Shown here in pieces: positions 1 through 64,000 of a DNA stretch of 64,000 bases. The stretch comes from Pontibacter kalidii. Its GTDB lineage: Bacteria; Bacteroidota; Bacteroidia; Cytophagales; Hymenobacteraceae. The stretch covers positions 4,106,501-4,170,500 of the forward strand of contig NZ_CP111079.1 in assembly GCF_026278245.1 (NCBI RefSeq), written 5' to 3'. The stretch's first letter is position 1; every line of letters starts with the position of its first letter. Under the pieces are notes generated by a model, which saw only the letters and a program-made list of their open reading frames with translations, was not told the DNA's origin and did not search any database. Made by a program: the position numbers and the translations under genes.

Positions 1-3000
1 GCCGGCGGCACGGTGCTAGGAGCTACCTGCAGCGTCTGCTCACCACCAGGTCCGCAGCCATTTTCTGCAGAAACCCTTACTGTTCCGCCTGTCCCGTTTG
101 TCTCCACACTGATAGAGATACCGTTATCTTCAATAACTTTCCAACCTTCCGGGAAGTACCAGTTATACTTGTAGGCTGTTTCTACCTCGCCAATGCTAAA
201 GGTGTAGGTACCACCGGCACACGGTACTGTTTCACCCGTTATAGGGCCCGGCATAGCTGGCTTCTCACTTGTCATGATGGTTGCCAGCTGCGTCTCGCCG
301 GTTACACCGCAGGCGTTAACAGCTCTGACACTGATAATTGTTGGCTCAGGACCGGCATTCACCACAATTCTGGTGGTGCCGTGGCCAGAAACGATCACCC
401 AACCATTGTTTTCGCCTACAGACCATATGTAAGAAGAGGCAAAAGCTACCGGTTCAATGGAAAACTCTATGCCCTGCTGGCCAATGCAGACAGACGGCGG
501 GCCTGTAATATCCCCCGGCTGATCTGGTGGCGATGGCACTACTGTTACCGTTAAGCTCGCTTCGGCTCCTTCACCGCAGTCATTTTCGCCCTTCACTGTA
601 ACGGTTCCTGCTTCTGCACCGGCTGTTACAACGATGCGTGCCGTTCCTTGGCCCTCGGTAATGATCCAGCCCTCCGGCACATTCCACTCATAGTAGTTCA
701 CGCCCACGACAGGATTTACCCGGAACTCGTAGCCAGCCCTTCCCTCGCAGACCTCTGCAGGGCCGATGATTGGCGTGGGGGCAGCAGGAGGCGCCGTTTG
801 AGGCACAACATCCAACGTGCTCATCGCACCGCTCCCGCAACCGTTAACGGCGGTTACGCTTATCTTACCATTCGTAGACCCTGCTAATACCTCAATACTG
901 GTTGTGCCCTGGCCGCTCACAATTGCCCATCCTCCTTCATTCGGCACCTCCCACTGATAGAAGTTAACCCCATCCGCTTCTTCGACGCTATAGGTGGTAG
1001 TTTTACCTACGCAACCGTATTGTCCACCCGTGATTGGCCCCAACTGCTGCGGCACATCTTCTGTAGGTATAACGGTTAGTGTACTCGGGTCGCTCTCGCC
1101 GCAGTCGTTCCATGCTATTACAGAGATCTCGCCTCCGTTGGCTTTGGCGTTTACGACAATCTTGTTGGTGTTATGCCCGCTCACAATTTCCCAGCCTTCC
1201 GGCAGGCTCCACTCATACCACAGCGCAGTAGGCACTTCCTCAACGGAGTACTCCAGGCCCGTTTGGTTTACGCAAGTATAAACATCTCCTGTGATAGGCC
1301 CCGGCGCAGGACTCGGCGAGGTAACTGGCTCTACAAACTTGGAGAAAGGCTCGCTCACACCGCACCCGTTCTTCGCCCTTACCGTAATGTTTCCGGCCGT
1401 AGAACCTACTCTCACCATTACCTTGCTGGTGCCGTTGCCCGACACGATAGCCCAGCCGCCATCCGCTGGTACTTCCCAGAGGTACTCAACTGCTGTAGGC
1501 ACTTCTCCCACTTCATATGGTACAACGGTGTCCACACAACCCTGCTGCGTGCCGGTGATACTGGTAGGAGCGTCCGGCGTGGCGTCATCCACCTGCACAT
1601 ACTTGGTCTGCGGTTCGCTGTCGCCGCAGGCATTAGAGGCAATAACTGTGATGGTGCCGCTGTTGTCGCCTGGGTTCACTATAACCTCTGTTAAGTTACT
1701 ACCTGTCATCGTAGTGCCTTGCCCTGAAGCAAAAGCCCATCCGGCAGGAAGAATCCAGGTATAGGATGTGGCATTGGCCACAGGTGCAATGCTGTAAGTA
1801 AGCCCTGTCGCGCCCCGGCAAATAGCTTCTGGGCCGGTTACAGGGCCGGGCTGCTGCGGTACGTCTGATTGGATCATTATATCTAATGTTCTGGCAGGGC
1901 CTTCGCCGCAGGTATTACTGGCTGTTACCTTCACAAATCCCATTCTATCCGCCGTAGGTGCGCTACCTACCTTTACCCTTATGGAAGTGGCCGTGCCAGG
2001 CGTGCCGATTGGTGTAAAGCTCCAGCCAGACGGAACACTCCATGCATAGCTGGTGGCTCCATCTACAGGCGAGATGCTGTAGACAAACTCATTGCTAAGG
2101 CATACTTCCGTTGGGCCCGAAATGACACCGGTTTCGGATACCAGCACGCAGAAGTTAAGGCTGCTGGTGTTATTCGTATGGATCTCGTCTACAGTGGTAC
2201 CTTCCACACTCACCATACTTGAGCGGATACCCGCTTTGTTTGTCTTGGTGACCACCGTAATGATAATTTCTTCTTTGTAATCGAGGTCTCCTATACTCCA
2301 ACTTGAGCCGCTAAAGGTTACGGTAGGATCAGTGGAAAATTGCCGCAGAATCACACCGGTAAGAGCCTCACCGGAAACCACCACATTCTCTGCATTAGTA
2401 GGTCCGTTGTTCTTTACCCTGATGTAGTAGGTAACTTCCTCTCCAAAGGCGTAGGTATCGCGCCCCCTGGAACCAGGTTCTTTTGTAAGCGTAACCTCTA
2501 AATCAGCAGGATGGGTAATTACGTTGTTGGAGAGGGTGATTTTGCCGTTACTACCAGTGGAAATGGCGGCCAGGCGCCCCTGTAACTGCGCACCATCCTC
2601 CATGGTGATGTTGCTTATGGAGAAAATGTTACCTAGGGCAGCAGCACTCTTTCGTACCGTTACATCACCCTCAACGAGCCAGAATAAATTTATGCCTGCG
2701 GCGCCACCTGATAGCTCATACTCTGCCTTCACAATATCCAGTGAGCCGGTTACTTTGATAATGAAAACCGGTGCGTCTTGATCCTGGCCATTGAACGTAA
2801 GTTTGCCGTTAAGTATAGCATCTCCGCTTATGGTATACACACCAGGCGTGATGGTTAGGCCACCGAGGTTGCCAACAGGGAGACTGCTCCCAGTTCGGGA
2901 GGCCATAAAAGTCATGGCGGCACGTGCGTCGGACACCGCCTTCTGTGCCAAAGCATCGTTTGGATGTATTCCCAGCTCTGCTACTCCGGGGGGGAAACCA

Positions 3001-3197
3001 GTTAAATTCCCAGCACCAGTAGTTCCACCAACCTTGGCCTGTACCACTGTACTATCCGTATTCGTAATGGATGATGACGCCAAGGCCCCAAACTCATACA
3101 TAGCCCCAAGCGTAGGCGCCGTCTGGGCAACAGCCCCGGCAGCAACTACACAAAAGCACACTACCAGAAGTATGACTTTTTCTAACCAGCTTCTCAT
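1..3197 (-). CDS. Ice-binding-like (DUF3494) surface protein with DUF11 and PKD-like repeats, 3' end beyond window
   Basis: The reading frame is open from the ATG at 3197 to the window edge (1065 residues seen, no stop), so the C-terminus is missing. A signal peptide ends near residue 25 (VAAGAVAQ). Residues about 28-225 read as a DUF3494 ice-binding-like beta-solenoid: an ALASSSITNT segment, LTGFPPG, and GVYTISGDAILNGKLTF. Residues about 228-350 resemble a DUF11 domain (TYYIRVKNNGPTNAENV). From about 357 follow eight tandem PKD/Ig-like repeats of about 89 residues, each with a variant of ITGP..VC near the start, a central Y.W..P.GW and a closing N.CG. DUF3494 proteins bind ice or act as adhesins; attached to surface repeats, a cell-surface adhesin is the likeliest role. 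A T9SS sorting domain is expected off-window. The AAGTATA heptamer common elsewhere is absent here. The domain call is firm; substrate and function are inference. Confidence 0.88.
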   Translation of the reverse strand, partial: MRSWLEKVILLVVCFCVVAAGAVAQTAPTLGAMYEFGALASSSITNTDSTVVQAKVGGTTGAGNLTGFPPGVAELGIHPNDALAQKAVSDARAAMTFMASRTGSSLPVGNLGGLTITPGVYTISGDAILNGKLTFNGQDQDAPVFIIKVTGSLDIVKAEYELSGGAAGINLFWLVEGDVTVRKSAAALGNIFSISNITMEDGAQLQGRLAAISTGSNGKITLSNNVITHPADLEVTLTKEPGSRGRDTYAFGEEVTYYIRVKNNGPTNAENVVVSGEALTGVILRQFSTDPTVTFSGSSWSIGDLDYKEEIIITVVTKTNKAGIRSSMVSVEGTTVDEIHTNNTSSLNFCVLVSETGVISGPTEVCLSNEFVYSISPVDGATSYAWSVPSGWSFTPIGTPGTATSIRVKVGSAPTADRMGFVKVTASNTCGEGPARTLDIMIQSDVPQQPGPVTGPEAICRGATGLTYSIAPVANATSYTWILPAGWAFASGQGTTMTGSNLTEVIVNPGDNSGTITVIASNACGDSEPQTKYVQVDDATPDAPTSITGTQQGCVDTVVPYEVGEVPTAVEYLWEVPADGGWAIVSGNGTSKVMVRVGSTAGNITVRAKNGCGVSEPFSKFVEPVTSPSPAPGPITGDVYTCVNQTGLEYSVEEVPTALWYEWSLPEGWEIVSGHNTNKIVVNAKANGGEISVIAWNDCGESDPSTLTVIPTEDVPQQLGPITGGQYGCVGKTTTYSVEEADGVNFYQWEVPNEGGWAIVSGQGTTSIEVLAGSTNGKISVTAVNGCGSGAMSTLDVVPQTAPPAAPTPIIGPAEVCEGRAGYEFRVNPVVGVNYYEWNVPEGWIITEGQGTARIVVTAGAEAGTVTVKGENDCGEGAEASLTVTVVPSPPDQPGDITGPPSVCIGQQGIEFSIEPVAFASSYIWSVGENNGWVIVSGHGTTRIVVNAGPEPTIISVRAVNACGVTGETQLATIMTSEKPAMPGPITGETVPCAGGTYTFSIGEVETAYKYNWYFPEGWKVIEDNGISISVETNGTGGTVRVSAENGCGPGGEQTLQVAPSTVPP

Positions 3198-3655
3198 TCA
3201 GTTATTTGTAAAATTTTCTTATATCCTTACTCTTTAAGGTGAAACATTGAGTTTTGCTCTGGTATTCTACATTGTACTAAATCAACAACCTCGGGCAGGC
3301 TTTACTCACTGAGTCAATTTTTCAGGTGCAATAATAGACTTTAAAAGTTACATAGAAAAATTATTAAATCGGCACCATGCATTTATCCTCTATGATACAC
3401 CTATTATTTCACAATTTTTGGCACAATACAAGTTTTGCTTAAAAATTTAAATTTATTCATTATCAAATAACATTGCACTATATATACAAAGACATATATA
3501 TCACTAATATAGGCTTATTTTCCTCTACAAAACACCTTCCCGGCATTTATTACTTTTTGCATTTATACCTTACCCATTGCAGCTGGCCAGCAAGGTAACA
3601 TCGCATACATGCGCTGCGGAGATTTTTTCTAAAGGATATATTGGAATAAAACAAA
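3198..3655. other. AT-rich intergenic region
   Basis: This is an AT-rich gap between the start of the DUF3494 gene and the terminator of the PorP/SprF gene. It should hold the DUF3494 promoter, but I see no convincing TTG-N19/20-TAnnTTTG match. No coding sequence or RNA gene was recognised. Confidence 0.5.
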
Positions 3656-3691
3656 CCGCCCCTGCAGCGGCGGAGGCAGCTGCAGGGGCGG
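3645..3691 (-). terminator. Rho-independent terminator of the PorP/SprF operon
   Basis: A perfect 12-bp GC-rich stem (3656-3667 with 3680-3691; CTGCAGGGGCGG on the minus strand) is followed on the minus strand by TTTGTTTTATT. It lies just after the stop of the PorP/SprF gene. Confidence 0.85.
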
Positions 3692-3723
3692 TGCTGTAGA
3701 AGTATAGAAAGCTTAGTTTATAC

Positions 3724-4683
3724 TTACCAAACCCACTGCGGGCAAATGATGCGCCTGTCATTTAGGAGTTTAAAGCCTAGCACCACCTCATGCGTGCCCG
3801 CGCTTACCCTGTTCAGGTCGGAGGTAGTGAAGTCATAAGAATAGGAGAGGTCGAGTAGGGGGCTGATGTAAACACCCACCATGGCCGTGAGCGCGTCGTT
3901 ATGCCGATAGGCGCCGCCCAGCCAGAAGCGCTCGGCATACATTACCCGCAGGCTGGCATCGATGGAAGCCGGGCTCGGGTCGGCTAGCTTCACCATCACC
4001 GACGGGATTACGTCTATACTTTCGGTTGGTTCCAGGCGATAGCTGCCGGTAATAAAGTAATGCCGCTGCAGAGGCAGTACTGCCTCGCCGCTCCTGTCTG
4101 CGTTAAAGCTGCCAGCATCCTCCAGCAGCTGCGCCCCGGCCACTCCCACCGAAAAATTACGCGAGTACAGCCACAGGCCCAGGTTCAGGTCCAGCACGGT
4201 GTTGTTGATGTTGCCGCCAGCCAGCAAGGGGTCGTTATCGTTCGAGAAGTCAAGGTCGCTGGCGTTGATGGAGTTGCGGATAAGGCCGGTGGAGACGCCC
4301 CCCGAGAGGTTCAGGCTGGTGGTAAGGGGCAGGTGGTAAGCATAGGACACACTGAGGCCCGTGCGGCGCAGCGGCCCTGTTTTATCGGTGTGCAGGATCG
4401 CCCCGACACCATGGTGGGCCAGCGCGCGGTGGTACTTGTTGCTGGCCGCACCTTTGTTCAGCGGCGTGTGCGCCGATAGATAATACGTGCTCGGGGCACC
4501 GTCGATCCCTACCCACTGCCGCCTGTGGCTCAGCCTGATGTCGGCGTAATCCTCGATGCCTGAGATGGCCGGGTTAAGCAGGTAGTTGTTGAGCATGTAC
4601 TGGCTATGCTGCGGCCGTTGCTGCCCCATAGCCTGCATGGCCACGGCCATCAACGAAAGTATAAGTATAAGCGGCTTGGTCAT
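3724..4683 (-). CDS. PorP/SprF family type IX secretion membrane protein
   Basis: A 319-residue outer membrane protein with a signal peptide ending at about residue 21 (MQAMGQ). The segment QHSQYMLNNYLLNPAISG and the downstream RRQWVGIDGAP are hallmarks of the PorP/SprF family, and the rest alternates amphipathic strands as expected for a barrel. PorP/SprF proteins work with the T9SS and are needed to display particular giant adhesins on the surface (SprF for SprB in Flavobacterium). It begins 3 bases after the stop of the 1231-residue adhesin gene on the same strand, so the two are almost certainly co-transcribed and probably translationally coupled. This is the usual pairing of a type B-sorted substrate with its own SprF-like partner. 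Confidence 0.95.
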   Translation of the reverse strand: MTKPLILILSLMAVAMQAMGQQRPQHSQYMLNNYLLNPAISGIEDYADIRLSHRRQWVGIDGAPSTYYLSAHTPLNKGAASNKYHRALAHHGVGAILHTDKTGPLRRTGLSVSYAYHLPLTTSLNLSGGVSTGLIRNSINASDLDFSNDNDPLLAGGNINNTVLDLNLGLWLYSRNFSVGVAGAQLLEDAGSFNADRSGEAVLPLQRHYFITGSYRLEPTESIDVIPSVMVKLADPSPASIDASLRVMYAERFWLGGAYRHNDALTAMVGVYISPLLDLSYSYDFTTSDLNRVSAGTHEVVLGFKLLNDRRIICPQWVW

Positions 4684-4686
4684 GTT

Positions 4687-7600
4687 TTAACGGATAATGG
4701 TCACGTTACCGGAAAGCGGCTCCTCGTTGGCGCTGCGCAGGTAGATGAGGTAGTAGTAGGTGGCAACCGGCAGCTCCTTTCCATTGTAGGTACCATCCCA
4801 CGGCACGCCATACCCTTTAGAGCTGAAGATCTTGTTGCCCCAGCGGTTAAATACCTCCACCCGCATGTCCGGGTAATTCTCATAGTTCTTGATCTCCCAC
4901 ACCTCGTTCACATTGTCGCCGTTCGGGGAGAAGGCGTTCGGCACCTCGACGGCAGGGATTACCTCTACCGTTACGCTCGCCGTATCCACACAGCCCTCGG
5001 CCGTGGTGACGGTTAGCGTATAAGTGATAGTTTCCTCTGGTCTGGCCACAGGGTTCTGCAGGGTCGGGTCGTTGAGGCCAGTGGCTGGCTCCCATAAGTA
5101 GGTTGCGCCGCCGGAGCCGCGCAGCTCCACGGGCTGGCCTTGTATAATGGTCACATCCTCGCCGGCGCTTGCCTCTGCCACTACCACCGACACCGTAACC
5201 GGAGTTCGGGCCGTGCTGGCGCACTGCTGGGTATTCACCGCCTCCACATAGTAGGTGGTAGACTGGGTAACATTATCCACCGGAAACTCTGCCCCGATAA
5301 AGACAGGGTTACCGCCTGTTGAGGAAGTATACCACCTGTAGTCCATTCCATTGGCATTGGTTACCGCCAGCGTAACCGACTCGCCAAAGCATGCTGTTGC
5401 ATTGTTCACGGCAACTGTAGGCGCAGCAGGCAGAGGGAGTATGTTTATACTTGCCACATTAGAGGTATCGGAACAGCCACCGGAAAACACGATCCTGCGG
5501 AACCAGGTTTCCCGGATAAGGGCTGCCGGCTGATAGCTCTGCCCAGTGTTCGTACCAGCCGCTTCCACAAATCCGGCATCCGGCCCTGTAGTGCTGCTCT
5601 CCCACAGGTACGTATAACCGCCGGCACCGTCTGTAGGCGTGCTGCCGGTTATCTGTGGCGGCTCCTGCGACTGGCAAACCTCAGGCTGTGCCACCGTGAT
5701 GGCATTGTTGCGCAGAGCAGGGGCCACCCTTATCTCCAGCACGTCGGAGGTGTCGGCATTACAGGAGGCAGAGCTTACCACACGGCGGAACCAGGTGGTG
5801 GTAGTAAGTATACCTGGCGAATAGTTTTGGCCCGTACTTGCTCCTGCAGCTGCCCTGAAACCTGCGTTTGGCCCCGTGGTACTACTCTGCCATAAGTAAT
5901 TGTAGCTGCCACTGCCGCCAGTCGGCTCGGTGCCGTTAAGGATGGATGGCGCGGTACCGACACACACCTGAGGCTCGTCGGTGCTGATCTCATTATTCGC
6001 CAGCCTTGGGTATAGCGTGACCTTAACTGCCTCTGAATAGGACGTGCAGCCGCCGGAGGTTACCCCTCTGCGGAACCAAGTCTCCCCCTGCCGCAGCGCG
6101 CCTGCCGGTATCTCATAGTTTACGTCGTCGTTTGTTCCGGGCGCGCTGGCAAAGCCAGTTTCAGGGCCGGTTGTGCTTACCTCCCACAGGAAAGTATAAG
6201 GCCTGCCGCCGCCGCCCGTAGGCTCTGAACCGATAAGCTGTCCGGGTGTGTCGCCCTCGCAAATCTCGGTAGGGCTAACCGCGATAGTGTTGGCGCTGGC
6301 TGGCACCGGATCCACAGCTAGGATAGAAACCACATTGCTGATGTTTTCGGCACAACTTCCGGAGAAGACCACGCGCCTGAACCAGGTATCGCCGGACACG
6401 GCCTCGGTGGGGGTATAGTCTTTGGTATTATTTGTCCCGGGAGCAGCCGTGAAGCCTGCCGTCGGGCTGGTGGTGCTGACCTCCCAACGATAGCGGGGCG
6501 CTGCGCCCGGGGCTCCGCCAGTAGGAGTAGAACCGGTTATGGAGGGCGGCACAGCCCCTACGCACAGGCTTCGCACCTGCTCTCCCTGCACCTCTATGGT
6601 GTTACCGTCGATGGCGGGCACCACGGTGATGGGTACGGGGGTAAAGTCGCTGATACAAACAACCCCATTAGCCGTGTCGATGGCCGCTACATAGAAGGTA
6701 ATATCGTTTGTTAGGGAAGGTGTGGTGAAAGTAGGCCCCGTAAACAAAGGTGCTGCAGCGGGATCGTTGGTATCGAACCAGGCAAAGATCGGCCCCGGGC
6801 CGGATGGGGTGAGCTCGATCATATCGCCTTCGCAAGCGGTAATGGGTGTTTGCACAATAGGCGCTGCGGGCTGTTGCAGTATAACCACCTCTTGCACCGG
6901 CGCCGGCTGCCCCTGGTAAATGGCATTGGAGCTGCCGCACTCATTTATCGCCTCCAACGACACCGTATACTTGCCGGGTTGGGAAAAGGTATACTTGTAC
7001 TGAAACACATCAGAGGGAAAGGTCTGCGTGGTGCTGGTAGGGCCGGTTATGGTTAGCCTGACGGTAATATTTTCCCCTAAATTCTTATCCACAAACAGGC
7101 CGCCGCCAAAACCACCGCCCGGGCCGCTGCTGCTGTAGTCTATTTCCGTAGGCCCGCAAACGGTAACACTTGGCGGCAGCTGCACCTGCGGCCAGCCCAC
7201 CACAATACCCTGCGAGGTGGTATCAGACTCACAGCCGTTGGTTACGATCTGCTCAATCGTGTAGACGCCGGACTGCGTGAACCTTATACTTGGCTCTGCG
7301 GAGGCAGAGTCGCCTGTCTCGAAGGACCACCCCTGCGCCGGCTGCACCGACCATTTATAGGAAAGCCCGCCCCCCGTGGCACTATCAGCCAGGGTAACGA
7401 TAATAGGCACACAGGGCGGTTGCTGGTCTTCCTCCACCCGCTTCTTTTCCGCAATAGAAAAGTTGGCCTTAGGCTCCTTGCTCACGTTGAAATCCTGCGT
7501 AAAGGTCACCTCACAACCGTTACCGGCAATAGCCCTGATGGTGATGGGAAACGTACCGATGGTATCGTAGGCGGTGGGGTTGGAGATCGGGAAATCGCCG

Positions 7601-8382
7601 CGGCTGTACTGTTGCTCAGGGTCTCCGTTGCCCCAATCCACAAAGTAGGTACGGATGTCGGAGAGATAAGGCTCTGCTACTTCATTGTTGATTATGGCAA
7701 ACTCCTCTATCTCACTATCCTCTACAGTATCCGGCAAGCATACCTGAAAATTGCTCTCTTCTGAAAAACTGATTTCCGGGAGGCTGTTTACACGGATAAC
7801 CTGCCTGGCTGTATCAGATTCACAGCCCAGAGAGTTGGCAGCAAAAGCCTTTACTTCAAACGTCTCATCTCCCACGCCAATCGAAGTATAAGTGTGTGTC
7901 ACTTCTGATCCTCTGGCTGTGCTGCCATCCCCAAAAAGCCAGGTGTAGGTTACGTCAGGATCGGGCGCGTTTACAGAGAAGGTGAGTTCATCGCCGGAGC
8001 ATATAGGGTTGTTGGGTGCCGGAGTAGGGGAAACGATAAAGCCGGGAGAAGTTGGCTTGGGGTTTACGGTAATCACCCGTTCGCTGGAGGTGTTCGTATC
8101 GCAGGTGCTGCCTGTAACCCGCACCTGATAAGCCCCGGATTCACTCACCTGCAGTATCCGCCCCGTTTGCCCGGTTAAGTCCGCACCGTCTTTTATCCAT
8201 TGGTAGCTGAGCCCATCTCCTTCAGGCGCCTGCAGCTCAGTAGTCTCTCCTTCACAAAGTACGGTACGCCCGTTCACGGTAATAGTAGTAGGGCAACTAT
8301 CCTGTGCCACGCCGGTGTGGTTAAGCAGCAGCAATAAGGAGAGTAGGCTAAGAAACAAATACCTTTGAAAAAGAAGGCGCAT
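4687..8382 (-). CDS. Giant gliding-motility-type adhesin, Ig/PKD repeats, T9SS type B sorting domain
   Basis: A 1231-residue secreted protein. The signal peptide ends near residue 27 (HTGVAQ). An Ig-like domain (about 28-105) is followed by a PKD domain (about 125-195, WLFGDGS). Residues about 590-977 contain four diverged repeats of about 90 residues, each with a W.sSTtgP..GF centre and a TWFRR..  S..C end. The last 86 residues (from about 1145: VPNAFSPNGDNVNEVW, then VFNRWGNKIF and YYYLIYL) form the gliding-motility-associated C-terminal domain, the type B T9SS sorting signal (TIGR04131-like). The protein should be exported by the T9SS and held at the surface. It is the first gene of an operon with the PorP/SprF protein. 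The ligand cannot be told from sequence. Confidence 0.93.
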   Translation of the reverse strand: MRLLFQRYLFLSLLSLLLLLNHTGVAQDSCPTTITVNGRTVLCEGETTELQAPEGDGLSYQWIKDGADLTGQTGRILQVSESGAYQVRVTGSTCDTNTSSERVITVNPKPTSPGFIVSPTPAPNNPICSGDELTFSVNAPDPDVTYTWLFGDGSTARGSEVTHTYTSIGVGDETFEVKAFAANSLGCESDTARQVIRVNSLPEISFSEESNFQVCLPDTVEDSEIEEFAIINNEVAEPYLSDIRTYFVDWGNGDPEQQYSRGDFPISNPTAYDTIGTFPITIRAIAGNGCEVTFTQDFNVSKEPKANFSIAEKKRVEEDQQPPCVPIIVTLADSATGGGLSYKWSVQPAQGWSFETGDSASAEPSIRFTQSGVYTIEQIVTNGCESDTTSQGIVVGWPQVQLPPSVTVCGPTEIDYSSSGPGGGFGGGLFVDKNLGENITVRLTITGPTSTTQTFPSDVFQYKYTFSQPGKYTVSLEAINECGSSNAIYQGQPAPVQEVVILQQPAAPIVQTPITACEGDMIELTPSGPGPIFAWFDTNDPAAAPLFTGPTFTTPSLTNDITFYVAAIDTANGVVCISDFTPVPITVVPAIDGNTIEVQGEQVRSLCVGAVPPSITGSTPTGGAPGAAPRYRWEVSTTSPTAGFTAAPGTNNTKDYTPTEAVSGDTWFRRVVFSGSCAENISNVVSILAVDPVPASANTIAVSPTEICEGDTPGQLIGSEPTGGGGRPYTFLWEVSTTGPETGFASAPGTNDDVNYEIPAGALRQGETWFRRGVTSGGCTSYSEAVKVTLYPRLANNEISTDEPQVCVGTAPSILNGTEPTGGSGSYNYLWQSSTTGPNAGFRAAAGASTGQNYSPGILTTTTWFRRVVSSASCNADTSDVLEIRVAPALRNNAITVAQPEVCQSQEPPQITGSTPTDGAGGYTYLWESSTTGPDAGFVEAAGTNTGQSYQPAALIRETWFRRIVFSGGCSDTSNVASINILPLPAAPTVAVNNATACFGESVTLAVTNANGMDYRWYTSSTGGNPVFIGAEFPVDNVTQSTTYYVEAVNTQQCASTARTPVTVSVVVAEASAGEDVTIIQGQPVELRGSGGATYLWEPATGLNDPTLQNPVARPEETITYTLTVTTAEGCVDTASVTVEVIPAVEVPNAFSPNGDNVNEVWEIKNYENYPDMRVEVFNRWGNKIFSSKGYGVPWDGTYNGKELPVATYYYLIYLRSANEEPLSGNVTIIR

Positions 8383-8675
8383 CTAGATAGGAGTTAAGGG
8401 TGATCTATAGGCTCAGAGTTTTGTATTACGAAAATCATATATATTAAGATACACCATTAATAGCTTTGTATCGACCACAATGGCTTAGCATTAGCCACTG
8501 TGCAGAAGAGAAAAGACCAGCAGAAGAGCGGCAGCGACAAAAAAGGCGCCACGCCACCCTTTACCTCTATTGCCAAAACCTACAAAAGGTTACATGGCGT
8601 CTTCGATTTTTATAAGATGTAAATACTTAACGCATTGTGTTCCTGCAAATTGTGCCGAAAGACCACTAAAACAAT
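8383..8675. other. Intergenic region upstream of the giant adhesin
   Basis: The gap between the adhesin start and the hairpin at 8676. The first 70 bases are AT-rich and should contain the adhesin promoter, but no full consensus match is seen. No gene was recognised. Confidence 0.45.
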
Positions 8676-8703
8676 AGTGCCTGCAACCGGAATTGCAGGC
8701 ACT
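8670..8703 (-). terminator. Hairpin, probable terminator of the 8835-9566 gene
   Basis: Perfect 11-bp stem, AGTGCCTGCAA (8676-8686) with TTGCAGGCACT (8693-8703), 6-base loop. On the minus strand it is followed by ATTGTTTTAG, a weak U-tract. It lies 130 bases past the stop of the upstream minus-strand gene. Confidence 0.6.
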
Positions 8704-8834
8704 GCCGATCTAGCGCGGGACACCGTACGCCTGTAAGTTGCACCACCGCAGCCACAACGAAGCCTTACTACAGGGCCGCCCGATTACAGGGCGCACCAGG
8801 CGGCTTTGGCAGAGAGAAAGAGAGGAGTTTATCC

Positions 8835-9566
8835 TCATGCACTTTCAAACAGGAGTTCATTTTTTTGTTTGCCTACCACCTGGATCACTTCCATTTTGCG
8901 CAGGCAATACGTAATCTGGCGGCAACGGTGAATAGGCAGGGAAAGCGCTACTGACAGCGTTTTATTGGAAAAAGGGCGAACCAAGCCCTCCGGAAGGAAG
9001 CGGAGAAAGTCAGCCGCTGTTGTAAAGCGATGGGAACTGACCACTTCGAGGAGCTTTCTGTCTTTTATGCTTTCGCGCTTCCTGTACTTGCTGCCCCTGC
9101 CGTCACGGCAACGCACCTCCTCCTCCCGGATCATCGGAAACTCCATCGTAAAGTTCTCATGCTTTATCAGTTCCGGAATCCGGACCAGCTCCTCGAAGAT
9201 GTCCGTCAGTTTGCCCCGGTACGGAGATTTGCGCCGCGATTTTACTTTTGTACCTGCCTCATCTACCTGCAGCACCCATTTCTCAAAGGTAATAGGGTGG
9301 AGCAGGTGCACGCGGTGCTCCTGTACCAGCGTCTGCAGTTTCTGCCGGATAGCCGCAAAGTTGCGCGTCTGTATCTCCACCAACTGCTCGCCCCGCACCA
9401 GGTCAATAAAAAAACCGTTTAACGGCACTTCAAAATTGTCTTCTGGCTGCGCATACCATTGCTTCAGGGCCGCGTGCAGCGAGCGTTCGTTCTGCACCCC
9501 GATCCCGCTGCTCGTTGCCTTTTTCTCTTCCTGCTCTTTAGACTTCTCCAACCCTTGCCTTCTCAT
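8835..9566 (-). CDS. Conserved protein of unknown function with nuclease-like N-terminus
   Basis: 243 residues from the chosen start at 9566 (MRRQGLEKSK); an upstream in-frame ATG at 9599 is less likely because a TAATTTTG promoter-like box (9587-9594) lies between the two. The N-terminal third has NERSLHAALKQWY, then GFFIDLVRG, then LVEIQTRNF. The spacing of E, D and ExQ resembles the core of PD-(D/E)XK nuclease folds. A basic middle part (RRKSPYRGKLTDIF) and a C-terminal segment with winged-helix-like character (LPIHRCRQITYCLRKMEVIQVV) follow. I recognise it as a widely distributed conserved family of unknown function, possibly one of the high-numbered DUF families, but cannot name it with certainty. 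It is divergent from the glycosyltransferase operon. Nuclease activity is inference. Confidence 0.75.
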   Translation of the reverse strand: MRRQGLEKSKEQEEKKATSSGIGVQNERSLHAALKQWYAQPEDNFEVPLNGFFIDLVRGEQLVEIQTRNFAAIRQKLQTLVQEHRVHLLHPITFEKWVLQVDEAGTKVKSRRKSPYRGKLTDIFEELVRIPELIKHENFTMEFPMIREEEVRCRDGRGSKYRKRESIKDRKLLEVVSSHRFTTAADFLRFLPEGLVRPFSNKTLSVALSLPIHRCRQITYCLRKMEVIQVVGKQKNELLFESA

Positions 9567-9815
9567 TATATGGTAAAACCTACATCCAAAATTAGTCATT
9601 TGGCGCGCTTTTTACCACAGGCCCTACCCCCACTCTACACAGCAAATGCGTGCGTGGACACCTGAGGCAGCGGCATCGCCAAACAGAAATTGCATTTATT
9701 TACTTTTCATCATGACCTTTCCCTGCAGAAAGCGTACTATACCAATCAGGCAGTGGCAGTACCTATCCCTATAATTGCACCTGCAGACACCCATACATTC
9801 TAAAGAAACAAACTT

Positions 9816-11063
9816 ATGTTCAAAGACACGCCCGCGCCACACTCAGGGAGCGAGACTGCCCCTGCACCTCCGATAGTTACCCGCGAAAGCCCAGATAGTC
9901 CGCAGCAAAAGGAAATAAGCTGCTTCCTGCAGCAACTCCGGGATGTGGTGTGCCTCTCGCATTTGCGCTGGGACTTTGTGTACCAGCGGCCGCAGCACCT
10001 TCTATCTCGCTTTGCCCACTACGGGCGCCTGTTCTTTATAGAGGAGCCGGTGTTCGAGAACGTGGAGGAGCCATACCTGCATACCTCCTCCAGAGGTGAG
10101 AACCTCCTGTTAGTGGTACCACAACTACCGCACGGTCTCCGGGAAGAGCAGATTGAGGCTATCCAGCGCCACCTTCTGGACCAGTTCTTTGCGGAGCACA
10201 AGTTGGAGGCGCCCGTTCTCTGGTACTACACCCCCATGGCCCTTGGCTTTACCAGGCACCTCAAGCCCGCCCTCACGGTTTACGACTGCATGGATGAGCT
10301 GTCGGCTTTTAAGTTTGCACCGCCACGCCTGAAGGAACTGGAGCTGGAGCTCTTTAAAAGGGCCGACCTGGTGTTTACGGGAGGCCAGAGCCTGTATGAG
10401 GCAAAGCGCAGCTGGCACTCCGCGATAACGGCCTTCCCCAGCAGCATCGACAAGGACCATTTCGCCCGGGCCAAGCAGGCACTTACACCACCTGCCGATC
10501 AGAGGGACATACCCATGCCCCGCCTCGGTTTCTTCGGTGTGATAGACGAGCGGATGGATGTGGACCTGCTAACGGCGCTCGCCGACGCACGGCCGGATTG
10601 GCAGCTCGTGATGATTGGCCCGGTGGTGAAAATAGACCCCGACACGCTGCCGCAGCGCCCGAACATCCATTACCTGGGAGTCAAGTCTTACCAGGAGTTG
10701 CCAGCCTACATAAGCGGCTGGCAGGTGGCCCTGCTGCCCTTTGCCCTTAACGCGTCCACAACCTTTATCAGCCCCACCAAAACACCTGAGTACCTGGCGG
10801 CAGGCAAGCCCGTGGTATCTACCCCTATCCGGGACGTAGTGCGCCCTTACGGTGAGGAGGGCCTGGTGCACATCGCCGGCACGTCGGCGGCATTCGTGAA
10901 AGCCGTGGAGGCGGCCATGACACAGCAGAATGACCAGGCATGGCAGCAAAAGGTGAGCAGCTTTATGCGCGACATGTCTTGGGACCAGACCTGGCGCGCC
11001 ATGGTAGCGTTGATGGCCCATGTGGTAAAGAGAAAAAGCGGCATCCAAAGCGAGGGGAGGTAG
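9816..11063 (+). CDS. Glycosyltransferase (GT1/GT4-like) paired with UDP-galactopyranose mutase
   Basis: 415 residues. After a non-conserved leader of about 45 residues the protein has HLRWDFVYQRPQHLLSRFA, typical of a clade of GT-B transferases encoded next to glf. The middle has LTVYDCMDELSAF and the C-terminal donor-binding half includes FISPTKTPEYLAAGKPVVST, the region that usually contacts the nucleotide-sugar. It is the first gene of a three-gene operon (1 base before glf, then a GH1-like glycosidase). A role in transferring galactofuranose or a related sugar is plausible from the context but the acceptor is unknown. Cytoplasmic or membrane-peripheral; no transmembrane segment is seen. 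Confidence 0.87.
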   Translation: MFKDTPAPHSGSETAPAPPIVTRESPDSPQQKEISCFLQQLRDVVCLSHLRWDFVYQRPQHLLSRFAHYGRLFFIEEPVFENVEEPYLHTSSRGENLLLVVPQLPHGLREEQIEAIQRHLLDQFFAEHKLEAPVLWYYTPMALGFTRHLKPALTVYDCMDELSAFKFAPPRLKELELELFKRADLVFTGGQSLYEAKRSWHSAITAFPSSIDKDHFARAKQALTPPADQRDIPMPRLGFFGVIDERMDVDLLTALADARPDWQLVMIGPVVKIDPDTLPQRPNIHYLGVKSYQELPAYISGWQVALLPFALNASTTFISPTKTPEYLAAGKPVVSTPIRDVVRPYGEEGLVHIAGTSAAFVKAVEAAMTQQNDQAWQQKVSSFMRDMSWDQTWRAMVALMAHVVKRKSGIQSEGR

Positions 11064-11064
11064 T

Positions 11065-12261
<1,197 letters not shown>

Positions 12262-12315
12262 TGCTGTGAGCATCCCCGCTTGATCATCAGCAAGAATTAA
12301 CCCTGTAAACAGCGC

Positions 12316-13515
12316 ATGGCAGACAAATCTTCCATTCAATCTTACCAACCCTTGCCGGAAAGCCCATTCCGCTCTTTCTGGATGGCAGGCTTTGAATGCA
12401 CCGACCAACTTAACGCCTTTGGCAACAGGGTCGACTTCCTTTTACTGACCGGGCACCTGCAACAACTCCGGGAGGATTACCAGAACCTGCTCCCATTCAA
12501 TATCCGAACCGTGCGGGAAGGCATCCGCTGGAGCCAGGTAGAGAAAAGCCCCTATCAATATGACTGGTCAGCGGTAGAGCAAATGCTAAAACAAGGCAGG
12601 GCACTTGGGATACAGCAAGTATGGGACCTGTGTCATTTCGGCTTCCCGGACGACCTGACACCCCTGCACCCCATGTTTGCAAGGCGCTTTGCGGCCATGT
12701 GCCGCGCTTTTGTTGATTTCTACCGCTCCAACTCCCCCGACGATACTCTGGTGGTAACCCCCATCAACGAAGTAAGCTTTCTTTCCTGGCTTGGCGGCGA
12801 TGTAAAGGGCACCTCTCCTTATTGTACCGGGCTGGGGTGGGAGGTAAAGTATGCGTTGATGCGCGCCTACATTGAAGGGGTAGCGGGTATGCGGGAGCTT
12901 GATCCTTCGGTCCGGATCATGACGACAGAGCCGCTGGTGCATGTGGTGGCTCCCCTGGATGCAAGCCCTGAACAGATGGCCGAGGCACAACAAGCACATG
13001 AGGCCCAGTACCAGGCAATAGATATACTTTGTGGCCGCACCTGCCCGGAGCTGGGCGGTTCCCGGGATTACGTGGATATACTGGGCGCAAACTATTACTA
13101 CAACAACCAATGGGAGATAGGCACGCATGATACCCTGAACTGGGTAAAAGAGCATGCCGACGCGCGGTGGCTGGGCCTGCGGGACATGTTAGCAGAAGTA
13201 TACCAGCGCTACAACAAACCCGTGGTGCTAACTGAGACCAGCCACCCTGGCATAGACCGCCCCCATTGGATCCGCTTTGTTGCCGAAGAGTGCGCTGCCG
13301 TGCTGCAGAAAGGCATTCCTTTCTGGGGCATCTGCCTCTACCCGGTCATCGACCGCCCGGATTGGGACCATTTGTTACCCTGGAACAATGCAGGGCTTTG
13401 GGATGCGGAACAGCTCCCCGGCGAAATACCGCAACGCATCCTGTACCAACCTTATGCCGAGGCGCTGCAGGAGGCACAGGAAATGATCAGGGCAGTCTCC
13501 GCGGTATATCGCTGA
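12316..13515 (+). CDS. GH1-like glycoside hydrolase (clan A, beta-glucosidase type)
   Basis: 399 residues forming a (beta/alpha)8-type hydrolase. The likely catalytic pair is Glu152 in TPINEVSF (acid/base, on the NE motif after strand 4) and Glu307 in LTETSHPG (nucleophile, end of strand 7). The N-terminal FWMAGFECTDQ matches the beginning of GH1-related proteins found beside glf/glycosyltransferase pairs. There is no signal peptide, so the protein is probably cytoplasmic. It follows glf by 54 bases on the same strand. Substrate is unknown; trimming or recycling of the glycan made by the operon is inference. Confidence 0.8.
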   Translation: MADKSSIQSYQPLPESPFRSFWMAGFECTDQLNAFGNRVDFLLLTGHLQQLREDYQNLLPFNIRTVREGIRWSQVEKSPYQYDWSAVEQMLKQGRALGIQQVWDLCHFGFPDDLTPLHPMFARRFAAMCRAFVDFYRSNSPDDTLVVTPINEVSFLSWLGGDVKGTSPYCTGLGWEVKYALMRAYIEGVAGMRELDPSVRIMTTEPLVHVVAPLDASPEQMAEAQQAHEAQYQAIDILCGRTCPELGGSRDYVDILGANYYYNNQWEIGTHDTLNWVKEHADARWLGLRDMLAEVYQRYNKPVVLTETSHPGIDRPHWIRFVAEECAAVLQKGIPFWGICLYPVIDRPDWDHLLPWNNAGLWDAEQLPGEIPQRILYQPYAEALQEAQEMIRAVSAVYR

Positions 13516-13765
13516 CCGTTGTTGGAGCCCTTTTCATGTAGGGAACACACCTTGAACGGTTATATTTTAAAACAAAGCAGCCCTACGCCACTCCACCTGA
13601 ACGTTACCTTTTCCGCCGGAACAGCTGCCAGGATAGCGATGGTAAATTGGTAATTGCGCCCACCATAGAGCCGGTTAGTGTTAGCCAGAGGCGGGGGTGC
13701 CGTGTATGATCCCCGGAGTTTACCTGATTAACCCAAGTTGCGATTAATAAATGAGCTGAAAGCTT
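13516..13765. other. Intergenic region after the glycan operon
   Basis: No gene recognised. An in-frame minus-strand reading of 65 codons here has no family resemblance. Confidence 0.4.
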
Positions 13766-13850
13766 TAACCCACCCCTAACCCCTCCGAGGAGGGGAATCA
13801 CGTGCTTTGTTCAAAATTCCCCTCTTGGGAGGGGCAGGGGTGGGTGAAGC
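13766..13850. repeat. Double palindrome, GGAGGGG family (inverted pair)
   Basis: Two copies of a CCACCCCT..CCCCTCC / GGAGGGG palindrome in opposite orientation separated by about 18 bases. Each half is self-complementary (CCCCTCCGAGGAGGGG, CCCCTCTTGGGAGGGG) and the halves also pair with each other, ending in GTGGGT. The same family recurs at least ten more times in this window, always between genes. Confidence 0.9.
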
Positions 13851-14026
13851 TCAACCTGAGTACTTACCGGGACACCGTGGCAGGCAGCCGGAGCAACTAT
13901 AGAACCTGACGGATATAGTGCCTATGAAAGGCGCAGTGCCGGCGCAGGAACACATGCCGCTAAAGTATGCGGGGCTCCTTTTATGTGGCTCGGAAGCTGG
14001 GGCCTTGTGAAGGCTTGAATAAAACC
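13851..14026. other. Unassigned GC-rich intergenic stretch
   Basis: About 175 bases upstream of the bidirectional hairpin at 14027 with several short self-complementary patches. Read on the plus strand it could be a small RNA ending at that terminator, but I match it to no RNA family. Confidence 0.3.
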
Positions 14027-14061
14027 AAAACGCCCGGCACATTCCTGTACCGGGCGTTTTT
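14027..14061. terminator. Bidirectional terminator
   Basis: Stem AAAACGCCCGG (14027-14037) with CCGGGCGTTTT (14050-14060), loop of about 12 bases, A-run on the left and T-run on the right. It would serve the DUF2167 gene on the minus strand and anything transcribed rightward from 13.5 kb. Confidence 0.85.
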
Positions 14062-14081
14062 GCTTAGCAACAAGGACGACA

Positions 14082-14987
14082 CTAACTCACCACTTTTTCC
14101 TGCTCTTCCTCTGCAACGGGCACGTCCTCTTCTTTTCTGCCTCTAAGGCGCTTCCATAAAGCACCACCCAAACCAACTACAGCAACGGCTATCACTTTCC
14201 AGAACTTAAGGATCAACGCAAAGAAGCCTACTTTTGTCAGCACCTTGCCGGCCACCAAGCCTCCTATGGTCCAACTGGCCACCTCATCAATATCGGGGTT
14301 AAAGTCGAAATAACTGTGCCCCTGCTCGAAGGCAACGCTGCTTATAATGAGCGGAATGTTTTGTTTCACCGCGGGCAAGCTCTCCATGTTAGCAATGGCA
14401 TTCAGCATCAACACGCCTCTGCGCCCCAGTATCCGGACGTTGTAGTTCAGCGTGTTTGTTTCTGACTCTCCGAACTTCAGCTCCTTTGCCCAGTGCAGAA
14501 TCTTGCTTTCCTGGTCATAGTATGGATCAGAAGCCCAGCCAATGAGCTGAATCTCCTCATAGCCATTGGCCATACGCTCTCTGCTGACTGCCAGCATGTC
14601 CTCCTGCATGGAGGCCAGCAGTTCAGTATAGTCGATGTCACCGGCATCCTTGTCCTCCACGTAGCCGATCTCGTCGAACTCTATGTCGAACACCCACACA
14701 TCGTCGTCCAGTACGCCTTTATCCTGGGGCACAAGCATGCCCATGGTGGTGCCAGAGGCAGGGTTGCCCCAAAGCTCCGTCAGCACGTACTCCGACTGCT
14801 CCGCATCCAGGTACTTAAAGCCCTCCGGCACCGTGATCTTAGCCAGTCCGTCACCCAGTGCTATCTCGCCATACTGGTAGCTGAGCGAGTTTTCAATCTC
14901 CTGGATCTGCAGCTGCAGGGAGTCGGTTTGGGCACTCGAAGAGAAAGCGCACACGAGGAGCGCCAGAAAAATGTAAAGTTGTTTCAT
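14082..14987 (-). CDS. DUF2167 family membrane-anchored protein
   Basis: 301 residues. A signal peptide ends near residue 19 (AFSSSAQ). The body carries DUF2167 features: IALGDGLAKITVPEGFKYL, ELWGNP, GMLVPQDKG and WAKELKFG. A hydrophobic stretch near residues 245-280 (GFFALILKFWKVIAVAVVGL) is followed by a basic and then acidic tail. The family is a set of predicted membrane-anchored proteins of unknown function, often found with envelope stress genes. It stands alone here, with its terminator 20 bases downstream. Confidence 0.9.
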   Translation of the reverse strand: MKQLYIFLALLVCAFSSSAQTDSLQLQIQEIENSLSYQYGEIALGDGLAKITVPEGFKYLDAEQSEYVLTELWGNPASGTTMGMLVPQDKGVLDDDVWVFDIEFDEIGYVEDKDAGDIDYTELLASMQEDMLAVSRERMANGYEEIQLIGWASDPYYDQESKILHWAKELKFGESETNTLNYNVRILGRRGVLMLNAIANMESLPAVKQNIPLIISSVAFEQGHSYFDFNPDIDEVASWTIGGLVAGKVLTKVGFFALILKFWKVIAVAVVGLGGALWKRLRGRKEEDVPVAEEEQEKVVS

Positions 14988-15236
14988 AAAATGGTTGTAA
15001 AAAGATTGGATTGATAATAAACGAGAGGCTATCCGAAAAATACAAGCACTGCTGCTGCACCAGCCGCAATGCTATCAATAGTATAGGCTATCGCAGGATT
15101 AGGTATAATTCTGGGCACAATATACTGGATTGGATATGTAGTTACAGCACCTGCTTAAAATATAATTTCGGCTGCTATACTTTGTGGAAGGAGTTTATAC
15201 TTGGAGGGGCTTAACAGAGGCGGTAAACGTATAAAA

Positions 15237-15273
15237 CAAAATGCCTGACTCATTTCTGAATCAGGCATTTTTC
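15237..15273. terminator. Terminator after tRNA-fMet
   Basis: Stem AATGCCTGA / TCAGGCATT with a 12-base loop. T-runs lie on both sides (ATTTTTC on plus, ATTTTGTTTTA on minus), so it terminates the minus-strand tRNA transcript and could act in both directions. Confidence 0.85.
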
Positions 15274-15278
15274 TGAGG

Positions 15279-15351
<73 letters not shown>

Positions 15352-15434
15352 CTGTTTGTATGATGCAAAAGTATACTAAAGATGTTTACCATGCAAGTGT
15401 ATATACCTAAAAACGTTAAAAAAGTTAGGCCCTG

Positions 15435-17267
15435 CTAAAATTTACTCGTTATCCCAAAGTGTATCTTGGAATACTTAAACGATAGCGACTGCTGCTCCGA
15501 CTGACCCAGCGAGTACACCAACTGAAAAATGCCTGCCGCCGTGCTGAAACTGATTCCCGCCCCTACGCCGAACGGGTAATCTTCCGCAGAGAGCCGCTCC
15601 AGGTCGCTGCGGTAATAGCCCTGGTCGTAGAAAAGCAGCGCGTAGGAGTCGGAGGCGGTGAAGAGGCGGTACTCCAGCGTGCCCACAGCGTAGCTGGAGG
15701 CATAGAAGAAATAATCGTCGAAGCCGCGGAGGGAGGAAAGACCACCCAGCCGATACATATCATTCAGGAAGATCTGGTCGTTAAGCAGGGCCTCGCCGCG
15801 CAGCCTGGTGAGCAGGGCGCTGTTTTTGCCCAGCCGCAGGAAATTCTCCAGCCGCAGGCTCAGGCTCAGCTGTGAGGTTTTCATGTCCAGCGTGTCGTAA
15901 AAGCTTTTCTCCAGATCGGCGTTGCGCAGCAGCTTTTTAGTGCCGGCAGAGAACTGCAGCTCCAGCAACCGCCCGCGCCGCGGGAAGTAGAAATCGTCGA
16001 GGTTGTTCCAGAGGTAGTTCAGGCCGTAGGTGGTGGTTTGGGCGTCGGCCAGGTCGAGCTGCTGCAGGCGCTGCGGGCTTACCTCCGAAAGTATGCGGGA
16101 GTTGCGCCACTCGGTAAACACACTGAACTTGCCATACTTCAAAGTATAGTAGCCTAGCTGCAGGCGCGGCTGCACGGTGATGAAGGTGGAATCCTGCTTG
16201 AGCAGGCTAAACTTAGTGCCGACCTCAAAGGGGCTACCCAGGAAGTTGGGGTGCAGGTACTCGCCGTTCAGCACCACCGAACCCGCGCTTACCCGCCGCC
16301 ACTGCAGCCCTAGCTGCTTGCCCGAGCCCCGGATATTGCGGATATTGAGATTGGCCTCGCCCGTGATCAGCAGCTTGTCCTGCCGGTTAGGGTCCGGCAG
16401 AAAGCCCACCACACCGTCGATCTGATTCGCCTGCCTGTCCTCCAGGTAATAGTACACCTTGGCCTTATCGCTGGTGAAGCGTACCTGCGCCGGGCGCGTG
16501 GCTTTGATGTAGGGCAGCTGCGTGAGCATCCGCTCGGAGGCATTTATCTGGTCCTGGTTATAGAGCTGGCCGGGCAGTAGCTGCAGGTAGCGCATCAGGA
16601 ACTTGGGCTGCGTCTTGGTTTTGCCCACGATCTCGAGCGTGTCATACGTCACTGCGAAGGCCTTCTCCACCATCAGCGTGGCCGCCACCTGGTTGCCGTT
16701 TATACTTACAGAGTCGAGCCAGACGTTGGCGAAGGGGTAGCCGTTGCGTTCGGCGTAGTCGAGGATGCGCTGCTGCAGCTTCACATACTCGGCAGGCTTA
16801 AAGGGCACATTGTTGTAGAACTTCTCCCGGAACCCGGCCTCCACCAGAATCCCCTCGCTCAGGTTGCCGTTGCGCAGCTGCGCCCACGCAAAGGGCTGCC
16901 CCACATAAAGTTTCACGTGGAGCGTGTCGCGGCCAAAGTATAAACTGTCGGCAGAGGCCAGCAGGAAGGCATCCTGCTGCAGCCGGTACACCAGCGCCCG
17001 CACCTCCTTCAATGCCTCGGCAGAGTCGGGCAGGGCCTGCCGGAAGTTATAGCGCCGCAGCACCTGCGCCCCGCCGGCATCCACCGCCTTCACCGACAGC
17101 TGCATTCTGTTGGCGGGCGGCGCTTTTTGCGTCTTCTCAGGCTGCTTCTCCTCCGCTTTTTTGGCCGGCTCCTGCTTCGCCGGGGTAGGGGGCGGCTGCA
17201 CCTCCTGCGCACGCACCTGCACCAGGCACAGCATCAGGCAACACAAGAAGGCAGCTATTTTGTACAT
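15435..17267 (-). CDS. Omp85/BamA-TamA family outer membrane protein
   Basis: 610 residues from the ATG at 17267 (MYKIAAFLCCLMLCLVQVRAQ, a signal peptide); an in-frame start 33 codons upstream would place unstructured sequence before that peptide and is rejected. A proline/lysine-rich linker (about 22-60) is followed by POTRA-like segments (about 70-290) and a C-terminal barrel of the bacterial surface antigen (D15) type. The conserved loop motif is seen as GGLSSLRGFDDY, and LEYRLF...FYDQGYY is typical. Such proteins insert or export outer membrane proteins or lipids. Whether this is a TamA-like or a substrate-specific Omp85 cannot be decided. No operon partner is evident. Confidence 0.88.
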   Translation of the reverse strand: MYKIAAFLCCLMLCLVQVRAQEVQPPPTPAKQEPAKKAEEKQPEKTQKAPPANRMQLSVKAVDAGGAQVLRRYNFRQALPDSAEALKEVRALVYRLQQDAFLLASADSLYFGRDTLHVKLYVGQPFAWAQLRNGNLSEGILVEAGFREKFYNNVPFKPAEYVKLQQRILDYAERNGYPFANVWLDSVSINGNQVAATLMVEKAFAVTYDTLEIVGKTKTQPKFLMRYLQLLPGQLYNQDQINASERMLTQLPYIKATRPAQVRFTSDKAKVYYYLEDRQANQIDGVVGFLPDPNRQDKLLITGEANLNIRNIRGSGKQLGLQWRRVSAGSVVLNGEYLHPNFLGSPFEVGTKFSLLKQDSTFITVQPRLQLGYYTLKYGKFSVFTEWRNSRILSEVSPQRLQQLDLADAQTTTYGLNYLWNNLDDFYFPRRGRLLELQFSAGTKKLLRNADLEKSFYDTLDMKTSQLSLSLRLENFLRLGKNSALLTRLRGEALLNDQIFLNDMYRLGGLSSLRGFDDYFFYASSYAVGTLEYRLFTASDSYALLFYDQGYYRSDLERLSAEDYPFGVGAGISFSTAAGIFQLVYSLGQSEQQSLSFKYSKIHFGITSKF

Positions 17268-17481
17268 TTGCGTTGGGTAATGTGCTAGTGGTTTTAATGT
17301 ACTGATGTGATGATTAGTTAACTGTGAGTCCGCAGCAAGTATAAATCTCAGCAAAATTAAGCACAAATCAGCGGCTGTTTGTTAGCAAAACATGCATAAT
17401 GATTCTGGAATGAACAAATAACCAATTTTAGACATTCATCCATTAGCACATTACCGCATTAAACCTTTAGCACATTAAATT

Positions 17482-18609
17482 TTGTCCGGCATATACCTCC
17501 ATATCCCTTTCTGCAAGCAGGCCTGTCACTACTGCGATTTCCACTTCAGCACCTCGATGGGGCATAAGGCGGCTACTATAGCGGCCATTGCCCGTGAGCT
17601 GGAGCTGCGCCAGGAGTACCTGCAGGGGCAAACGGTGCACACCATATACTTTGGCGGCGGCACCCCCTCGCTGCTCACACAGGCAGAGCTGGAGCTATTG
17701 CTACAAACCATACAAAAGCTGTTTATAGTTTCGGGGGATGTCGAAATTACGCTGGAGGCTAACCCCGATGACCTCTCTCCGGAGAAGCTGCGGGAGCTGA
17801 AGGCGGCTGGCATCAACCGCCTGAGCATAGGCCTGCAATCGTTTCATGAGCCGCACCTGCGCCTGATGAACCGCGCCCACAACGCCACCGAAAGCCTGCA
17901 ATGCGTGCATGACGCCCAGGCAGCGGGTTTTGATAACATCACCGTGGATCTGATCTACGGCATCCCGGCACCGGACCACACCATCTGGCGGGAAGATTTA
18001 AAAACACTGTTTTCGCTGCATGTGCAGCACGTCTCCTGCTACGCCCTTACCATAGAACCCGACACGGCACTGGGCCGCTGGAGCAAGAAAGGCAAGTTCA
18101 GGCCATCGGAGGATGACTTTACGGCGCAGCAGTTCGAGATCCTGCTGGAGCAGATGGCGCGGCACGGCTTTGTGCAGTACGAGATCTCCAACTTCTGCCA
18201 GCCAGGCTTTGAGTCTAAACACAACAGCAACTACTGGCGCGGGGTGCATTACCTGGGCGTGGGCCCGAGCGCCCACTCGTTTAACGGCCACAGCCGGCAG
18301 TACAACGTGTCCAACAACCGCAAGTATACGGCCGCCATCGGTGAGGGCACCATCCCTGCCGAAACAGAGGTACTGAGCCGGGCCGACCAGGCAAACGATT
18401 ACCTGCTCACCACGCTGCGCACCATCTGGGGCTGCGACCTGGCTCTGCTCCGCGACAAGTATAAGTATGATGCGCAGGCATCGCACCAGGTATACTTGCA
18501 GGAGCTGCAGCAGAAGGAGCTGGCAAGTATAAATGATGGCGTGCTCTACCTGACCGATAAAGGAAAGCTGCTCGCCGACCAGATCACGCTGGACCTGATG
18601 ATGGAGTAG
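17482..18609 (+). CDS. hemW: Radical SAM heme chaperone HemW
   Basis: 375 residues. The start is a TTG codon: an in-frame TAA lies six bases upstream and the family N-terminus (GIYLHIPFCKQACHYCDF) begins immediately after it. The radical SAM cysteines are C11, C15 and C18 in CxxxCxxC followed by D-F, the HemW pattern; true HemN has a further cysteine after the third. YFGGGTPS, NPDD and DLIYGIPA follow as expected. HemW binds heme and a 4Fe-4S cluster and delivers heme to target proteins; it is not a coproporphyrinogen oxidase although often annotated so. No clear promoter was found. Confidence 0.95.
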   Translation: MSGIYLHIPFCKQACHYCDFHFSTSMGHKAATIAAIARELELRQEYLQGQTVHTIYFGGGTPSLLTQAELELLLQTIQKLFIVSGDVEITLEANPDDLSPEKLRELKAAGINRLSIGLQSFHEPHLRLMNRAHNATESLQCVHDAQAAGFDNITVDLIYGIPAPDHTIWREDLKTLFSLHVQHVSCYALTIEPDTALGRWSKKGKFRPSEDDFTAQQFEILLEQMARHGFVQYEISNFCQPGFESKHNSNYWRGVHYLGVGPSAHSFNGHSRQYNVSNNRKYTAAIGEGTIPAETEVLSRADQANDYLLTTLRTIWGCDLALLRDKYKYDAQASHQVYLQELQQKELASINDGVLYLTDKGKLLADQITLDLMME

Positions 18610-18711
18610 CGTCGCTTCTGCCGCCTGGGGAGAATCAATGGCAGGCACTTAATGCTGCTGATTTCGTATCAACATATAGCCACAACCCTTAGTCCGGAAA
18701 CAGGAACCCAC

Positions 18712-19125
18712 ATGCTGCAACCAAGAACGATTTTTCTCTCAGACGAATTTAAGATAGAGGTTGATGATGCGCATGCGTACGTCAGGGCGGAATGGCTGCA
18801 GCCCGTAGTGGAGGAGCGGTTTGTGGTCGAGGCCATGAGGGCCCATGAGGCCATCACCTCCAGGAAAGCGGAGAGAGTGCTGGTAAACGCGATGCAGGTG
18901 TCCGTCATCGGCCCTAAAACAAAGGACTGGCTCGCTAACATCTACTTTGCTTTGTATTGCCACACACCGCTGAAGAAGATGGCGCGCGTAATGCCCGACA
19001 ACCTCTTCAAGAAACTGGCTCTGGCCTCCGTCACCACCCGTGCCAGCGCAGCCGGCGAACTGACCTACGAGATCCGCGACTTTTCCTCGGAAGAGGAAGC
19101 CGTGCGTTGGCTGCTGGAAAACTAA
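18712..19125 (+). CDS. Hypothetical protein, SpoIIAA/STAS-like
   Basis: 137 residues from ATG 18712 (MLQPRTIFLSDEF); a start 20 codons earlier would add an unconserved leader. The chain alternates short strands and helices (FKIEVDDAHAYVRAEW, RVLVNAMQVSVIG) and ends in RDFSSEEEAVRWLLEN. That ending is nearly the same as that of the protein at 36855-37265 (RDFDSEEEALAWLLE). The S/D-SEEEA..WL tail is typical of SpoIIAA-like (STAS-fold) proteins of Bacteroidota. No catalytic residues are evident; function unknown. It follows hemW by about 100 bases on the same strand. Confidence 0.75.
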   Translation: MLQPRTIFLSDEFKIEVDDAHAYVRAEWLQPVVEERFVVEAMRAHEAITSRKAERVLVNAMQVSVIGPKTKDWLANIYFALYCHTPLKKMARVMPDNLFKKLALASVTTRASAAGELTYEIRDFSSEEEAVRWLLEN

Positions 19126-19200
19126 CCGCCCATACTTTCGGCGCCGCGGCGCGTAGCTTTCGGTATTTTCTGCTATACTTGCCAAAAAGCCTGCCACCCC

Positions 19201-19971
19201 ATGGAAGCCACCATCACCTACCTCGACCAAACGTATACGTTTAACCCGCTGCAGCCGCTGGATATCTCAATGCCGCTGCACAACGGGGAGCTGCAGCCGG
19301 AGTGCTTCTGGGCCGAGCCGGTTCAGTTTGATGTGATCCGGGTAGGGAGTTTTGTGGGATCGGTGGCAGCAGGCGGCAGCACCAACTACAAACGCGTGCA
19401 CCTGACGCCCCATGGCAACGGCACCCACACCGAGTGCTACGGCCACATCTCCGCTGATGAGAACGCCACTATCCACAACTGCCTCAAACGCTTCTTATTT
19501 GTGGCGCAATTGATAACCGTGCAGCCGCAGAAACTGGAAAACGGCGATGAGGTGGTGCTGCTGGAGGACGTGAAAGCACAGCTGCAAAGTATAAAATCCG
19601 AGGCCCTTATACTTCGCACCTTGCCAAACACTGATCTTAAACTTACGCGCCACTATTCCGGCACTAATCCGCCTTACCTGGAGCATACCATCGGGCAGTA
19701 TTTGGCAGAAAAAGGCGTACAGCACCTGCTCCTGGACCTACCATCCGTAGACCGCGAAATGGACGAAGGCAAGCTGCTGTGCCACCACGCGTTCTGGCAA
19801 TATCCTAAAAACATCCGCTGCGGCGCCACCATTACCGAGCTGATCTATGTTCCGGACCACATTGCCGATGGTTTATACTTGCTGAACCTGCAGATTGCCA
19901 GCCTGCAACTCGACGCCAGCCCGAGTAAGCCTGTACTTTATACTTTGTCGCCAGTTTTTCCGGAGTTGTAG
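19201..19971 (+). CDS. Cyclase/kynurenine formamidase-like metal-dependent hydrolase
   Basis: 256 residues of the cyclase family (PF04199). The metal-binding motif is HGNGTHTECYGH at about residues 73-84 and the N-terminal DISMPLHNG matches the D-[IL]-[ST] strand of the family. Family members include arylformamidase, which opens N-formylkynurenine, but many have other substrates. It is the first of three tightly packed genes (3-base gap to the CtlX-like gene, then a GNAT with no gap). The specific substrate is not determinable. Confidence 0.88.
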   Translation: MEATITYLDQTYTFNPLQPLDISMPLHNGELQPECFWAEPVQFDVIRVGSFVGSVAAGGSTNYKRVHLTPHGNGTHTECYGHISADENATIHNCLKRFLFVAQLITVQPQKLENGDEVVLLEDVKAQLQSIKSEALILRTLPNTDLKLTRHYSGTNPPYLEHTIGQYLAEKGVQHLLLDLPSVDREMDEGKLLCHHAFWQYPKNIRCGATITELIYVPDHIADGLYLLNLQIASLQLDASPSKPVLYTLSPVFPEL

Positions 19972-19974
19972 GCT

Positions 19975-20919
19975 ATGGCAAGCAGGAAGCAGACCACCGA
20001 CACCATTCTGATGATTGAGCCGACCAATTTCTGTTACAATCCGGATGCCGCCGAAACGAATAAATTCCAGAAACAGGCCGAGGGACTAACGCCGGCAGAA
20101 GTACAGACCAAGGCGCTGGAGGAGTTCAGGCAGATGGTGCGGCAACTGCAGGAAAACGGTGTGGAGGTAATCGTGGTACGGGATGTGGAGAATTCCTGCA
20201 CGCCTGATGCCATCTTCCCCAACAACTGGTTCTCGACGCACCAGAACGGCCAGCTGGTGACCTACCCCATGGCTCCCGCAAACCGACGTGGCGAGCGCCG
20301 GCAGGATGTGATTGATTTACTCACGCAGAAGTATGGCTACCGCGAGCACGTAAAGCTGGAGTATTTCGAAGACCTGCCCCGGCCAGCATTTCTGGAGGGA
20401 ACCGGAAGTATGGTCCTCGACAGAGAAAACCGAATCGCTTATGCTGCCTTATCTCCCCGAACAGAAGCCGGGCCGCTGCAAGCGTTTTGCGATACGTTAA
20501 AGTATAAACCGGTTACGTTTCGCGCCTACGGACCTACCGGTGAGCTTATCTACCATACCAACGTCATGCTTTGCGTGGGCGATACCTTTGCCGTAGTAGG
20601 GATGGATGTGGTAGCTGCCGGGGACAGAGAGCGGCTGCGCCAGCAGTTGGAAGGTACCGGAAAAGAGATCATCGAGCTTACCGCCAGCCAAACCCACCAC
20701 CATTTTGCCGGCAACATGCTGCAGCTGCGCAACAAGCAGAACCAACGTATACTTGTCATGTCTGAGGCGGCTTATACTTCGCTTTCAGGAAATCAGCTGG
20801 CCAGACTCAAAAAGCACAACGACTACCTGCTATACTTCCCGATACACGTAATCGAGCAGTGCGGTGGCGGCAGCGTGCGCTGTATGATCGCGGAAATTTT
20901 TAAGCCGGAGCAAGTATAA
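19975..20919 (+). CDS. ctlX: CtlX-like citrulline/arginine-modifying hydrolase (amidinotransferase superfamily)
   Basis: 314 residues of the guanidino-group-modifying enzyme superfamily. The opening DTILMIEPTNFCYNPD, the PDAIFPNNWFSTH segment (acidic substrate-binding residue), a central histidine region, and the C-terminal GGGSVRCMIAEIF, whose cysteine is the expected nucleophile, match proteins named citrulline utilization hydrolase CtlX or arginine deiminase-related. It presumably hydrolyses citrulline or a similar ureido/guanidino compound. Its stop is immediately followed by the GNAT start; the junction GCAAGTATAAATG contains the window-wide heptamer. The symbol is by family resemblance. 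Confidence 0.82.
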   Translation: MASRKQTTDTILMIEPTNFCYNPDAAETNKFQKQAEGLTPAEVQTKALEEFRQMVRQLQENGVEVIVVRDVENSCTPDAIFPNNWFSTHQNGQLVTYPMAPANRRGERRQDVIDLLTQKYGYREHVKLEYFEDLPRPAFLEGTGSMVLDRENRIAYAALSPRTEAGPLQAFCDTLKYKPVTFRAYGPTGELIYHTNVMLCVGDTFAVVGMDVVAAGDRERLRQQLEGTGKEIIELTASQTHHHFAGNMLQLRNKQNQRILVMSEAAYTSLSGNQLARLKKHNDYLLYFPIHVIEQCGGGSVRCMIAEIFKPEQV

Positions 20920-21381
20920 ATGCTACAGTTTAAAATTCGTGCCTTAGCCCCTGATGAGCCCCCACCGATGCAACTGCTTCTGCTTGCCGACCCAAGCGAG
21001 GAAATCATATTTTCCTACCTGCATCAGAGCCATACTTTTGTTGCCGAACATGCTACAGAGATAGTGGGCGCCCTGGTATTTCAACTACAAGATAACTCTA
21101 CTGCTGAGATCATGAATGTTGCCGTTGAAGAAGATTGGCAGGGAAAAGGGATAGGCCGGCAACTTGTAGCATATGCAATAGATTTGGCACGTCAGCAAAG
21201 TATAAAGCGGCTCTTTGTTTGCACCGGCAACAGCACACTACCGGCATTAGCGCTTTATAAGCGTTGTGGTTTTACTATTGAAAGTATAGACAAAGGTTAT
21301 TTCCTGCGAAACTATCCGCAGCCAATCTTTGAGAACGGCCTCCAGTGCACCGACAGGGTAAAATTAAGGCTGGAGTTGTAG
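20920..21381 (+). CDS. GNAT family N-acetyltransferase
   Basis: 153 residues. The acetyl-CoA pyrophosphate-binding motif is EDWQGKGIGRQLVAYA at about residues 69-84 (Q..G.G pattern), preceded by AEIMNVAVE and followed by LFVCTGNSTLPALALYKRCGF, the usual last helices of the fold. The start codon directly abuts the stop of the upstream gene, so translational coupling is likely. Acceptor substrate unknown; the operon context suggests a small amine or amino acid derivative. Confidence 0.9.
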   Translation: MLQFKIRALAPDEPPPMQLLLLADPSEEIIFSYLHQSHTFVAEHATEIVGALVFQLQDNSTAEIMNVAVEEDWQGKGIGRQLVAYAIDLARQQSIKRLFVCTGNSTLPALALYKRCGFTIESIDKGYFLRNYPQPIFENGLQCTDRVKLRLEL

Positions 21382-21391
21382 CTCCAGCCTA
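21366..21391. terminator. Bidirectional terminator between GNAT and metF
   Basis: Stem AGGCTGGAG (21367-21375) with CTCCAGCCT (21382-21390); it overlaps the GNAT stop codon. On the minus strand it is followed by TTAATTTTA, so it probably ends the metF transcript as well. Confidence 0.7.
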
Positions 21392-21431
21392 AGGTAGTTA
21401 AAGTATAGGTAGTGTGTAATAGGTATTCTCT

Positions 21432-22388
21432 TTAAAACAGCGCCTCGGCCACCTTCCTGACCGATCCTGATTTGCCCATGGAATAGTAGTGCAGGCAGGG
21501 CACGCCGAATTCCATCAGCTCTTTTGATTGCTGAATAGCCCACTCCACACCCACCTGAGCCGCCGCTTTGTTGTCCGGACAGGTCTCGATGGCATCGGCC
21601 AGATCACAGGGGATTTCGATGTGAAATAAGCTCGGCAGTAAGCTAAGCTGCGATTTGGTCGTCATCGGCTTCAGGCCCGGGATGATAGGCACATTGATGC
21701 CTTCCTCGCGGCAGCGGTTCACGAAGTCGAAGTACTTCTGGTTATCAAAAAACATCTGCGTGACAACGTATTCGGCTCCCAGTTCCACCTTCTTCTTCAG
21801 CCAGCGCAGGTCCGATTTTATGTTCGGCGCCTCAAAATGCTTTTCCGGATAGCCCGCCACGCCGATACAGAAACTGGTGCAGCTGTTGCTCACCTGCTCG
21901 TCATCGAGGTAGCAGCCATTGTTCATCGCCACCACCTGCTCGATCAGCTCCGTTGCATAATGGTGTCCGCCCGGCTCCGGCACAAAACGCTGCTCGCTCT
22001 TCACACAATCGCCACGCAACACCAACACATTATCTATCCCCAGAAAATGAAGATCGATGAGCGCGTTCTCGGTTTCTTCTTTGTTAAAGCCCCCGCAGAT
22101 CAGATGCGGCACGGTGTCCACTTTGTAGTTGTTCTGAATGGCGGCGCAAATACCTACCGTGCCCGGGCGCTTACGCGTGGTAATTTTCTCCAGCAACCCG
22201 TTCTCGCGCTGCTTGTATACATACTCTTCGCGGTGGTAGGTCACATCAATAAACGGCGGCTTAAACTCCATCAACGGGTCGATGTGGCTGAACAAAGTCC
22301 GCATGTTCTCGCCTTTCAGCGGAGGAAGTATCTCAAAGGTGAAAAGCGTTTTGCCGTTGGCGTTTTTAAAGTGGTCTGTTACTTTCAA
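21432..22388 (-). CDS. metF: Methylenetetrahydrofolate reductase
   Basis: 318 residues, normal length for bacterial MetF. It reduces 5,10-methylene-THF to 5-methyl-THF, the methyl donor used by MetH. The sequence has LFTFEILPPLKG near the N-terminus (FE[IV].PP motif), DVTYHRE, NVLVLRGD and YVVTQMFFDNQKYF, all characteristic of the FAD-containing TIM barrel. It lies on the same strand as metH, 543 bases downstream and separated by clustered palindromic repeats, so it may be partly uncoupled from the metH riboswitch. Confidence 0.97.
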   Translation of the reverse strand: MKVTDHFKNANGKTLFTFEILPPLKGENMRTLFSHIDPLMEFKPPFIDVTYHREEYVYKQRENGLLEKITTRKRPGTVGICAAIQNNYKVDTVPHLICGGFNKEETENALIDLHFLGIDNVLVLRGDCVKSEQRFVPEPGGHHYATELIEQVVAMNNGCYLDDEQVSNSCTSFCIGVAGYPEKHFEAPNIKSDLRWLKKKVELGAEYVVTQMFFDNQKYFDFVNRCREEGINVPIIPGLKPMTTKSQLSLLPSLFHIEIPCDLADAIETCPDNKAAAQVGVEWAIQQSKELMEFGVPCLHYYSMGKSGSVRKVAEALF

Positions 22389-22436
22389 GTTATATTGACG
22401 ATTAAACTGATAACTATTTTGTTGTTGGTTTTACCG

Positions 22437-22588
22437 AGTCCACCCCCTCCTTGGCTAAGGCGGGGAGCTTATAAGTAATGCTTCTTTGATCATCCGTTGT
22501 TCTAGATTTCCTAATCCGGAACTTGTCCTGCCCGAGGTTATCCGTATCCGCTTCTCCCACCCCTGCGCCCCTCCAAGGAGGGGAATTA
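22437..22588. repeat. GGAGGGG-family palindromes, two copies
   Basis: Copies at about 22439-22470 (CCCTCCTTGGCTAAGGCGGGG, degenerate) and 22556-22588 (ACCCCTGCGCCCCTCC then AAGGAGGGGAATT). Same family as at 13766. Confidence 0.85.
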
Positions 22589-22727
22589 CTGTACTGCTGT
22601 GTAGGTTTATACTTCGAAGCCGCTGTTAATTTTCCTTCCACCAAGATCCTTTCAGGATGACAAAAAGGTAAAGTAATGCTATTAAGATGACAGGAGCGGC
22701 AGTAACATCAGGCTCCCTCTCTGCTCT

Positions 22728-22868
22728 TTCGGATTTGCAATCCGGAAGTATGGTATGATCAGGATTTGTAATCCGATTATACATATTGCCATCTGTTGTG
22801 CTGCGGCTAAGAGCAAAGTCGGATTGCAAATCCTCATGTTAGGTGCTTCGGGATTTGTAATCCCGAAG
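22728..22868. repeat. Cluster of four GGATTTGYAATCC palindromes
   Basis: Four short palindromes built on GGATT-TGC/TGT-AATCC: 22730-22744, 22762-22774, 22821-22833 (inverse orientation) and 22847-22867 (9-bp stem TTCGGGATT/AATCCCGAA). Spacing is irregular. Related palindrome GTCGGGTTTGCAACCCGAC is at 54731. They resemble REP elements mobilised by RAYT transposases. Confidence 0.8.
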
Positions 22869-22887
22869 AGCAGCCAGCAGTAAGTAC

Positions 22888-22924
22888 AAGCTCCCCTCCT
22901 TCGTTAAGGAGGGGTAGGGGTGGT
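22888..22924. repeat. GGAGGGG-family palindrome
   Basis: CTCCCCTCCTTCGTTAAGG then AGGGGTAGGGGTGG, just past the metH stop; the same family as at 13766, here in the opposite orientation. Confidence 0.85.
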
Positions 22925-22931
22925 TCGAAGA

Positions 22932-25900
22932 CTACACCGCCTGCTGTGCTACCGGCTTTGGCTCGTAGTTCAGGTTCGGCGAGAGCCAGCGTTCCAGCTC
23001 TTCTTTGGCCATACCTTTGCGCTGCGCAATATCTGCTACCTGGTCTTCGCCAATTTTGCCCAAGCCAAAGTAACGGGATTCCGGATGCGAGAAGTATAAA
23101 CCGCTCACCGAAGCAGCCGGGTACATAGCCAGGTTCTCGGTCAGTATAACACCTGATGTTCTGTCGGCATCCAGCAGGTTAAAAAGCGTGATCTTTTCAG
23201 TATGGTCCGGGCAGCCCGGATAACCTGGTGCAGGACGAATGCCTTTATAGCTTTCCTTGATCAGGTCCTCGTTGGTCAGGCTCTCTTCCGGTGCGTAGCC
23301 CCAAAGCTCTCTGCGTACTTTCAGGTGCATCAACTCAGCAAAGGCTTCGGCTAATCTGTCGGCCAGGGCCTTTACCATAATGGACTTATAGTCGTCGTGC
23401 TCGGCCTCATACTGCTCCAGCAGTTTCTCGATGCCAAAGCCTGCCGACACCACAAAGCCTCCGATGTAATCCGCTACGCCGGTTTCTTTAGGTGCTATGA
23501 AATCCGAAAAAGCCAGGTTCGGCACATTCGCACCTTTCTTACCTTGCTGCCGCAGGGTGTGGAACTCCGTCAGCACATTTCCACGTGAATCGTCAGCGTA
23601 TACTTCGATGGTATCATCCGCCTCCACGTTGGCCGGATAAAAGCCTACCACCGCGCGCGCTTCCAGCAACTGCTTATCCACGATCTCCTGCAGCATTTGC
23701 TGGGCATCGTTAAACAGTTTGGTTGCTTCGGTACCTAACTCCGGATCGTTCAGAATTTTCGGGTACTGGCGCTTAAGCTCCCAGGTATGGAAGAATGGCG
23801 TCCAGTCGATGTAGGGCACGATCTCCGAAAGTGGAAAATTGGTGTATGTCTTGTTGCCGATAAAGCTCGGTTTTACTGGCTGCGTTGTGTCCCAGTCAAC
23901 TTTATACTTGTTGGCGCGGGCTTCTTCTATACTGGCAAAGGCGCGGTCTTTGGTGCGGCCCAAATGGTCTTCTCTCACTTTCTGATACTCCGCCTTAATC
24001 TCTGCGATATAGCTATCGCGCTCGCTGCTGAGCAGGCTGCTGACCACGGTTACGCTACGCGAAGCGTCGTGCACGTGCACCACCGGCCCGCTGTACTGCG
24101 GCGCAATCTTCACGGCCGTATGCACCCGCGACGTGGTAGCGCCGCCAATCAGGAGCGGAATTTTCATGCCGCGGCGTTCCATTTCCTGCGCCACATACAC
24201 CATCTCGTCCAGCGAGGGCGTGATCAGGCCGCTCAGGCCAATGATGTCTACTTTATGGGCTTCAGCTTCTGCCAGGATCTTGTCTAGCTGCACCATCACA
24301 CCCAGATCGATCACCTCGTAGTTGTTACAGGCCAGCACCACGCCCACAATGTTTTTACCGATGTCGTGCACGTCGCCTTTCACGGTCGCCATCAGGATCG
24401 TACCTGCGGTTGATTTGGAGGTATCGGACGCCAGCTTTTCCTTTTCCATAAAGGGCAGCAGGTAGGCCACGGACTTTTTCATCACGCGGGCGCTCTTCAC
24501 CACCTGCGGCAGAAACATCTTACCGGCACCAAACAGGTCCCCCACCACCGACATACCGGCCATCAGCGGCCCTTCGATCACATCCAGCGTTTTTACAGCT
24601 TTTTGGCGCGCCTCCTCCGTGTCATCTTCAATGTAATCAACAATACCGCGTACCAGGGCGTGTTTCAGGCGCTCTTCTACCGGAGTTTCGCGCCAGGAAG
24701 TATCAGCAGCGGAGGCTGTTTTGCCCTTGCCTTTTATCGTTTCGGCATAGGTCACGAGCTTTTCGGTTGCCTCCGGGTGCCGGTTAAAGATCACATCTTC
24801 TATCAGGTCGCGCAGCTCCGTCGGAATTTCGCTGTACACGCCCAGCATGCCGGCGTTCACAATGCCCATGTCCATACCAGCCTGCACGGCATAGTATAAA
24901 AACACGGTGTGCATCGCCTCACGTACCAGGTCATTGCCTCTAAAGGAGAAAGACAGGTTGCTCACGCCGCCGCTTACCAGCGCATGTGGGAGGTTGGCCT
25001 TGATCCATTTTACTACTTCAATGTAATCGACTGCATAGTTGTTATGCTCTTCGATGCCCGTGGCAATGGCCAGGATGTTCGGGTCGAAAATGATGTCCTG
25101 CGGCGGAAAGCCTACTTCGTCTACCAGAATGCGGTAAGAGCGCTCGCAGATTTCTTTCCGGCGCTCCAGCGTATCGGCCTGGCCTTGTTCGTCGAAGGCC
25201 ATCACCACCACGGCGGCACCGTACTGACGCACCTTGCGGGCCAGTTTCTTAAAGGCTTCTTCACCTTCTTTCAGCGAGATGGAGTTAACGATGGATTTGC
25301 CCTGCACACACTTCAGCCCGGCCTCAATCACGCTCCACTTCGAGGAGTCGATCATGATCGGCAGCTTGGCGATGTCGGGTTCGGAGGCGATCAGGTTGAG
25401 GAAATTGGTCATGGCCTGCTCCGAGTCGAGCATGCCCTCGTCCATATTTACGTCAATGATCTGCGCACCGCCCTCTACCTGCTGCCGGGCTACGGCCAAA
25501 GCTTCTTCAAACTGCCCGTTTACGATCAGGCGGGCAAACATCTTGGAGCCGGTCACGTTGGTGCGCTCGCCGACATTCACAAAAAGGCTTTCAGGAGTGA
25601 TGGTAAGGGGCTCGAGGCCGCTGTAGCGAGGGAGAGGAGCGACCGGCGTGGGAACGTGCGGTTTATACTTCTGCACTAAGTCTGCAATGACCTTGGTGTG
25701 CACGGGCGTCGTGCCGCAACAACCACCAAGTATGTTCACCAGCCCCTCTTTCAGGTATTCCTCTACAATGGCCCCCATTTGCTCGGCTGTTTCGTCGTAG
25801 CCGCCAAAGGCGTTCGGCAAACCGGCGTTCGGGTAAGCACTGATGTAACAGTCTGAAATGCGGGAGAGCTCCTGGATGTGGGTCTTCAGCTGACGGGCTC

Positions 25901-26645
25901 CCAGGGCACAGTTAAAGCCTACGCTCAGGATGGGCGCGTGCGAGATCGAGTGCCAGAAAGCCTCTACGGTTTGCCCGGACAATGTACGACCACTGGCGTC
26001 GGTAATGGTGCCGGATATCATGATCGGCAGTTCTTTGCCGCCATCGTTTACGAACTGCTGGATGGCAAAAAGAGCCGCCTTACAGTTCAACGTATCAAAC
26101 ACGGTTTCTACCAGCAGCAGATCAGAGCCACCATCCACCAAACCACGCACCTGCTCATAGTATGCTTCTACTAACTGATCGAAGGTAATGGCGCGGTAGC
26201 CAGGGTTGTTCACATCCGGCGAGAGTGAAGCAGTGCGGTTGGTTGGCCCAATGGCGCCCGCCACGAAACGTTTATGCGCAGGATCTTTCGCCTCCACCTC
26301 ATCTGCTGCCTCACGTGCAACCTTTGCCGACGCATAGTTGAGCTCGTACACCAGGTGCTCCAGGTGGTAATCGGCCATGGCAATGCTGGTAGAGCTGAAG
26401 GTGTTGGTCTCGATGATGTCGGCACCGGCCTGCAGGTATTCGGTATGGATGGCTCGGATGATGTCCGGCCGCGTGATGGAAAGCAGGTCGTTGTTGCCCT
26501 TCAGATCGGAGGGATGGGCTTTAAAGCGTTCGCCGCGGAAGTCGGCTTCCGTGAGCTGGTAACGCTGGATCATGGTGCCCATCGCGCCGTCAAGCACAAG
26601 CACGCGTTCCCGCAGCAAAGTATAAATCGGATGTGTTTTGGTCAT
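22932..26645 (-). CDS. metH: Cobalamin-dependent methionine synthase
   Basis: 1237 residues, full length for MetH. Domains in order: homocysteine-binding barrel with the zinc cysteines (GFNCALGA and [10 protein letters not shown], residues 1 to about 325); pterin-binding barrel (about 355-620, [13 protein letters not shown]); cobalamin cap and Rossmann module with the cobalt ligand histidine in [12 protein letters not shown]; and the C-terminal AdoMet activation domain ([15 protein letters not shown]). It transfers the methyl of 5-methyl-THF, made by MetF, to homocysteine. Expression is predicted to be controlled by the SAM-I riboswitch directly upstream. Start ATG at 26645 follows the sequestering helix of the leader. 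Confidence 0.98.
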
Positions 26646-26649
26646 GGCC

Positions 26650-26824
26650 GGTGTCTTTCTTCTCGTTCGTCATTTACACAACTTATCAAGAAGGACACCT
26701 GAAGAGAGACAGGATCAATCTTATCTTCCCTGGCTACTGATGCACCAGGAGGGAGTTAGCACCAAGCTTTATACATGGTTGCTAAGACGTCATCGGGCCC
26801 TATCCCTCAGTCTTTCTTGATAAG
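26650..26824 (-). promoter_or_regulatory. SAM-I (S-box) riboswitch and expression platform of metH
   Basis: Read on the minus strand, the leader carries a complete SAM-I aptamer (26824-26720): P1 CTTATC/GATAAG, P2 closed by GAC/GTC with GGGCCCGATGA, P3 TTAGCA/TGCTAA with GGTGCTAA, P4 CCTGG/CCAGG. Downstream, GTCCTTCTTGATAAG (26682-26696) can pair with the 5' P1 strand (14 of 15 positions). Alternatively GGTGTCCTTCTT (26688-26699) can pair with AAGAAAGACACC (26650-26661), directly before the metH ATG (11 of 12). The two pairings share bases and are mutually exclusive. No U-tract follows, so translational rather than transcriptional control is the likely mechanism. Confidence 0.95.
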
Positions 26825-26921
26825 AATAACAAAGTAAAGGTATATCCGTGGAAAAAGGAAATTAGTTGCCCTTAAATTGTAGCGAAGGGCCCGAAGCAAG
26901 CAGGAGAGGGTATAAAAACAG

Positions 26922-26946
26922 AAAAGGACACTTTCGTGTCCTTTTC
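26922..26946. terminator. Hairpin between metH leader and rpmA terminator
   Basis: Stem AAAAGGACAC (26922-26931) with GTGTCCTTTT (26936-26945), TTTC loop, A/T runs at both ends. It could act as a bidirectional terminator isolating metH from the ribosomal protein genes. Confidence 0.65.
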
Positions 26947-27041
26947 CTTCAGGATCTTTTTCGTTTAATCGCAAATCCAATCCCTGCTTATATGTACGCC
27001 CGCCATGGTGGTTGGTTACGTATTCCTGAAATACTTCCTAA

Positions 27042-27077
27042 AAAAAGAGGGACACCTGCCGGGCATCCCTCTTTTTG
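27042..27077 (-). terminator. Terminator of rplU-rpmA
   Basis: Stem of AAAAAGAGGGA with TCCCTCTTTTT (27042-27076), loop CACCTGCCGGGCA. It lies 20 bases past the rpmA stop and gives a U-run on the minus strand. Confidence 0.85.
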
Positions 27078-27095
27078 CTATCAGCTTAGCTTAAA

Positions 27096-27365
27096 TTAAG
27101 CTTCTGCTTCTACCTTAGGTACTACAGAAACGTAAGAACGGTTTTTCACGCTCTTTCTGAACTCTACCACGCCGTCAACCAAGGCGAACAAAGTATGGTC
27201 TCTGCCAATACCCACGTTTTTGCCTGGGTGGTGCGAAGTACCTCTTTGTCTTACGATGATGTTACCTGCGATAATGTCCTGGCCTCCGTAAATCTTAACA
27301 CCCAGTCGTTTAGAATGCGATTCGCGGCCGTTATTAGAACTACCAGCTCCTTTTTTGTGTGCCAT
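27096..27365 (-). CDS. rpmA: 50S ribosomal protein L27
   Basis: 89 residues. The N-terminus [20 protein letters not shown] begins directly with the mature form, without the cleavable extension known from Firmicutes. The middle [19 protein letters not shown] is the conserved L27 core. L27's flexible N-terminus reaches the peptidyl transferase centre. It is second in a two-gene operon behind rplU (70-base gap), the usual bacterial order. Confidence 0.99.
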
Positions 27366-27435
27366 TTTCTTTTACTATTTAGTTGGGTTAGCCAAGCCAG
27401 CCCAAAAGGTTCTACGATTAATTTCCTCTTACTGC

Positions 27436-27753
27436 TTAACCAATGCTTTCGATAAGAACTTTGGTATAGTTCTGACGATGACCTCTCGACTTCTTATACC
27501 CTTTTCTTCTCTTCTTCTTAAAGATAAGCACTTTGTCAGCTCTTACCTCACCCAGGATCTTACCAGTTACTTTGATACCATCCACGAAAGGAGCGCCAAC
27601 AGTAATAGTACCGTTGTCATCAGTTAGAAGAACATTGGCGAACTCAACGGCGTCACCTTCATTGCCGGAAAGCTTGTTAGCGTAGATGAACTTACCGCTC
27701 TCTACTTTGGTCTGTTGACCTGCGATTTCTACAATTGCGTACATCAGCTTCAA
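27436..27753 (-). CDS. rplU: 50S ribosomal protein L21
   Basis: 105 residues. MYAIVEIAGQQTKVESGKFI at the N-terminus and KRRKGYKKSRGHRQNYT near the C-terminus (FKKKRRK.Y.....HRQ..T pattern) identify L21, which binds 23S rRNA. First gene of the rplU-rpmA operon, with a strong promoter match at 27779-27809 giving a short leader of about 20 bases. Confidence 0.99.
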   Translation of the reverse strand: MKLMYAIVEIAGQQTKVESGKFIYANKLSGNEGDAVEFANVLLTDDNGTITVGAPFVDGIKVTGKILGEVRADKVLIFKKKRRKGYKKSRGHRQNYTKVLIESIG

Positions 27754-27778
27754 TGTATGTTTAAAAAGATTTAGTCCG

Positions 27779-27809
27779 CAAAAGTACGGCTTCGTTTCGA
27801 TATTTGCAA
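27779..27809 (-). promoter_or_regulatory. Bacteroidota sigma-A-type promoter of rplU-rpmA
   Basis: On the minus strand TTG (27807-27809), 20-base spacer, TACTTTTG (27779-27786). This is an exact match to the phylum's TTG-N19/20-TAnnTTTG promoter. Confidence 0.8.
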
Positions 27810-27858
27810 CGGCTTGTATAACAAATTGTTCGCCGCCTATACTTTACCTATACACATA

Positions 27859-28170
27859 TGTGGAAAAGTATGTGCATATCCACATAGGCGTTTTTAATTT
27901 TTGTCGATAAATCGCATAAGCGGTTTTGCAACAGCAAGTTAACAAATCACTTTCCTCTGCCGTTTTTCCACAAAGGCCAGCACCTACACTTTAGCTCCAT
28001 TGGCTATACTTCATTTAGATGTATAAACTGGCGCACTTGATGCACATTTCCTACACCTTGTCTACACAGCTGCAGCCTCCAAAAAGCACCCACATTGAAT
28101 TAAGCCACTAGCAAACAGACTTATTACAATATTTAGCACATTATATATATGTAAATCAAGATGTGGATAA
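27859..28170. promoter_or_regulatory. Cluster of DnaA boxes in AT-rich DNA upstream of nrdB
   Basis: The 638-base gap between rplU and nrdB has no gene. It contains TTTTCCACA (27859-27867, minus), ATATCCACA (27876-27884, one mismatch), TTTTCCACA (27964-27972, plus) and a perfect TTATCCACA (28162-28170, minus). AT-rich runs such as ATTATATATATG lie beside the last one. Either a DnaA-controlled nrd promoter region or a replication origin would look like this. Confidence 0.6.
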
Positions 28171-28265
28171 CCATGTTAGTTGCAGCTAAAATCGGCCCAG
28201 ATTCAACTGTAGGGGCATGTGCATAAATTGAACAACTTTCGCCCCGGAAATCGAGTTCATTTCTA

Positions 28266-28273
28266 TATATTTG
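28266..28273 (+). promoter_or_regulatory. Candidate -7 box of nrdB
   Basis: TATATTTG matches TAnnTTTG and would give a leader of about 110 bases before nrdB. No good -33 TTG at the right distance, so moderate support only. Confidence 0.4.
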
Positions 28274-28391
28274 AAGTCAGGATATTGGTGGATGGCATTC
28301 AGACATCTACCCGAACCAAAACTTAAACGGGGTGTTTTCTAAGCTAATCAGCTTACCCCTTCAACCAATAAAACGCTTATTTTAAAAGATT

Positions 28392-29351
28392 ATGGAGCCA
28401 ATACTGCAAGAAAACCCAAACCGCTTTGTACTGTTCCCGATACAGCATGATGAGGTATGGCAGATGTATAAAAAGGCAGAAGCCAGTTTCTGGACAGCCG
28501 AGGAAATTGATCTGGGCCAGGACCTGAAGGACTGGGAGAACCTGAACGATGGCGAGCGCCACTTCATCAGCCATGTGCTGGCCTTCTTCGCTGCTTCAGA
28601 CGGCATCGTGAACGAGAACTTGGCTGTGAACTTCATGAACGAGGTGCAGATCCCGGAGGCGCGCTGCTTCTATGGCTTTCAGATCATGATGGAGAACATT
28701 CACGCCGAAACTTATTCGCTCCTTATAGATACCTATGTAAAGAAGCAGTCGGAGAAAGACTTCCTGTTCAACGCCCTGGAGACCGTGCCTGCCGTGAAAA
28801 AGAAAGGCGAGTGGGCGCTACGCTGGATTGAAAGCGAGAACTTTACCGAGCGTCTGATCGCTTTCGCGGCTGTGGAGGGCATTTTCTTCTCAGGTTCCTT
28901 CTGCTCTATCTTCTGGATGAAGAAGCGCGGCCTGATGCCAGGCCTTACCTTCTCCAACGAGCTCATCTCCAGAGACGAAGGCCTGCACTGCGATTTCGCC
29001 TGCCTGCTGTACCGTATGCTGGTGAACAAACTGCCGGAGGAGCGCGTGCACGAGATTATAAAAGATGCGGTAACCATAGAGCAGGAGTTCGTGACCGACG
29101 CGCTGCCTGTGGACCTGATCGGCATGAACGCCAAGCTGATGAGCCAGTACATTGAGTTTGTGGCCGACCGCCTGCTGGGCGAGCTGGGCTATAAGAAGAT
29201 TTACGGCTCTACTAACCCGTTTGACTTTATGGAGATGATCTCGCTGCAGGGTAAGACAAACTTCTTCGAGAAGCGCGTGGGCGAGTACCAGAAGGCCGGT
29301 GTGCTGGGCGATAAGGATAAAAAGATGTTCAGCCTGGACGAAGACTTTTAA
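28392..29351 (+). CDS. nrdB: Class Ia ribonucleotide reductase, small (radical) subunit
   Basis: 319 residues, close to eukaryotic R2 in sequence ([39 protein letters not shown]). Diiron ligands are visible as Asp44, Glu101, His104, and later glutamates in [10 protein letters not shown] and the E..H of SRDEGLHCD. The radical tyrosine is Tyr108 in HAETYS. The C-terminal tail ends FSLDEDF, the type of acidic aromatic tail that docks on NrdA. It supplies the tyrosyl radical for NrdA, encoded 366 bases downstream on the same strand. Confidence 0.98.
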
Positions 29352-29717
29352 GATTAGATTTTCCTTTGTAAGTTCAAGGGCCAGGAGGGAAGCACATCCC
29401 TTCCCCCTCCTGGACTTACTCTTATTACCAAGGTACCGGACGGCAGTAGCAGCAACAGAGGCGACCGCAAGCCGCTCCGGGACAACAGCCGGCATCATCG
29501 CCGCCCGCAGGGCATCTCACCCCTGCGCTACAGCAAAAGCATTTGGCTTTAAGCATAATCACTTGTACTGCAACGGCTTATACTTATATCTGCGTATGGG
29601 CTGATTGTATAGCTATATTAAAGTATACCCGACTGCCGGAATGGCAGCGGCTTATTACATACACCTGTTTATTTCATTAACCACCCGGGCCCTTGACACC
29701 CGCTAATTGTATACGCT
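29352..29717. other. nrdB-nrdA intergenic region with hairpin
   Basis: A hairpin CCAGGAGGG (29381-29389) / CCCTCCTGG (29404-29412) follows nrdB and is followed by a pyrimidine-rich ACTTACTCTT; it may attenuate or terminate. The next 300 bases show no gene. Two AAGTATA heptamers lie at 29580-29630. Confidence 0.5.
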
Positions 29718-32102
29718 ATGTTAGTAGTTAAACGAGACGGCCGACGCGAGTCCGTCAAATTCGACAAGATTACCGCACGCATCGAGAAGTTGTGCTATGG
29801 TTTGCACATGGACTATGTGTCGCCGATTGAGGTGGCCAAAAAGGTGATTGACGGTATTTACGATGGCGTGACCACCGTGGAACTGGACAACCTGGCTGCC
29901 GAGACAGCTGCCTCGCTTACCACCAAACACCCGGATTACGCCGTGCTGGCGGCACGGGTGGCCATCTCTAACCTGCACAAGGTTACGAGCAAGTCGTTCT
30001 CCAACACCATGAAGCGCCTCTATACTTACGAGGATCCGAAAACAGGGGAGAACGCTTCGCTGATCGCCAAGGATGTGTACGAGATCGTGCGCAAGCATGC
30101 CGCCCTGCTCGACTCCACCATCATCTACGACCGCGACTACAACTACGACTACTTCGGTTATAAGACACTGGAGCGCTCTTACCTGCTTCGCCTGGACGGC
30201 AAGATCGTGGAGCGCCCGCAGCATATGTTGATGCGTGTGGCCGTGGGTATCCACAAGGAGGACATCGAATCTGCCATTGAGACTTATAACCTCATGTCCG
30301 AGAAGTGGTTTACGCACGCCACCCCAACATTATTCAACGCCGGCACACCAAAGCCGCAGCTGTCTTCGTGCTTCCTGCTGACCATGAAGGACGACAGCAT
30401 TCCGGGTATCTACGACACACTGAAGCAGTGTGCGCAGATCTCCCAGAGCGCCGGCGGCATCGGCCTGAGCATCCATAACGTGCGCGCTACGGGCTCTTAC
30501 ATCAAAGGCACCAACGGCACCTCTAACGGTATCATCCCGATGCTGAAGGTGTTTAACGACACGGCCCGCTACGTAGATCAGGGCGGAGGCAAGCGCAAAG
30601 GCGCCTTCGCCATTTACCTGGAGCCATGGCATGCCGATATTTTCGATTTCCTGGAGCTGAAGAAGAACCACGGCAAGGAAGAGAACCGCGCCCGCGACCT
30701 GTTCTACGCCCTCTGGACGCCGGATCTGTTCATGCGGCGCGTGGAGGAGAACGGCGACTGGAGCCTGTTCTGCCCGAACGAGGCTCCCGGCCTGGGCGAG
30801 TGCTGGGGCAAGGACTTTGAGCGCCTCTACGAGAAGTATGAGCGCGAAGGCCGCGCCCGCAAAACCGTAAAAGCGCAGGACCTGTGGTTCCATATCCTGG
30901 AGTCGCAGATAGAGACGGGCACCCCGTACATGCTGTATAAGGACCATGCGAACCGCAAATCGAACCAGCAGAACCTGGGCACTATTAAGAGCTCGAACCT
31001 GTGCACCGAGATCATGGAGTACACGGATGAGAATGAGATAGCAGTTTGCAACCTGGCCTCTCTGGCGCTGCCGCGCTTTGTGAAGGAGGACGACAACGGC
31101 AACAAGACCTTTGATCATCAGAAGCTGTTTGATGTAACCTACCATGCCACCGTTAACCTGAACAAGGTTATCGACATAAACTATTACCCAGTGCCAGAGG
31201 CACAGAACTCGAACCTGCGCCACCGCCCTATTGGATTAGGCGTACAGGGCTTGGCCGATACCTTTATTCACCTGCGCATGCCATTCGAGAGCGACGAGGC
31301 CAAAGGGTTGAACAAAGACATTTTCGAGACGATCTACTTCGCTGCCATGACGGCCTCTAAGGACCTGGCCAAGAAGCAGGGAGCATACGAGACGTTTAAA
31401 GGTTCTCCACTATCCGAAGGCAAGTTCCAGTTCGACCTGTGGGGCGTAACGCCAGAGAGCGGCCGCTGGGATTGGGAAAGCCTGCGCCAGGACGTGGTGA
31501 AGCACGGTGTGCGTAACTCGCTGCTGGTAGCACCTATGCCTACTGCCTCTACTGCGCAGATTTTGGGTAACAACGAGTCGTTCGAGCCTTATACTTCCAA
31601 CATTTACCTGCGCCGCGTGCTTTCCGGCGAGTTTATGGTGGTGAACAAGCACCTGCTCAAGGACCTGATCGCGCTGGGTATCTGGAACGACAAGATGAAG
31701 AACGATATTATCGCGGCCAATGGCTCTGTGCAGGATATTCCGAACATCCCGCAGCACATCAAGGACCTGTACAAAACAGTATGGGAGATTAGCCAGCGTG
31801 CTGTGATTGACATGAGTGCCGACCGTGGCGCGTTTATTTGCCAGAGCCAGTCGTTGAACCTGCACGTGCAGAACGTGAACTTCGGCAAACTGACCTCGAT
31901 GCACTTCCACGCCTGGAAGCGCGGCTTGAAGACCGGTATGTATTACCTGCGCACCAAGTCTGCTGTAGACGCTATTAAGTTTACCGTAGAGAAGCAAGCC
32001 GCCGAAACCCTTTCGCCGGTTTACAGCAACCAGGACCAGAACCGCAGCGACATGAGCTGCTCGCTGGATAACCCAGACGCTTGCGAAGCTTGCGGATCGT
32101 AA
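29718..32102 (+). CDS. nrdA: Class Ia ribonucleotide reductase, large (catalytic) subunit
   Basis: 794 residues, strikingly like eukaryotic RRM1. An N-terminal ATP-cone ([20 protein letters not shown], residues 1 to about 90) indicates allosteric activity control. The catalytic barrel has the redox cysteine in [13 protein letters not shown] (about 218), the thiyl-radical cysteine at 429 (SSNLCTEI) and the partner in [11 protein letters not shown]. The C-terminus [10 protein letters not shown] carries the CxxC that re-reduces the active site. It converts ribonucleoside diphosphates to deoxy forms using the NrdB radical. The order nrdB-nrdA is the reverse of the E. coli order. Confidence 0.99.
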
Positions 32103-32111
32103 ATAACTAGA

Positions 32112-32146
32112 GAAGGAGGGCCGATGGTCCTCCTTCTTCTTTTTCC
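32112..32146 (+). terminator. nrdA terminator
   Basis: Stem GAAGGAGGGCC (32112-32122) with GGTCCTCCTTC (32126-32136), 3-base loop, one G-T pair, followed by TTCTTTTTCC. Confidence 0.9.
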
Positions 32147-32168
32147 TACCAATTCTTCACCCCATGCT

Positions 32169-32214
32169 CCGCCTTCGTTGTTGTTGGAGTTTTCACCAAC
32201 AACAACGAAGGCGG
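32169..32214. repeat. Twin hairpin 1: perfect 19-bp stem
   Basis: CCGCCTTCGTTGTTGTTGG (32169-32187) pairs perfectly with 32196-32214 across an 8-base loop. The apex reads TTGGAGTTTTCACCAA. It follows the nrdA terminator, so it is unlikely to be a second terminator; no U-run. Confidence 0.85.
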
Positions 32215-32276
32215 AAATAATTTATCATACCTCATAGCCAAAGCTACAAAGGAATACAGGCTACTACTATTGATTG

Positions 32277-32320
32277 ATTCCCCTTTGTTTTTGGTGAAAA
32301 CACCAAAAACAAAGGGGAAT
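32277..32320. repeat. Twin hairpin 2: perfect 20-bp stem
   Basis: ATTCCCCTTTGTTTTTGGTG (32277-32296) pairs perfectly with 32301-32320 around AAAA. On the minus strand the apex is TTGGTGTTTTCACCAA, one base different from hairpin 1, while the outer stem differs but still pairs perfectly. Confidence 0.85.
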
Positions 32321-32412
32321 TATTCTTCTTCTGAGTCAACAAAAATCACCCAAACCTCTCGTAAATCCGTTATATAAATTTTAGATTATATCTAAAGATA
32401 GATTGATATTAC

Positions 32413-33336
32413 ATGTTCCCCATGATGGAAAAGGCTTATATAATTTTGGCCCACAAGAACCCTTCACAACTTTACCGTTTGTTAAGTAGGCTAGATGATA
32501 ATGCATCCACATTTTTTGTACATATCGATAAACAAGTCTCTTTACATGATTTTTCTAGCTTATCAGATTTTGGCAATAAGATTAATTATGTCAAAAGAGT
32601 AAAGTCAAGTTGGGCTAGCTTCGAACTGGTTGAAGCAACATTAAACGCCTTGAATGCCATTAAAGCGTCAAAGCAACAATTCGACACTATCGTTTTACTA
32701 AGCGGGCAAGACTATCCAATAAAGAGTAATGAGATTATAAATGACTATTTTCACACTTCTAAGTATAGTGTCTTCATAGAATATTTCCCTATCCCTAACT
32801 ATAAGAGGTGGCAAAACAGGGGAGGCGCATTTCGCCTTGACAAGTACTTCTTTGGGTTTAAATTTCATCAAAGGTTCACTGCTAAAGCACTTAATTTTTT
32901 AGCTAACTTTTTTCCATTTCTAACGAGAAGGCTGCCTAATAACTTAGTTCCGTATGGTGGGTCCCAATGGTGGACGATTGATATATATGCATTGGAATAT
33001 ATTCTAGATTATGTCGAAAAGAACCCGGCATACGTATCTTTTCATAAAGCTACCTTTGCACCGGACGAGATCTTTTTCCAGACTATACTTTTGAATACTA
33101 AAGATGAGAAGCTTTTAAGAAGCATTATAAATAATAACAAGAGATATATGATTTTTAAAGATCGAACACAACACCCAGAAATACTTACTAATGAAAATTA
33201 TAAAGACCTCGTAATCTCAAATGCTTTATATGCCAGAAAGTTTGATTATTCTATTGACACCGAGATATTAGACCTAATAGATAACGCTTGTCTATCCAAA
33301 GTAAACGAGCAAGGTAAGCTTGAAAGAAACTACTAA
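32413..33336 (+). CDS. GT14 (core-2/I-branching-type) glycosyltransferase
   Basis: 307 residues with the Branch domain (PF02485): MEKAYIILAHKNPSQLYRLL at the N-terminus, TFFVHIDKQ, FDTIVLLSGQDYPIK, YGGSQWWTID and FAPDEIFFQTIL, the last holding the likely catalytic acidic pair. Such enzymes add GlcNAc or xylose to glycan acceptors. The coding sequence is markedly AT-rich and uses A/T-ending codons, unlike the neighbouring nrdA, suggesting recent acquisition. It overlaps nothing and is followed after 1 base by a DUF4325 gene of the same composition. Start could also be the Met at codon 5. Confidence 0.88.
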   Translation: MFPMMEKAYIILAHKNPSQLYRLLSRLDDNASTFFVHIDKQVSLHDFSSLSDFGNKINYVKRVKSSWASFELVEATLNALNAIKASKQQFDTIVLLSGQDYPIKSNEIINDYFHTSKYSVFIEYFPIPNYKRWQNRGGAFRLDKYFFGFKFHQRFTAKALNFLANFFPFLTRRLPNNLVPYGGSQWWTIDIYALEYILDYVEKNPAYVSFHKATFAPDEIFFQTILLNTKDEKLLRSIINNNKRYMIFKDRTQHPEILTNENYKDLVISNALYARKFDYSIDTEILDLIDNACLSKVNEQGKLERNY

Positions 33337-33337
33337 A

Positions 33338-33666
33338 ATGAGCATAAGGATCAAGCTTATTGATTACTTTGGCAAAACTCTGGAGAGGCTGCTACACTAG
33401 TTTTCGAGAAACATTCAACAATAGACGATATATACATTGACTTTGAAAAAGTTGAGTTTATTTCTCGCTCATTTGCATATCAATTTGTAAAAGAGCAGAA
33501 GAAAGCAAGTGAGAATGGTATCATGGTAAAGATTGAAAATGCTGTAGAAGATATTGTGAAGCTGCTAAAAGTTGTAAGGCGAACACAACGGCCAAGGGAA
33601 AGGGATAGGGATAGACTAAGCTTACCTGTTGTTACTTACAATGACAAGCATAAGCTTTTTAAGTAA
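33338..33666 (+). pseudogene. DUF4325 (STAS-like) gene with a frameshift
   Basis: An ATG at 33338 opens MSIRIKLIDYFGKT and stops at a TAG about 20 codons on. In another frame (SGEAATLVFEKH) the protein continues through DDIYIDFEKVEFISRSFAYQ, the DUF4325 core, and ends KHKLFK-stop at 33666. A single-base change within GGCAAAACTCTGG would join the two into about 108 residues. DUF4325 proteins are small STAS-like partners, often of regulatory or antiphage-associated genes. AT-rich like the GT14 gene before it, which it follows by 1 base. A sequencing error in the A4 run is possible. Confidence 0.7.
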
Positions 33667-33683
33667 CTTCAAACATTATAAAT

Positions 33684-33716
33684 AAAAAAGGAGCAAGCAA
33701 ACTTGCTCCTTTTTTA
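33684..33716 (+). terminator. Terminator after GT14-DUF4325
   Basis: 14-bp perfect stem AAAAAAGGAGCAAG (33684-33697) with CTTGCTCCTTTTTT (33702-33715), CAAA loop, T-run. Confidence 0.92.
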
Positions 33717-33743
33717 TTTATAATGTTACTGAGTGAGATCCAG

Positions 33744-33858
33744 ACCTCGCGGCGTCTTTACGACCCGCGAGCGTCTAACCCCTCTAGCGCCCTCAGCTAC
33801 AAAGCCAAGCAACAGCCTTTCCACCAGACACCCGCGGGCCCTCCGGACACCACGAGGT
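33744..33858. repeat. Inverted pair of 33-nt REP-like elements beside RAYT
   Basis: Element 1 (33744-33776, ACCTCGCGGCGTCT...CCCGCGAGCGTCT) and the reverse complement of element 2 (33826-33858) agree at 24 of 33 positions. Element 1 also has internal pairing CTCGCGG/CCCGCGAG. The head-to-head arrangement next to a Y1 transposase remnant is what REP/BIME elements look like. Confidence 0.75.
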
Positions 33859-33916
33859 ATTTCTGAGCCGCCAGGTCTTTTTGATCCAACGTTGCTGCTG
33901 GTTCGTAGAAGTATAG

Positions 33917-34525
33917 ATGCAAAAGATGATACAACTGGAGCCGGGGAAGTTATACCATCTTTATACCCGCGGCAATAACAAGAAACACTCTTCCGGCACC
34001 ACGACAATTACCACTACTTTCTGCAGCTCTATCGGAAGTATGTAGCACCTTACGTTGATACCTTTGCTTACTGCCTGCTGCCCAACCATGTGCATTTCCT
34101 GGTGCAAATAAAAGACGAAGATGCCCTGAAGCCGCAATGGGTAACAGAGAATGAGACGAAGCTCATAAGTATAAACTGGCAGCCCGGGCACCTGCTCAAC
34201 GCCTACGCCAAGGCCATCAACCTGAAGTATGACCGCACTGGCCGCCTGCTCCAGCACCGCTTCGGGAGAAAAGAGGTGACCTCAGAGGTATACTTTACCA
34301 GGCTAATTTTTTAAATTTTAACCCGCAGTACCACGGCCTTATACCTGATTTCAGCGATTGGCCTTATTCCTCCTACCACAGCCTCTTATCGAAAGGCAAC
34401 ACGGCTTTGCAGGGGAGGATGTACTAGGGTGGTTTGGGGGCTGGGGCAAGTATAAATGGTTTCATCAGGAAAACGCCGCCGACTTCACCAGCATTGCCCC
34501 GCATATAGAGGAAGAGGAACTGTAG
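33917..34525 (+). pseudogene. REP-associated tyrosine transposase (RAYT), decayed
   Basis: Conceptual joining of frames gives a near-complete RAYT. MQKMIQLEPGKLYHLYTRGN (from 33917) is followed after a 1-base shift near 33982 by YHYFLQLYRKYVAPYVDT and AYCLLPNHVHFLVQIKDED, with the HUH motif as H-V-H. The Y1 helix GHLLNAYAKAINLKYDRTG follows with the catalytic Tyr. After a second shift near 34307 come NPQYHGLIPDFSDWPYSSYH; after a third near 34424, DVLGWFGGWGKYKWFH; the stop is at 34525. RAYTs are IS200/IS605-related single-copy enzymes that mobilise REP palindromes. Three frameshifts make this copy non-functional. It contains four AAGTATA heptamers. Confidence 0.9.
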
Positions 34526-34584
34526 CCACTACAAAGCCCCTGCAGTGTCTGGGGCCACGGAGGAGCAACAGTTGTTGGCTCTGG

Positions 34585-35289
34585 CTACTCCAGCATCACC
34601 TCCACGGTGTTATAATATAGCGTGGTGGTGCCTTCAAAGCCGGAGTCTGTACCGATGATGAGCCAAAGGCTGCCGTTGCTGTCGGTGGTTACCTCTACCG
34701 GTTGCTGCTCGTTGTCGCGCTGGATAAGCTGATAAGTAAAATCCTCGCCAGGTATACCCACATTACCTAGTACCACCATATCCTCGCCGCCCTGGGCCTG
34801 GTTGCCCTTGTCAATGTTGAGCCGGATGTAGTCTCCTTCTACCACCGCCATTGGTTCTATGGTTGATCCTCCCGCCTTCAGGTAAACACTCGCCCCGGGG
34901 CTGCCGCCTATTCCTACTGACTCCTCCGGGTACTGAGAGGCCAGTTCTATCCGGAAGGTAACGCTATAAGTCTGGTTTGGCTCCAACCCGGTTACTTGCT
35001 TCTTCATGAACATGAACAGGTCGTCGCTGAAGTTCCTTCCGGAAATGCGCATCGCCATACCGTCCTTGTTAACCGAAGCAGGCAAGTCGGTGCGGGCAAA
35101 CCTGAACTCCAGCCGGCTTGTGTCCCAATCGGCTGGGTAATCAGCCACGCCGCCTTCCCAGCCCTCAGCGCTTTCCTCAAAAGTATAGCTGAAGGAGTCT
35201 ACTGGTGTGGCTGTTCCGCCATCATCGTTGCAGCCAAAGCTAAGCACCGCCAAGGCAAAGCAGAAGAAGGATTTAATACTTGTTTTCAT
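34585..35289 (-). CDS. Lipoprotein of unknown function
   Basis: 234 residues. The lipobox LSFGC ends the signal peptide (Cys20), followed by NDDGG, a Bacteroidota surface-lipoprotein-like start. The body (SYTFEESAEGWEGGVADYPADW, YSVTFRIELASQYP, TLYYNTVEVML) reads as a beta-rich, carbohydrate-binding-module-like jelly roll. No catalytic motif. It stands alone between the RAYT remnant and the frameshifted dehydrogenase. Confidence 0.8.
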   Translation of the reverse strand: MKTSIKSFFCFALAVLSFGCNDDGGTATPVDSFSYTFEESAEGWEGGVADYPADWDTSRLEFRFARTDLPASVNKDGMAMRISGRNFSDDLFMFMKKQVTGLEPNQTYSVTFRIELASQYPEESVGIGGSPGASVYLKAGGSTIEPMAVVEGDYIRLNIDKGNQAQGGEDMVVLGNVGIPGEDFTYQLIQRDNEQQPVEVTTDSNGSLWLIIGTDSGFEGTTTLYYNTVEVMLE

Positions 35290-35347
35290 GGTTGTACATG
35301 TAATTGGTTACAGGCCCTTGCCTCTTTTCTTAGAATGGGAGGCATAC

Positions 35348-36339
35348 CTAGGGCTTTACTTCATTTTCCAGTGGCTTCTGCTGCTCAAAATCCGTGATGC
35401 TCTGAAGGGTAACACGGGCAATGGCCTGCATCGCGTCTGTCGTGAAAAAGGCCTGATGCCCTGTAATGAGTACGTTGTTAAAGGAGAGCAGCCGCATGAA
35501 CACGTCATCTTTGATCACTTTGTCAGAAAGATCCTCAAAAAAAAGATCCGCTTCCTCCTCATACACATCCAGCCCGAGGTGGGCAATTTTCTCGCTCTTC
35601 AACCCCCTGATAACGGCCCGTGTATCGATAGTAGCGCCCCGGCTGGTGTTGATGATCATTACGCCATCCTTCATCTTGCCAATCGACGCCTCGTTGATCA
35701 TGTGGTACGTCTGCGGGGTAAGCGGACAGTGCAGCGAGATGATATCCGACTCTCTGTAGAGCGTATCGAGGTCGGTGAACGCTATACCTGCCTCCTCTTC
35801 CTCACCGCGCTTCACCACATCGTAGCCCAGCACACGGCACCCAAAGCCCTTCAGGATCTGAGCCGTTACCAGGCCGATTTTTCCTAGGCCTATGATGCCC
35901 GTGGTCCTGCCATGCAGGTCAAAGCCCATTAGTCCGTTTAAGGCGAAATTGCCCTCTTTAACACGGTTATAGGCCCGGTGGGTCTTACGGTTAAGGGTAA
36001 GTATAGCGCTACGGTGTGCTCGGCCACCGAATAAGGCGAATAGGCCGGTACACGCACAATGTTTATCCCCAGTTCCTCTGCCGCACCCAGGTCCACATTA
36101 TTGAAGCCTGCACAACGGAGCGCGACAAGCTTTATGCCTTGTTCTGCCAGAACCTGTAGTGCCTCTTTATTGACTATGTCATTTACGAAGATGCAAATTG
36201 CCCCGTACCCGTTTGCCAACACGGCTGTACCCTCGTTTAGGTGGGTCTCCAGGAATTTGAGGTGATGCTTATACTCCTCATTCGCTTTGGAGAAAAACTG
36301 CTGATCGTATGCCTTGGAGCTGAAGAATACTACTTCCAT
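35348..36339 (-). pseudogene. ldhA: D-lactate/2-hydroxyacid dehydrogenase with a frameshift
   Basis: Two adjoining frames together give one family member of about 330 residues. The N-terminal part (from 36339, MEVVFFSSKAYDQQFF) runs through RCAGFNNVDL and VPAYSPYSVAEHTVAL, then goes out of frame. The other frame continues LTLNRKTHRAYNRVKEGNF, then TTGIIGLGKIGLVTAQIL (NAD-binding GxGxxG), NTSRGATIDT and VLITGHQAFFT with the catalytic His. Loss of one base near 36002, inside a TATACTT heptamer, explains the break. D-lactate dehydrogenase (LdhA-like) is the best family match. Either a recent inactivation or an assembly error. Confidence 0.85.
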
Positions 36340-36854
36340 AATGGGTTTTTGCTACAGTAATTACTTAGCAGAGCTTTTATATACTGTTACGTTTCTTCTT
36401 TTAAATAAGGCAAGGCGCAGATAACCTGAAGCAGAGCAGAAGATCTTGAGAACACGGGAAGTGACGGCAAGCGGAAAGAATCCTGCGTGAGTTTCCCCCT
36501 TGGCGCATACTGTTCCTTCCTATGATTCCATCAACAGTGCATGACCGATTGGACAGTGATAAATCTGCAGGAGGCCTGTATCGCTGCCCAAAAGAGCAAC
36601 TAAGACCTGGTGGCGCCCGGCTTTCCCGTGAGCCGAGGGTTCCGAACGTTTCAGGCGCATGGCGGGAGGGCTGTTTTTGCTGCTGAAAGTATAGGCTGGG
36701 CGTGGGTGCGGCATCCTGCGGGGGCCGGTTATCAGGCTGTGGTGCAGGTATGCTTGCACTCCCCCGGCTCCAGCGAGCTTACAGCCAGCATTTATACTTG
36801 TACGGGCATAATAGGGTGTTGCTTAGGAGCTTTCCTCGCAGAAAGTATACATCG
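36340..36854. other. Intergenic region, no gene recognised
   Basis: 515 bases including the presumed ldhA promoter at its left end. A 105-codon plus-strand reading frame here lacks family resemblance and runs antisense into the next gene, so I do not call it. Three AAGTATA heptamers are present. Confidence 0.45.
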
Positions 36855-37265
36855 CTACTCCGTTAACTCCAGCAGCCAGGCCAGGGCCTCCTCTTCGCTG
36901 TCGAAGTCGCGGATGACCAGTTTCTGATCCAGTTTGCTCTTTTTCTCGAGCATTATTTCCATTGCTTGCCGGTTCTCCTCATACTCGGAGGGAAGATTAG
37001 CCATGCGCAGCAGTGGCCCTGTTACAATCTGCGGCACGAACACCTCCAGGCTCCATTGCAGGTCGGCGGGCTCAATGGTCTGCATCTTGCGGTTATCCCC
37101 GAGCCAGCCCAGCAGTTCGTGCCTGTCAGTCAGGTCGAGACACAGCAGCACCAACTCCCTGTACTCTGCCCCGCTTAAATGACCGTTCCAGACAGCCTTC
37201 CCCAGCCGCCGTTCCTTATCAAAATAAATACTCACAAAGTTATTCTTGAAGTATAGGTCGAACAT
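36855..37265 (-). CDS. Hypothetical protein, SpoIIAA/STAS-like
   Basis: 136 residues: MFDLYFKNNFVSIYFDKERR, an alternating strand-helix core, and the tail VIRDFDSEEEALAWLLELTE, nearly the same as in the protein at 18712-19125. Length and predicted order of strands are similar, so the two are probably distant paralogues of a STAS-fold family. No active-site residues are apparent. Single-gene unit. Confidence 0.75.
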   Translation of the reverse strand: MFDLYFKNNFVSIYFDKERRLGKAVWNGHLSGAEYRELVLLCLDLTDRHELLGWLGDNRKMQTIEPADLQWSLEVFVPQIVTGPLLRMANLPSEYEENRQAMEIMLEKKSKLDQKLVIRDFDSEEEALAWLLELTE

Positions 37266-37384
37266 AAACCGGGTGAGAATGAGTATGGCAAAAGGTATAG
37301 AAAGTACGGCTTAAATAAAAGGCATGAACCAGAGCCCACGGCTAAAATACCTGCGGCTGCGGACAGCTGTACACGTTCATAAAG

Positions 37385-37415
37385 AAAGCCGCTGGTACTG
37401 GCCAGCGGCTTCTTA
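37385..37415 (-). terminator. Terminator of the OmpA-like lipoprotein gene
   Basis: Stem AAAGCCGCTGG / CCAGCGGCTTC with loop TACTGG; on the minus strand it is followed by CTTTCTTTATG. Confidence 0.75.
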
Positions 37416-37428
37416 AACGAATAGGCAT

Positions 37429-38064
37429 TTAGGACTGTGGCTGGCGGGTAACCGCCACAATGGATACACGGCGGTTAAGCTGCCGGCCCTCGGGTGTCTT
37501 GTTTGTGGCCCGGGGAGCCTGCTCGCCCATTGCGCCTATAGACAGGCGGTTGGCGTCGACGTCACCCTCCTCCTGCAGCCAGTTTTTCACGGCATTGGCG
37601 CGCTCCTCGGAGAGCTGCTTGTTATACGCTGCCCCGGCCCGGGCATCGGCGTGTCCGAACACCCGGATTACGGCATTAGGAGGCAGGTTGTTCAGTGCCT
37701 TGGCTATCTGCTGCAGCTTCTCCTCCCCCTCGGGCCGGATCTCCGCCTTGTCGGTATCGAACAGCACACGGTCATCCAAAGTATAAATGTTGTACTCGTT
37801 TGTGGCGCGCGCTTCTATCTCTGCTTCCTTCATCTCCGCATTACCCGTTTCAGGGGCATCCCAGTCTATGTTAGCCCAGTAGGTCTCTTCCACAGTTATC
37901 ACCTCGGCACCATCTGCCTCTATCCGCCCACGCTCATCTTCATAAGCAACGGCAGAATCAGCTGTAGCCTCCTCCATGGTGTCTCTGTCAACGCCGCCTT
38001 CAGGGCTGTTGCAGGCGCTAAGCAAGCCTATTCCACAAAGCATCACAATCCAGTTCTTTTTCAT
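37429..38064 (-). CDS. OmpA family lipoprotein
   Basis: 211 residues from ATG 38064 (MKKNWIVMLCGIGLLSAC); an ATG five codons upstream is also in frame. The lipobox LLSAC places the protein in the outer membrane. The C-terminal OmpA domain (about 100-205) has VLFDTDKAEIRPEGEEKL, VFGHADARAG, LSEERANAVKNWL and NRRVSIV, with the Asp and Arg that bind peptidoglycan. It should tether the outer membrane to the cell wall. Monocistronic. Confidence 0.92.
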   Translation of the reverse strand: MKKNWIVMLCGIGLLSACNSPEGGVDRDTMEEATADSAVAYEDERGRIEADGAEVITVEETYWANIDWDAPETGNAEMKEAEIEARATNEYNIYTLDDRVLFDTDKAEIRPEGEEKLQQIAKALNNLPPNAVIRVFGHADARAGAAYNKQLSEERANAVKNWLQEEGDVDANRLSIGAMGEQAPRATNKTPEGRQLNRRVSIVAVTRQPQS

Positions 38065-38210
38065 AGTAAACATTATCATTAATTTGTCCTAAAGCTACGC
38101 GTAGCAGGAAGGATAGTTGTGCCCAGCCTCCAGATCTTTTCAGGAATGCAAAAAAGAATTGGGGACAGCGAGAAGTTTGAAAGGGCAAGTATAAAACTCA
38201 AGATGCGCTT

Positions 38211-38244
38211 AACCTGACCCTCCCAGGAGGCAGGGGTGGGGTAA
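38211..38244. repeat. Degenerate GGAGGGG-family palindrome
   Basis: CCTGACCCTCCCAGGAGGC followed by AGGGGTGGGG; a worn copy of the family described at 13766, between the OmpA-like gene and the next. Confidence 0.65.
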
Positions 38245-38340
38245 GACTTTCAGTTCATGTATTGATCCCAACTTGAGTTAGAAAGTATACCAGGCCCTAA
38301 GGATGGAGGCGACAGCCCGCCTGGCCGTCGTGCAAAAGCA

Positions 38341-38372
38341 AAGCCCCGGATCCTGGGAAAGGTCCGGGGCTC
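38341..38372 (-). terminator. Terminator of the T9SS-sorted protein gene
   Basis: Stem AGCCCCGGA / TCCGGGGCT with a 12-base loop; on the minus strand followed by TTGCTTTTGC. Confidence 0.7.
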
Positions 38373-38404
38373 GTAAAAGCTCAAGAAAAAGATCCTATAC
38401 TCAC

Positions 38405-39568
38405 TTATCTTTTCACGAAACGCTGTGTCTGCTGCTGCGTGCCGTCAGATACCTTCACAAAGTATACGCCCGGCTGCAGGTGGCTTACCGGCAGCACCAG
38501 GTGCTGGCTGGCATTGCTGTACTGCGCTACCTGAAGACCACTGGCGTTCAGCACCGTAACCTGCGCGTTGCCCAGGGTCAGACTTACGCTTACCTCAGTG
38601 GCTGCGATGGTTGGGTATACTTTGGCGATGTTGCCGTTCAGCACGTGCTGCATGCCTTTAAACTGCAGGGCCACCAGGTTGGAAGCTTCCTCTGCTCCGC
38701 CAAAGTCTACCTGGCGCAAGCGGTAATAGTTGGTTCCTTGTGCCGGGCTGGTGTCGGTGAAAGTATAGCTAACGAGCGTGCTGCTGTTGCCATGGCCCTG
38801 TACCTCCCCAATCTTACTGAAGCTTCTGCCGTCCTGGCTGCGCTCCACTATAAACTTCTCATTGTTTATCTCCTGCGCTGTGGCCCAGGTTAAGCTGGCG
38901 TTAGCGCCCTGCACGGCACCCTTGAAATACATTAGCTCTACCGGAAGGGGCGCCACCACTTGCTCTTCCTCGCCAACAATCCTTAAATCATCCATTGCAT
39001 AGAAATCTTCATTGACGGCGTTCACTGTAATTGTCCAGCGCAGGTATACCTTCTCCTGGTTCAGGACATCAGCGGGAAGAAATACAGGGTTGCCTCCATT
39101 GATGGGGGCCCATGTATAAAAGCTATTTGTGTTCTGCGTAAAGCTGACACCCTTAGAGGAGTAGTTCACACCATCCAGGCTATACTCCAACACTATTGGA
39201 TTAGTATTATCGACTTTAGTAGAATTACTGTTCTGCTGCTGCTTCAGGATAGTTTGCGAGTTGTCATTGTGGCGCCAGTGTTGTGTTCTATACTCCTGCC
39301 AGGTTACCATCAGGCCTAACATGCCCATCGTAGAGATTGGTTTGCTTAGGGTAAACTGCTTTACGGTACCTGTACTGGAGGCAATCCTTGTTCTGTAGTA
39401 GGATCCTCCGGTCGTGCCGTTAGGGTACTTATTGTCTATAGTCCAGGTTGAAGTACTTATATTAGAAGGGGCTGCTGCGAAATTCTGCTCATATACAACT
39501 ACCTCCTGTGCCTGCGTGGTAAAAGCAAAAAGGAAAAGAGCTGCGGCGAGGGTAAAGATCAATTTCAT
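38405..39568 (-). CDS. Secreted protein with T9SS type A sorting domain
   Basis: 387 residues. Signal peptide ends near residue 20 (AFTTQAQ). Residues about 25-205 form a beta-rich domain typical of extracellular carbohydrate-binding or adhesion modules (VVYEQNFAAAPSNISTSTW, YLRWTITVNAVNEDFYAMDD). A fibronectin-like segment follows (LPVELMYFKG, then INNEKFIVERSQDGRSFSKI, NYYRLRQVDF). The last 75 residues (KVYPTIAATEVSVSL ... LQPGVYFVKVSDG...RFVKR) are a type A T9SS sorting domain, which is cleaved and the protein attached to A-LPS or released. No catalytic motif. Confidence 0.88.
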   Translation of the reverse strand: MKLIFTLAAALFLFAFTTQAQEVVVYEQNFAAAPSNISTSTWTIDNKYPNGTTGGSYYRTRIASSTGTVKQFTLSKPISTMGMLGLMVTWQEYRTQHWRHNDNSQTILKQQQNSNSTKVDNTNPIVLEYSLDGVNYSSKGVSFTQNTNSFYTWAPINGGNPVFLPADVLNQEKVYLRWTITVNAVNEDFYAMDDLRIVGEEEQVVAPLPVELMYFKGAVQGANASLTWATAQEINNEKFIVERSQDGRSFSKIGEVQGHGNSSTLVSYTFTDTSPAQGTNYYRLRQVDFGGAEEASNLVALQFKGMQHVLNGNIAKVYPTIAATEVSVSLTLGNAQVTVLNASGLQVAQYSNASQHLVLPVSHLQPGVYFVKVSDGTQQQTQRFVKR

Positions 39569-40033
39569 GGTACTATACTTTGTTTCGTTCGATCATTATA
39601 AAGAAAGAAACATGCCAGACCGCAATTCCTTATACTTCGCCTAAACAATACCATATAATATTAGTTATATACCTGCTCACTCCAAGCCTATAACTCCCTG
39701 CACCACAAAGCATTACTGTTACAACTTTAAATCAGTATAGGAAATAAAAAATATTCATTCTCTTCCAATATTTGTGCTATTCGAACCAAGATTTTCCCAA
39801 CAATGGAAAACACCTCATATCCACGCTATTCTATTCCCAAATTAGGAAAAATAGTCAGAGTCAATACGATCTTAAAGGAGCTAAGACAATGCTGCCCCTC
39901 CTCGTGAAATACCCTTGTTTCGTGCACCGCAGGAATGACACCTTGGCACTTTTCTTACAGGCCAATGGCCTGATTATAGCCATTTTGACACTCAAATCAA
40001 CGCACCCAAACCTGAGCGATATAGTGAAGTCTT
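39569..40033. other. AT-rich intergenic region upstream of hsp20
   Basis: No convincing gene; a 99-codon frame here has low-quality sequence and no family. A second TGGCAC (39944-39949) followed by TTACA may be a degenerate copy of the sigma54 site at 40034. Confidence 0.45.
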
Positions 40034-40049
40034 TGGCACCGCGTTTGCA
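40034..40049 (+). promoter_or_regulatory. Sigma54 (RpoN) -24/-12 promoter of hsp20
   Basis: TGGCACCGCGTTTGCA: TGGCAC, five bases, TTGCA, a perfect match to the sigma54 consensus with correct GG-GC spacing. It lies 35 bases upstream of the Hsp20 start, placing the transcription start near 40060. Confidence 0.75.
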
Positions 40050-40084
40050 TTGTGGAAGCTATAAGAACTAAGAAGGAGAAAGAG

Positions 40085-40471
40085 ATGAAATTGATAAAGG
40101 ATAAAGAGTTTTTAAAGAATATCGCCCATCAGATAAACCTGCTGAACACCATCGGCGGAGGCGTAAGTGAGACGTACGTACAGGTAGAGAAGTATAAGAA
40201 AGGCGCTGTGATTAATGTCTGGGCCGCCGGCGTAAGCCCGGAATCGTTTAAGGTAGTACTGCACAACAACCGCCTCACCCTGTTCTCGATCCTGCATGAC
40301 GAAGAGAACCCGGAGATGGCTGCCCCGCTGTTTAACAGGGTGTTCCAGTTGCCCCCGCAGGTAGACCTGGGTCGCATTGAGGCTGTGCACGAGGATGGAC
40401 AGCTGCAGGTAAGGCTGCCATACTTTGAGGGCACCAACAAGCCCCGCGAAATTGAAATAAAGCAACTCTAA
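40085..40471 (+). CDS. Hsp20/alpha-crystallin-like small heat-shock protein
   Basis: 128 residues from ATG 40085 (MKLIKDKEFLKNIAHQINLL), chosen because AAGGAG lies 7 bases upstream and the sigma54 site fits; a longer frame from 40052 would start upstream in the leader. The alpha-crystallin-type core has ETYVQVEKYKKGAVINVWAAGVSPESFKVVLHNNRLTL-like strands and ends PPQVDLGRIEAVHEDGQL, the usual L..I.A...DG.L signature. It lacks the C-terminal I-x-I in strict form (EIEIKQL is close). Holdase for denatured proteins in the cytoplasm. Probably under RpoN control. Confidence 0.85.
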   Translation: MKLIKDKEFLKNIAHQINLLNTIGGGVSETYVQVEKYKKGAVINVWAAGVSPESFKVVLHNNRLTLFSILHDEENPEMAAPLFNRVFQLPPQVDLGRIEAVHEDGQLQVRLPYFEGTNKPREIEIKQL

Positions 40472-40477
40472 AAGCAT

Positions 40478-40508
40478 AAAAAAGGCTGCCGCAACGGTAG
40501 CCTTTTTG
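40478..40508 (+). terminator. hsp20 terminator
   Basis: Stem AAAAAGGCTGCC / GGTAGCCTTTTT with GCAAC loop and one G-T pair, T-run on the plus strand; A-run also serves the minus strand. Confidence 0.85.
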
Positions 40509-40530
40509 TTTTCAGGAGCAGCCTGCCTGC

Positions 40531-40797
40531 TTACTGTATAAACCGTGCCTTGATGATGGAGGTTAGGAAATCGTGCACCTCCACTGTTTCCTGGTCGTAC
40601 TCAAAGGTGTTGAACCCATCAGATGTAGTCTGCACCACGCTGCAGCCATTCTCAATCATCATAAAAATCAGCTCGCGCAGGCGGTAAGGGTGGCCGGCAA
40701 TGTTTAGTACGCACACCATTTCAGCGTTCTCCACCAGCAAAAACATATGCTGCACATGGTTCTCGTCGGCCATAATTCTCTCTTGCGTCTTATCCAT
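40531..40797 (-). CDS. Small hypothetical protein
   Basis: 88 residues, acidic-to-neutral, without signal peptide or membrane segment. MADENHVQHMFLLVENAEMV (an alternative start is this Met at codon 9) and IKARFIQ at the end. Not recognised. Convergent with hsp20, sharing its terminator. GC-rich codon use like the chromosome supports it as a real gene. Confidence 0.6.
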   Translation of the reverse strand: MDKTQERIMADENHVQHMFLLVENAEMVCVLNIAGHPYRLRELIFMMIENGCSVVQTTSDGFNTFEYDQETVEVHDFLTSIIKARFIQ

Positions 40798-40948
40798 ACT
40801 GTCGTCTTTGGCTATACCCTATAAGTATAAAACGACATAAAAAGTGCCCGTTTTGCCGCATCCACGCCCTAGCAGGGCATTTTCTTTATTTTACCACTAC
40901 CTGCTCAAGGCTCAGTACAACATGGCTAAAGTATAAACCAGGCCCTGG

Positions 40949-41128
40949 CTAACGGCGCGGGTGCTCTTTGCGCCAGCCCACCACAAACAGAATGAACCAG
41001 ACAGGGTAAAATGGAGAAATGACGGAAGCGATATAAGGGTCCACGGCGAAGAACAGCACCAGCTGCAGTAACAGGCTCAGCACGAAGCCATACACGGCAA
41101 TCTTATAGTATTTGTTTTTGAGGCTCAT
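40949..41128 (-). CDS. Small two-helix membrane protein, unknown
   Basis: 59 residues from ATG 41128 (MSLKNKYYKIAVYGFVLSLL); a longer frame from 41191 would put another hydrophobic leader before it. Two transmembrane helices (about 9-27 and 35-53), basic C-terminal tail (GWRKEHPRR). Function unknown. Confidence 0.6.
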   Translation of the reverse strand: MSLKNKYYKIAVYGFVLSLLLQLVLFFAVDPYIASVISPFYPVWFILFVVGWRKEHPRR

Positions 41129-41194
41129 AGATAAGGTAAACGGGAGAGTGTGTGAAACAACGTAAAGGCAGAGAAGTATACTAGGCAACAAAAA

Positions 41195-41217
41195 ACCCGT
41201 CCGGGTTACGGACGGGT
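41195..41217 (-). terminator. Terminator overlapping the 41206-41433 stop codon
   Basis: Stem ACCCGTCCG (41195-41203) / CGGACGGGT (41209-41217). The TAA stop of the gene sits in the loop, and the minus strand continues TTTTTTG. Confidence 0.85.
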
Positions 41218-41433
41218 GTTCATTAAGCGGAAGGCCTCGGCCCTTGTTATTCCTTTCTCTACAATGATAGGAGGGTCATCCTCCTTCGCCACTACTAACT
41301 TAAAATCGTTGTTTTCGTCTTGATAATAGATTACGGTGGTGAGGTCCTCGTAAGCTATGCTGAATATCTTCCTCGCCTCCTCACCAGTGTAAAATTTATA
41401 TTTATCTAACGTTATATTTCGAATTAACTTCAT
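41206..41433 (-). CDS. Small hypothetical protein
   Basis: 75 residues: MKLIRNITLDKYKFYTGEEA ... VVAKEDDPPIIVEKGITRAE. No signal peptide or membrane segment. Not recognised. A dedicated terminator overlapping its last codons is good evidence that it is a real transcription unit. Confidence 0.6.
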   Translation of the reverse strand: MKLIRNITLDKYKFYTGEEARKIFSIAYEDLTTVIYYQDENNDFKLVVAKEDDPPIIVEKGITRAEAFRLMNTRP

Positions 41434-41510
41434 AGCCCTACATTCTCCTGGTATTTTAACGGTACTTCCCCCGGATTTTGTTTCAAAAAAAATAATAGTA
41501 CAACTAGATT

Positions 41511-41607
41511 CTTCAGAAATTCATACACCTGATAAACAGCCGTTTACCTATATATAGCCTCCATTTAGCGCAGAAAGCGCCTAGCTGCCGGTAAACGGCC
41601 CCTGAAG
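41511..41607. other. Nested inverted repeat (cruciform) in AT-rich gap
   Basis: CTTCAG (41511) pairs with CTGAAG (41602), GCCGTTTACC (41539-41548) with GGTAAACGGC (41590-41599), and GCGC/GCGC (41568-41580) forms an inner hairpin. A similar GCCGTTTAACC occurs at 41708. The rest of the 41434-42030 gap shows no gene except the uncertain 5' end of the next one. Confidence 0.5.
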
Positions 41608-42030
41608 TTTCCTATCATTAACAGTACAAAAAACAAGCCATAATACTTTCATACTGCTATACTTCTATATCGGCACTTCACAAAGATCCATTACACCCTC
41701 AGTATAAGCCGTTTAACCTGCGCAAGGTGCCGTATCTTGTATCCCCTCACCCGAACCCGGAAGAGTAGCCGCCTCACCTGATGCTGCACCGTAAAGAGTG
41801 CCGGGCAGGTGCTTTCGAAGAATCAGAAAAATGCGTAGGTTTAGGTGGATTTTAACTAGCGACCGGGTGCTGCAGCGGCAGGCCAGGAGGTGCTTGCCTT
41901 TACGGTAGGCGGGGCGCAGGCAAGCTGTTATACCATAATGCCGGTAGCGTACGTTATCCTTAGTGCCGCACGCAGCTTTTTTACGCCGGAACTTTTAGAA
42001 CAAGGGATACCATTTTTAAAGCACACACCC

Positions 42031-42336
42031 ATGAGCAGCGGCAAAAACACCTGGCTGAACTGGCTTCTATACTTTGTTGTTTTTGAGCTGGCGGTGTTTT
42101 TCGGGCTGCAGTGGCTGCTGTCGGGCATTGGCATGAGCAACCAGCTCCAACCTGAAAACACGATTGTGCCGAACTGGGTAAAGGCGGTTACGTTTATACT
42201 TTTATACTTGCTTTGCCTACTGGCTGCCGTGCTGGTGGTGAGCAGCACCGTGCCGGGCAAGCACCGTCCCCAGCTCATGCGTTGGGTATACCTGGCCCTG
42301 CTGGGGATGTTTGTGATGCTCTTTTTCCTGTATTAA
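42031..42336 (+). CDS. Small integral membrane protein, unknown
   Basis: 101 residues from ATG 42031 (MSSGKNTWLNWLLYFVVFEL); in-frame ATG at 41938 and GTG at 41890 would lengthen it with non-hydrophobic sequence. Three transmembrane helices: about 8-27, 51-70 and 81-100. It may be co-transcribed with the next gene, 30 bases on. No family recognised. Confidence 0.65.
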   Translation: MSSGKNTWLNWLLYFVVFELAVFFGLQWLLSGIGMSNQLQPENTIVPNWVKAVTFILLYLLCLLAAVLVVSSTVPGKHRPQLMRWVYLALLGMFVMLFFLY

Positions 42337-42366
42337 CCTAAAACACCGGATCCTATATTCTTAAGT

Positions 42367-43125
42367 ATGATGACGACAAAGAACCTACTACCGCTGATAC
42401 TTTGCCTCCTGCTTGGCTATACCGCCTTTGGGCAGGTGGGCACCGGGCAAGGCCGCTACTTTATACAACTGCAGGACGGCCAGGTTTATTATGCCAACAA
42501 GCTGCAGTATAAGTCGCCCATCTTCAAATCCAACCACTTCCTGCTCGACGACTCCCTCAAGTTCAACCCGAGCATGGTGAACGTGTTCCAGAGCGAGGAT
42601 GGCTTTTTTGCGCGCGTGGAGTCTGGCAACAGCTACAACGCCTTCGCCAAGCGACTCACCGACGGCCCCCGCATCGATAAGTTCTACACCACCCGCACCT
42701 ACTACGATGGCGGCTACGGCTACTCTCCGTACGGGTACGGATATGGTGGCTACGGCATGCCGCGCACCAGCCGCAAGCGCATTTATTTTTTCTCCAAGGA
42801 TAATGGGCCGCTGTACGTGATGAACTTCGATAACCTGGAGACAGCCCTGGCCGACAACGCCTCCAGTATGGGGCTGCTGCAACGCTACAAGCGCGACAAG
42901 CTGATCAATACGGGGGTTTCGATCGTGGGGGTTGGTTTACTAGCGGTGGGTGCCGTTAAGTCCATCAACAGTTCGCAGGAGGTAAACGGCAACACCAACC
43001 TGAGAATAAACCCGCTGATGTACGCCGGCGCTGGTGTGCTGGGCGCCCAACTGGTGATAAACCTGTTCCAGAAGGACAAGCTGACGCAGGCCATGGAGGT
43101 GTATAACTACCAGCTGCAGCGATAG
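42367..43125 (+). CDS. Secreted/periplasmic hypothetical protein
   Basis: 252 residues. Signal peptide ends near residue 23 (YTAFGQ). A Gly/Tyr-rich segment (YYDGGYGYSPYGYGYGG, about 113-131) lies in the middle. Near residues 180-200 (INTGVSIVGVGLLAVGAVKS) and 215-235 there are hydrophobic stretches that could be membrane-associated. No family recognised. Confidence 0.7.
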   Translation: MMTTKNLLPLILCLLLGYTAFGQVGTGQGRYFIQLQDGQVYYANKLQYKSPIFKSNHFLLDDSLKFNPSMVNVFQSEDGFFARVESGNSYNAFAKRLTDGPRIDKFYTTRTYYDGGYGYSPYGYGYGGYGMPRTSRKRIYFFSKDNGPLYVMNFDNLETALADNASSMGLLQRYKRDKLINTGVSIVGVGLLAVGAVKSINSSQEVNGNTNLRINPLMYAGAGVLGAQLVINLFQKDKLTQAMEVYNYQLQR

Positions 43126-43130
43126 CAACA

Positions 43131-43158
43131 GAAGCCGGGGCCCACAGCTCCGGCTTTT
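43131..43158. terminator. Bidirectional terminator
   Basis: Stem AAGCCGG (43132-43138) / CCGGCTT (43150-43156) with T-run on plus; between convergent genes. Confidence 0.7.
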
Positions 43159-43512
43159 TCAGGCCTCCAGCCCCAGCCCTTGCCGCACCTTCTTCGGCAG
43201 CTTGCCAGCCACCAACGCATACGACGCCCGCACGCGCTGCTCCCACTCCTGCGGCGCCAGTCGGCTTATATCATCCAGCGCCACCCATTTATACCTGGCC
43301 AGGTAAGGCGCGGGACTAAAGCCGGTCCGGCTGCTCATTTCCTCAAACTCCTCTGCGGCCACTTTAAACGAGGCCGAGACCGGGGCCTTATCCAGCCCCA
43401 CCACCAGAAACATCTTATCGGCCACGCAAAAGCACAGGTCGTGCTCCCATTTTATACTTTCGGTAACGCCGGGCAGCTGCCGGCACAGTTCCTGCAGGTC
43501 TTCAATCGTCAT
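43159..43512 (-). CDS. MmcQ/YjbR family protein
   Basis: 117 residues. The family pattern is clear: LCRQLPGVTESIKWEHDLCF near the N-terminus, then FLVVGLDKAP and SFKVAAEEFEEM, and the C-terminal WVALDDISRLAPQEWEQRV. MmcQ/YjbR proteins have a double-wing fold and are usually described as DNA-binding; their role is unclear. Single gene. Confidence 0.92.
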   Translation of the reverse strand: MTIEDLQELCRQLPGVTESIKWEHDLCFCVADKMFLVVGLDKAPVSASFKVAAEEFEEMSSRTGFSPAPYLARYKWVALDDISRLAPQEWEQRVRASYALVAGKLPKKVRQGLGLEA

Positions 43513-43629
43513 AGGTTTGCGCTGTTTATACTTGTGGCTAGCAATTTATACTTTTAGGCGGTATGGTTGAGGTGTTTTTCGTAGATTTGGCCGGAGCACC
43601 TTCCATACTTTAACCAGACACCCCTGCCG

Positions 43630-44328
43630 ATGGAAAACTTACTGCTGCTGCATGGCGCCCTGGGCGCTGCCACTATGCTGGAGCCGCTAAAGCAGGCGCT
43701 GCAGGATTCTTACCGGGTCCACACGCTGGATTTTTCGGGCCACGGGGGCAAGCCGCTGCCGCAGGAGCCATTCACGATGCAGCTGTTTGTGCAGGATATA
43801 CTTGATTTCCTGGAACAGCAACAGCTAGACAGCACACATGTCTTCGGATATAGCATGGGCGGCTACGCGGCCCTGAGCCTTGCCCTCCAACACCCGCAGC
43901 GCATCCGCAGCATTTACACGCTGGCCACCAAGTTTGCCTGGTCGGCGGAGGCGGCGGAGCAGGAGACAAAGCTGCTGAACCCGGAGAGGGTGGAGGAGAA
44001 GGTGCCGGCCTTTGCCGCCACACTTGCCCGGCGCCACGCCCCGCAGGACTGGAAGCACGTAATGCGCCAAACGGCGGGTATGATGCGCTGGCTCGGCCAA
44101 AGCCCCATCCTTACCCCCGACACTCTGCCCCAGCTGCAGCTACCCGTTCAGGTAGCCGTCGGCGACCGCGACAACATGGTGACGGTGGAGGAGACGCTGT
44201 GGGCCTGCAGGCTGCTGCCAAACGCGCGCCTGCAGGTGCTGCCCAACACCCGCCATCCGCTCGAAACGCTTCCGGTGCAGGATTTAAGCCACTGCATCAG
44301 GCAATTCATCGGTCAGGTTGGCCGTTAA
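43630..44328 (+). CDS. Alpha/beta hydrolase
   Basis: 232 residues. LLLLHGALGAATMLEPLKQA carries the oxyanion HG motif; the nucleophile elbow is GYSMGG with Ser75; the acid is probably Asp in VAVGDRDNMV and the base His in NTRHPLET. This arrangement resembles MenH-like and related small hydrolases. Substrate unknown. Overlaps no neighbour; RlpA gene follows by 22 bases. Confidence 0.9.
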   Translation: MENLLLLHGALGAATMLEPLKQALQDSYRVHTLDFSGHGGKPLPQEPFTMQLFVQDILDFLEQQQLDSTHVFGYSMGGYAALSLALQHPQRIRSIYTLATKFAWSAEAAEQETKLLNPERVEEKVPAFAATLARRHAPQDWKHVMRQTAGMMRWLGQSPILTPDTLPQLQLPVQVAVGDRDNMVTVEETLWACRLLPNARLQVLPNTRHPLETLPVQDLSHCIRQFIGQVGR

Positions 44329-44350
44329 ACCATCAGTTACAGCTTAATTT

Positions 44351-44788
44351 ATGTTTCCTTTTTTACCCGCATCACCCATTTCCATACTTTCCAGAGCCGC
44401 TAAGAGTACGCTGGCTGCCGCCGCAGTGGCTATTTGCCTCAGCTCCTGCGCCACCACCGCCCCCAGCTTCGGGGAGAAAGGCTATACCGAGGAAGGAAAA
44501 GCCTCCTACTATGGCCGCAAGTTTCAGGGCCGTAAAATGGCGAACGGCGAGCGCTACAAACGCAGTAAGCTAACTGCCGCGCACAGAAAGCTTCCCTTCG
44601 GCACCCAGGTAGAGGTAACGAACCTGCAAAACAACAAATCGGTGAGGGTGGAGATTACCGACCGTGGCCCCTTTGTCCGTGGTCGCATCGTGGATTTGTC
44701 GGAGGCTGCGGCAAAGCGCGTGGGCATGGTCAAGAGGGGCGTGGTGCCCGTTCGGCTGGAGGTTGTAAGGCCAATCAAAGGCAAATAA
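44351..44788 (+). CDS. rlpA: RlpA-family septal ring lytic transglycosylase/lipoprotein
   Basis: 145 residues. After a short leader, AAVAICLSSCA forms a lipobox. The double-psi beta-barrel (about 50-135) shows GKASYYGRKFQGRKMANGE, LPFGTQVEV and VRVEITDRGPFVRGRIVDLS, the RlpA signature with the catalytic-type Asp in TDRGP. There is no SPOR domain, so it is the short version. RlpA acts on peptidoglycan glycan strands at the septum. Confidence 0.93.
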   Translation: MFPFLPASPISILSRAAKSTLAAAAVAICLSSCATTAPSFGEKGYTEEGKASYYGRKFQGRKMANGERYKRSKLTAAHRKLPFGTQVEVTNLQNNKSVRVEITDRGPFVRGRIVDLSEAAAKRVGMVKRGVVPVRLEVVRPIKGK

Positions 44789-44883
44789 ACAGGACCTGCC
44801 TCGCTTATTTTAAATTCCACGGCTTCAACAACATACGTTCACCCTATATTATCGGATTTTCTCTAAATCACCAGCACCAGTTC

Positions 44884-44914
44884 TTGGCTTTTATCTATTT
44901 TATGTATAAATTTG
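44884..44914 (+). promoter_or_regulatory. Bacteroidota sigma-A-type promoter
   Basis: TTGG at 44884, about 19 bases, then TAAATTTG (44907-44914): a good match to TTG-N19-TAnnTTTG. It supports the later start, 44939, for the next gene. Confidence 0.65.
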
Positions 44915-44938
44915 TGCATGACTAAAACTTGGGGAAAA

Positions 44939-45310
44939 ATGCGTGATGTATTGCCGATGGTAGCTATCCTGCTGCTGTGCATGATTCTTATGCCCACTAC
45001 CCAAGCCTACGCAGAAGCCAACAACGATACTTCCGCCCCTGCCCAGCAGGTTTCGCAGGATGCGGCGGCCCGCCAGGCAGTTACTGCGAAGGACACCGAC
45101 ACCACTCCCGATAAGGCAAAGCCGAAGGTGGCCTCCACTAAACCCCGCGAGCGGTCGGTTCTGGATGCCGAGGTTCTGGAGAGCCCGTTAGCTTACTTCC
45201 GTGATGCTTTTTCCTCAGAAGGAGAAGAGTCTGACACAGCCGCAGGCTCTAACGCCGTAGTGGTTACCTTAAAGGCCCTTATTGCCACCCTGCTTTCTAC
45301 GGTTATTTAA
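44939..45310 (+). CDS. Small secreted or membrane-anchored hypothetical protein
   Basis: 123 residues from ATG 44939 (MRDVLPMVAILLLCMILM); earlier in-frame TTG/ATG codons lie within or right after the promoter. A signal peptide ends near AYA, followed by a low-complexity region rich in A, D, T, P and K. The last 20 residues (VVVTLKALIATLLSTVI) are hydrophobic and could anchor it. Not recognised. Confidence 0.6.
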   Translation: MRDVLPMVAILLLCMILMPTTQAYAEANNDTSAPAQQVSQDAAARQAVTAKDTDTTPDKAKPKVASTKPRERSVLDAEVLESPLAYFRDAFSSEGEESDTAAGSNAVVVTLKALIATLLSTVI

Positions 45311-45664
45311 CTCCACTTTTCTAGCTTATACCTGCCTTAGCTCATAACAGGCTAGGGCTACTTTGCTGTATACTTTGGCCTTGCTATCTACTGGCGCGGC
45401 TCTGATTCACTTATCCATCTATACTTACTAACAGCTCCTGCTCCTCCGTTTTTAGGCCCGTAGGCATCATCCCTACCATTGAAACGCCCGGGACAAGAGA
45501 TGGGTAAGCCTATAGCACCGCTCCGGCTTGGTGCGGCAACTGCCAGCAACAGCTCTTCGGCGCAGCAAGTATAAACCGCTGCGTTTGCTTGCCCTTTGCT
45601 CCGGAATACTCTGATTTATACCATTATTGGGTGTGCTGTACGCAACCACGTAGCTTCTTCTCCT

Positions 45665-46034
45665 CAACTCACCCCTAGCCTCTACGAGGCGGAATTATTC
45701 CAGCTCCTGCTGTTGCAAAAGTACTAATCCGCGTTCTGCAGGACCGGGCCCAACCACCCCTGCCCCTCCTTGGCTTTTTCGAGGGCCCCTACCCCCAGGA
45801 GGGGAGCCTGAAATTGCTTTAAGGTATAAGTTTCATAGCTACTGGTATCGCGCGGACAGGTCGCGACCTGTCCCTACAAGCATGAAACCCACCCCTGGCC
45901 CCTCCGAGGAGGGGAATTTCACCTCATCCCAGCCCTCTCCTTTTCTCGAGGTCCCCTACTCCAAAACAGGAGAGGGAGTTTCTGCTCTACCTGGTCCAAC
46001 CACCCCTACCCCTCCTTAGCCAAGGAGGGGAGCT
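45665..46034. repeat. Cluster of GGAGGGG-family palindromes
   Basis: Copies near 45665-45698, 45750-45810, 45885-45921 and 45995-46034, with a variant at about 45930-45982. The best, 45995-46034, reads CCACCCCTACCCCTCC TTAGCCAA GGAGGGG, an exact palindrome core. Confidence 0.85.
45854..45873. repeat. Perfect 20-bp palindrome GGACAGGTCGCGACCTGTCC
   Basis: Self-complementary over all 20 bases. A degenerate copy, GGAACAGGCACGACCTGTCC, is at 55173-55192. Another REP-like family. Confidence 0.8.
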
Positions 46035-46497
46035 CTGTTCAAGCTTCGTCAGCCGTGGATGAACAGCGGCTAGCAAGGATAGCTTGTGTCAGGTTGCGGG
46101 AAGCAAGGGCTAAGAGAGGCACAAGCGGACGCTTGCGCCAGAGAAGTATAAAGTCTAGCTCAAGTATAAAGTACAGCATACGAGGATGAGGGAGTCCGAA
46201 TAAGCCGTACCTACGAATGGCAAGTCCGAAAGAGCGGGAAAGTATAAAGCAAGTTAAAGCTTCTGCAGCCTGCCCACAAGACACCCCGAAACAAGTCCAG
46301 GATCCCAAACTTACAGGATGACAGAAGCCATAGAACTGGCCCTGCCTTCAAAGGGGGCTAGGGATACATTAACTTGGGAGCAGAAGGAAAATATTTATAC
46401 TTTGCTTTAAACCTTTGCCTTAGCCCACAGTCTATTTCCTTGAGAAGACTATTACACTTTGTGCAGCAGAGATGCTGCATGTGTTTTGAGGTGAGTT

Positions 46498-46530
46498 TGG
46501 CCGGGTTTCTACCCCGGCCATTCTTTTTAT
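46498..46530. terminator. Terminator hairpin near the ZIP gene
   Basis: Stem TGGCCGGG (46498-46505) / CCCGGCCA (46513-46520) followed on plus by TTCTTTTT. It lies just past the ZIP transporter stop. Confidence 0.6.
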
Positions 46531-46543
46531 GGCCTACTCCCGC

Positions 46544-47302
46544 CTACACAAAATCGCTCAGCAGGGCCAGCACAAGCCCTAGCAGCGTGGCAACCAGTTT
46601 GTTTCGGTTAAAATGATGGTCGGGGCTTGTCTCGAAGAGGATGGTGGTGGAGATGTGCAGGAAGTTGCCGGCCACCAGCCCCGTCAGCGCCGTAAAGAGC
46701 AGCCCATCAGGGGCCGCCTCCGACAGCACCGTGTTGCTTACAATAATGCCCAGCGGTGAGCCCACCGCGAAGATTAGCAACCACAGAAAAGCTTTCCTGA
46801 AGTTCTCCAGCCGCGACATCAGCACCGACATCAGCGCAAAAGCGGCCGGTATGTGGTGCAGCGCAATGCCCAGCAGCACCACGTAGAAGTTATCAGACCC
46901 GTGTGCGTGGCCACCGCCGTGCCCATGCGCGTGCCCCTGCTCCACAAGTATACTCCCCTCCAGAAAAGAGTGCACAAACAAAGAGCCCAGCAGCAGGAAC
47001 GGCATGGAACCGACACGCCCCTGATGGTGATGGATATGCCCATGCTCCACGCCATGCGAAAACAGCTCCAGCACCAGCTGCAGGAAAAAGCCCGTCAGCA
47101 CCCAGTAACCCACACGGTAAGGGCTGGCATGGCTGTTCAGCAGCACATCGGGGAGCAGGTGGATGATGGTGATGGTGAACAGGTAAGACCCGCTAAAGGC
47201 CAAAGCCATTTTCAGCCACTTGGTTTTGTTAGGCGGGAAAACCTTCACCAAAAAGCCAGAGAGCACTACCGTAAAGAAAAGCGCAAGTATAGCTATGATC
47301 AT
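46544..47302 (-). CDS. ZIP family divalent metal transporter
   Basis: 252 residues with about eight transmembrane helices. A histidine-rich loop (HGVEHGHIHHHQ and GHAHGHGGGHAHGS, near residues 83-140) binds metal. The ZIP signature in the amphipathic helix is seen as GIALHHIPAAFALMS (H-x-P-x-A-F) and the next helix has GLVAGNFLHIS. It imports zinc, iron or manganese down a gradient. The methyltransferase gene ends 9 bases upstream on the same strand, so they are probably co-transcribed. Confidence 0.93.
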   Translation of the reverse strand: MIIAILALFFTVVLSGFLVKVFPPNKTKWLKMALAFSGSYLFTITIIHLLPDVLLNSHASPYRVGYWVLTGFFLQLVLELFSHGVEHGHIHHHQGRVGSMPFLLLGSLFVHSFLEGSILVEQGHAHGHGGGHAHGSDNFYVVLLGIALHHIPAAFALMSVLMSRLENFRKAFLWLLIFAVGSPLGIIVSNTVLSEAAPDGLLFTALTGLVAGNFLHISTTILFETSPDHHFNRNKLVATLLGLVLALLSDFV

Positions 47303-47311
47303 GCAGGGCCG

Positions 47312-48055
47312 TTATTTTTTTAGCACAAATATCATCCGGTCGCTGGAGGCCTGATGGTACGGGTTCAGCGCGTAATCGCCGAAGGTATCGACCAGGCGCA
47401 GTTGCGTCATGCCGAAGTACTCCAGGAAATCCTCCTCCCGTAGCGCCCGCACCCGCTCCACAAAGCTGTGCTCCTTACCATCGCTACGGAAGCGGATGCT
47501 TTTCACGATAAAGCCATTCTCTACGCCACGCGTTATCTTAAAGTTTATTCCCTGCACCTGCTTCTCCTCCTCGGCCACCAACTCGTCGATTACCTTATCG
47601 GTGTTCATGAAGTCGATCACCAGCTTGCCGCCATGCTTCAGGCTCTCGGCAGTGGCACGGAGGGCTACCACGTTCTCGGTCTCGTTGTCGAAGTACCCGA
47701 AGCTGGTGAACAGGTTCAGGATGAAGTCGAAATAGCCGGGCCTGTACACTTCGCGCATGTCGTGACGCTCAAAGTGCAGCTGCTCACCCTCGTATTTTTT
47801 GGCGTAGCTTATGCTTCGCTCCGAGAGATCAATGCCAGTTACATCATAGCCTTTCTGGCTTAGGTAGCGCGAGTAGCGGCCCTTTCCGCAGGCCAGGTCC
47901 AGTATCCTGTCGTTCGGCTTGGGGTGCAGGTGAGCCAGCAGCCTGTCCATAAAATGCTGCGCCTCCTGCATATCGCGGTGCTGGTAAAGGATGTGGTAGT
48001 ACGGCGAGTCGAACCAGGTACTAAACCACGATGCTGCGTCCTGTTGTGCTGCCAT
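47312..48055 (-). CDS. Class I SAM-dependent methyltransferase
   Basis: 247 residues. Motif I is RILDLACGKGRYSRYLSQKG (about residues 53-72), followed by VTGIDLSERSISYA (motif II acidic loop) and FDFILNLFTSFGYF (motif IV). The start MAAQQDAASWFSTWFDSPYY matches a Bacteroidota subfamily annotated as class I methyltransferase. Acceptor unknown. First in a likely operon with the ZIP transporter. Confidence 0.92.
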   Translation of the reverse strand: MAAQQDAASWFSTWFDSPYYHILYQHRDMQEAQHFMDRLLAHLHPKPNDRILDLACGKGRYSRYLSQKGYDVTGIDLSERSISYAKKYEGEQLHFERHDMREVYRPGYFDFILNLFTSFGYFDNETENVVALRATAESLKHGGKLVIDFMNTDKVIDELVAEEEKQVQGINFKITRGVENGFIVKSIRFRSDGKEHSFVERVRALREEDFLEYFGMTQLRLVDTFGDYALNPYHQASSDRMIFVLKK

Positions 48056-48145
48056 GGAAGGGGGCTAAAAGCAATAGTGTTGCAAATATAGAGGAAATAA
48101 TCTTAACCCCGGTAGAAGGGCAAGCTAAATCCCATGGGGATAAAA

Positions 48146-48186
48146 AAAGCCTGCCGCTGCTGTTACATCAGCAGCGGCAGGCTTTG
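48146..48186 (-). terminator. Strong terminator
   Basis: 17-bp perfect stem AAAGCCTGCCGCTGCTG (48146-48162) / 48169-48185, loop TTACAT, A-run before it (T-run on the minus strand). It ends the small lipoprotein gene at 48200. Confidence 0.92.
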
Positions 48187-48199
48187 CTCTGTGGCAGAA

Positions 48200-48505
48200 C
48201 TACTCTTTTGTAGCGCCCGCTTCAGTATTGGTCTTTACCGCTTCGATAACACTATCGCCCGGCTGAAGGGTGTTACCGCCAAGGTCACTGTCGGGCATTA
48301 CCTGTTCGTGATCTTCATTGCCCTGCACAGCGCCAGCTGTAGCCTCCATAGTGCCGGCATCAGACACATTGAAAGTCTTGCGCGTTCCCGGCTCTACAAA
48401 GTCTGTAGATACTTTCTCATTAGGCCTCAGATCTGATGGCGTACCGCAGGAAGCCATAAACAAACCGCATGCGGCGGCAAAGAGTGCTGTTACGTTCTTA
48501 TTCAT
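48200..48505 (-). CDS. Small lipoprotein of unknown function
   Basis: 101 residues. MNKNVTALFAAACGLFMASC is a lipoprotein signal peptide with lipobox MASC. The mature part is acidic, without recognised domain (GTPSDLRPNEKVSTDFVEPG). Strong terminator directly downstream. Unknown role. Confidence 0.75.
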   Translation of the reverse strand: MNKNVTALFAAACGLFMASCGTPSDLRPNEKVSTDFVEPGTRKTFNVSDAGTMEATAGAVQGNEDHEQVMPDSDLGGNTLQPGDSVIEAVKTNTEAGATKE

Positions 48506-48615
48506 TTTTGTACGTTTTTATACTTTCCCTTTAAAGGATTTGCCAGCAACGGGGCCAGCAAAGCCTTAATTGTTAAAATTTTACGATAAAAAACCCAAAC
48601 CGGGTTGTGGTACTG

Positions 48616-49203
48616 CTAAGCTATCAGGCTTTTGCGGCGCAGGTAGCTCTCCATCAGCTTCAGGTCGTTGGGGCTGTTAAAGATGCGGAACGGCATGAAG
48701 ATGAACACCGGCACCTGGAAGGTGCGGGCCAGCCAGCCTTTCCAACCGCCAGGCAGCTGCTCCTTTGTCGGGGGCTGCAGCCACAGCATGTAGCCCTGTT
48801 CTTTCTTCTGCGCGCGCCCGATCATGTCCCAGGTCAGGGCCATGCCCTCGCGCTCGTTACGCTTGAGCAGGATTTGCCGCTGGTCTACCTCATAGGTCAG
48901 TTTCTCGAACAGCGGGCTTCCCTGCTCCACCTGCGTTACGCTCATCACCTGCGCGGAGCGCAGCAGCACGAACAGCAGCGTTACGATAATGGCCCCGGCC
49001 ACCCACCACCATGAAAAGCTGAACACAGCCGGCAGCAGGAACAGCGCCAGCGGAATAAGCGCCTGCCACCAGCTTTTGCTCCACACCTGGCCCAGGGCCA
49101 TGCGGGTATAATCGTTCTTGTCTAGCTGGTACTTCTTGGTACGGATAGCGAGCGGGTTTGCCCCCTGCGCCATCCGGCGACCTCTTTGGTTTGGTTGCTG
49201 CAT
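48616..49203 (-). CDS. YcxB-like membrane protein
   Basis: 195 residues with two adjacent transmembrane helices (about 49-63 and 65-82: WWQALIPLALFLLPAVF, VAGAIIVTLLFVLL) in the first half and a soluble C-terminal half with TYEVDQRQILLKR, LTWDMIGRAQKKEQG and FIFMPFRIF. This order is that of YcxB-like domains. Function unknown. Alternative start is Met11. Confidence 0.7.
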   Translation of the reverse strand: MQQPNQRGRRMAQGANPLAIRTKKYQLDKNDYTRMALGQVWSKSWWQALIPLALFLLPAVFSFSWWWVAGAIIVTLLFVLLRSAQVMSVTQVEQGSPLFEKLTYEVDQRQILLKRNEREGMALTWDMIGRAQKKEQGYMLWLQPPTKEQLPGGWKGWLARTFQVPVFIFMPFRIFNSPNDLKLMESYLRRKSLIA

Positions 49204-49313
49204 AAATAGTATAAGTATAAAATCTCTGTCTTCTTCTTTCCCAGCCCCTCCGGCCAGGCCTGCAGAGCGAGTATCAAGTATAAAACCCCTCTGTTACAAA
49301 GGGCAACGCGTCT

Positions 49314-50171
49314 TTAAAAAGCCTTCAGGCTCAGGTCTATGCTTCTGTTGGAGTGCGTCAGCGCGCCTACCGAGATAAAGTCCACGCCGCACTCGGCCAC
49401 GGCACGAATGGTTTCCTCCGTAATACCGCCTGACGCCTCTACCTCATACCTGCCCCCGATCATGGCCACCGCCTCACGCATCATATCGGTGCTCATGTTG
49501 TCGAGCATGATGCGGTGGATGCCGCCTGTCTCCAGCGCCTCCTGTACTTCCTGCAGGTTGCGTGTCTCTACCTCTATCTTCAGGCGCCTGCCTTTCTCCT
49601 GCAGGTATCGCTGGGTGGCGGTGATCGCCTCGCGCACGCCGCCGGCATAATCCACGTGGTTATCCTTCAGCATCACCATGTCGTACAGTCCGAAGCGGTG
49701 GTTGTGGCCCCCGCCTATCACCACGGCCCATTTCTCCATGATCCGGAAGTTGGGCGTGGTTTTGCGGGTGTCCAGCAGCTTGGCGCCGGTCCCCTCTATG
49801 AGGCTCGCCATATGGTTGGTATACGTGGCAATGCCGCTCATGCGCTGCATGCAGTTTAGCACCAGGCGCTCGGCGGTGAGGATACTCTGGGCCTTGCCCT
49901 GCACGGTAAAGGCCACGTCACCCTGCTTCATCCGGTCGCCGTCGCGCATCAGCACATCCAACTGCAGGCCAGGGTCCACGGCGTTGAAGATATAGCCGGC
50001 CAGCTCTACGCCAGCCAGCACACCATCGCCCTTCACCAGCAGGCGCGCCCGGTTCTGCACATCGGCAGGAATGGCCGCCAGCGAGGAGTGGTCTCCATCG
50101 CCTACGTCCTCGGCCAGCGCCGCGGCGATAAACGCCTTTATACTTTCTTCGGTCAGGTATGTCGGTTTCAC
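49314..50171 (-). CDS. nadC: Nicotinate-nucleotide pyrophosphorylase (carboxylating)
   Basis: 285 residues, full length for NadC. AALAEDVGDGDHSS near the N-terminus, LNCMQRMSGIAT, LLDTRKTTPNFR (quinolinate and PRPP contacts), MLKDNHVDYAGG and VEVETRNLQEVQEA, and the C-terminal GVDFISVGALTHS. It makes nicotinate mononucleotide from quinolinate and PRPP in de novo NAD synthesis. The promoter probably lies between it and the DUF4783 gene, where a terminator sits. Confidence 0.98.
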   Translation of the reverse strand: MKPTYLTEESIKAFIAAALAEDVGDGDHSSLAAIPADVQNRARLLVKGDGVLAGVELAGYIFNAVDPGLQLDVLMRDGDRMKQGDVAFTVQGKAQSILTAERLVLNCMQRMSGIATYTNHMASLIEGTGAKLLDTRKTTPNFRIMEKWAVVIGGGHNHRFGLYDMVMLKDNHVDYAGGVREAITATQRYLQEKGRRLKIEVETRNLQEVQEALETGGIHRIMLDNMSTDMMREAVAMIGGRYEVEASGGITEETIRAVAECGVDFISVGALTHSNRSIDLSLKAF

Positions 50172-50185
50172 GGTGCAAAAATAAA

Positions 50186-50214
50186 AAAAGGCCCGGTATA
50201 AACCCGGGCCTTTG
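50186..50214 (-). terminator. Terminator after the DUF4783 gene
   Basis: Stem AAAGGCCCGG (50187-50196) / CCGGGCCTTT (50204-50213); on the minus strand followed by TTTTTTTATTTTTG. Confidence 0.88.
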
Positions 50215-50236
50215 TAAAAATCTCAGTAGTATTGTC

Positions 50237-50650
50237 TTAATCTTTTATAAAGTTCATCGAATGGATGAGGTATTTCCCTCCCGAGGACTTCATCCGGATC
50301 AGCACTGTATAGGAACCACCCTTGGAAGCATAGGTACCGATGGCGTACAACTGGCCCTTGTCGGAGGTGCCGTTGTGGTTCACGCTAAAGTCCACGGGGG
50401 CGTTCTTGGAAAAGAAGTTCTTCATCACGAACTCCGCCTGCGTGCTGCTGTAGCTGGTCGCCTCAGCCCCGTCCAGCGTAATCTCCACCATGCTGCCAAA
50501 ATTCCTGGAAAGGTCTTTGGCCGAACCGGCCCTCATCGCCTGCTTCACGTTGTTCATCGCATCGCCCTGCGCCACAGCCGGACCTGCCGTCAGTAAAACG
50601 GCCACTAGTAACATCGAGAAGGCAACTGCAAAGTGTTTAAAGTTTTTCAT
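50237..50650 (-). CDS. DUF4783 family secreted protein
   Basis: 137 residues from ATG 50650 (MKNFKHFAVAFSMLLVAVLL); a start ten codons upstream is not needed. Signal peptide ends near AVAQG. The mature part, small and cystatin-/NTF2-like (MNNVKQAMRAGSAKDLSRNF, MKNFFSKNAPVDFSV, IHSMNFIKD), matches DUF4783, found in Bacteroidota often beside nadC. Function unknown. Confidence 0.85.
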   Translation of the reverse strand: MKNFKHFAVAFSMLLVAVLLTAGPAVAQGDAMNNVKQAMRAGSAKDLSRNFGSMVEITLDGAEATSYSSTQAEFVMKNFFSKNAPVDFSVNHNGTSDKGQLYAIGTYASKGGSYTVLIRMKSSGGKYLIHSMNFIKD

Positions 50651-50862
50651 AAATGCTGTTTGTAATACTTGCTCTCTCATGAGCCAAAACTATGCCAAGT
50701 AATGGAGGAGATTCCGCGTCTCTAATATAACACGATTATACTGATAAAGAAAGCACCCACACCTGGCCGCACGTATACTTTTATAGCTGCCAGGCTGAGC
50801 ACTAGCCCCCTGCGCGCCGCAGCGGCGGCCCAATTAGCGCCTGCAGCTTCAAAGATTATAGT

Positions 50863-50870
50863 TATATTTG
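50863..50870 (+). promoter_or_regulatory. -7 box of gpmI
   Basis: TATATTTG matches TAnnTTTG and ends only 4 bases before the gpmI ATG, implying a leaderless or nearly leaderless mRNA. No -33 TTG at the ideal distance. Confidence 0.5.
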
Positions 50871-50874
50871 CGGC

Positions 50875-52401
50875 ATGGATAAGAAGGTACTCTTAGTGAT
50901 TTTAGACGGGTGGGGCATTGCCACCGACCTGGCGGCTTCGGCCATTCATAAAGCCAACACTCCTTTCATCGATGCGATCTTCGAGAAATACCCCACCACC
51001 ACGCTGCAGGCCTCGGGCGAGGCCGTTGGCCTGCCGGAGGGGCAGATGGGCAATTCGGAGGTAGGACACATGAACATAGGCGCAGGCCGCGTGGTGTACC
51101 AGGACCTGGTGCGCATCAATAAAGCCATTGCCGAGCGGAAGCTGGCGGCCATGCCGGCACTGGCCAACGCTTTCTCCTATGCCAAAGAAAACAAGCGGCC
51201 TGTCCACCTCATCGGGCTTGTGTCTGATGGCGGCGTGCACTCGCACATAGACCACCTGAAGGCCCTCTGCACGGTGGCTTACGACCAGGAATTGCACGAT
51301 GTATACATCCATGCCTTTACCGACGGCCGCGACACCGACCCGAAGGGCGGTGTAAAGTATATCAACGAGCTGGAGGAGCACCTGGAGAACACCACCGGCA
51401 CCATCGCTTCCATTGTGGGCCGCTATTACGCCATGGACCGCGACAACCGCTGGGAGCGCGTAAAGCTGGCCTACGACCTGATGGTGAAAGGAGAGGGCGA
51501 GCCATCGCAGAACCTGATTAAGTCCATGCTCGACTCCTATAATGCCGGCGTAACGGATGAGTTCATCAAGCCGATCGTGAAGGTGAACGACCGCCAGGAA
51601 CCCATCGCCACCATTAAGAACGGTGACGTGGTAATCTGCTTCAACTTCCGCACCGACCGCGGCCGCGAGATTACCCAGGCCCTGACGCAGCGAGACTTCC
51701 CCGAGCAGGACATGCACAAACTGGACCTGCGCTACGTGATGATGACCAACTACGACGACAGCTTCCTGAACACCGAGGCCATCTTCGAGAAGGACAATCT
51801 GAACAACACGCTGGGAGAGGTGCTGGCCAAGGCCGGCAAAAAGCAAATCCGCATTGCGGAAACAGAGAAGTACCCGCACGTAACGTTCTTCTTCTCGGGA
51901 GGGCGCGAGACACAGTTTGAGGGCGAAAGCCGCCTGATGTGCCCCTCGCCCAAGGTAGCTACCTATGACCTGATGCCCGAGATGAGCGCCTATGATATAC
52001 GCGACGCCATTGTGCCGGAACTGGAGAAGAAAAGCGCCGACTTTATCTGCCTGAATTTCGCTAACCCGGACATGGTAGGCCACACCGGTGTGTTTGAGGC
52101 CGCCGTAAAAGCCTGCGAGGTAGTGGACGAGTGCGCCGCCAAGGTTATCACCACGGCCCTGGAAAATGGCTACGACACCATCGTGATCGCCGACCACGGC
52201 AACGCGGATATGATGATTAACCCGGACGGTACGCCCAATACGGCCCACACCACCAACCTGGTGCCGTGCGTGCTGGTGAGCGATGATTTTAAAGGCATGC
52301 TGCACCCGGGCAAGCTGGGTGATATCGCCCCCACTATTCTGGAGCTAATGCACCTGCAGCAGCCGGAGGAAATGACCGGCGAATCTTTGATAAACCACTA
52401 A
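50875..52401 (+). CDS. gpmI: 2,3-bisphosphoglycerate-independent phosphoglycerate mutase
   Basis: 508 residues, typical for GpmI. N-terminal LVILDGWGIA carries a metal Asp, Ser61 in MGNSEVGHMNIGAG is the phosphoserine nucleophile, HAFTDGRDTDPKGG and ADHGNADMM supply further metal ligands. It interconverts 3- and 2-phosphoglycerate with Mn2+. It is probably co-transcribed with the lipoprotein gene 10 bases downstream. A 467-codon antisense frame inside it is an artefact. Confidence 0.99.
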   Translation: MDKKVLLVILDGWGIATDLAASAIHKANTPFIDAIFEKYPTTTLQASGEAVGLPEGQMGNSEVGHMNIGAGRVVYQDLVRINKAIAERKLAAMPALANAFSYAKENKRPVHLIGLVSDGGVHSHIDHLKALCTVAYDQELHDVYIHAFTDGRDTDPKGGVKYINELEEHLENTTGTIASIVGRYYAMDRDNRWERVKLAYDLMVKGEGEPSQNLIKSMLDSYNAGVTDEFIKPIVKVNDRQEPIATIKNGDVVICFNFRTDRGREITQALTQRDFPEQDMHKLDLRYVMMTNYDDSFLNTEAIFEKDNLNNTLGEVLAKAGKKQIRIAETEKYPHVTFFFSGGRETQFEGESRLMCPSPKVATYDLMPEMSAYDIRDAIVPELEKKSADFICLNFANPDMVGHTGVFEAAVKACEVVDECAAKVITTALENGYDTIVIADHGNADMMINPDGTPNTAHTTNLVPCVLVSDDFKGMLHPGKLGDIAPTILELMHLQQPEEMTGESLINH

Positions 52402-52411
52402 CCCTACCGCT

Positions 52412-52990
52412 GTGGCCAAGTATAAACCTCTCTTGTGGATGGGCCTTTTACTGGCCACTGTTGCCTGTGAACGGCCTGCCCCGCCTGCTACTGACGAGGC
52501 TGGGCAGGCCGCTTTTAACCTGACGACCTACCTGCACGAGCAGCGGCAGAAGCTGGAGGCGAAACAGCCCATGGTGCTGAAATCCGTGGCTGCGCAGGGC
52601 CGGGAGCCGGAGGTGGTGGAGACGCCAGAGATTGACTGGGAGGATGAGCTGGCCATTTTTGAGCAGGCTGACCTGAGCCGCCCCTCGCTGCAGGAGTTTT
52701 ATACCCGGCGGGAGCAGGTGCTGGAGGATGGCGCTGTGGCCATAGAGTTCATAAAGCTAGAGGATGCCGCCACCCTGGTGCACTACCTGCGCCTGGTTAT
52801 GACGCCCGACGGAAAGCTAAAACAACTTAGCGCGCGCCTGCAGGACAAGAACATCATCTTTTTCTCGAACCGTGCCATAGAGCTCAGCACCGATCCCAGA
52901 ACCGGCGACATCTCCAGCTACCAGGTAGAGGGCGTGCAGAAAATGATCTTCGGGGATACGCTGCGCTACGAGGTAAAGGCGAACCTCTAG
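52412..52990 (+). CDS. Lipoprotein of unknown function downstream of gpmI
   Basis: 192 residues, start GTG at 52412 (reads MAKYKPLLWMGLLLATVAC). Lipobox ATVAC. Mature protein has no recognised family; DLSRPSLQEFYTRREQV and MIFGDTLRYEVKANL suggest a beta-rich small domain. The GTG lies in GTGGCCAAGTATAAA, overlapping the heptamer. Confidence 0.75.
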   Translation: MAKYKPLLWMGLLLATVACERPAPPATDEAGQAAFNLTTYLHEQRQKLEAKQPMVLKSVAAQGREPEVVETPEIDWEDELAIFEQADLSRPSLQEFYTRREQVLEDGAVAIEFIKLEDAATLVHYLRLVMTPDGKLKQLSARLQDKNIIFFSNRAIELSTDPRTGDISSYQVEGVQKMIFGDTLRYEVKANL

Positions 52991-53086
52991 CGGGTGCTCA
53001 TAAAAGCTTTTCCCTTTCCTGAATTTCCTTATCTTGCATAGCTACAGGCACATGGGATGCCCGTAAACCTGCTAACCCTTTACCTC

Positions 53087-54589
53087 ATGCGTACGCTTGC
53101 CCTTTCGGCTGTTCTTTGCCTTGGCCTGGCCTTTCCCGGCCTGGCCCAGCAGCTAATGGGCAACCGCAGCTGCGCCACCAACACATACGTGGAGGCCATG
53201 CAGGCACAGCATCCGTCGCTGGGGCAGGAGCAGCAGCGGGTGCAGCAGGCCGTGCAGCAGAAACTACAGCAGCAGCGGCAGTGGCAAAACCTGCGCGTCG
53301 CCACCACCATCACCATCCCGGTGGTGTTTCACGTGCTTTACAGCGATGAGGCCGAGAACATTTCGGACGAGCAGATTCTCTCGCAGCTGGAGGTGCTGAA
53401 CGCTGACTTCAGGAGGCGCAACGCGGATGCCGGGAACACCCCCGCCCACTTTGCGCCCTACGCCGCCGACACCCGCATCGAGTTTTGCCTGGCCATCATT
53501 GACCCCAACGGCGACCCAACCACCGGCATCACCCGCACCCAAACCTACCGCACCGAGTTCGATTATGCCTATGACTACATCAAGAAAGCGGAGAATGGCG
53601 GCACGAACGCCTGGGACACCAACCGCTACCTGAATATCTGGGTAGGGAACGTAAAAGACAAAGTATTGGGCTATGCCTCCATGCCTGGCACCACTTTGCC
53701 CCGCCTGGATGGGGTGGTGCTGCATTATACAGCCGTGGGTGCCGCACCTGCCAACAAGTTCGGCTCGGAGTATAACCTGGGCCGTACCGCCACCCATGAG
53801 GTGGGCCATTGGCTCGGGCTGAGCCACATCTGGGGAGACGACGATGCCAGTTGCTCCGACTCCGACGGCATCAGCGACACTCCTAACCAGAAGTACTACA
53901 CCACTGACTGCGAAGGCGGTATTCGGATATCCTGCGACAACGGCCCCTATGGTGACATGTACCAGAACTACATGGATTATAGCTTTGATGCCTGCATGAA
54001 TCTGTTCACCCACGGCCAGGCCGCTTACATGAACGCCGTCATCAGCACCAGCCGCAGCGGCCTGCTGTCCTCACTGGCCTGCTCCGCCTCCATCCGCTCC
54101 GATTTCGGGATGGTCCGGGAGGCCGACAGCCTGGTGGTGGCCGGGGAAAGCATACAGTTTGCCGCGGCATCGGAAGGCGTTCGGGCAACAGAATGGCTTT
54201 GGGAGTTTGAGGGGGGCGTGCCGACCACCTCCACGCAGGAAAATCCGGTGGTTACTTACCCTCGCCCCGGGAAGTATAGCGTGAAGCTGACGGTGCGCAA
54301 CGGCAGCACCAGCGATACGGAAGTGAAGGAGGGTTTCGTGCACGTAACCGTAAGCGACCTGACGGTATTCCCGAACCCAACTTCTGATTATCTATATATA
54401 GAGCAGCCCGCGCGCATACGTGTGCGGCACGTGGAGCTTATCAACAGCTTGGGCAAGACCGTGCTCACCGCCGAGACCCGCCACCGCACTCTGCAACTGG
54501 ATGTGCAGCACCTGCCATCCGGCGTATACTTCCTTCGCCTTACCAGCACCAACGGCACCGAGATCAGGCGGATCAGCATCGTAAGGTAG
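53087..54589 (+). CDS. M43 (pappalysin-like) metalloprotease with PKD and T9SS type A sorting domain
   Basis: 500 residues from ATG 53087 (MRTLALSAVLCLGLAFPGLAQ, signal peptide); an ATG ten codons earlier is less fitting. The zinc motif is HEVGHWLGLSHIWG starting at about residue 237, with the Met-turn in YQNYMDYSFDACM, both typical of M43B cytophagalysins. A PKD domain follows (about 345-430, EWLWEFEGGVPTTST, GKYSVKLTV), and the last 75 residues are a type A sorting domain (LTVFPNPTSDYLYIEQ ... GVYFLRLTS). Secreted via the T9SS; substrate unknown, with gelatinase-like activity possible. Confidence 0.94.
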   Translation: MRTLALSAVLCLGLAFPGLAQQLMGNRSCATNTYVEAMQAQHPSLGQEQQRVQQAVQQKLQQQRQWQNLRVATTITIPVVFHVLYSDEAENISDEQILSQLEVLNADFRRRNADAGNTPAHFAPYAADTRIEFCLAIIDPNGDPTTGITRTQTYRTEFDYAYDYIKKAENGGTNAWDTNRYLNIWVGNVKDKVLGYASMPGTTLPRLDGVVLHYTAVGAAPANKFGSEYNLGRTATHEVGHWLGLSHIWGDDDASCSDSDGISDTPNQKYYTTDCEGGIRISCDNGPYGDMYQNYMDYSFDACMNLFTHGQAAYMNAVISTSRSGLLSSLACSASIRSDFGMVREADSLVVAGESIQFAAASEGVRATEWLWEFEGGVPTTSTQENPVVTYPRPGKYSVKLTVRNGSTSDTEVKEGFVHVTVSDLTVFPNPTSDYLYIEQPARIRVRHVELINSLGKTVLTAETRHRTLQLDVQHLPSGVYFLRLTSTNGTEIRRISIVR

Positions 54590-54591
54590 GA

Positions 54592-55445
54592 GTTAGTTAT
54601 TAGCTGTTCGTTATTGGTTATTAGATGTCAGGTAAAGAGATTTAAAGTATGGCTCTACATCTCGCTCGCTTTCCTAATACCTAATACCCCTTTCATGGTG
54701 CAAGTCTTCAGACTTGTATCCTACAATGGCGTCGGGTTTGCAACCCGACTGGCTCGGAGAGCCATACTTATACTTGGGCTATACTTTCCTAGCTTCCGCT
54801 TCCCGCAACTTGACACAAGCTATTCTTGTTAGCTGCTGCTGATCCACGACTATACAACCAACTTGTTTCATAGTACACTTTCTGCTCTCCAGCCCGAGAG
54901 GGCTCGTCCTCGGGCATCGCGCTGTCTATTGAAGCTGCTCCTCGCTGCCGCTCCGGGCTGCTGAGCAAGCTCAGCACTGCATCAATAGAAGGCGCTCAAC
55001 CCAAGGACTGGGAACAGAATCGATAGCCACAGCTGACAGAGCTTGAACCGAGCTTCCTCCCCTGTTTTTAGGGGAGGGATGGGGTAGTCCCCTTCGAAAG
55101 GGGCAGGGGGATGACAATCGCCTGCTGATAATTCCCCTCCTCGGAGGGGCCAGGGGTGGGTTTATACTTGTAGGAACAGGCACGACCTGTCCGCAACTTC
55201 AGCGATGTCACTAGTATAAGTATGAGAAGTATAAGTGGTTTTATACTTTGTCATTTGGCAAATAATCTTTCGTCCAAAACCCCTGATAGCCTTCCCGGGT
55301 AGGGGTTTGGTAATCGCAGCTTGGTTTTTTAGTTGTTATTTACTGGTTGTTTGGGGAATACCTCAAAGTATAAAAGGCGCATCCCAGTGCACCATTATAC
55401 TTGTTCAACAGTCTAATAACCGATAACTAACAACCAATAACTAAT
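54592..55445. repeat. 850-base island bounded by 34-nt inverted repeats
   Basis: The left arm (54592-54625) and the reverse complement of the right arm (55412-55445) agree at 29 of 34 positions. Both are AT-rich (TTAGTTATT..TTGTT..GTTAT.GGTTATTAGA). No gene lies between. Inside are CAAGTCTTCAGACTTG (54701-54716), GTCGGGTTTGCAACCCGAC (54731-54749), CCCGAG/CTCGGG and CTGAGCAAGCTCAG hairpins near 54890-54980, GGAGGGG palindromes (55052-55161) and eight heptamers. A third copy of the arm is at 57406-57435. Confidence 0.7.
55052..55192. repeat. GGAGGGG-family and GGACAGG-family palindromes
   Basis: TCCCCTGTTTTTAGGGGA, CCCCTTTCGAAAGGGG-like pairing, then CCCCTCCTCGGAGGGG with AGGGGTGGG, and GGAACAGGCACGACCTGTCC at 55173-55192. 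These are mixed families in one array. Confidence 0.8.
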
Positions 55446-55860
55446 CTCCCTGCAGCGTTACCACCACCGTACGCTTGGAGGCGTGGTCGCGGTGCTCGCA
55501 GAGGTAGATGCCCTGCCAGGTGCCCAGGTTAAACTGCCCGTCGCGGATGGGTATGGTAACGGATGTACCGAGCATGGCAGCCTTCAGGTGAGCCGGCATG
55601 TCATCGGAGCCCTCCAGCGTATGGCGGTAGTAAGGCTGGTTCTCGGGCACCATATGGTTAAAGTGGCGCTCGAAATCCTGCCGCACGGTGGGGTCAGCGT
55701 TCTCGTTTATGGTCAGGCTGGCGGAGGTGTGCTTGATGAAGATGTGTGCCAAGCCAACGTTTATACCTTCAAGTTCAGGCAGCTGCGCCTCCAGCAAGTC
55801 TGTTATCAAATGAAATCCGCGCTTAACGGCCGGAAGCCTTATCTCTTTCTGAAACCACAT
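55441..55860 (-). CDS. YjbQ/UPF0047 family protein
   Basis: 139 residues. GINVGLAHIFIKHTSASLTINE carries the conserved HTSA and the histidine-bearing segment; LTINENADPTVRQDFERHF and FNLGTWQGIYLCEHRDH are diagnostic of UPF0047. Members have been proposed as secondary thiamine phosphate synthases; physiological role is uncertain. The stop codon lies within the right arm of the 34-nt inverted repeat. Confidence 0.93.
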   Translation of the reverse strand: MWFQKEIRLPAVKRGFHLITDLLEAQLPELEGINVGLAHIFIKHTSASLTINENADPTVRQDFERHFNHMVPENQPYYRHTLEGSDDMPAHLKAAMLGTSVTIPIRDGQFNLGTWQGIYLCEHRDHASKRTVVVTLQGD

Positions 55861-55872
55861 AAAGTATAATTT

Positions 55873-56021
55873 TGAATGAGTGGATGTGTGAATGAGTGCA
55901 TGATCTTTTTAAGGGATCAAGACAGACTCTTTATCTGGTTAAAGCCTGTATGCGCAAGTATAAGTATAGCCACAGAATTTATAGCAACTTTTATTCACAC
56001 ATTCACTCAACCACTCATTCA
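55873..56021. repeat. Inverted repeat upstream of the YjbQ gene
   Basis: TGAATGAGTGGATGTGTG (55873-55898 in full) recurs inverted at 55996-56021 with 3 differences in 26 bases. The arm pair encloses about 100 AT-rich bases with two adjoining AAGTATA heptamers. Confidence 0.65.
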
Positions 56022-56030
56022 GCATTGATT

Positions 56031-57401
56031 TTAATCTATCGTACGTTCATACGCGCCTGCGTCGGGTTGGGTACTGCTGCGGGTGGCGCCTTTTATGTCC
56101 TGACGTATGGCTGGCAGTACTTTGGCTGCGCCGCTGGCAGGGGAGAGGGTATCGAGGCTGAAATCATACTTGGGAGGCGCCTTAAACTTTGGCTCGGTGT
56201 TCAGAATATTGTTTTCGGAGAATTGTGCTTTATGCCTTTCGGTGCGTAGCAGGTTGCTGGTTACCTCCGTGGCGGCGGTGGCCGGCTCTACCACTACCTC
56301 ATCCGAGGTGCTGTAGCCATCCGAGTACACAATCGAGTTCACCAGCCGCAGCGAAGTAGGCTGGTCCACAATCTCCGTTTCAGGTATAAAATCGACTACG
56401 GCCAGCAGCGGCGTTTCGCGCTGCAACGGGTTCTGGTAGCTGGCAATGGTAGTATAGAGCAACTCATACTTGCCGCCGCCCAAGCCCCCGAAGCCATACT
56501 GCCCGCAATTATAGATGAGCGTATTCACCAGCCGCACCTCCGAGGTAAAGGCCACCACGCCACCGAGCATGGCATGCGCCACGATGCTTCCCTCTATCAA
56601 CGTGCCTGCCTTTCCCGGATTGTCTATGCGCACGCCGTAGACAGTGTTCTTCACATCCGCATACTTTATACTACTGCCCCCGCTGGTTGCCAGAATCCGG
56701 ATGCCTTCCCACTGGCCAGGCGCTGTGCGGTAATCCTCTTCGCGGCGGTAACCGCTAAAGCTCACCCGCTCCTGCGGCGTACCCTGCACCTGCAACTGCC
56801 CCGCCACCAGCAGTACCGATTTGTTGTAGCCGTAAATGCGGGCTCCTTTCTCGATGGTGAGGATGCCCCCCTCAGGCACCAGCACCGAATCCAGCAGCAC
56901 GTGTGGTTTATCGGCGGGCCAGGTGGTGGTGCCAATGCTGCCTTTGCGGTGAAAGTAGGCGTTTTGGCCGTAGGCCACCAGCTTCACGTTTTGCTGCTGC
57001 CCATTGGTGGTAAAAAGGATGGAGTCTGCCGCCAGGAAAGGCTGGTTCTGGTCTGAGGGGTTGATGTTGGCCTTTACGAGCACGTACAGGCTGTCGCCGC
57101 CGCGCAGCTCGAGGTTGTTTGCCAGCGGCGCCTGCACACCATTAATCGTGAGCTGGTAAGGAGAGGAAGCGGCACCTGCCAATGTGATCTCGCTGATGCG
57201 CACGGCCTTCTCGTTACGGTTGTACACTTTCAGGCGCTTGGTGATGCTGCCACGGCTCACGAAAACGGTATCAAACAGTACGGTGTCTGCCGAGAAAGCC
57301 AGCAGCGCCCCAGGGTCGGTGGTAATCACCTCCTCCTTGGGCTCACAGCCGAACACCGACAGCAGCAGGAACAGGGGCAGTATCGTGAGCAGGAACTTCA
57401 A
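56031..57401 (-). CDS. Parallel beta-helix lipoprotein
   Basis: 456 residues. Lipobox SVFGC. The chain is beta-rich with a DUF-like N-terminal part (FDTVFVSRGSITKRLKVYNR) that resembles an immunoglobulin-like P-x-F-type domain. From about residue 185 come right-handed beta-helix turns (ILTIEKGARIYGYNKSVLLV, SIKYADVKNTVYGVRI, SIVAHAMLGGVVAF). Ends with DAGAYER, a common finish of bacterial beta-helix proteins. Probably outer membrane lipoprotein, function unknown. Confidence 0.85.
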   Translation of the reverse strand: MKFLLTILPLFLLLSVFGCEPKEEVITTDPGALLAFSADTVLFDTVFVSRGSITKRLKVYNRNEKAVRISEITLAGAASSPYQLTINGVQAPLANNLELRGGDSLYVLVKANINPSDQNQPFLAADSILFTTNGQQQNVKLVAYGQNAYFHRKGSIGTTTWPADKPHVLLDSVLVPEGGILTIEKGARIYGYNKSVLLVAGQLQVQGTPQERVSFSGYRREEDYRTAPGQWEGIRILATSGGSSIKYADVKNTVYGVRIDNPGKAGTLIEGSIVAHAMLGGVVAFTSEVRLVNTLIYNCGQYGFGGLGGGKYELLYTTIASYQNPLQRETPLLAVVDFIPETEIVDQPTSLRLVNSIVYSDGYSTSDEVVVEPATAATEVTSNLLRTERHKAQFSENNILNTEPKFKAPPKYDFSLDTLSPASGAAKVLPAIRQDIKGATRSSTQPDAGAYERTID

Positions 57402-57570
57402 GTATAGTTATTCGTTGTTAGTTGTTCGTTATTGGAAAGTATGGATATGCATGAAGTAGGTTACGTAACAATTTAACCTTGCAACAATTTAGCAATTAAA
57501 AAGAAAAAGGATGCAGCGCCGCCATAATGCTGCACTACATCCCTTTCATTTATTTTTTAGCGCCTGTTGC

Positions 57571-58647
57571 TTATTCCGCTGTGGCGCCTTCTTTCAGTCT
57601 TTCTGCGTTCTCGGCAATACGAAGCTCCTCTACAAAGTCGTCAATGCCGCCGTCCATCACGTTGGGCAGGTTATACACGGTGTAGCCGATGCGGTGATCG
57701 GTTACGCGGCCCTGCGGGTAGTTGTAGGTACGGATCTTGTCGGAGCGGTCGCCGCCGCCTACCATGCTCTTGCGCTGGGCACCCTCGGCCTCGTTCTTCT
57801 TGGCCAGCTCCACTTCAAAGATACGCGAGCGGAGTACTGCCAGCGCCTTATCGTAGTTCTTGAGCTGTGATTTCTGGTCCTGGCACTGGGCCACGATACC
57901 CGTTGGGATGTGCGTCAGGCGCACGGCAGAGTACGTGGTGTTTACCGACTGACCACCCGGGCCGGAAGAACAGAAAAGGTCTTTGCGGATGTCGTTCATG
58001 TCGATCTCCACGTCGAACTCCTCGGCCTCCGGCAGCACCACTACCGACGCCACGGAAGTATGGATACGGCCCTGCGTTTCGGTGGCCGGCACGCGCTGCA
58101 CGCGGTGTACTCCCGACTCAAACTTCAGCTTGCCGTACACGTCCTCCCCGGATATGCCTACGATAATCTCTTTGTACCCTCCGGAGGTGCCTTCGGTAGC
58201 ATCCATCAGCTCCATTTTCCAGCCATGCTTCTCCGCGAAGCGGCTGTACATGCGGTACAGGTCGCCGGCAAAGATGGAGGCCTCGTCGCCGCCCGCCCCG
58301 GCACGGATCTCCATAATGATGTCCTTGCTGTCGTTCGGGTCTTTAGGGATCAGCAGCTCCTTCAGGGTGTCCTCCATGGCTTCGCGCTGCGGCAGCAGCT
58401 CGTCCAGTTCCTCCTTGGCCATCTCCCTGAAATCCTCGTCCTTCTCCGTAGCTATCACCTGCTTGGCGTTGTCGATGTTGCTCAGGATGTTCAGGTACTT
58501 CTTATATTCAACGACGATCTTGTCGAGGTCTTTATACTCTTTGTTCAGCGCCTTAAATTTCTTCATGTCGCTGGCCACATCCGGCTGGATAAGCAACTGG
58601 CTTACCTCTTCAAAACGCTGATTGATGGCTTCTAACTTATCTAACAT
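57571..58647 (-). CDS. prfA: Peptide chain release factor 1
   Basis: 358 residues. The GGQ motif is in [10 protein letters not shown] (about 230), catalysing peptidyl-tRNA hydrolysis. The codon-recognition PxT triplet is P-A-T in [14 protein letters not shown], indicating RF1 (UAA/UAG). The last part [17 protein letters not shown] is standard. No AAGTATA heptamer is present in this gene. A TATCTTTG box (58671-58678, minus) may be the promoter. Confidence 0.99.
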
Positions 58648-58861
58648 CGTGCTTTCCTGGTTTTAGGCTGCAAAGATACAAAATTGGGCTATAGGTTTTA
58701 TTATCCTCCTTAACCGCTTTAAGTATAATTTTGTCGCCTTAATTTATTCTAAGCTATAACTTTAAAGCTGCGGGTATAGTTTCAGGAGAGAGGGGAGGAT
58801 GCGCCGGAAATTACGATATAGACCATATCTATAAAGGGATAAATTAAATCTATCTAAACTA
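58648..58861. other. Divergent intergenic region prfA / thioredoxin
   Basis: AT-rich divergent spacer containing the prfA promoter candidate at 58671-58678 (minus) and one heptamer. No gene. Confidence 0.5.
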
Positions 58862-58894
58862 TTGCCTTACTTCCGACTGAAACATTTACTTTTG
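58862..58894 (+). promoter_or_regulatory. Promoter of thioredoxin-DUF6952 operon
   Basis: TTG (58862-58864), 22-base spacer, TACTTTTG (58887-58894). Spacer is slightly long, but the -7 box is perfect. Confidence 0.6.
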
Positions 58895-58948
58895 ACTTTG
58901 GTTATATAGGGATAGAACGAATTTACGTAAATCACAAAAAGAAGAAAT

Positions 58949-59269
58949 ATGGCTGTTATAGTAGCAACTGACAACGATTTTAACGAAGTACTGAACGCAA
59001 ACCAGAAAGTGGTGGTGAAATACTATGCCGACTGGTGTGGCAGCTGCCGCCTGTTCTCGCCTAAGTTCAAGCGTTTGTCCGACGACGAGGCTTTTGCCAA
59101 CGTGGCTTTCGTGGATGTGAACGCCGAGACCAGCCCGGAGGCGCGCAAATTGGCTAACGTAACGAACCTGCCAACTTTCGCCATCTTCAAAAACGGCCAG
59201 CTGGTAGATTCCGTGGCTGCCAGCAAAGAGGAAGCCGTTCGTGAACTGATCCATAAACTAGACGCCTAA
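58949..59269 (+). CDS. Thioredoxin family protein
   Basis: 106 residues, a complete thioredoxin fold. Active site WCGSCR with Cys30 and Cys33; the cis-proline segment is NLPTFAIFKNGQ. WCGSC instead of WCGPC is a variant in this Bacteroidota group. No signal peptide: cytoplasmic. 7 bases before the DUF6952 gene. Confidence 0.95.
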   Translation: MAVIVATDNDFNEVLNANQKVVVKYYADWCGSCRLFSPKFKRLSDDEAFANVAFVDVNAETSPEARKLANVTNLPTFAIFKNGQLVDSVAASKEEAVRELIHKLDA

Positions 59270-59276
59270 GCATACT

Positions 59277-59519
59277 ATGAAGATACCTGCTATAAAGAAA
59301 CTGGTTGAGAATTATAACCTGGACGAGTTAATGGCCGCAGAGGCCGCTATTGTGGATGAACAGCAGCCTGCCATTGAGGTGGGGGGCGACGACGAGGGCG
59401 AGCAGCTGACGCACGTGCTGGCCGCCGTCTGGATACTGAATGACATGGAAGACAATGGTACCGACTTTAAAACCGCCCTGCGTTCCTATACGCAGAAGGT
59501 GCGTGTTTCCATCAGCTAA
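59277..59519 (+). CDS. Small conserved protein, DUF6952-like
   Basis: 80 residues: MKIPAIKKLVENYNLDELMA, acidic middle, HVLAAVWILNDMEDNGTDFK. I recognise it as the small protein commonly encoded right after this thioredoxin in Bacteroidota (DUF6952). Function unknown; operon suggests a redox partner or regulator. Confidence 0.8.
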   Translation: MKIPAIKKLVENYNLDELMAAEAAIVDEQQPAIEVGGDDEGEQLTHVLAAVWILNDMEDNGTDFKTALRSYTQKVRVSIS

Positions 59520-59538
59520 AAGCTACCTGAAATATCCT

Positions 59539-59585
59539 ATAAAGCGCTGCGGCCAACGTAAAATACGTTGGCCGCAGCGCTTTAT
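59539..59585 (+). terminator. Long perfect terminator hairpin
   Basis: 22-bp perfect stem (59539-59560 / 59564-59585) with AAA loop, GC core GCGCTGCGGCC. Ends the thioredoxin operon. The T-run is weak (TTTATA), so it may also serve as a bidirectional block. Confidence 0.75.
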
Positions 59586-59622
59586 ACGTTGTAGAGCCTA
59601 TCCCTTGTAAAGTAAAGGTTTC

Positions 59623-60234
59623 CTAAATGTTGCTCTTCGAGAAGTAGTCTTCTGCCAGCTTGCTGCCTTTGTCGGTGCAGAGGCCGCGCACATAGTATAG
59701 GTAGATGCTCCGGAAAACCTCGCCCATCTCGTAGCGGTCTGGCGGGAAAACGTGCGGGTTAATGATGAGGTTAAACTGCTCCAGGATGATCTTGGTAACC
59801 AGCTGCAGGTTGATGTCCTTCCGGAAATAGCCCTGCACCACTCCTTTGTTTATCACTCCGAAATTCAGGTCGTGGTTATAGGTGTTGAGGTGGTCCAGGC
59901 ACAACTGCCATACCTGCGGATAAAACTGTTGCATGTCATAGATATAGACCGGGCTGATTGCCTGCAGTTCCCTGATGCCGTGCAGCAGCAGCAGGATAAT
60001 CTCCTCCACCGGGTTTCTGGCACTCTGCAGCAGCTCCTGGTCGCGCTGCTCCCCCAGGTACAAATCGTGTTGCACCACCTGCCGCACCATGTCGGCTTTG
60101 CTGGAGAACAAGGCGTTGTAGTCGCTCTGCTGTATTCCCAACCGCTCCATTAGCTCCTCTTCCGTATGGCGCTCTATCCCCTCACTCTTGAATACCTGAA
60201 GTAGCTGACCTAAAATTATTTCTGGTAAAACCAT
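59623..60234 (-). CDS. TetR/AcrR family transcriptional regulator
   Basis: 203 residues. An N-terminal helix-turn-helix region (TEEELMERLGIQQSDYNALFSSKADMV) is TetR type, though degenerate; the rest is helical (VEEIILLLLHGIRELQAISP, LQLVTKIILEQFNLIIN). It lies downstream of the carotenoid operon on the same strand. A palindrome overlapping its -7 box (60322-60339) could be its own operator. Confidence 0.85.
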   Translation of the reverse strand: MVLPEIILGQLLQVFKSEGIERHTEEELMERLGIQQSDYNALFSSKADMVRQVVQHDLYLGEQRDQELLQSARNPVEEIILLLLHGIRELQAISPVYIYDMQQFYPQVWQLCLDHLNTYNHDLNFGVINKGVVQGYFRKDINLQLVTKIILEQFNLIINPHVFPPDRYEMGEVFRSIYLYYVRGLCTDKGSKLAEDYFSKSNI

Positions 60235-60321
60235 GTATGTAAAAATACCTTATCCCGCAGCAACAGCATAGCCTGCTTTCTGATGACCTTTTCTTTTGGT
60301 AAAGGGGTCTTAAACACAGGT

Positions 60322-60339
60322 TACCTTTTTCCAAAGGTA
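60322..60339 (-). promoter_or_regulatory. Promoter box and palindrome of the TetR gene
   Basis: TACCTTTTTCCAAAGGTA (60322-60339) is a palindrome (7-bp arms, 4-base spacer). On the minus strand its left half contains TACCTTTG, a TAnnTTTG box. An operator overlapping the promoter suggests autoregulation; inference. Confidence 0.45.
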
Positions 60340-60372
60340 CATATTTTTTTTTCTATCATGGAAAACAGAAAA

Positions 60373-61053
60373 TTATAGCAGCCCGAAAATACCCACGAAA
60401 AAGAGCAGCTGCACCAGGTAAACGAAAGGGGCCAACCGGTTTTTTTTATAGATGGATGCCCGCTGGAAGTACACCTGCAGCCCCAGCGCCACCAAAAACC
60501 AGCCCGCAAAGTTGCTAAGCGGTATCTGCCCGCCCTGCCAGTCCCAGAAGTCGAACCGCATGGCCACCGGCTCTATGAAAAAATCGAGCAGCAGCATGAG
60601 CAGCGTGCCAACTATGGCTTTTGCCCACCAGGGCAGGCGCGCATAGTTGCTGATGTGGCCGGTGCTGTAGACCAGCATCAGCCAGTTCAGGCCGATCAGC
60701 AGGGGCACCTCCCATACTTTCACGCCCAGCGCCGCGCCGTAGGCATACTCCCCGAACAGCAGGCCGGTATGCACGCCCAGCACCTCCGAGAAAAAACCCA
60801 CGGCCCACACCACCACCGCAAAAAGTATAAACGCCGCGTTCCAGCAGCGGTGGAAGGCAAAGAGTAGCGTGTTGGTGAGCAGCAGGTTCATGGGGGTGAG
60901 GTTCTGGAAATACTCCGGCCTGCCGCTGAACATCAAGCCCCAAAACCCAACCGCATGGAAGATAACAAGTATAGCCACGGCCAGCGGCAGCGCATACTTT
61001 TTATACTTGGCGGCAACGGGTGCTAGGGCAGGTGCGGTCGTGGTGTCAGGCAT
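60373..61053 (-). CDS. cruF: Carotenoid 1,2-hydratase CruF-like membrane protein
   Basis: 226 residues from ATG 61053 (MPDTTTAPALAP), which overlaps the crtD stop by 8 bases; a start eleven codons upstream overlaps more. Seven or so transmembrane helices; VLGVHTGLLFGEYAYGAALG and MLLLDFFIEPVAMRFDFWDW are typical of the DUF422/CruF family. It would hydrate the psi end of carotenoids, giving the 1'-hydroxy group needed by CrtD. Last gene of the carotenoid operon. Confidence 0.9.
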   Translation of the reverse strand: MPDTTTAPALAPVAAKYKKYALPLAVAILVIFHAVGFWGLMFSGRPEYFQNLTPMNLLLTNTLLFAFHRCWNAAFILFAVVVWAVGFFSEVLGVHTGLLFGEYAYGAALGVKVWEVPLLIGLNWLMLVYSTGHISNYARLPWWAKAIVGTLLMLLLDFFIEPVAMRFDFWDWQGGQIPLSNFAGWFLVALGLQVYFQRASIYKKNRLAPFVYLVQLLFFVGIFGLL

Positions 61054-62548
61054 GGTGTTTTGGGGATTTAGCGGGTGAGGGGGCAACGGCAGGCACCAGC
61101 TCGCTCACGATTTTGGCCGAGAGCAGGCACAGCGGAATGCCCCCGCCGGGGTGTACGCTGCCGCCGCAGAAGTATAAGCCTTTTAACCTGGAGCTGAAGT
61201 TGGGGTGGCGCAAAAAAGCGGCCATGCGGTTGTTGGAGCTGCTGCCGTACAGGGCCCCGCCAAACGAAGAGGTGCGGCTTTCGATCAGCAGCGGGTCCAG
61301 CAACTGCTCTTCCTCAATGAGCGGCGAAATATCGGTGCCCAGCATTTTGCTCAGCTTCTGCAGCACCGCCTGCCGGGTGGCTGTGGTTAGCTGCTGCCAG
61401 TCCTGCCCCTGGTTGTGCGGCACGTTTACCATCACAAACCAGTTCTCCCCGCCTGCAGGCGCGTCCTGCGGGTCAGTTTTGGAAGTGATGTTGATGTACA
61501 CGGTAGGGTCGGGGCTGACGGTTTTATACTTGAAGATGTGCTCAAACTCATCTTTATAGTCCTGGCTGAAGAAGATGTTGTGCACGTGCAGCTGTGGGAA
61601 TTCGTGCCTGATACCCCAGTAGAAGATAAGCGCCGAACTGGAGCGCGGCTGCTGCAGCGTTTGCTCCGGCGCTTTTTGGTTGGGCAGGAGCTTGCGGTAC
61701 GTGGGCACCACATCCATATTGCTGACCACCACATTGGCTGTATACGTTGCGTGGCTGGTTTCTACGCCGGTTATACTTTTACCTGAGGTTAAAATCTGCT
61801 TTACGGGTTCGTTATACTTAAATGCCACGCCCAGTTCCTCCGCCAGTTGTACCAGGCTAGCCGCGATGGCATACATGCCGCCCTCCGGATAGAAGGCGCC
61901 GACGTTGTGCTCCAGGTGCGGAATGATGTTGAGCGTGCCGGGCGCCTGGTACGGGTCGGAGCCGTTGTAGGTAGCAAACCTGTCGAGCAGCTGCACCATA
62001 CGCGGATCGGAGAACTGGCTGGCGTTGGCCTGGTGCATGGTGGTGGTCAGGCCGAGATCGGAGAGGCAGCCCAATGCCTTCAGCACGTCGGGGCTCAGGT
62101 AAGTATCGAGCCGGTGCAGCGACTTCTGCAGGAACGTGCCGGCGGTGCCCTGGTAGAGCCGCGCGCTTTTCCGCAACGCCTCCCGCACCGCCTGCCCTGG
62201 CACCCCCAGCTGCTGCTCGGCCTCCCCGGCAAACTTTCCGGCGTCGGCCCAGGCCTTTACGTGGCTGCCGTCGGGCCAGAAGTAGTGCGTGATCGGGTCG
62301 AGGCGGGTGTAGCGGAAGTAGTCGGAGGGGGTACGGCCAGCCAGCGTGAACAGCTCATCCACCAGGTGCGGCAGCGTGAACAGCGAGGGGCCGGCATCGA
62401 ATCTATACTTGCCCAGCCAGAACTCCTGCATCTTGCCGCCAAAAGTAGGGTTGGCCTCCAGCACCGTGACCTCATAGCCTTTCACGGCCAGGCGCACGGC
62501 TGTGGCAATGCCTCCTATACCCGCCCCGATGATGGCTGCCTTCCTCAT
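61046..62548 (-). CDS. crtD: CrtD/CrtI-type carotenoid desaturase (probable 1-hydroxycarotenoid 3,4-desaturase)
   Basis: 500 residues. The FAD motif is AAIIGAGIGGIATAVRLAVK; KYRFDAGPSLFTLPHLVDEL and the C-terminal GLYFCGGSVHPGGGIPLCLL are those of the CrtI superfamily. ALIFYWGIRHEFPQLHVHNI and INVPHNQGQDW-like segments match Bacteroidota CrtD better than phytoene desaturase CrtI. With CruF next to it, it would form 3,4-unsaturated 1-hydroxycarotenoids (flexixanthin-, saproxanthin- or myxol-type pigments). Overlaps cruF by 8 bases. CrtI cannot be excluded. Confidence 0.9.
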   Translation of the reverse strand: MRKAAIIGAGIGGIATAVRLAVKGYEVTVLEANPTFGGKMQEFWLGKYRFDAGPSLFTLPHLVDELFTLAGRTPSDYFRYTRLDPITHYFWPDGSHVKAWADAGKFAGEAEQQLGVPGQAVREALRKSARLYQGTAGTFLQKSLHRLDTYLSPDVLKALGCLSDLGLTTTMHQANASQFSDPRMVQLLDRFATYNGSDPYQAPGTLNIIPHLEHNVGAFYPEGGMYAIAASLVQLAEELGVAFKYNEPVKQILTSGKSITGVETSHATYTANVVVSNMDVVPTYRKLLPNQKAPEQTLQQPRSSSALIFYWGIRHEFPQLHVHNIFFSQDYKDEFEHIFKYKTVSPDPTVYINITSKTDPQDAPAGGENWFVMVNVPHNQGQDWQQLTTATRQAVLQKLSKMLGTDISPLIEEEQLLDPLLIESRTSSFGGALYGSSSNNRMAAFLRHPNFSSRLKGLYFCGGSVHPGGGIPLCLLSAKIVSELVPAVAPSPAKSPKHHA

Positions 62549-62608
62549 ACTTTCCTATACGGCATTATACTTTTTGTGCAGTAAACTGATGGGGTGGGGG
62601 AAAGGTTT

Positions 62609-63049
62609 TTATACTTTCCCGAACTCCCGCTGGTAAACCGGCTTCCGCATGCCGAACTGCACCTTCATGAGCGGGTAGAGCAGCAAATCCAGCGGTTTAA
62701 AGCCGGTGCTGTACGTGATGATATCATGAATCACGGCGCCGCTGCCATTTTTGGAAACCAGGTGCTTGTGATGCCATACTTTTAGCGGCGGCGGCAGTTC
62801 CTGGCCCTGGTCTACAAAGTACGCCTCGGTGCCGGTTATACTTCTCTCGGTGATCAGGCTGGTCCAGCGGAAGGATTTGATGCCGGTCTGCAGCTCTACC
62901 GCCACCACATCGCCGGGCCCGGAGCCATCGAAGCGCAGCAGCTTTAGCCTGGGGTAGGGCGGGGAGAGCTTCCCGAACAGCTGCTCATCAAAGGCGTTGA
63001 ATACGCTGAGGTAGTCCTGGCTGACGTATGTGCTGAGGTGGAGCTGCAT
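62609..63049 (-). CDS. SRPBCC family protein of the carotenoid cluster
   Basis: 146 residues with a START/Bet v1-like ligand-binding fold: MQLHLSTYVSQDYLSVFNAF, VVAVELQTGIKSFRW, WHHKHLVSKNGSGAVIHDII and LLLYPLMKVQFGMRK. Proteins of this type are found in carotenoid clusters of Bacteroidota; the role is unknown, perhaps ligand binding. First gene of the operon, 60 bases before crtD. Confidence 0.82.
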   Translation of the reverse strand: MQLHLSTYVSQDYLSVFNAFDEQLFGKLSPPYPRLKLLRFDGSGPGDVVAVELQTGIKSFRWTSLITERSITGTEAYFVDQGQELPPPLKVWHHKHLVSKNGSGAVIHDIITYSTGFKPLDLLLYPLMKVQFGMRKPVYQREFGKV

Positions 63050-63095
63050 TTTGTAATTGATGAATTGTGTGATTGCTGGTTTTGCAGTGCCGGGT

Positions 63096-63136
63096 CAAAC
63101 CACCCCTACTCCTCCTTAACCAAGGAGGGGAGTTCT
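63096..63136. repeat. GGAGGGG-family palindrome
   Basis: AACCACCCCTACTCCTCC, TTAACCAA, GGAGGGGAGTT: a full copy between the helicase and SRPBCC genes. The rest of 63050-63276 has no gene. Confidence 0.85.
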
Positions 63137-63276
63137 TACTTACTCCTTTCAACCACCTCCGGGCCTTAAAGTTATACTCCCATAAAAAAAGAAACGCCGC
63201 TGCATGTATACTTGCGGCGGCGTTTTTATACTTTCTACTGAAAAACAATTATCAATCAACAACCAACAATCAAGCC

Positions 63277-64000
63277 TTAACTCAGCAGGTTGTCAATATC
63301 CTCTTTGGTGAGGCTCTTGATCACGGTTTCGTCAGTGCTGATGAGGTCGGTAACGAGCCGTATCTTGCGGTTTTGCAGCGCCAGTATCTTTTCCTCCACC
63401 GTGTCCTTGGTGATGAACTTATAGGTGAACACCGTGTTCTGCTGCCCGATGCGGTGCGCGCGGTCTATGGCCTGCGCCTCTACGGCCGGGTTCCACCAGG
63501 GGTCAAGTATAAACACATAGTCGGCAGCAGTCAGGTTCAGGCCCACGCCACCGGCCTTCAGCGAGATCAGGAACACCTGTATACTTTCGTCTTTCTGGAA
63601 ACGCTCTACCTGCTCGTGGCGGTTCTTGGTGTTGCCGTCCAGGTAGGTATACGTTATCTCCCGCTTATCCAAGGACCTCTTAATGATCTCGAGGTGCTTC
63701 ACGAACTGACTGAATATCAAAACTTTATGCCCCTTACTTACCACATCCATGGTTTTATGGACCACTTCCTTCAGCTTGCCTGAGCTTCCTTCGTAGCCCG
63801 GATCGGTCATCAGGGGGTGGTTGGCGATCTGGCGCAGTTTGGTGAGGCCCTGCAAGAGCATGAACTGGGTGTTCCCCGGGCCGTTCTCCTCCAGGTTCGT
63901 CAGGATCTTGTTGCGGTAAAAGGACTTCGTTTCCTCATAGGCGTGCTCCTGCTCCTCCGTCATCTTGCAGAAGGTGGTACTCTCTATCTTTTCGGGCAGC
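63277..64000 (-). CDS. SNF2/DEAD-like helicase, C-terminal part (5' end beyond window)
   Basis: 241 residues are visible, running in from the window edge; an internal Met at 63963 is not the start. The region contains the helicase C domain with KVLIFSQFVKHLEIIKRSLD (motif IV), FLISLKAGGVGLNL (motif V) and DRAHRIGQQNTVFTYKFI (motif VI), as in SNF2/HepA-type ATPases. TVEEKILALQNRK follows as usual. It remodels protein-DNA complexes using ATP. The C-terminus KEDIDNLLS is normal for this family. Confidence 0.97.
   Translation of the reverse strand, partial: LPEKIESTTFCKMTEEQEHAYEETKSFYRNKILTNLEENGPGNTQFMLLQGLTKLRQIANHPLMTDPGYEGSSGKLKEVVHKTMDVVSKGHKVLIFSQFVKHLEIIKRSLDKREITYTYLDGNTKNRHEQVERFQKDESIQVFLISLKAGGVGLNLTAADYVFILDPWWNPAVEAQAIDRAHRIGQQNTVFTYKFITKDTVEEKILALQNRKIRLVTDLISTDETVIKSLTKEDIDNLLS

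Follow-up and report, generated by a model that had tools for sequence, protein, structure and literature searches.

We set out to explain why one heptamer, AAGTATA, recurs so often in the DNA of Pontibacter kalidii. A preliminary description had counted about 129 copies by hand in the stretch analysed here (64 kb in all, hereafter the window) against about 8 expected. The exact count is 134, of which 67 read forward and 67 as TATACTT, with 131 of them within 3700-63586. Base composition predicts 5.6 copies on the two strands together, and Markov models of orders 1, 2 and 3 predict 5.2, 8.4 and 24.6; low-order models thus give 5.6-8.4. Orders 4 and 5 raise the figure to 62-116 because AAGTATA itself inflates its sub-words. 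The copies are distributed as follows.

164 to 63586, both strands, 67 copies each: the 134 exactly counted copies of AAGTATA, in coding and non-coding DNA, usually with A or G next.
17337 to 21407: highest density, with 19 copies across about 4.1 kb, over genes for a HemN-like radical SAM protein and a putative cyclase (positions, Pfam) and adjoining ORFs.
7891 to 12024: longest copy-free stretch, over genes identified by Pfam, namely those of an Ig_7/CHU_C surface protein (5' part), a glycosyltransferase and a UDP-galactopyranose mutase (the greater part).

The longest gap between copies begins at 7884 and measures 4141 bp (random P 0.017), and the copy-free stretch is possibly newer DNA. 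The genome's second contig is intermediate in density, with 11 words in 20 kb.

Relative to base composition the 7-mer is enriched 24-fold and the 9-mer 166-fold. Across the genome (5.05 Mb) the 9-mer AAGTATAAA occurs 3210 times, 1653 forward and 1557 reverse, against 46 (23 and 23) for the same sequence read backwards as a control, so the genome-wide count is nowhere near expectation. Nor is the excess shared equally by all single-base variants: the 21 variants of AAGTATA occur 4-39 times each in the window, and only AAGTATG (39) and AGGTATA (25) are conspicuous. The position after the heptamer holds A or G at a frequency of 0.77-0.79, C at 0.18 and T at 0.03-0.05, and flank base frequencies reveal no AT-rich flanks past +8. 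With its flanks the word is asymmetric, and not a palindromic octamer like HIP1. Like the DUS and USS uptake sequences, the word is short and asymmetric, and across the genome each strand carries many times the expected number. The window is 53% GC, so the genome called 'GC-rich' in the preliminary description is only mildly so.

Within ORFs of at least 200 aa, all six frame and strand placements of AAGTATA are occupied (sense 16/4/8, antisense 13/11/14), at a density of 1.69/kb (66 sites); outside ORFs of at least 100 aa the density is 3.15/kb (50 sites). Occurrence in all three frames and between genes, as first described, is thus borne out. When synonymous codons were shuffled within genes, using ORFs picked by length rather than curated genes, 30 shuffles gave on average 7.9 copies (sd 2.9, maximum 14) against the real 66, which rules out simple codon bias, in keeping with the original argument. 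Promoter elements are ruled out by sites on both strands all through genes. That the word might be a mutational or codon-usage artefact devoid of function could be argued from sub-words that it has in common with frequent A/T strings, and from high-order Markov models that absorb it. This reading is already contradicted by the shuffles and by the reversed control, most one-base variants are near background, and we regard it as scarcely credible.

Chi-like and FtsK-orienting words favour one strand along each replichore. The even 67/67 division of AAGTATA, in a window having one GC-skew sign, shows no such bias and led us to reject a word of either kind. The strand check called for by the preliminary description was extended to 23 other 20-kb stretches, unplaced relative to the origin; the strand split in these was slightly more uneven than expected by chance (chi-square 36.3, 23 df, P 0.04). 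Inverted pairs of the word show no spacing peak in the window of the sort seen in neisserial terminators. A recombination or DNA-processing signal in the style of Chi, stopping a nuclease or loading RecA so that tagged ends recombine better and the word spreads, would also yield drive, in-place change with enzyme specificity and a low level on plasmids. We nevertheless consider it improbable, given the strand counts and an enrichment far above the level known for Chi.

To place the word phylogenetically, we surveyed 29-64 kb from each of 50 Pontibacter genomes, assigning dialect labels by eye. One of three dialects differing by one base, or two dialects together, is present in 39 of the 50: AAGTATA (AAG) in 19, AGGTATA (AGG) in 12, AACTATA (AAC) in four, and AAC with AAG in four. 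No clear word was assigned in eight genomes ('none'), and three are weak or odd. Two short stretches, L047 and L050, were omitted from one between-genome word comparison. The tree was built on two markers, nrdA covering 50 and metH 49 of its 51 rows.

22932 to 26645, minus strand: metH, 1237 aa, tree marker and basis for assigning the genus (Pontibacter ramchanderi 91%, Pontibacter sp. 172403-2 87%).
29718 to 32102, plus strand: nrdA (Pfam), tree marker and anchor for orthologous stretches, found in 50 of 50 genomes.

Dialects track this tree, requiring 10 parsimony changes against a mean of 27.6 and a minimum of 22 in 2000 label shuffles. The eight genomes lacking a clear word all fall in one clade, in which a search for an alternative word found nothing above z 13.0 (CTCCGGAG, in G028 and G129), compared with 52.7 in the P. 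kalidii genome. The 'none' label is not strict, because one of these genomes (G075) has a weak excess of AACTATA (29 vs 6.8). The dialects have a common core, A-x-x-TATA followed mostly by a purine and rarely by T, and so vary by clade as DUS and USS do. Beyond the genus, AAGTATAAA was counted in 200 Hymenobacteraceae genomes and is many-fold high in Pontibacter only, with small excesses elsewhere, such as up to about 2.6-fold over its control in genus g3. Across 148 genomes of the order it is high in P. kalidii only, the one other Pontibacter in that sample (G002) giving 84 vs 34. Neighbouring genera carry unrelated words: TAGGCCA in Hymenobacter fodinae, and AACGCTA and ACCTAGG in two others.

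The word might instead mark binding sites of an abundant chromosomal protein, with a role in organisation or regulation, and drift slowly with that protein's specificity. The higher density outside ORFs and the TATA core would suit such a protein. The sites lie on both strands, within genes and in every frame, however; one-base switches and two-word genomes would be unexpected for thousands of regulatory sites, and eight genomes of one clade have no clear word. We therefore think this explanation quite unlikely.

The preliminary description had proposed comparing orthologous sites in sister genera; we compared sister species of the genus, beginning with the following block.

15233 to 32142: block aligned piecewise to Pontibacter ramchanderi for between-species site comparison, containing metF, metH, a SAM riboswitch, nrdB, nrdA and others.

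At 25 aligned AAGTATA sites, at least one of which may sit in a further piece (6741-7659), P. ramchanderi, of the AGG dialect judging by L064, has AGGTATA six times, AGGTATG twice and AAGTATA once. Across orthologous stretches of the surveyed genomes, with alignments under 150 bp excluded and pair-sites not independent of one another, an AAG site was kept in a second AAG genome at 50.6% of 7653 pair-sites. In AGG genomes, AAG sites read AGGTATA at 23.6% and AAGTATA at 8.2% of 4588 pair-sites; in AAC genomes they read AACTATA at 15.7% and AAGTATA at 25.8% of 1856; and in 'none' genomes AAGTATA remained at 12% of 1913. Two of four control words were retained at 10.3% and 13.6%, and the other two at no more than about 4%, a ceiling set by their absence from their four commonest (printed) outcomes. 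Sites are thus retained above control words, and the dialects often replace one another in place at orthologous positions, by point changes beyond chance. Both observations also contradict an origin as artefact.

The word is only at background level in two named Pontibacter plasmids, of which 50 kb each were counted (0.18 and 0.24 words/kb), and chromosome stretches of their presumed hosts, G052 and G073, hold 1.38 and 1.05 words/kb. Five contigs with rRNA operons, one including 2500 N, have 0-1 copies of their own dialect's word. The plasmids bear on whether the word is HIP1-like, that is, maintained not by uptake but by a DNA methyltransferase or by repair, through methylation or through biased correction of mismatches at the site. 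In the account of PMC4390886, HIP1 of cyanobacteria is a palindrome linked to orphan methyltransferases, a precedent for a frequent dispersed word beside such enzymes, and methyltransferases are present in many Pontibacter genomes. The word, unlike HIP1, is asymmetric. Of the methyltransferases, which the preliminary description suggested looking for, neither the PF01555 nor the PF02384 family is conserved among genomes that bear the word. PF01555 is without a match in 19 of the 50, including strong word-bearers such as G085, G083, G125 and G079, and PF02384 has only weak matches (best E 9e-18 to 1.5e-4) in G061, G043, G109, G079 and G105, of which G109 is the densest AAG genome in the word-ratio survey. 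With two plasmids at background as well, we judge maintenance of this kind unlikely.

The competence genes that we looked for form a complete set: ComEC, DprA, a ComEA-like helix-hairpin-helix (HHH) protein and a ComF-like protein have matches in all 50 genomes, the ComF-like matches in none of the 50 above the model's curated cut-off. Stops or frameshifts affect all four genes only in G046 and G089. Integrity elsewhere was read from open-frame and stop columns, an HHH gene of 310-346 aa being found in each of the other 48 genomes, and full-length comparison with the P. kalidii proteins as queries covered ComEC (seven genomes), DprA (four) and HHH (two). Both G046 and G089 have open control genes except for one shared Omp85 reading, and of the ten matched genes around the damaged G089 HHH gene, nine are free of stops. 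The damage in G046 is milder in two genes, with one stop at residue 15 of HHH and one TAG inside the ComF match that leaves a 254-aa frame.

The two damaged genomes differ in the state of their word. G089 has the lowest retention of the 19 AAG genomes (0.284) and the lowest perfect-to-one-off ratio (6.0); in G046 the word shows no decay (retention 0.685, ratio 12.7). G073, its competence genes open, has retention nearly as low as that of G089 (residual -0.14 vs -0.19), and AAG persists in G089 but not in its competent sisters G013 and G115. There is no one-to-one correspondence between competence and word, since the eight 'none' genomes keep open competence genes.

A type IV pilus or type II secretion ATPase (PF00437) gave no full-length match in the 50 genomes; the matches listed span 38-66 of 370 model positions, and three genomes exceed the cut-off, each by a fragment. 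Because no type IV pilus ATPase was detected, a ComP-like pilin receptor is not expected in Pontibacter. Around comEC, ORF lists from four genomes and Pfam searches of ten proteins yielded no outer-membrane partner. A DUF5689 receptor, suggested by Riemerella and predicted beforehand to follow the word, failed as a candidate, with matches in 22 of 50 genomes, word-bearing and word-less alike. Inspected by eye, three of the twelve shorter DUF5689 genes adjoin SusD-like, TonB-receptor-like or other genes, and the two readable among five sampled long ones look like secreted nucleases.

The preliminary description had likened the word both to HIP1 and to uptake sequences in Neisseria and Haemophilus. 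Of these two likenesses the second appears the better one because of the asymmetry, strand balance, phylogeny-following dialects, two-word genomes, in-place rewriting and plasmids at background, and also because the competence gene set is present and two methyltransferase families are not conserved; the first is not favoured. We propose that the word is probably a DNA uptake sequence, a self-tag for natural transformation through a competence route without type IV pili. A sequence-specific surface receptor would prefer word-bearing fragments, which would be taken up more often and enter via the ComEA-like HHH protein, ComEC and ComF, with DprA and RecA aiding recombination. Alleles gaining the word by point mutation would be re-imported more often, and the word would therefore accumulate by molecular drive. 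Should receptor specificity shift by one base, sites could be rewritten in place by point mutation to give dialects, AAG to or from AGG, and AAG to AAC via genomes holding both. We infer that the word acts in uptake and is read by a putative receptor other than a type IV pilin.

Somewhat further-reaching is the proposal, to which we give even chances, of an independently evolved, pilus-free Bacteroidota uptake system whose putative surface receptor reads A-x-x-TATA plus a purine and shifts its specificity fast enough to leave, within one genus, three or more dialects alongside two-word intermediates and losses. The unrelated words of neighbouring genera are a hint of such systems throughout the family. 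To our knowledge, experimentally confirmed uptake words come only from Neisseriaceae and Pasteurellaceae, both with pilus-type machines. Our literature search of open-licence papers, in agreement with the preliminary description, found no earlier report of an uptake word in Bacteroidota, and among the matches listed for AAGTATAAA itself all were unrelated by title. If the proposal is true, Pontibacter would add a third case unrelated to the other two, offering about 50 sequenced species, three dialects, two-word genomes and natural losses; it would become possible to test whether uptake words serve as self-tags or arise as by-products of a biased receptor; and there would be a route to a pilus-free DNA receptor in Bacteroidota.

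Compared with known systems, the Pontibacter word resembles HIP1 in that it is short and occurs very often in its bacterial genome, and differs in its asymmetry, its dialects and the lack of conservation of PF01555 or PF02384 with it. In Riemerella, according to PMC8459023, transformation requires ComEC, DprA, ComF, RecA and an HHH protein, together with proteins for which no competence homologue is known. The required ComEC, DprA, ComF and HHH proteins have Pontibacter relatives; among Riemerella's four proteins without known homologues, as that text gives them, the HHH one has a Pontibacter counterpart and the DUF5689 search gave no clear one. No convincing uptake word is known there. The one Bacteroidota lead from our literature search was Riemerella columbina, which prefers self-DNA and whose k-mer table, in the part of PMC7965970 that bears on this, shows only A/T-rich strings.

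For Pasteurellaceae, PMC1626085 describes subclade variants of the USS, a weaker USS in the competence-defective H. ducreyi, and competence genes kept family-wide with recent defects in some species. Pontibacter likewise has a short asymmetric core varying between subclades and competence genes that are kept, with some lineages damaged, although its word lacks AT-rich segments in the flanks beyond +8 and a single genus contains several dialects. The Neisseriaceae DUS differs in that the minor pilin ComP of the type IV pilus reads it, whereas Pontibacter has no detected pilus ATPase, no inverted-pair spacing peak in the window and a role in uptake that is putative. The Pontibacter word is also unrelated and shorter, at 7-8 bases against the 10-mers counted in PMC3630211. 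The same source describes DUS dialects along the species tree, one genome with two of them and others in which no word is obvious; Pontibacter has in common with this picture its thousands of dispersed copies, tree-following dialects, two-dialect genomes and relatives with no clear word.

An exact count gives 134 copies of AAGTATA in the window, 67 per strand, where base composition predicts 5.6 copies and an order-2 Markov model 8.4. The expectations at orders 3, 4 and 5 (24.6, 62 and 116) are higher because those orders absorb AAGTATA itself. The longer form AAGTATAAA has 51 copies in the window, and across the 5.05 Mb genome it is present in 1653 + 1557 copies (3210) compared with 23 + 23 (46) for a control pattern read backwards, bearing out the extreme excess reported in the preliminary description. 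This excess is not shared equally by one-base variants, which are scarce in the window barring AAGTATG (39) and AGGTATA (25). The word had also been described as lying in all frames and between genes, beyond what codon bias alone could produce. We found it in every frame of the long ORFs, at a density of 1.69 per kb within ORFs versus 3.15 per kb outside, and shuffling synonymous codons reduced the 66 sites in ORFs of at least 200 aa to 7.9 (sd 2.9), so that this part of the description holds as well. If the word acted like Chi, strand bias would be expected; GC skew keeps a single sign throughout the window, which together with the 67/67 strand split is evidence against replichore bias. Rfam matches at gathering thresholds in the window were one tRNA and one ordinary regulator only, the latter being:

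26718-26826, minus strand: SAM riboswitch (Rfam), directly upstream of metH

Among named genomes, the MetH of the window is closest to those of Pontibacter ramchanderi (91%) and Pontibacter sp. 172403-2 (87%), with Hymenobacter next at ~70%; on this basis the genus-level group of 50 genomes to which it belongs was treated as Pontibacter. Within the family (200 genomes), a many-fold excess of AAGTATAAA is confined to Pontibacter and, there, to part of its members. Among 148 genomes of the order P. kalidii alone is high; the sole other Pontibacter in that sample, genome G002, has 84 versus 34. An unbiased search for enriched words covered 44 stretches (20 kb) from Pontibacter and seven from other genera, and in a second step all xyzTATA words were counted in 50 Pontibacter genomes, P. 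kalidii included (29-64 kb per genome), dialect labels being assigned by eye from these counts. AAGTATA (AAG) marks 19 genomes, AGGTATA (AGG) 12, AACTATA (AAC) four, and AACTATA with AAGTATA another four; eight have no clear word and three a weak or odd one (TATATA-like in G002, GGTATA-like in G117, weak in G131). In G002 (stretches L005, L156 and L203), TATATA-type words are enriched instead of the three dialects, with CTATATA at 45 versus 8.5 in 60 kb. G075, labelled as having no clear word, shows a weak excess of AACTATA. In all three main dialects the base after TATA is rarely T (0.04-0.05) and mostly A or G (0.76-0.87). Separately, 89 kb from the word-less sister genomes G028 and G129 contain 20 copies of a palindrome, CTCCGGAG, versus 1.9 expected.

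Placed on an nrdA and metH tree rooted with Hymenobacter, the dialect labels require 10 changes, while 2000 shuffles average 27.6 and never need fewer than 22. Eleven of the 12 AGG genomes form a clade (support 1.0), which the twelfth, G123, adjoins at its base. Of the eight genomes with AAC or two words, seven group with one AAG genome (support 0.74), and the remaining two-word genome, G043, sits nearby within AAG; the two-word genomes (G018, G033, G043 and G058) all lie near or among AAG and AAC genomes. Another clade (support 1.0) unites the eight genomes without a clear word, the three with weak or odd words and one AAG genome, G089.

Orthologous sites are rewritten in place. At 25 AAGTATA sites of the window compared with P. 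ramchanderi (80% nucleotide identity), the counterpart is AGGTATA at six, AGGTATG at two and AAGTATA at one; at 17 sites aligned with Pontibacter sp. 172403-2, an AAG genome, AAGTATA stands at five. Over all orthologous stretches, and as descriptions rather than tests because genome pairs are non-independent, AAG sites are retained among AAG genomes at 50.6% of 7653 pair-sites, read AGGTATA at 23.6% and unchanged at 8.2% of 4588 in AGG genomes, read AACTATA at 15.7% and unchanged at 25.8% of 1856 in AAC genomes, and are unchanged at 12% of 1913 in genomes without a clear word, while four control words, all genome pairs pooled, are retained at 10.3%, 13.6% and, for two, at most ~4%. Were the word read by a chromosomal binding protein, a switch of thousands of sites would be required. 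Alternatively, a DNA methyltransferase might keep the word, but 19 of 50 genomes, strong word-bearers among them, lacked any match to PF01555 methyltransferases, and PF02384 gave weak matches at most in G109, G105, G079, G061 and G043.

The P. akesuensis plasmid (116 kb) holds nine words in 50 kb (0.18 per kb; one-base variants mean 6.2) and the P. actiniarum plasmid (204 kb) 12 in 50 kb (0.24 per kb; variants mean 6.5), compared with 1.38 and 1.05 per kb in chromosome stretches of G052 and G073, two genomes with second contigs as long as these respective plasmids. The second contig of P. kalidii is intermediate (11 words in 20 kb); in G023, a 139 kb contig has nine in 20 kb. Five rRNA-operon contigs (5-6 kb), one of which includes 2500 N-masked bases, each contain 0-1 copies of the word of their dialect.

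ComEC, DprA, a ComEA-like helix-hairpin-helix (HHH) repeat protein (TIGR00426) and ComF-like matches, the last all under the model's cut-off, each occur in 50 of 50 genomes. Judged by the open-frame and stop columns, 47 genomes have the four genes open, and two carry damage in the whole set. In G089 (AAG), frameshifts and stops split ComEC, DprA and the HHH protein; in G046 (AGG), they split ComEC and DprA, while damage to the HHH gene is limited to one stop, at residue 15, with a shorter protein perhaps still starting downstream. Damage to ComF in both was an informal expectation after the other three genes. The main ComF match has one internal TAG in G046 (254-aa frame left) and a TAG and a TAA in G089 (117-aa frame); those of the other 48 genomes have no internal stops. 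Control genes align in one piece (eight in G046, seven in G089), their sole stop, in the long reading of the Omp85 gene in G089, being common to seven other genomes. Ten genes neighbouring the broken HHH gene were matched in G089, nine of them free of stops and one with a single stop. In G121 (AAC; stretch L255), a single ComEC frameshift near residue 538 is either an error or an early loss, and the search columns show the remaining three genes as open. Second DprA-like genes accompany the main one on contigs G033:C2 and G097:C61 (frames of 322 and 334 aa).

Among the 19 AAG genomes, G089, the only one in its clade, ranks last for retention of its relatives' sites (0.284; residual -0.19 once identity is accounted for) and also has the smallest ratio of perfect words to words one base off (6.0). 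G073, whose competence genes are open, comes next in retention (residual -0.14). G046 shows no word loss (retention 0.685, ratio 12.7); we would guess that its competence loss may be too recent for visible decay. Competence genes are still present in all eight genomes lacking a clear word, which fits lost specificity rather than lost competence.

Other genera show dispersed candidate words. In a 23.7 kb stretch of Hymenobacter fodinae (L066), TAGGCCA occurs 34 times versus 6.0 expected, always preceded by C or G and followed by C or G (one T), then mostly T; Hymenobacter sp. BT18 (L067) has 0 copies. This is possibly a separate word system. In G001, from another genus of the family, AACGCTA occurs 18 times in 20 kb (L051) and four times in 6 kb (L261) between A-rich DNA before and T-rich after, and once in 6 kb in its congener G007. 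In G004, of another genus of the family, ACCTAGG occurs 14 times in 20 kb (L053) versus 1.6 expected, followed mostly by G.

We found no report of uptake words in Bacteroidetes, Pontibacter or Hymenobacter in the open-licence literature. Transformation of Riemerella anatipestifer requires ComEC, DprA, ComF, RecA and an HHH protein, along with proteins lacking known competence homologues, and the machinery is termed unique (PMC8459023). R. columbina prefers its own DNA, and its frequent k-mer table lists A/T-rich strings only (PMC7965970).

The Pontibacter word is real, extreme and organised into dialects. Where sequence alone can test it, it behaves like an uptake sequence, the mismatch between word loss and competence loss excepted, and it likely belongs with the uptake words of Neisseriaceae (DUS) and Pasteurellaceae (USS). 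Strictly speaking, the word does not qualify as a neisserial DUS, since full-length ATPases of the PilB/PilT type were not found and the PF00437 matches listed span 38-66 of 370 model positions. Neisseriaceae have DUS dialects, with two in one genome, and loss of specificity may also hold for their genomes without an obvious DUS (PMC3630211); Pasteurellaceae have subclade-specific words, with a weak USS in competence-defective H. ducreyi (PMC1626085).
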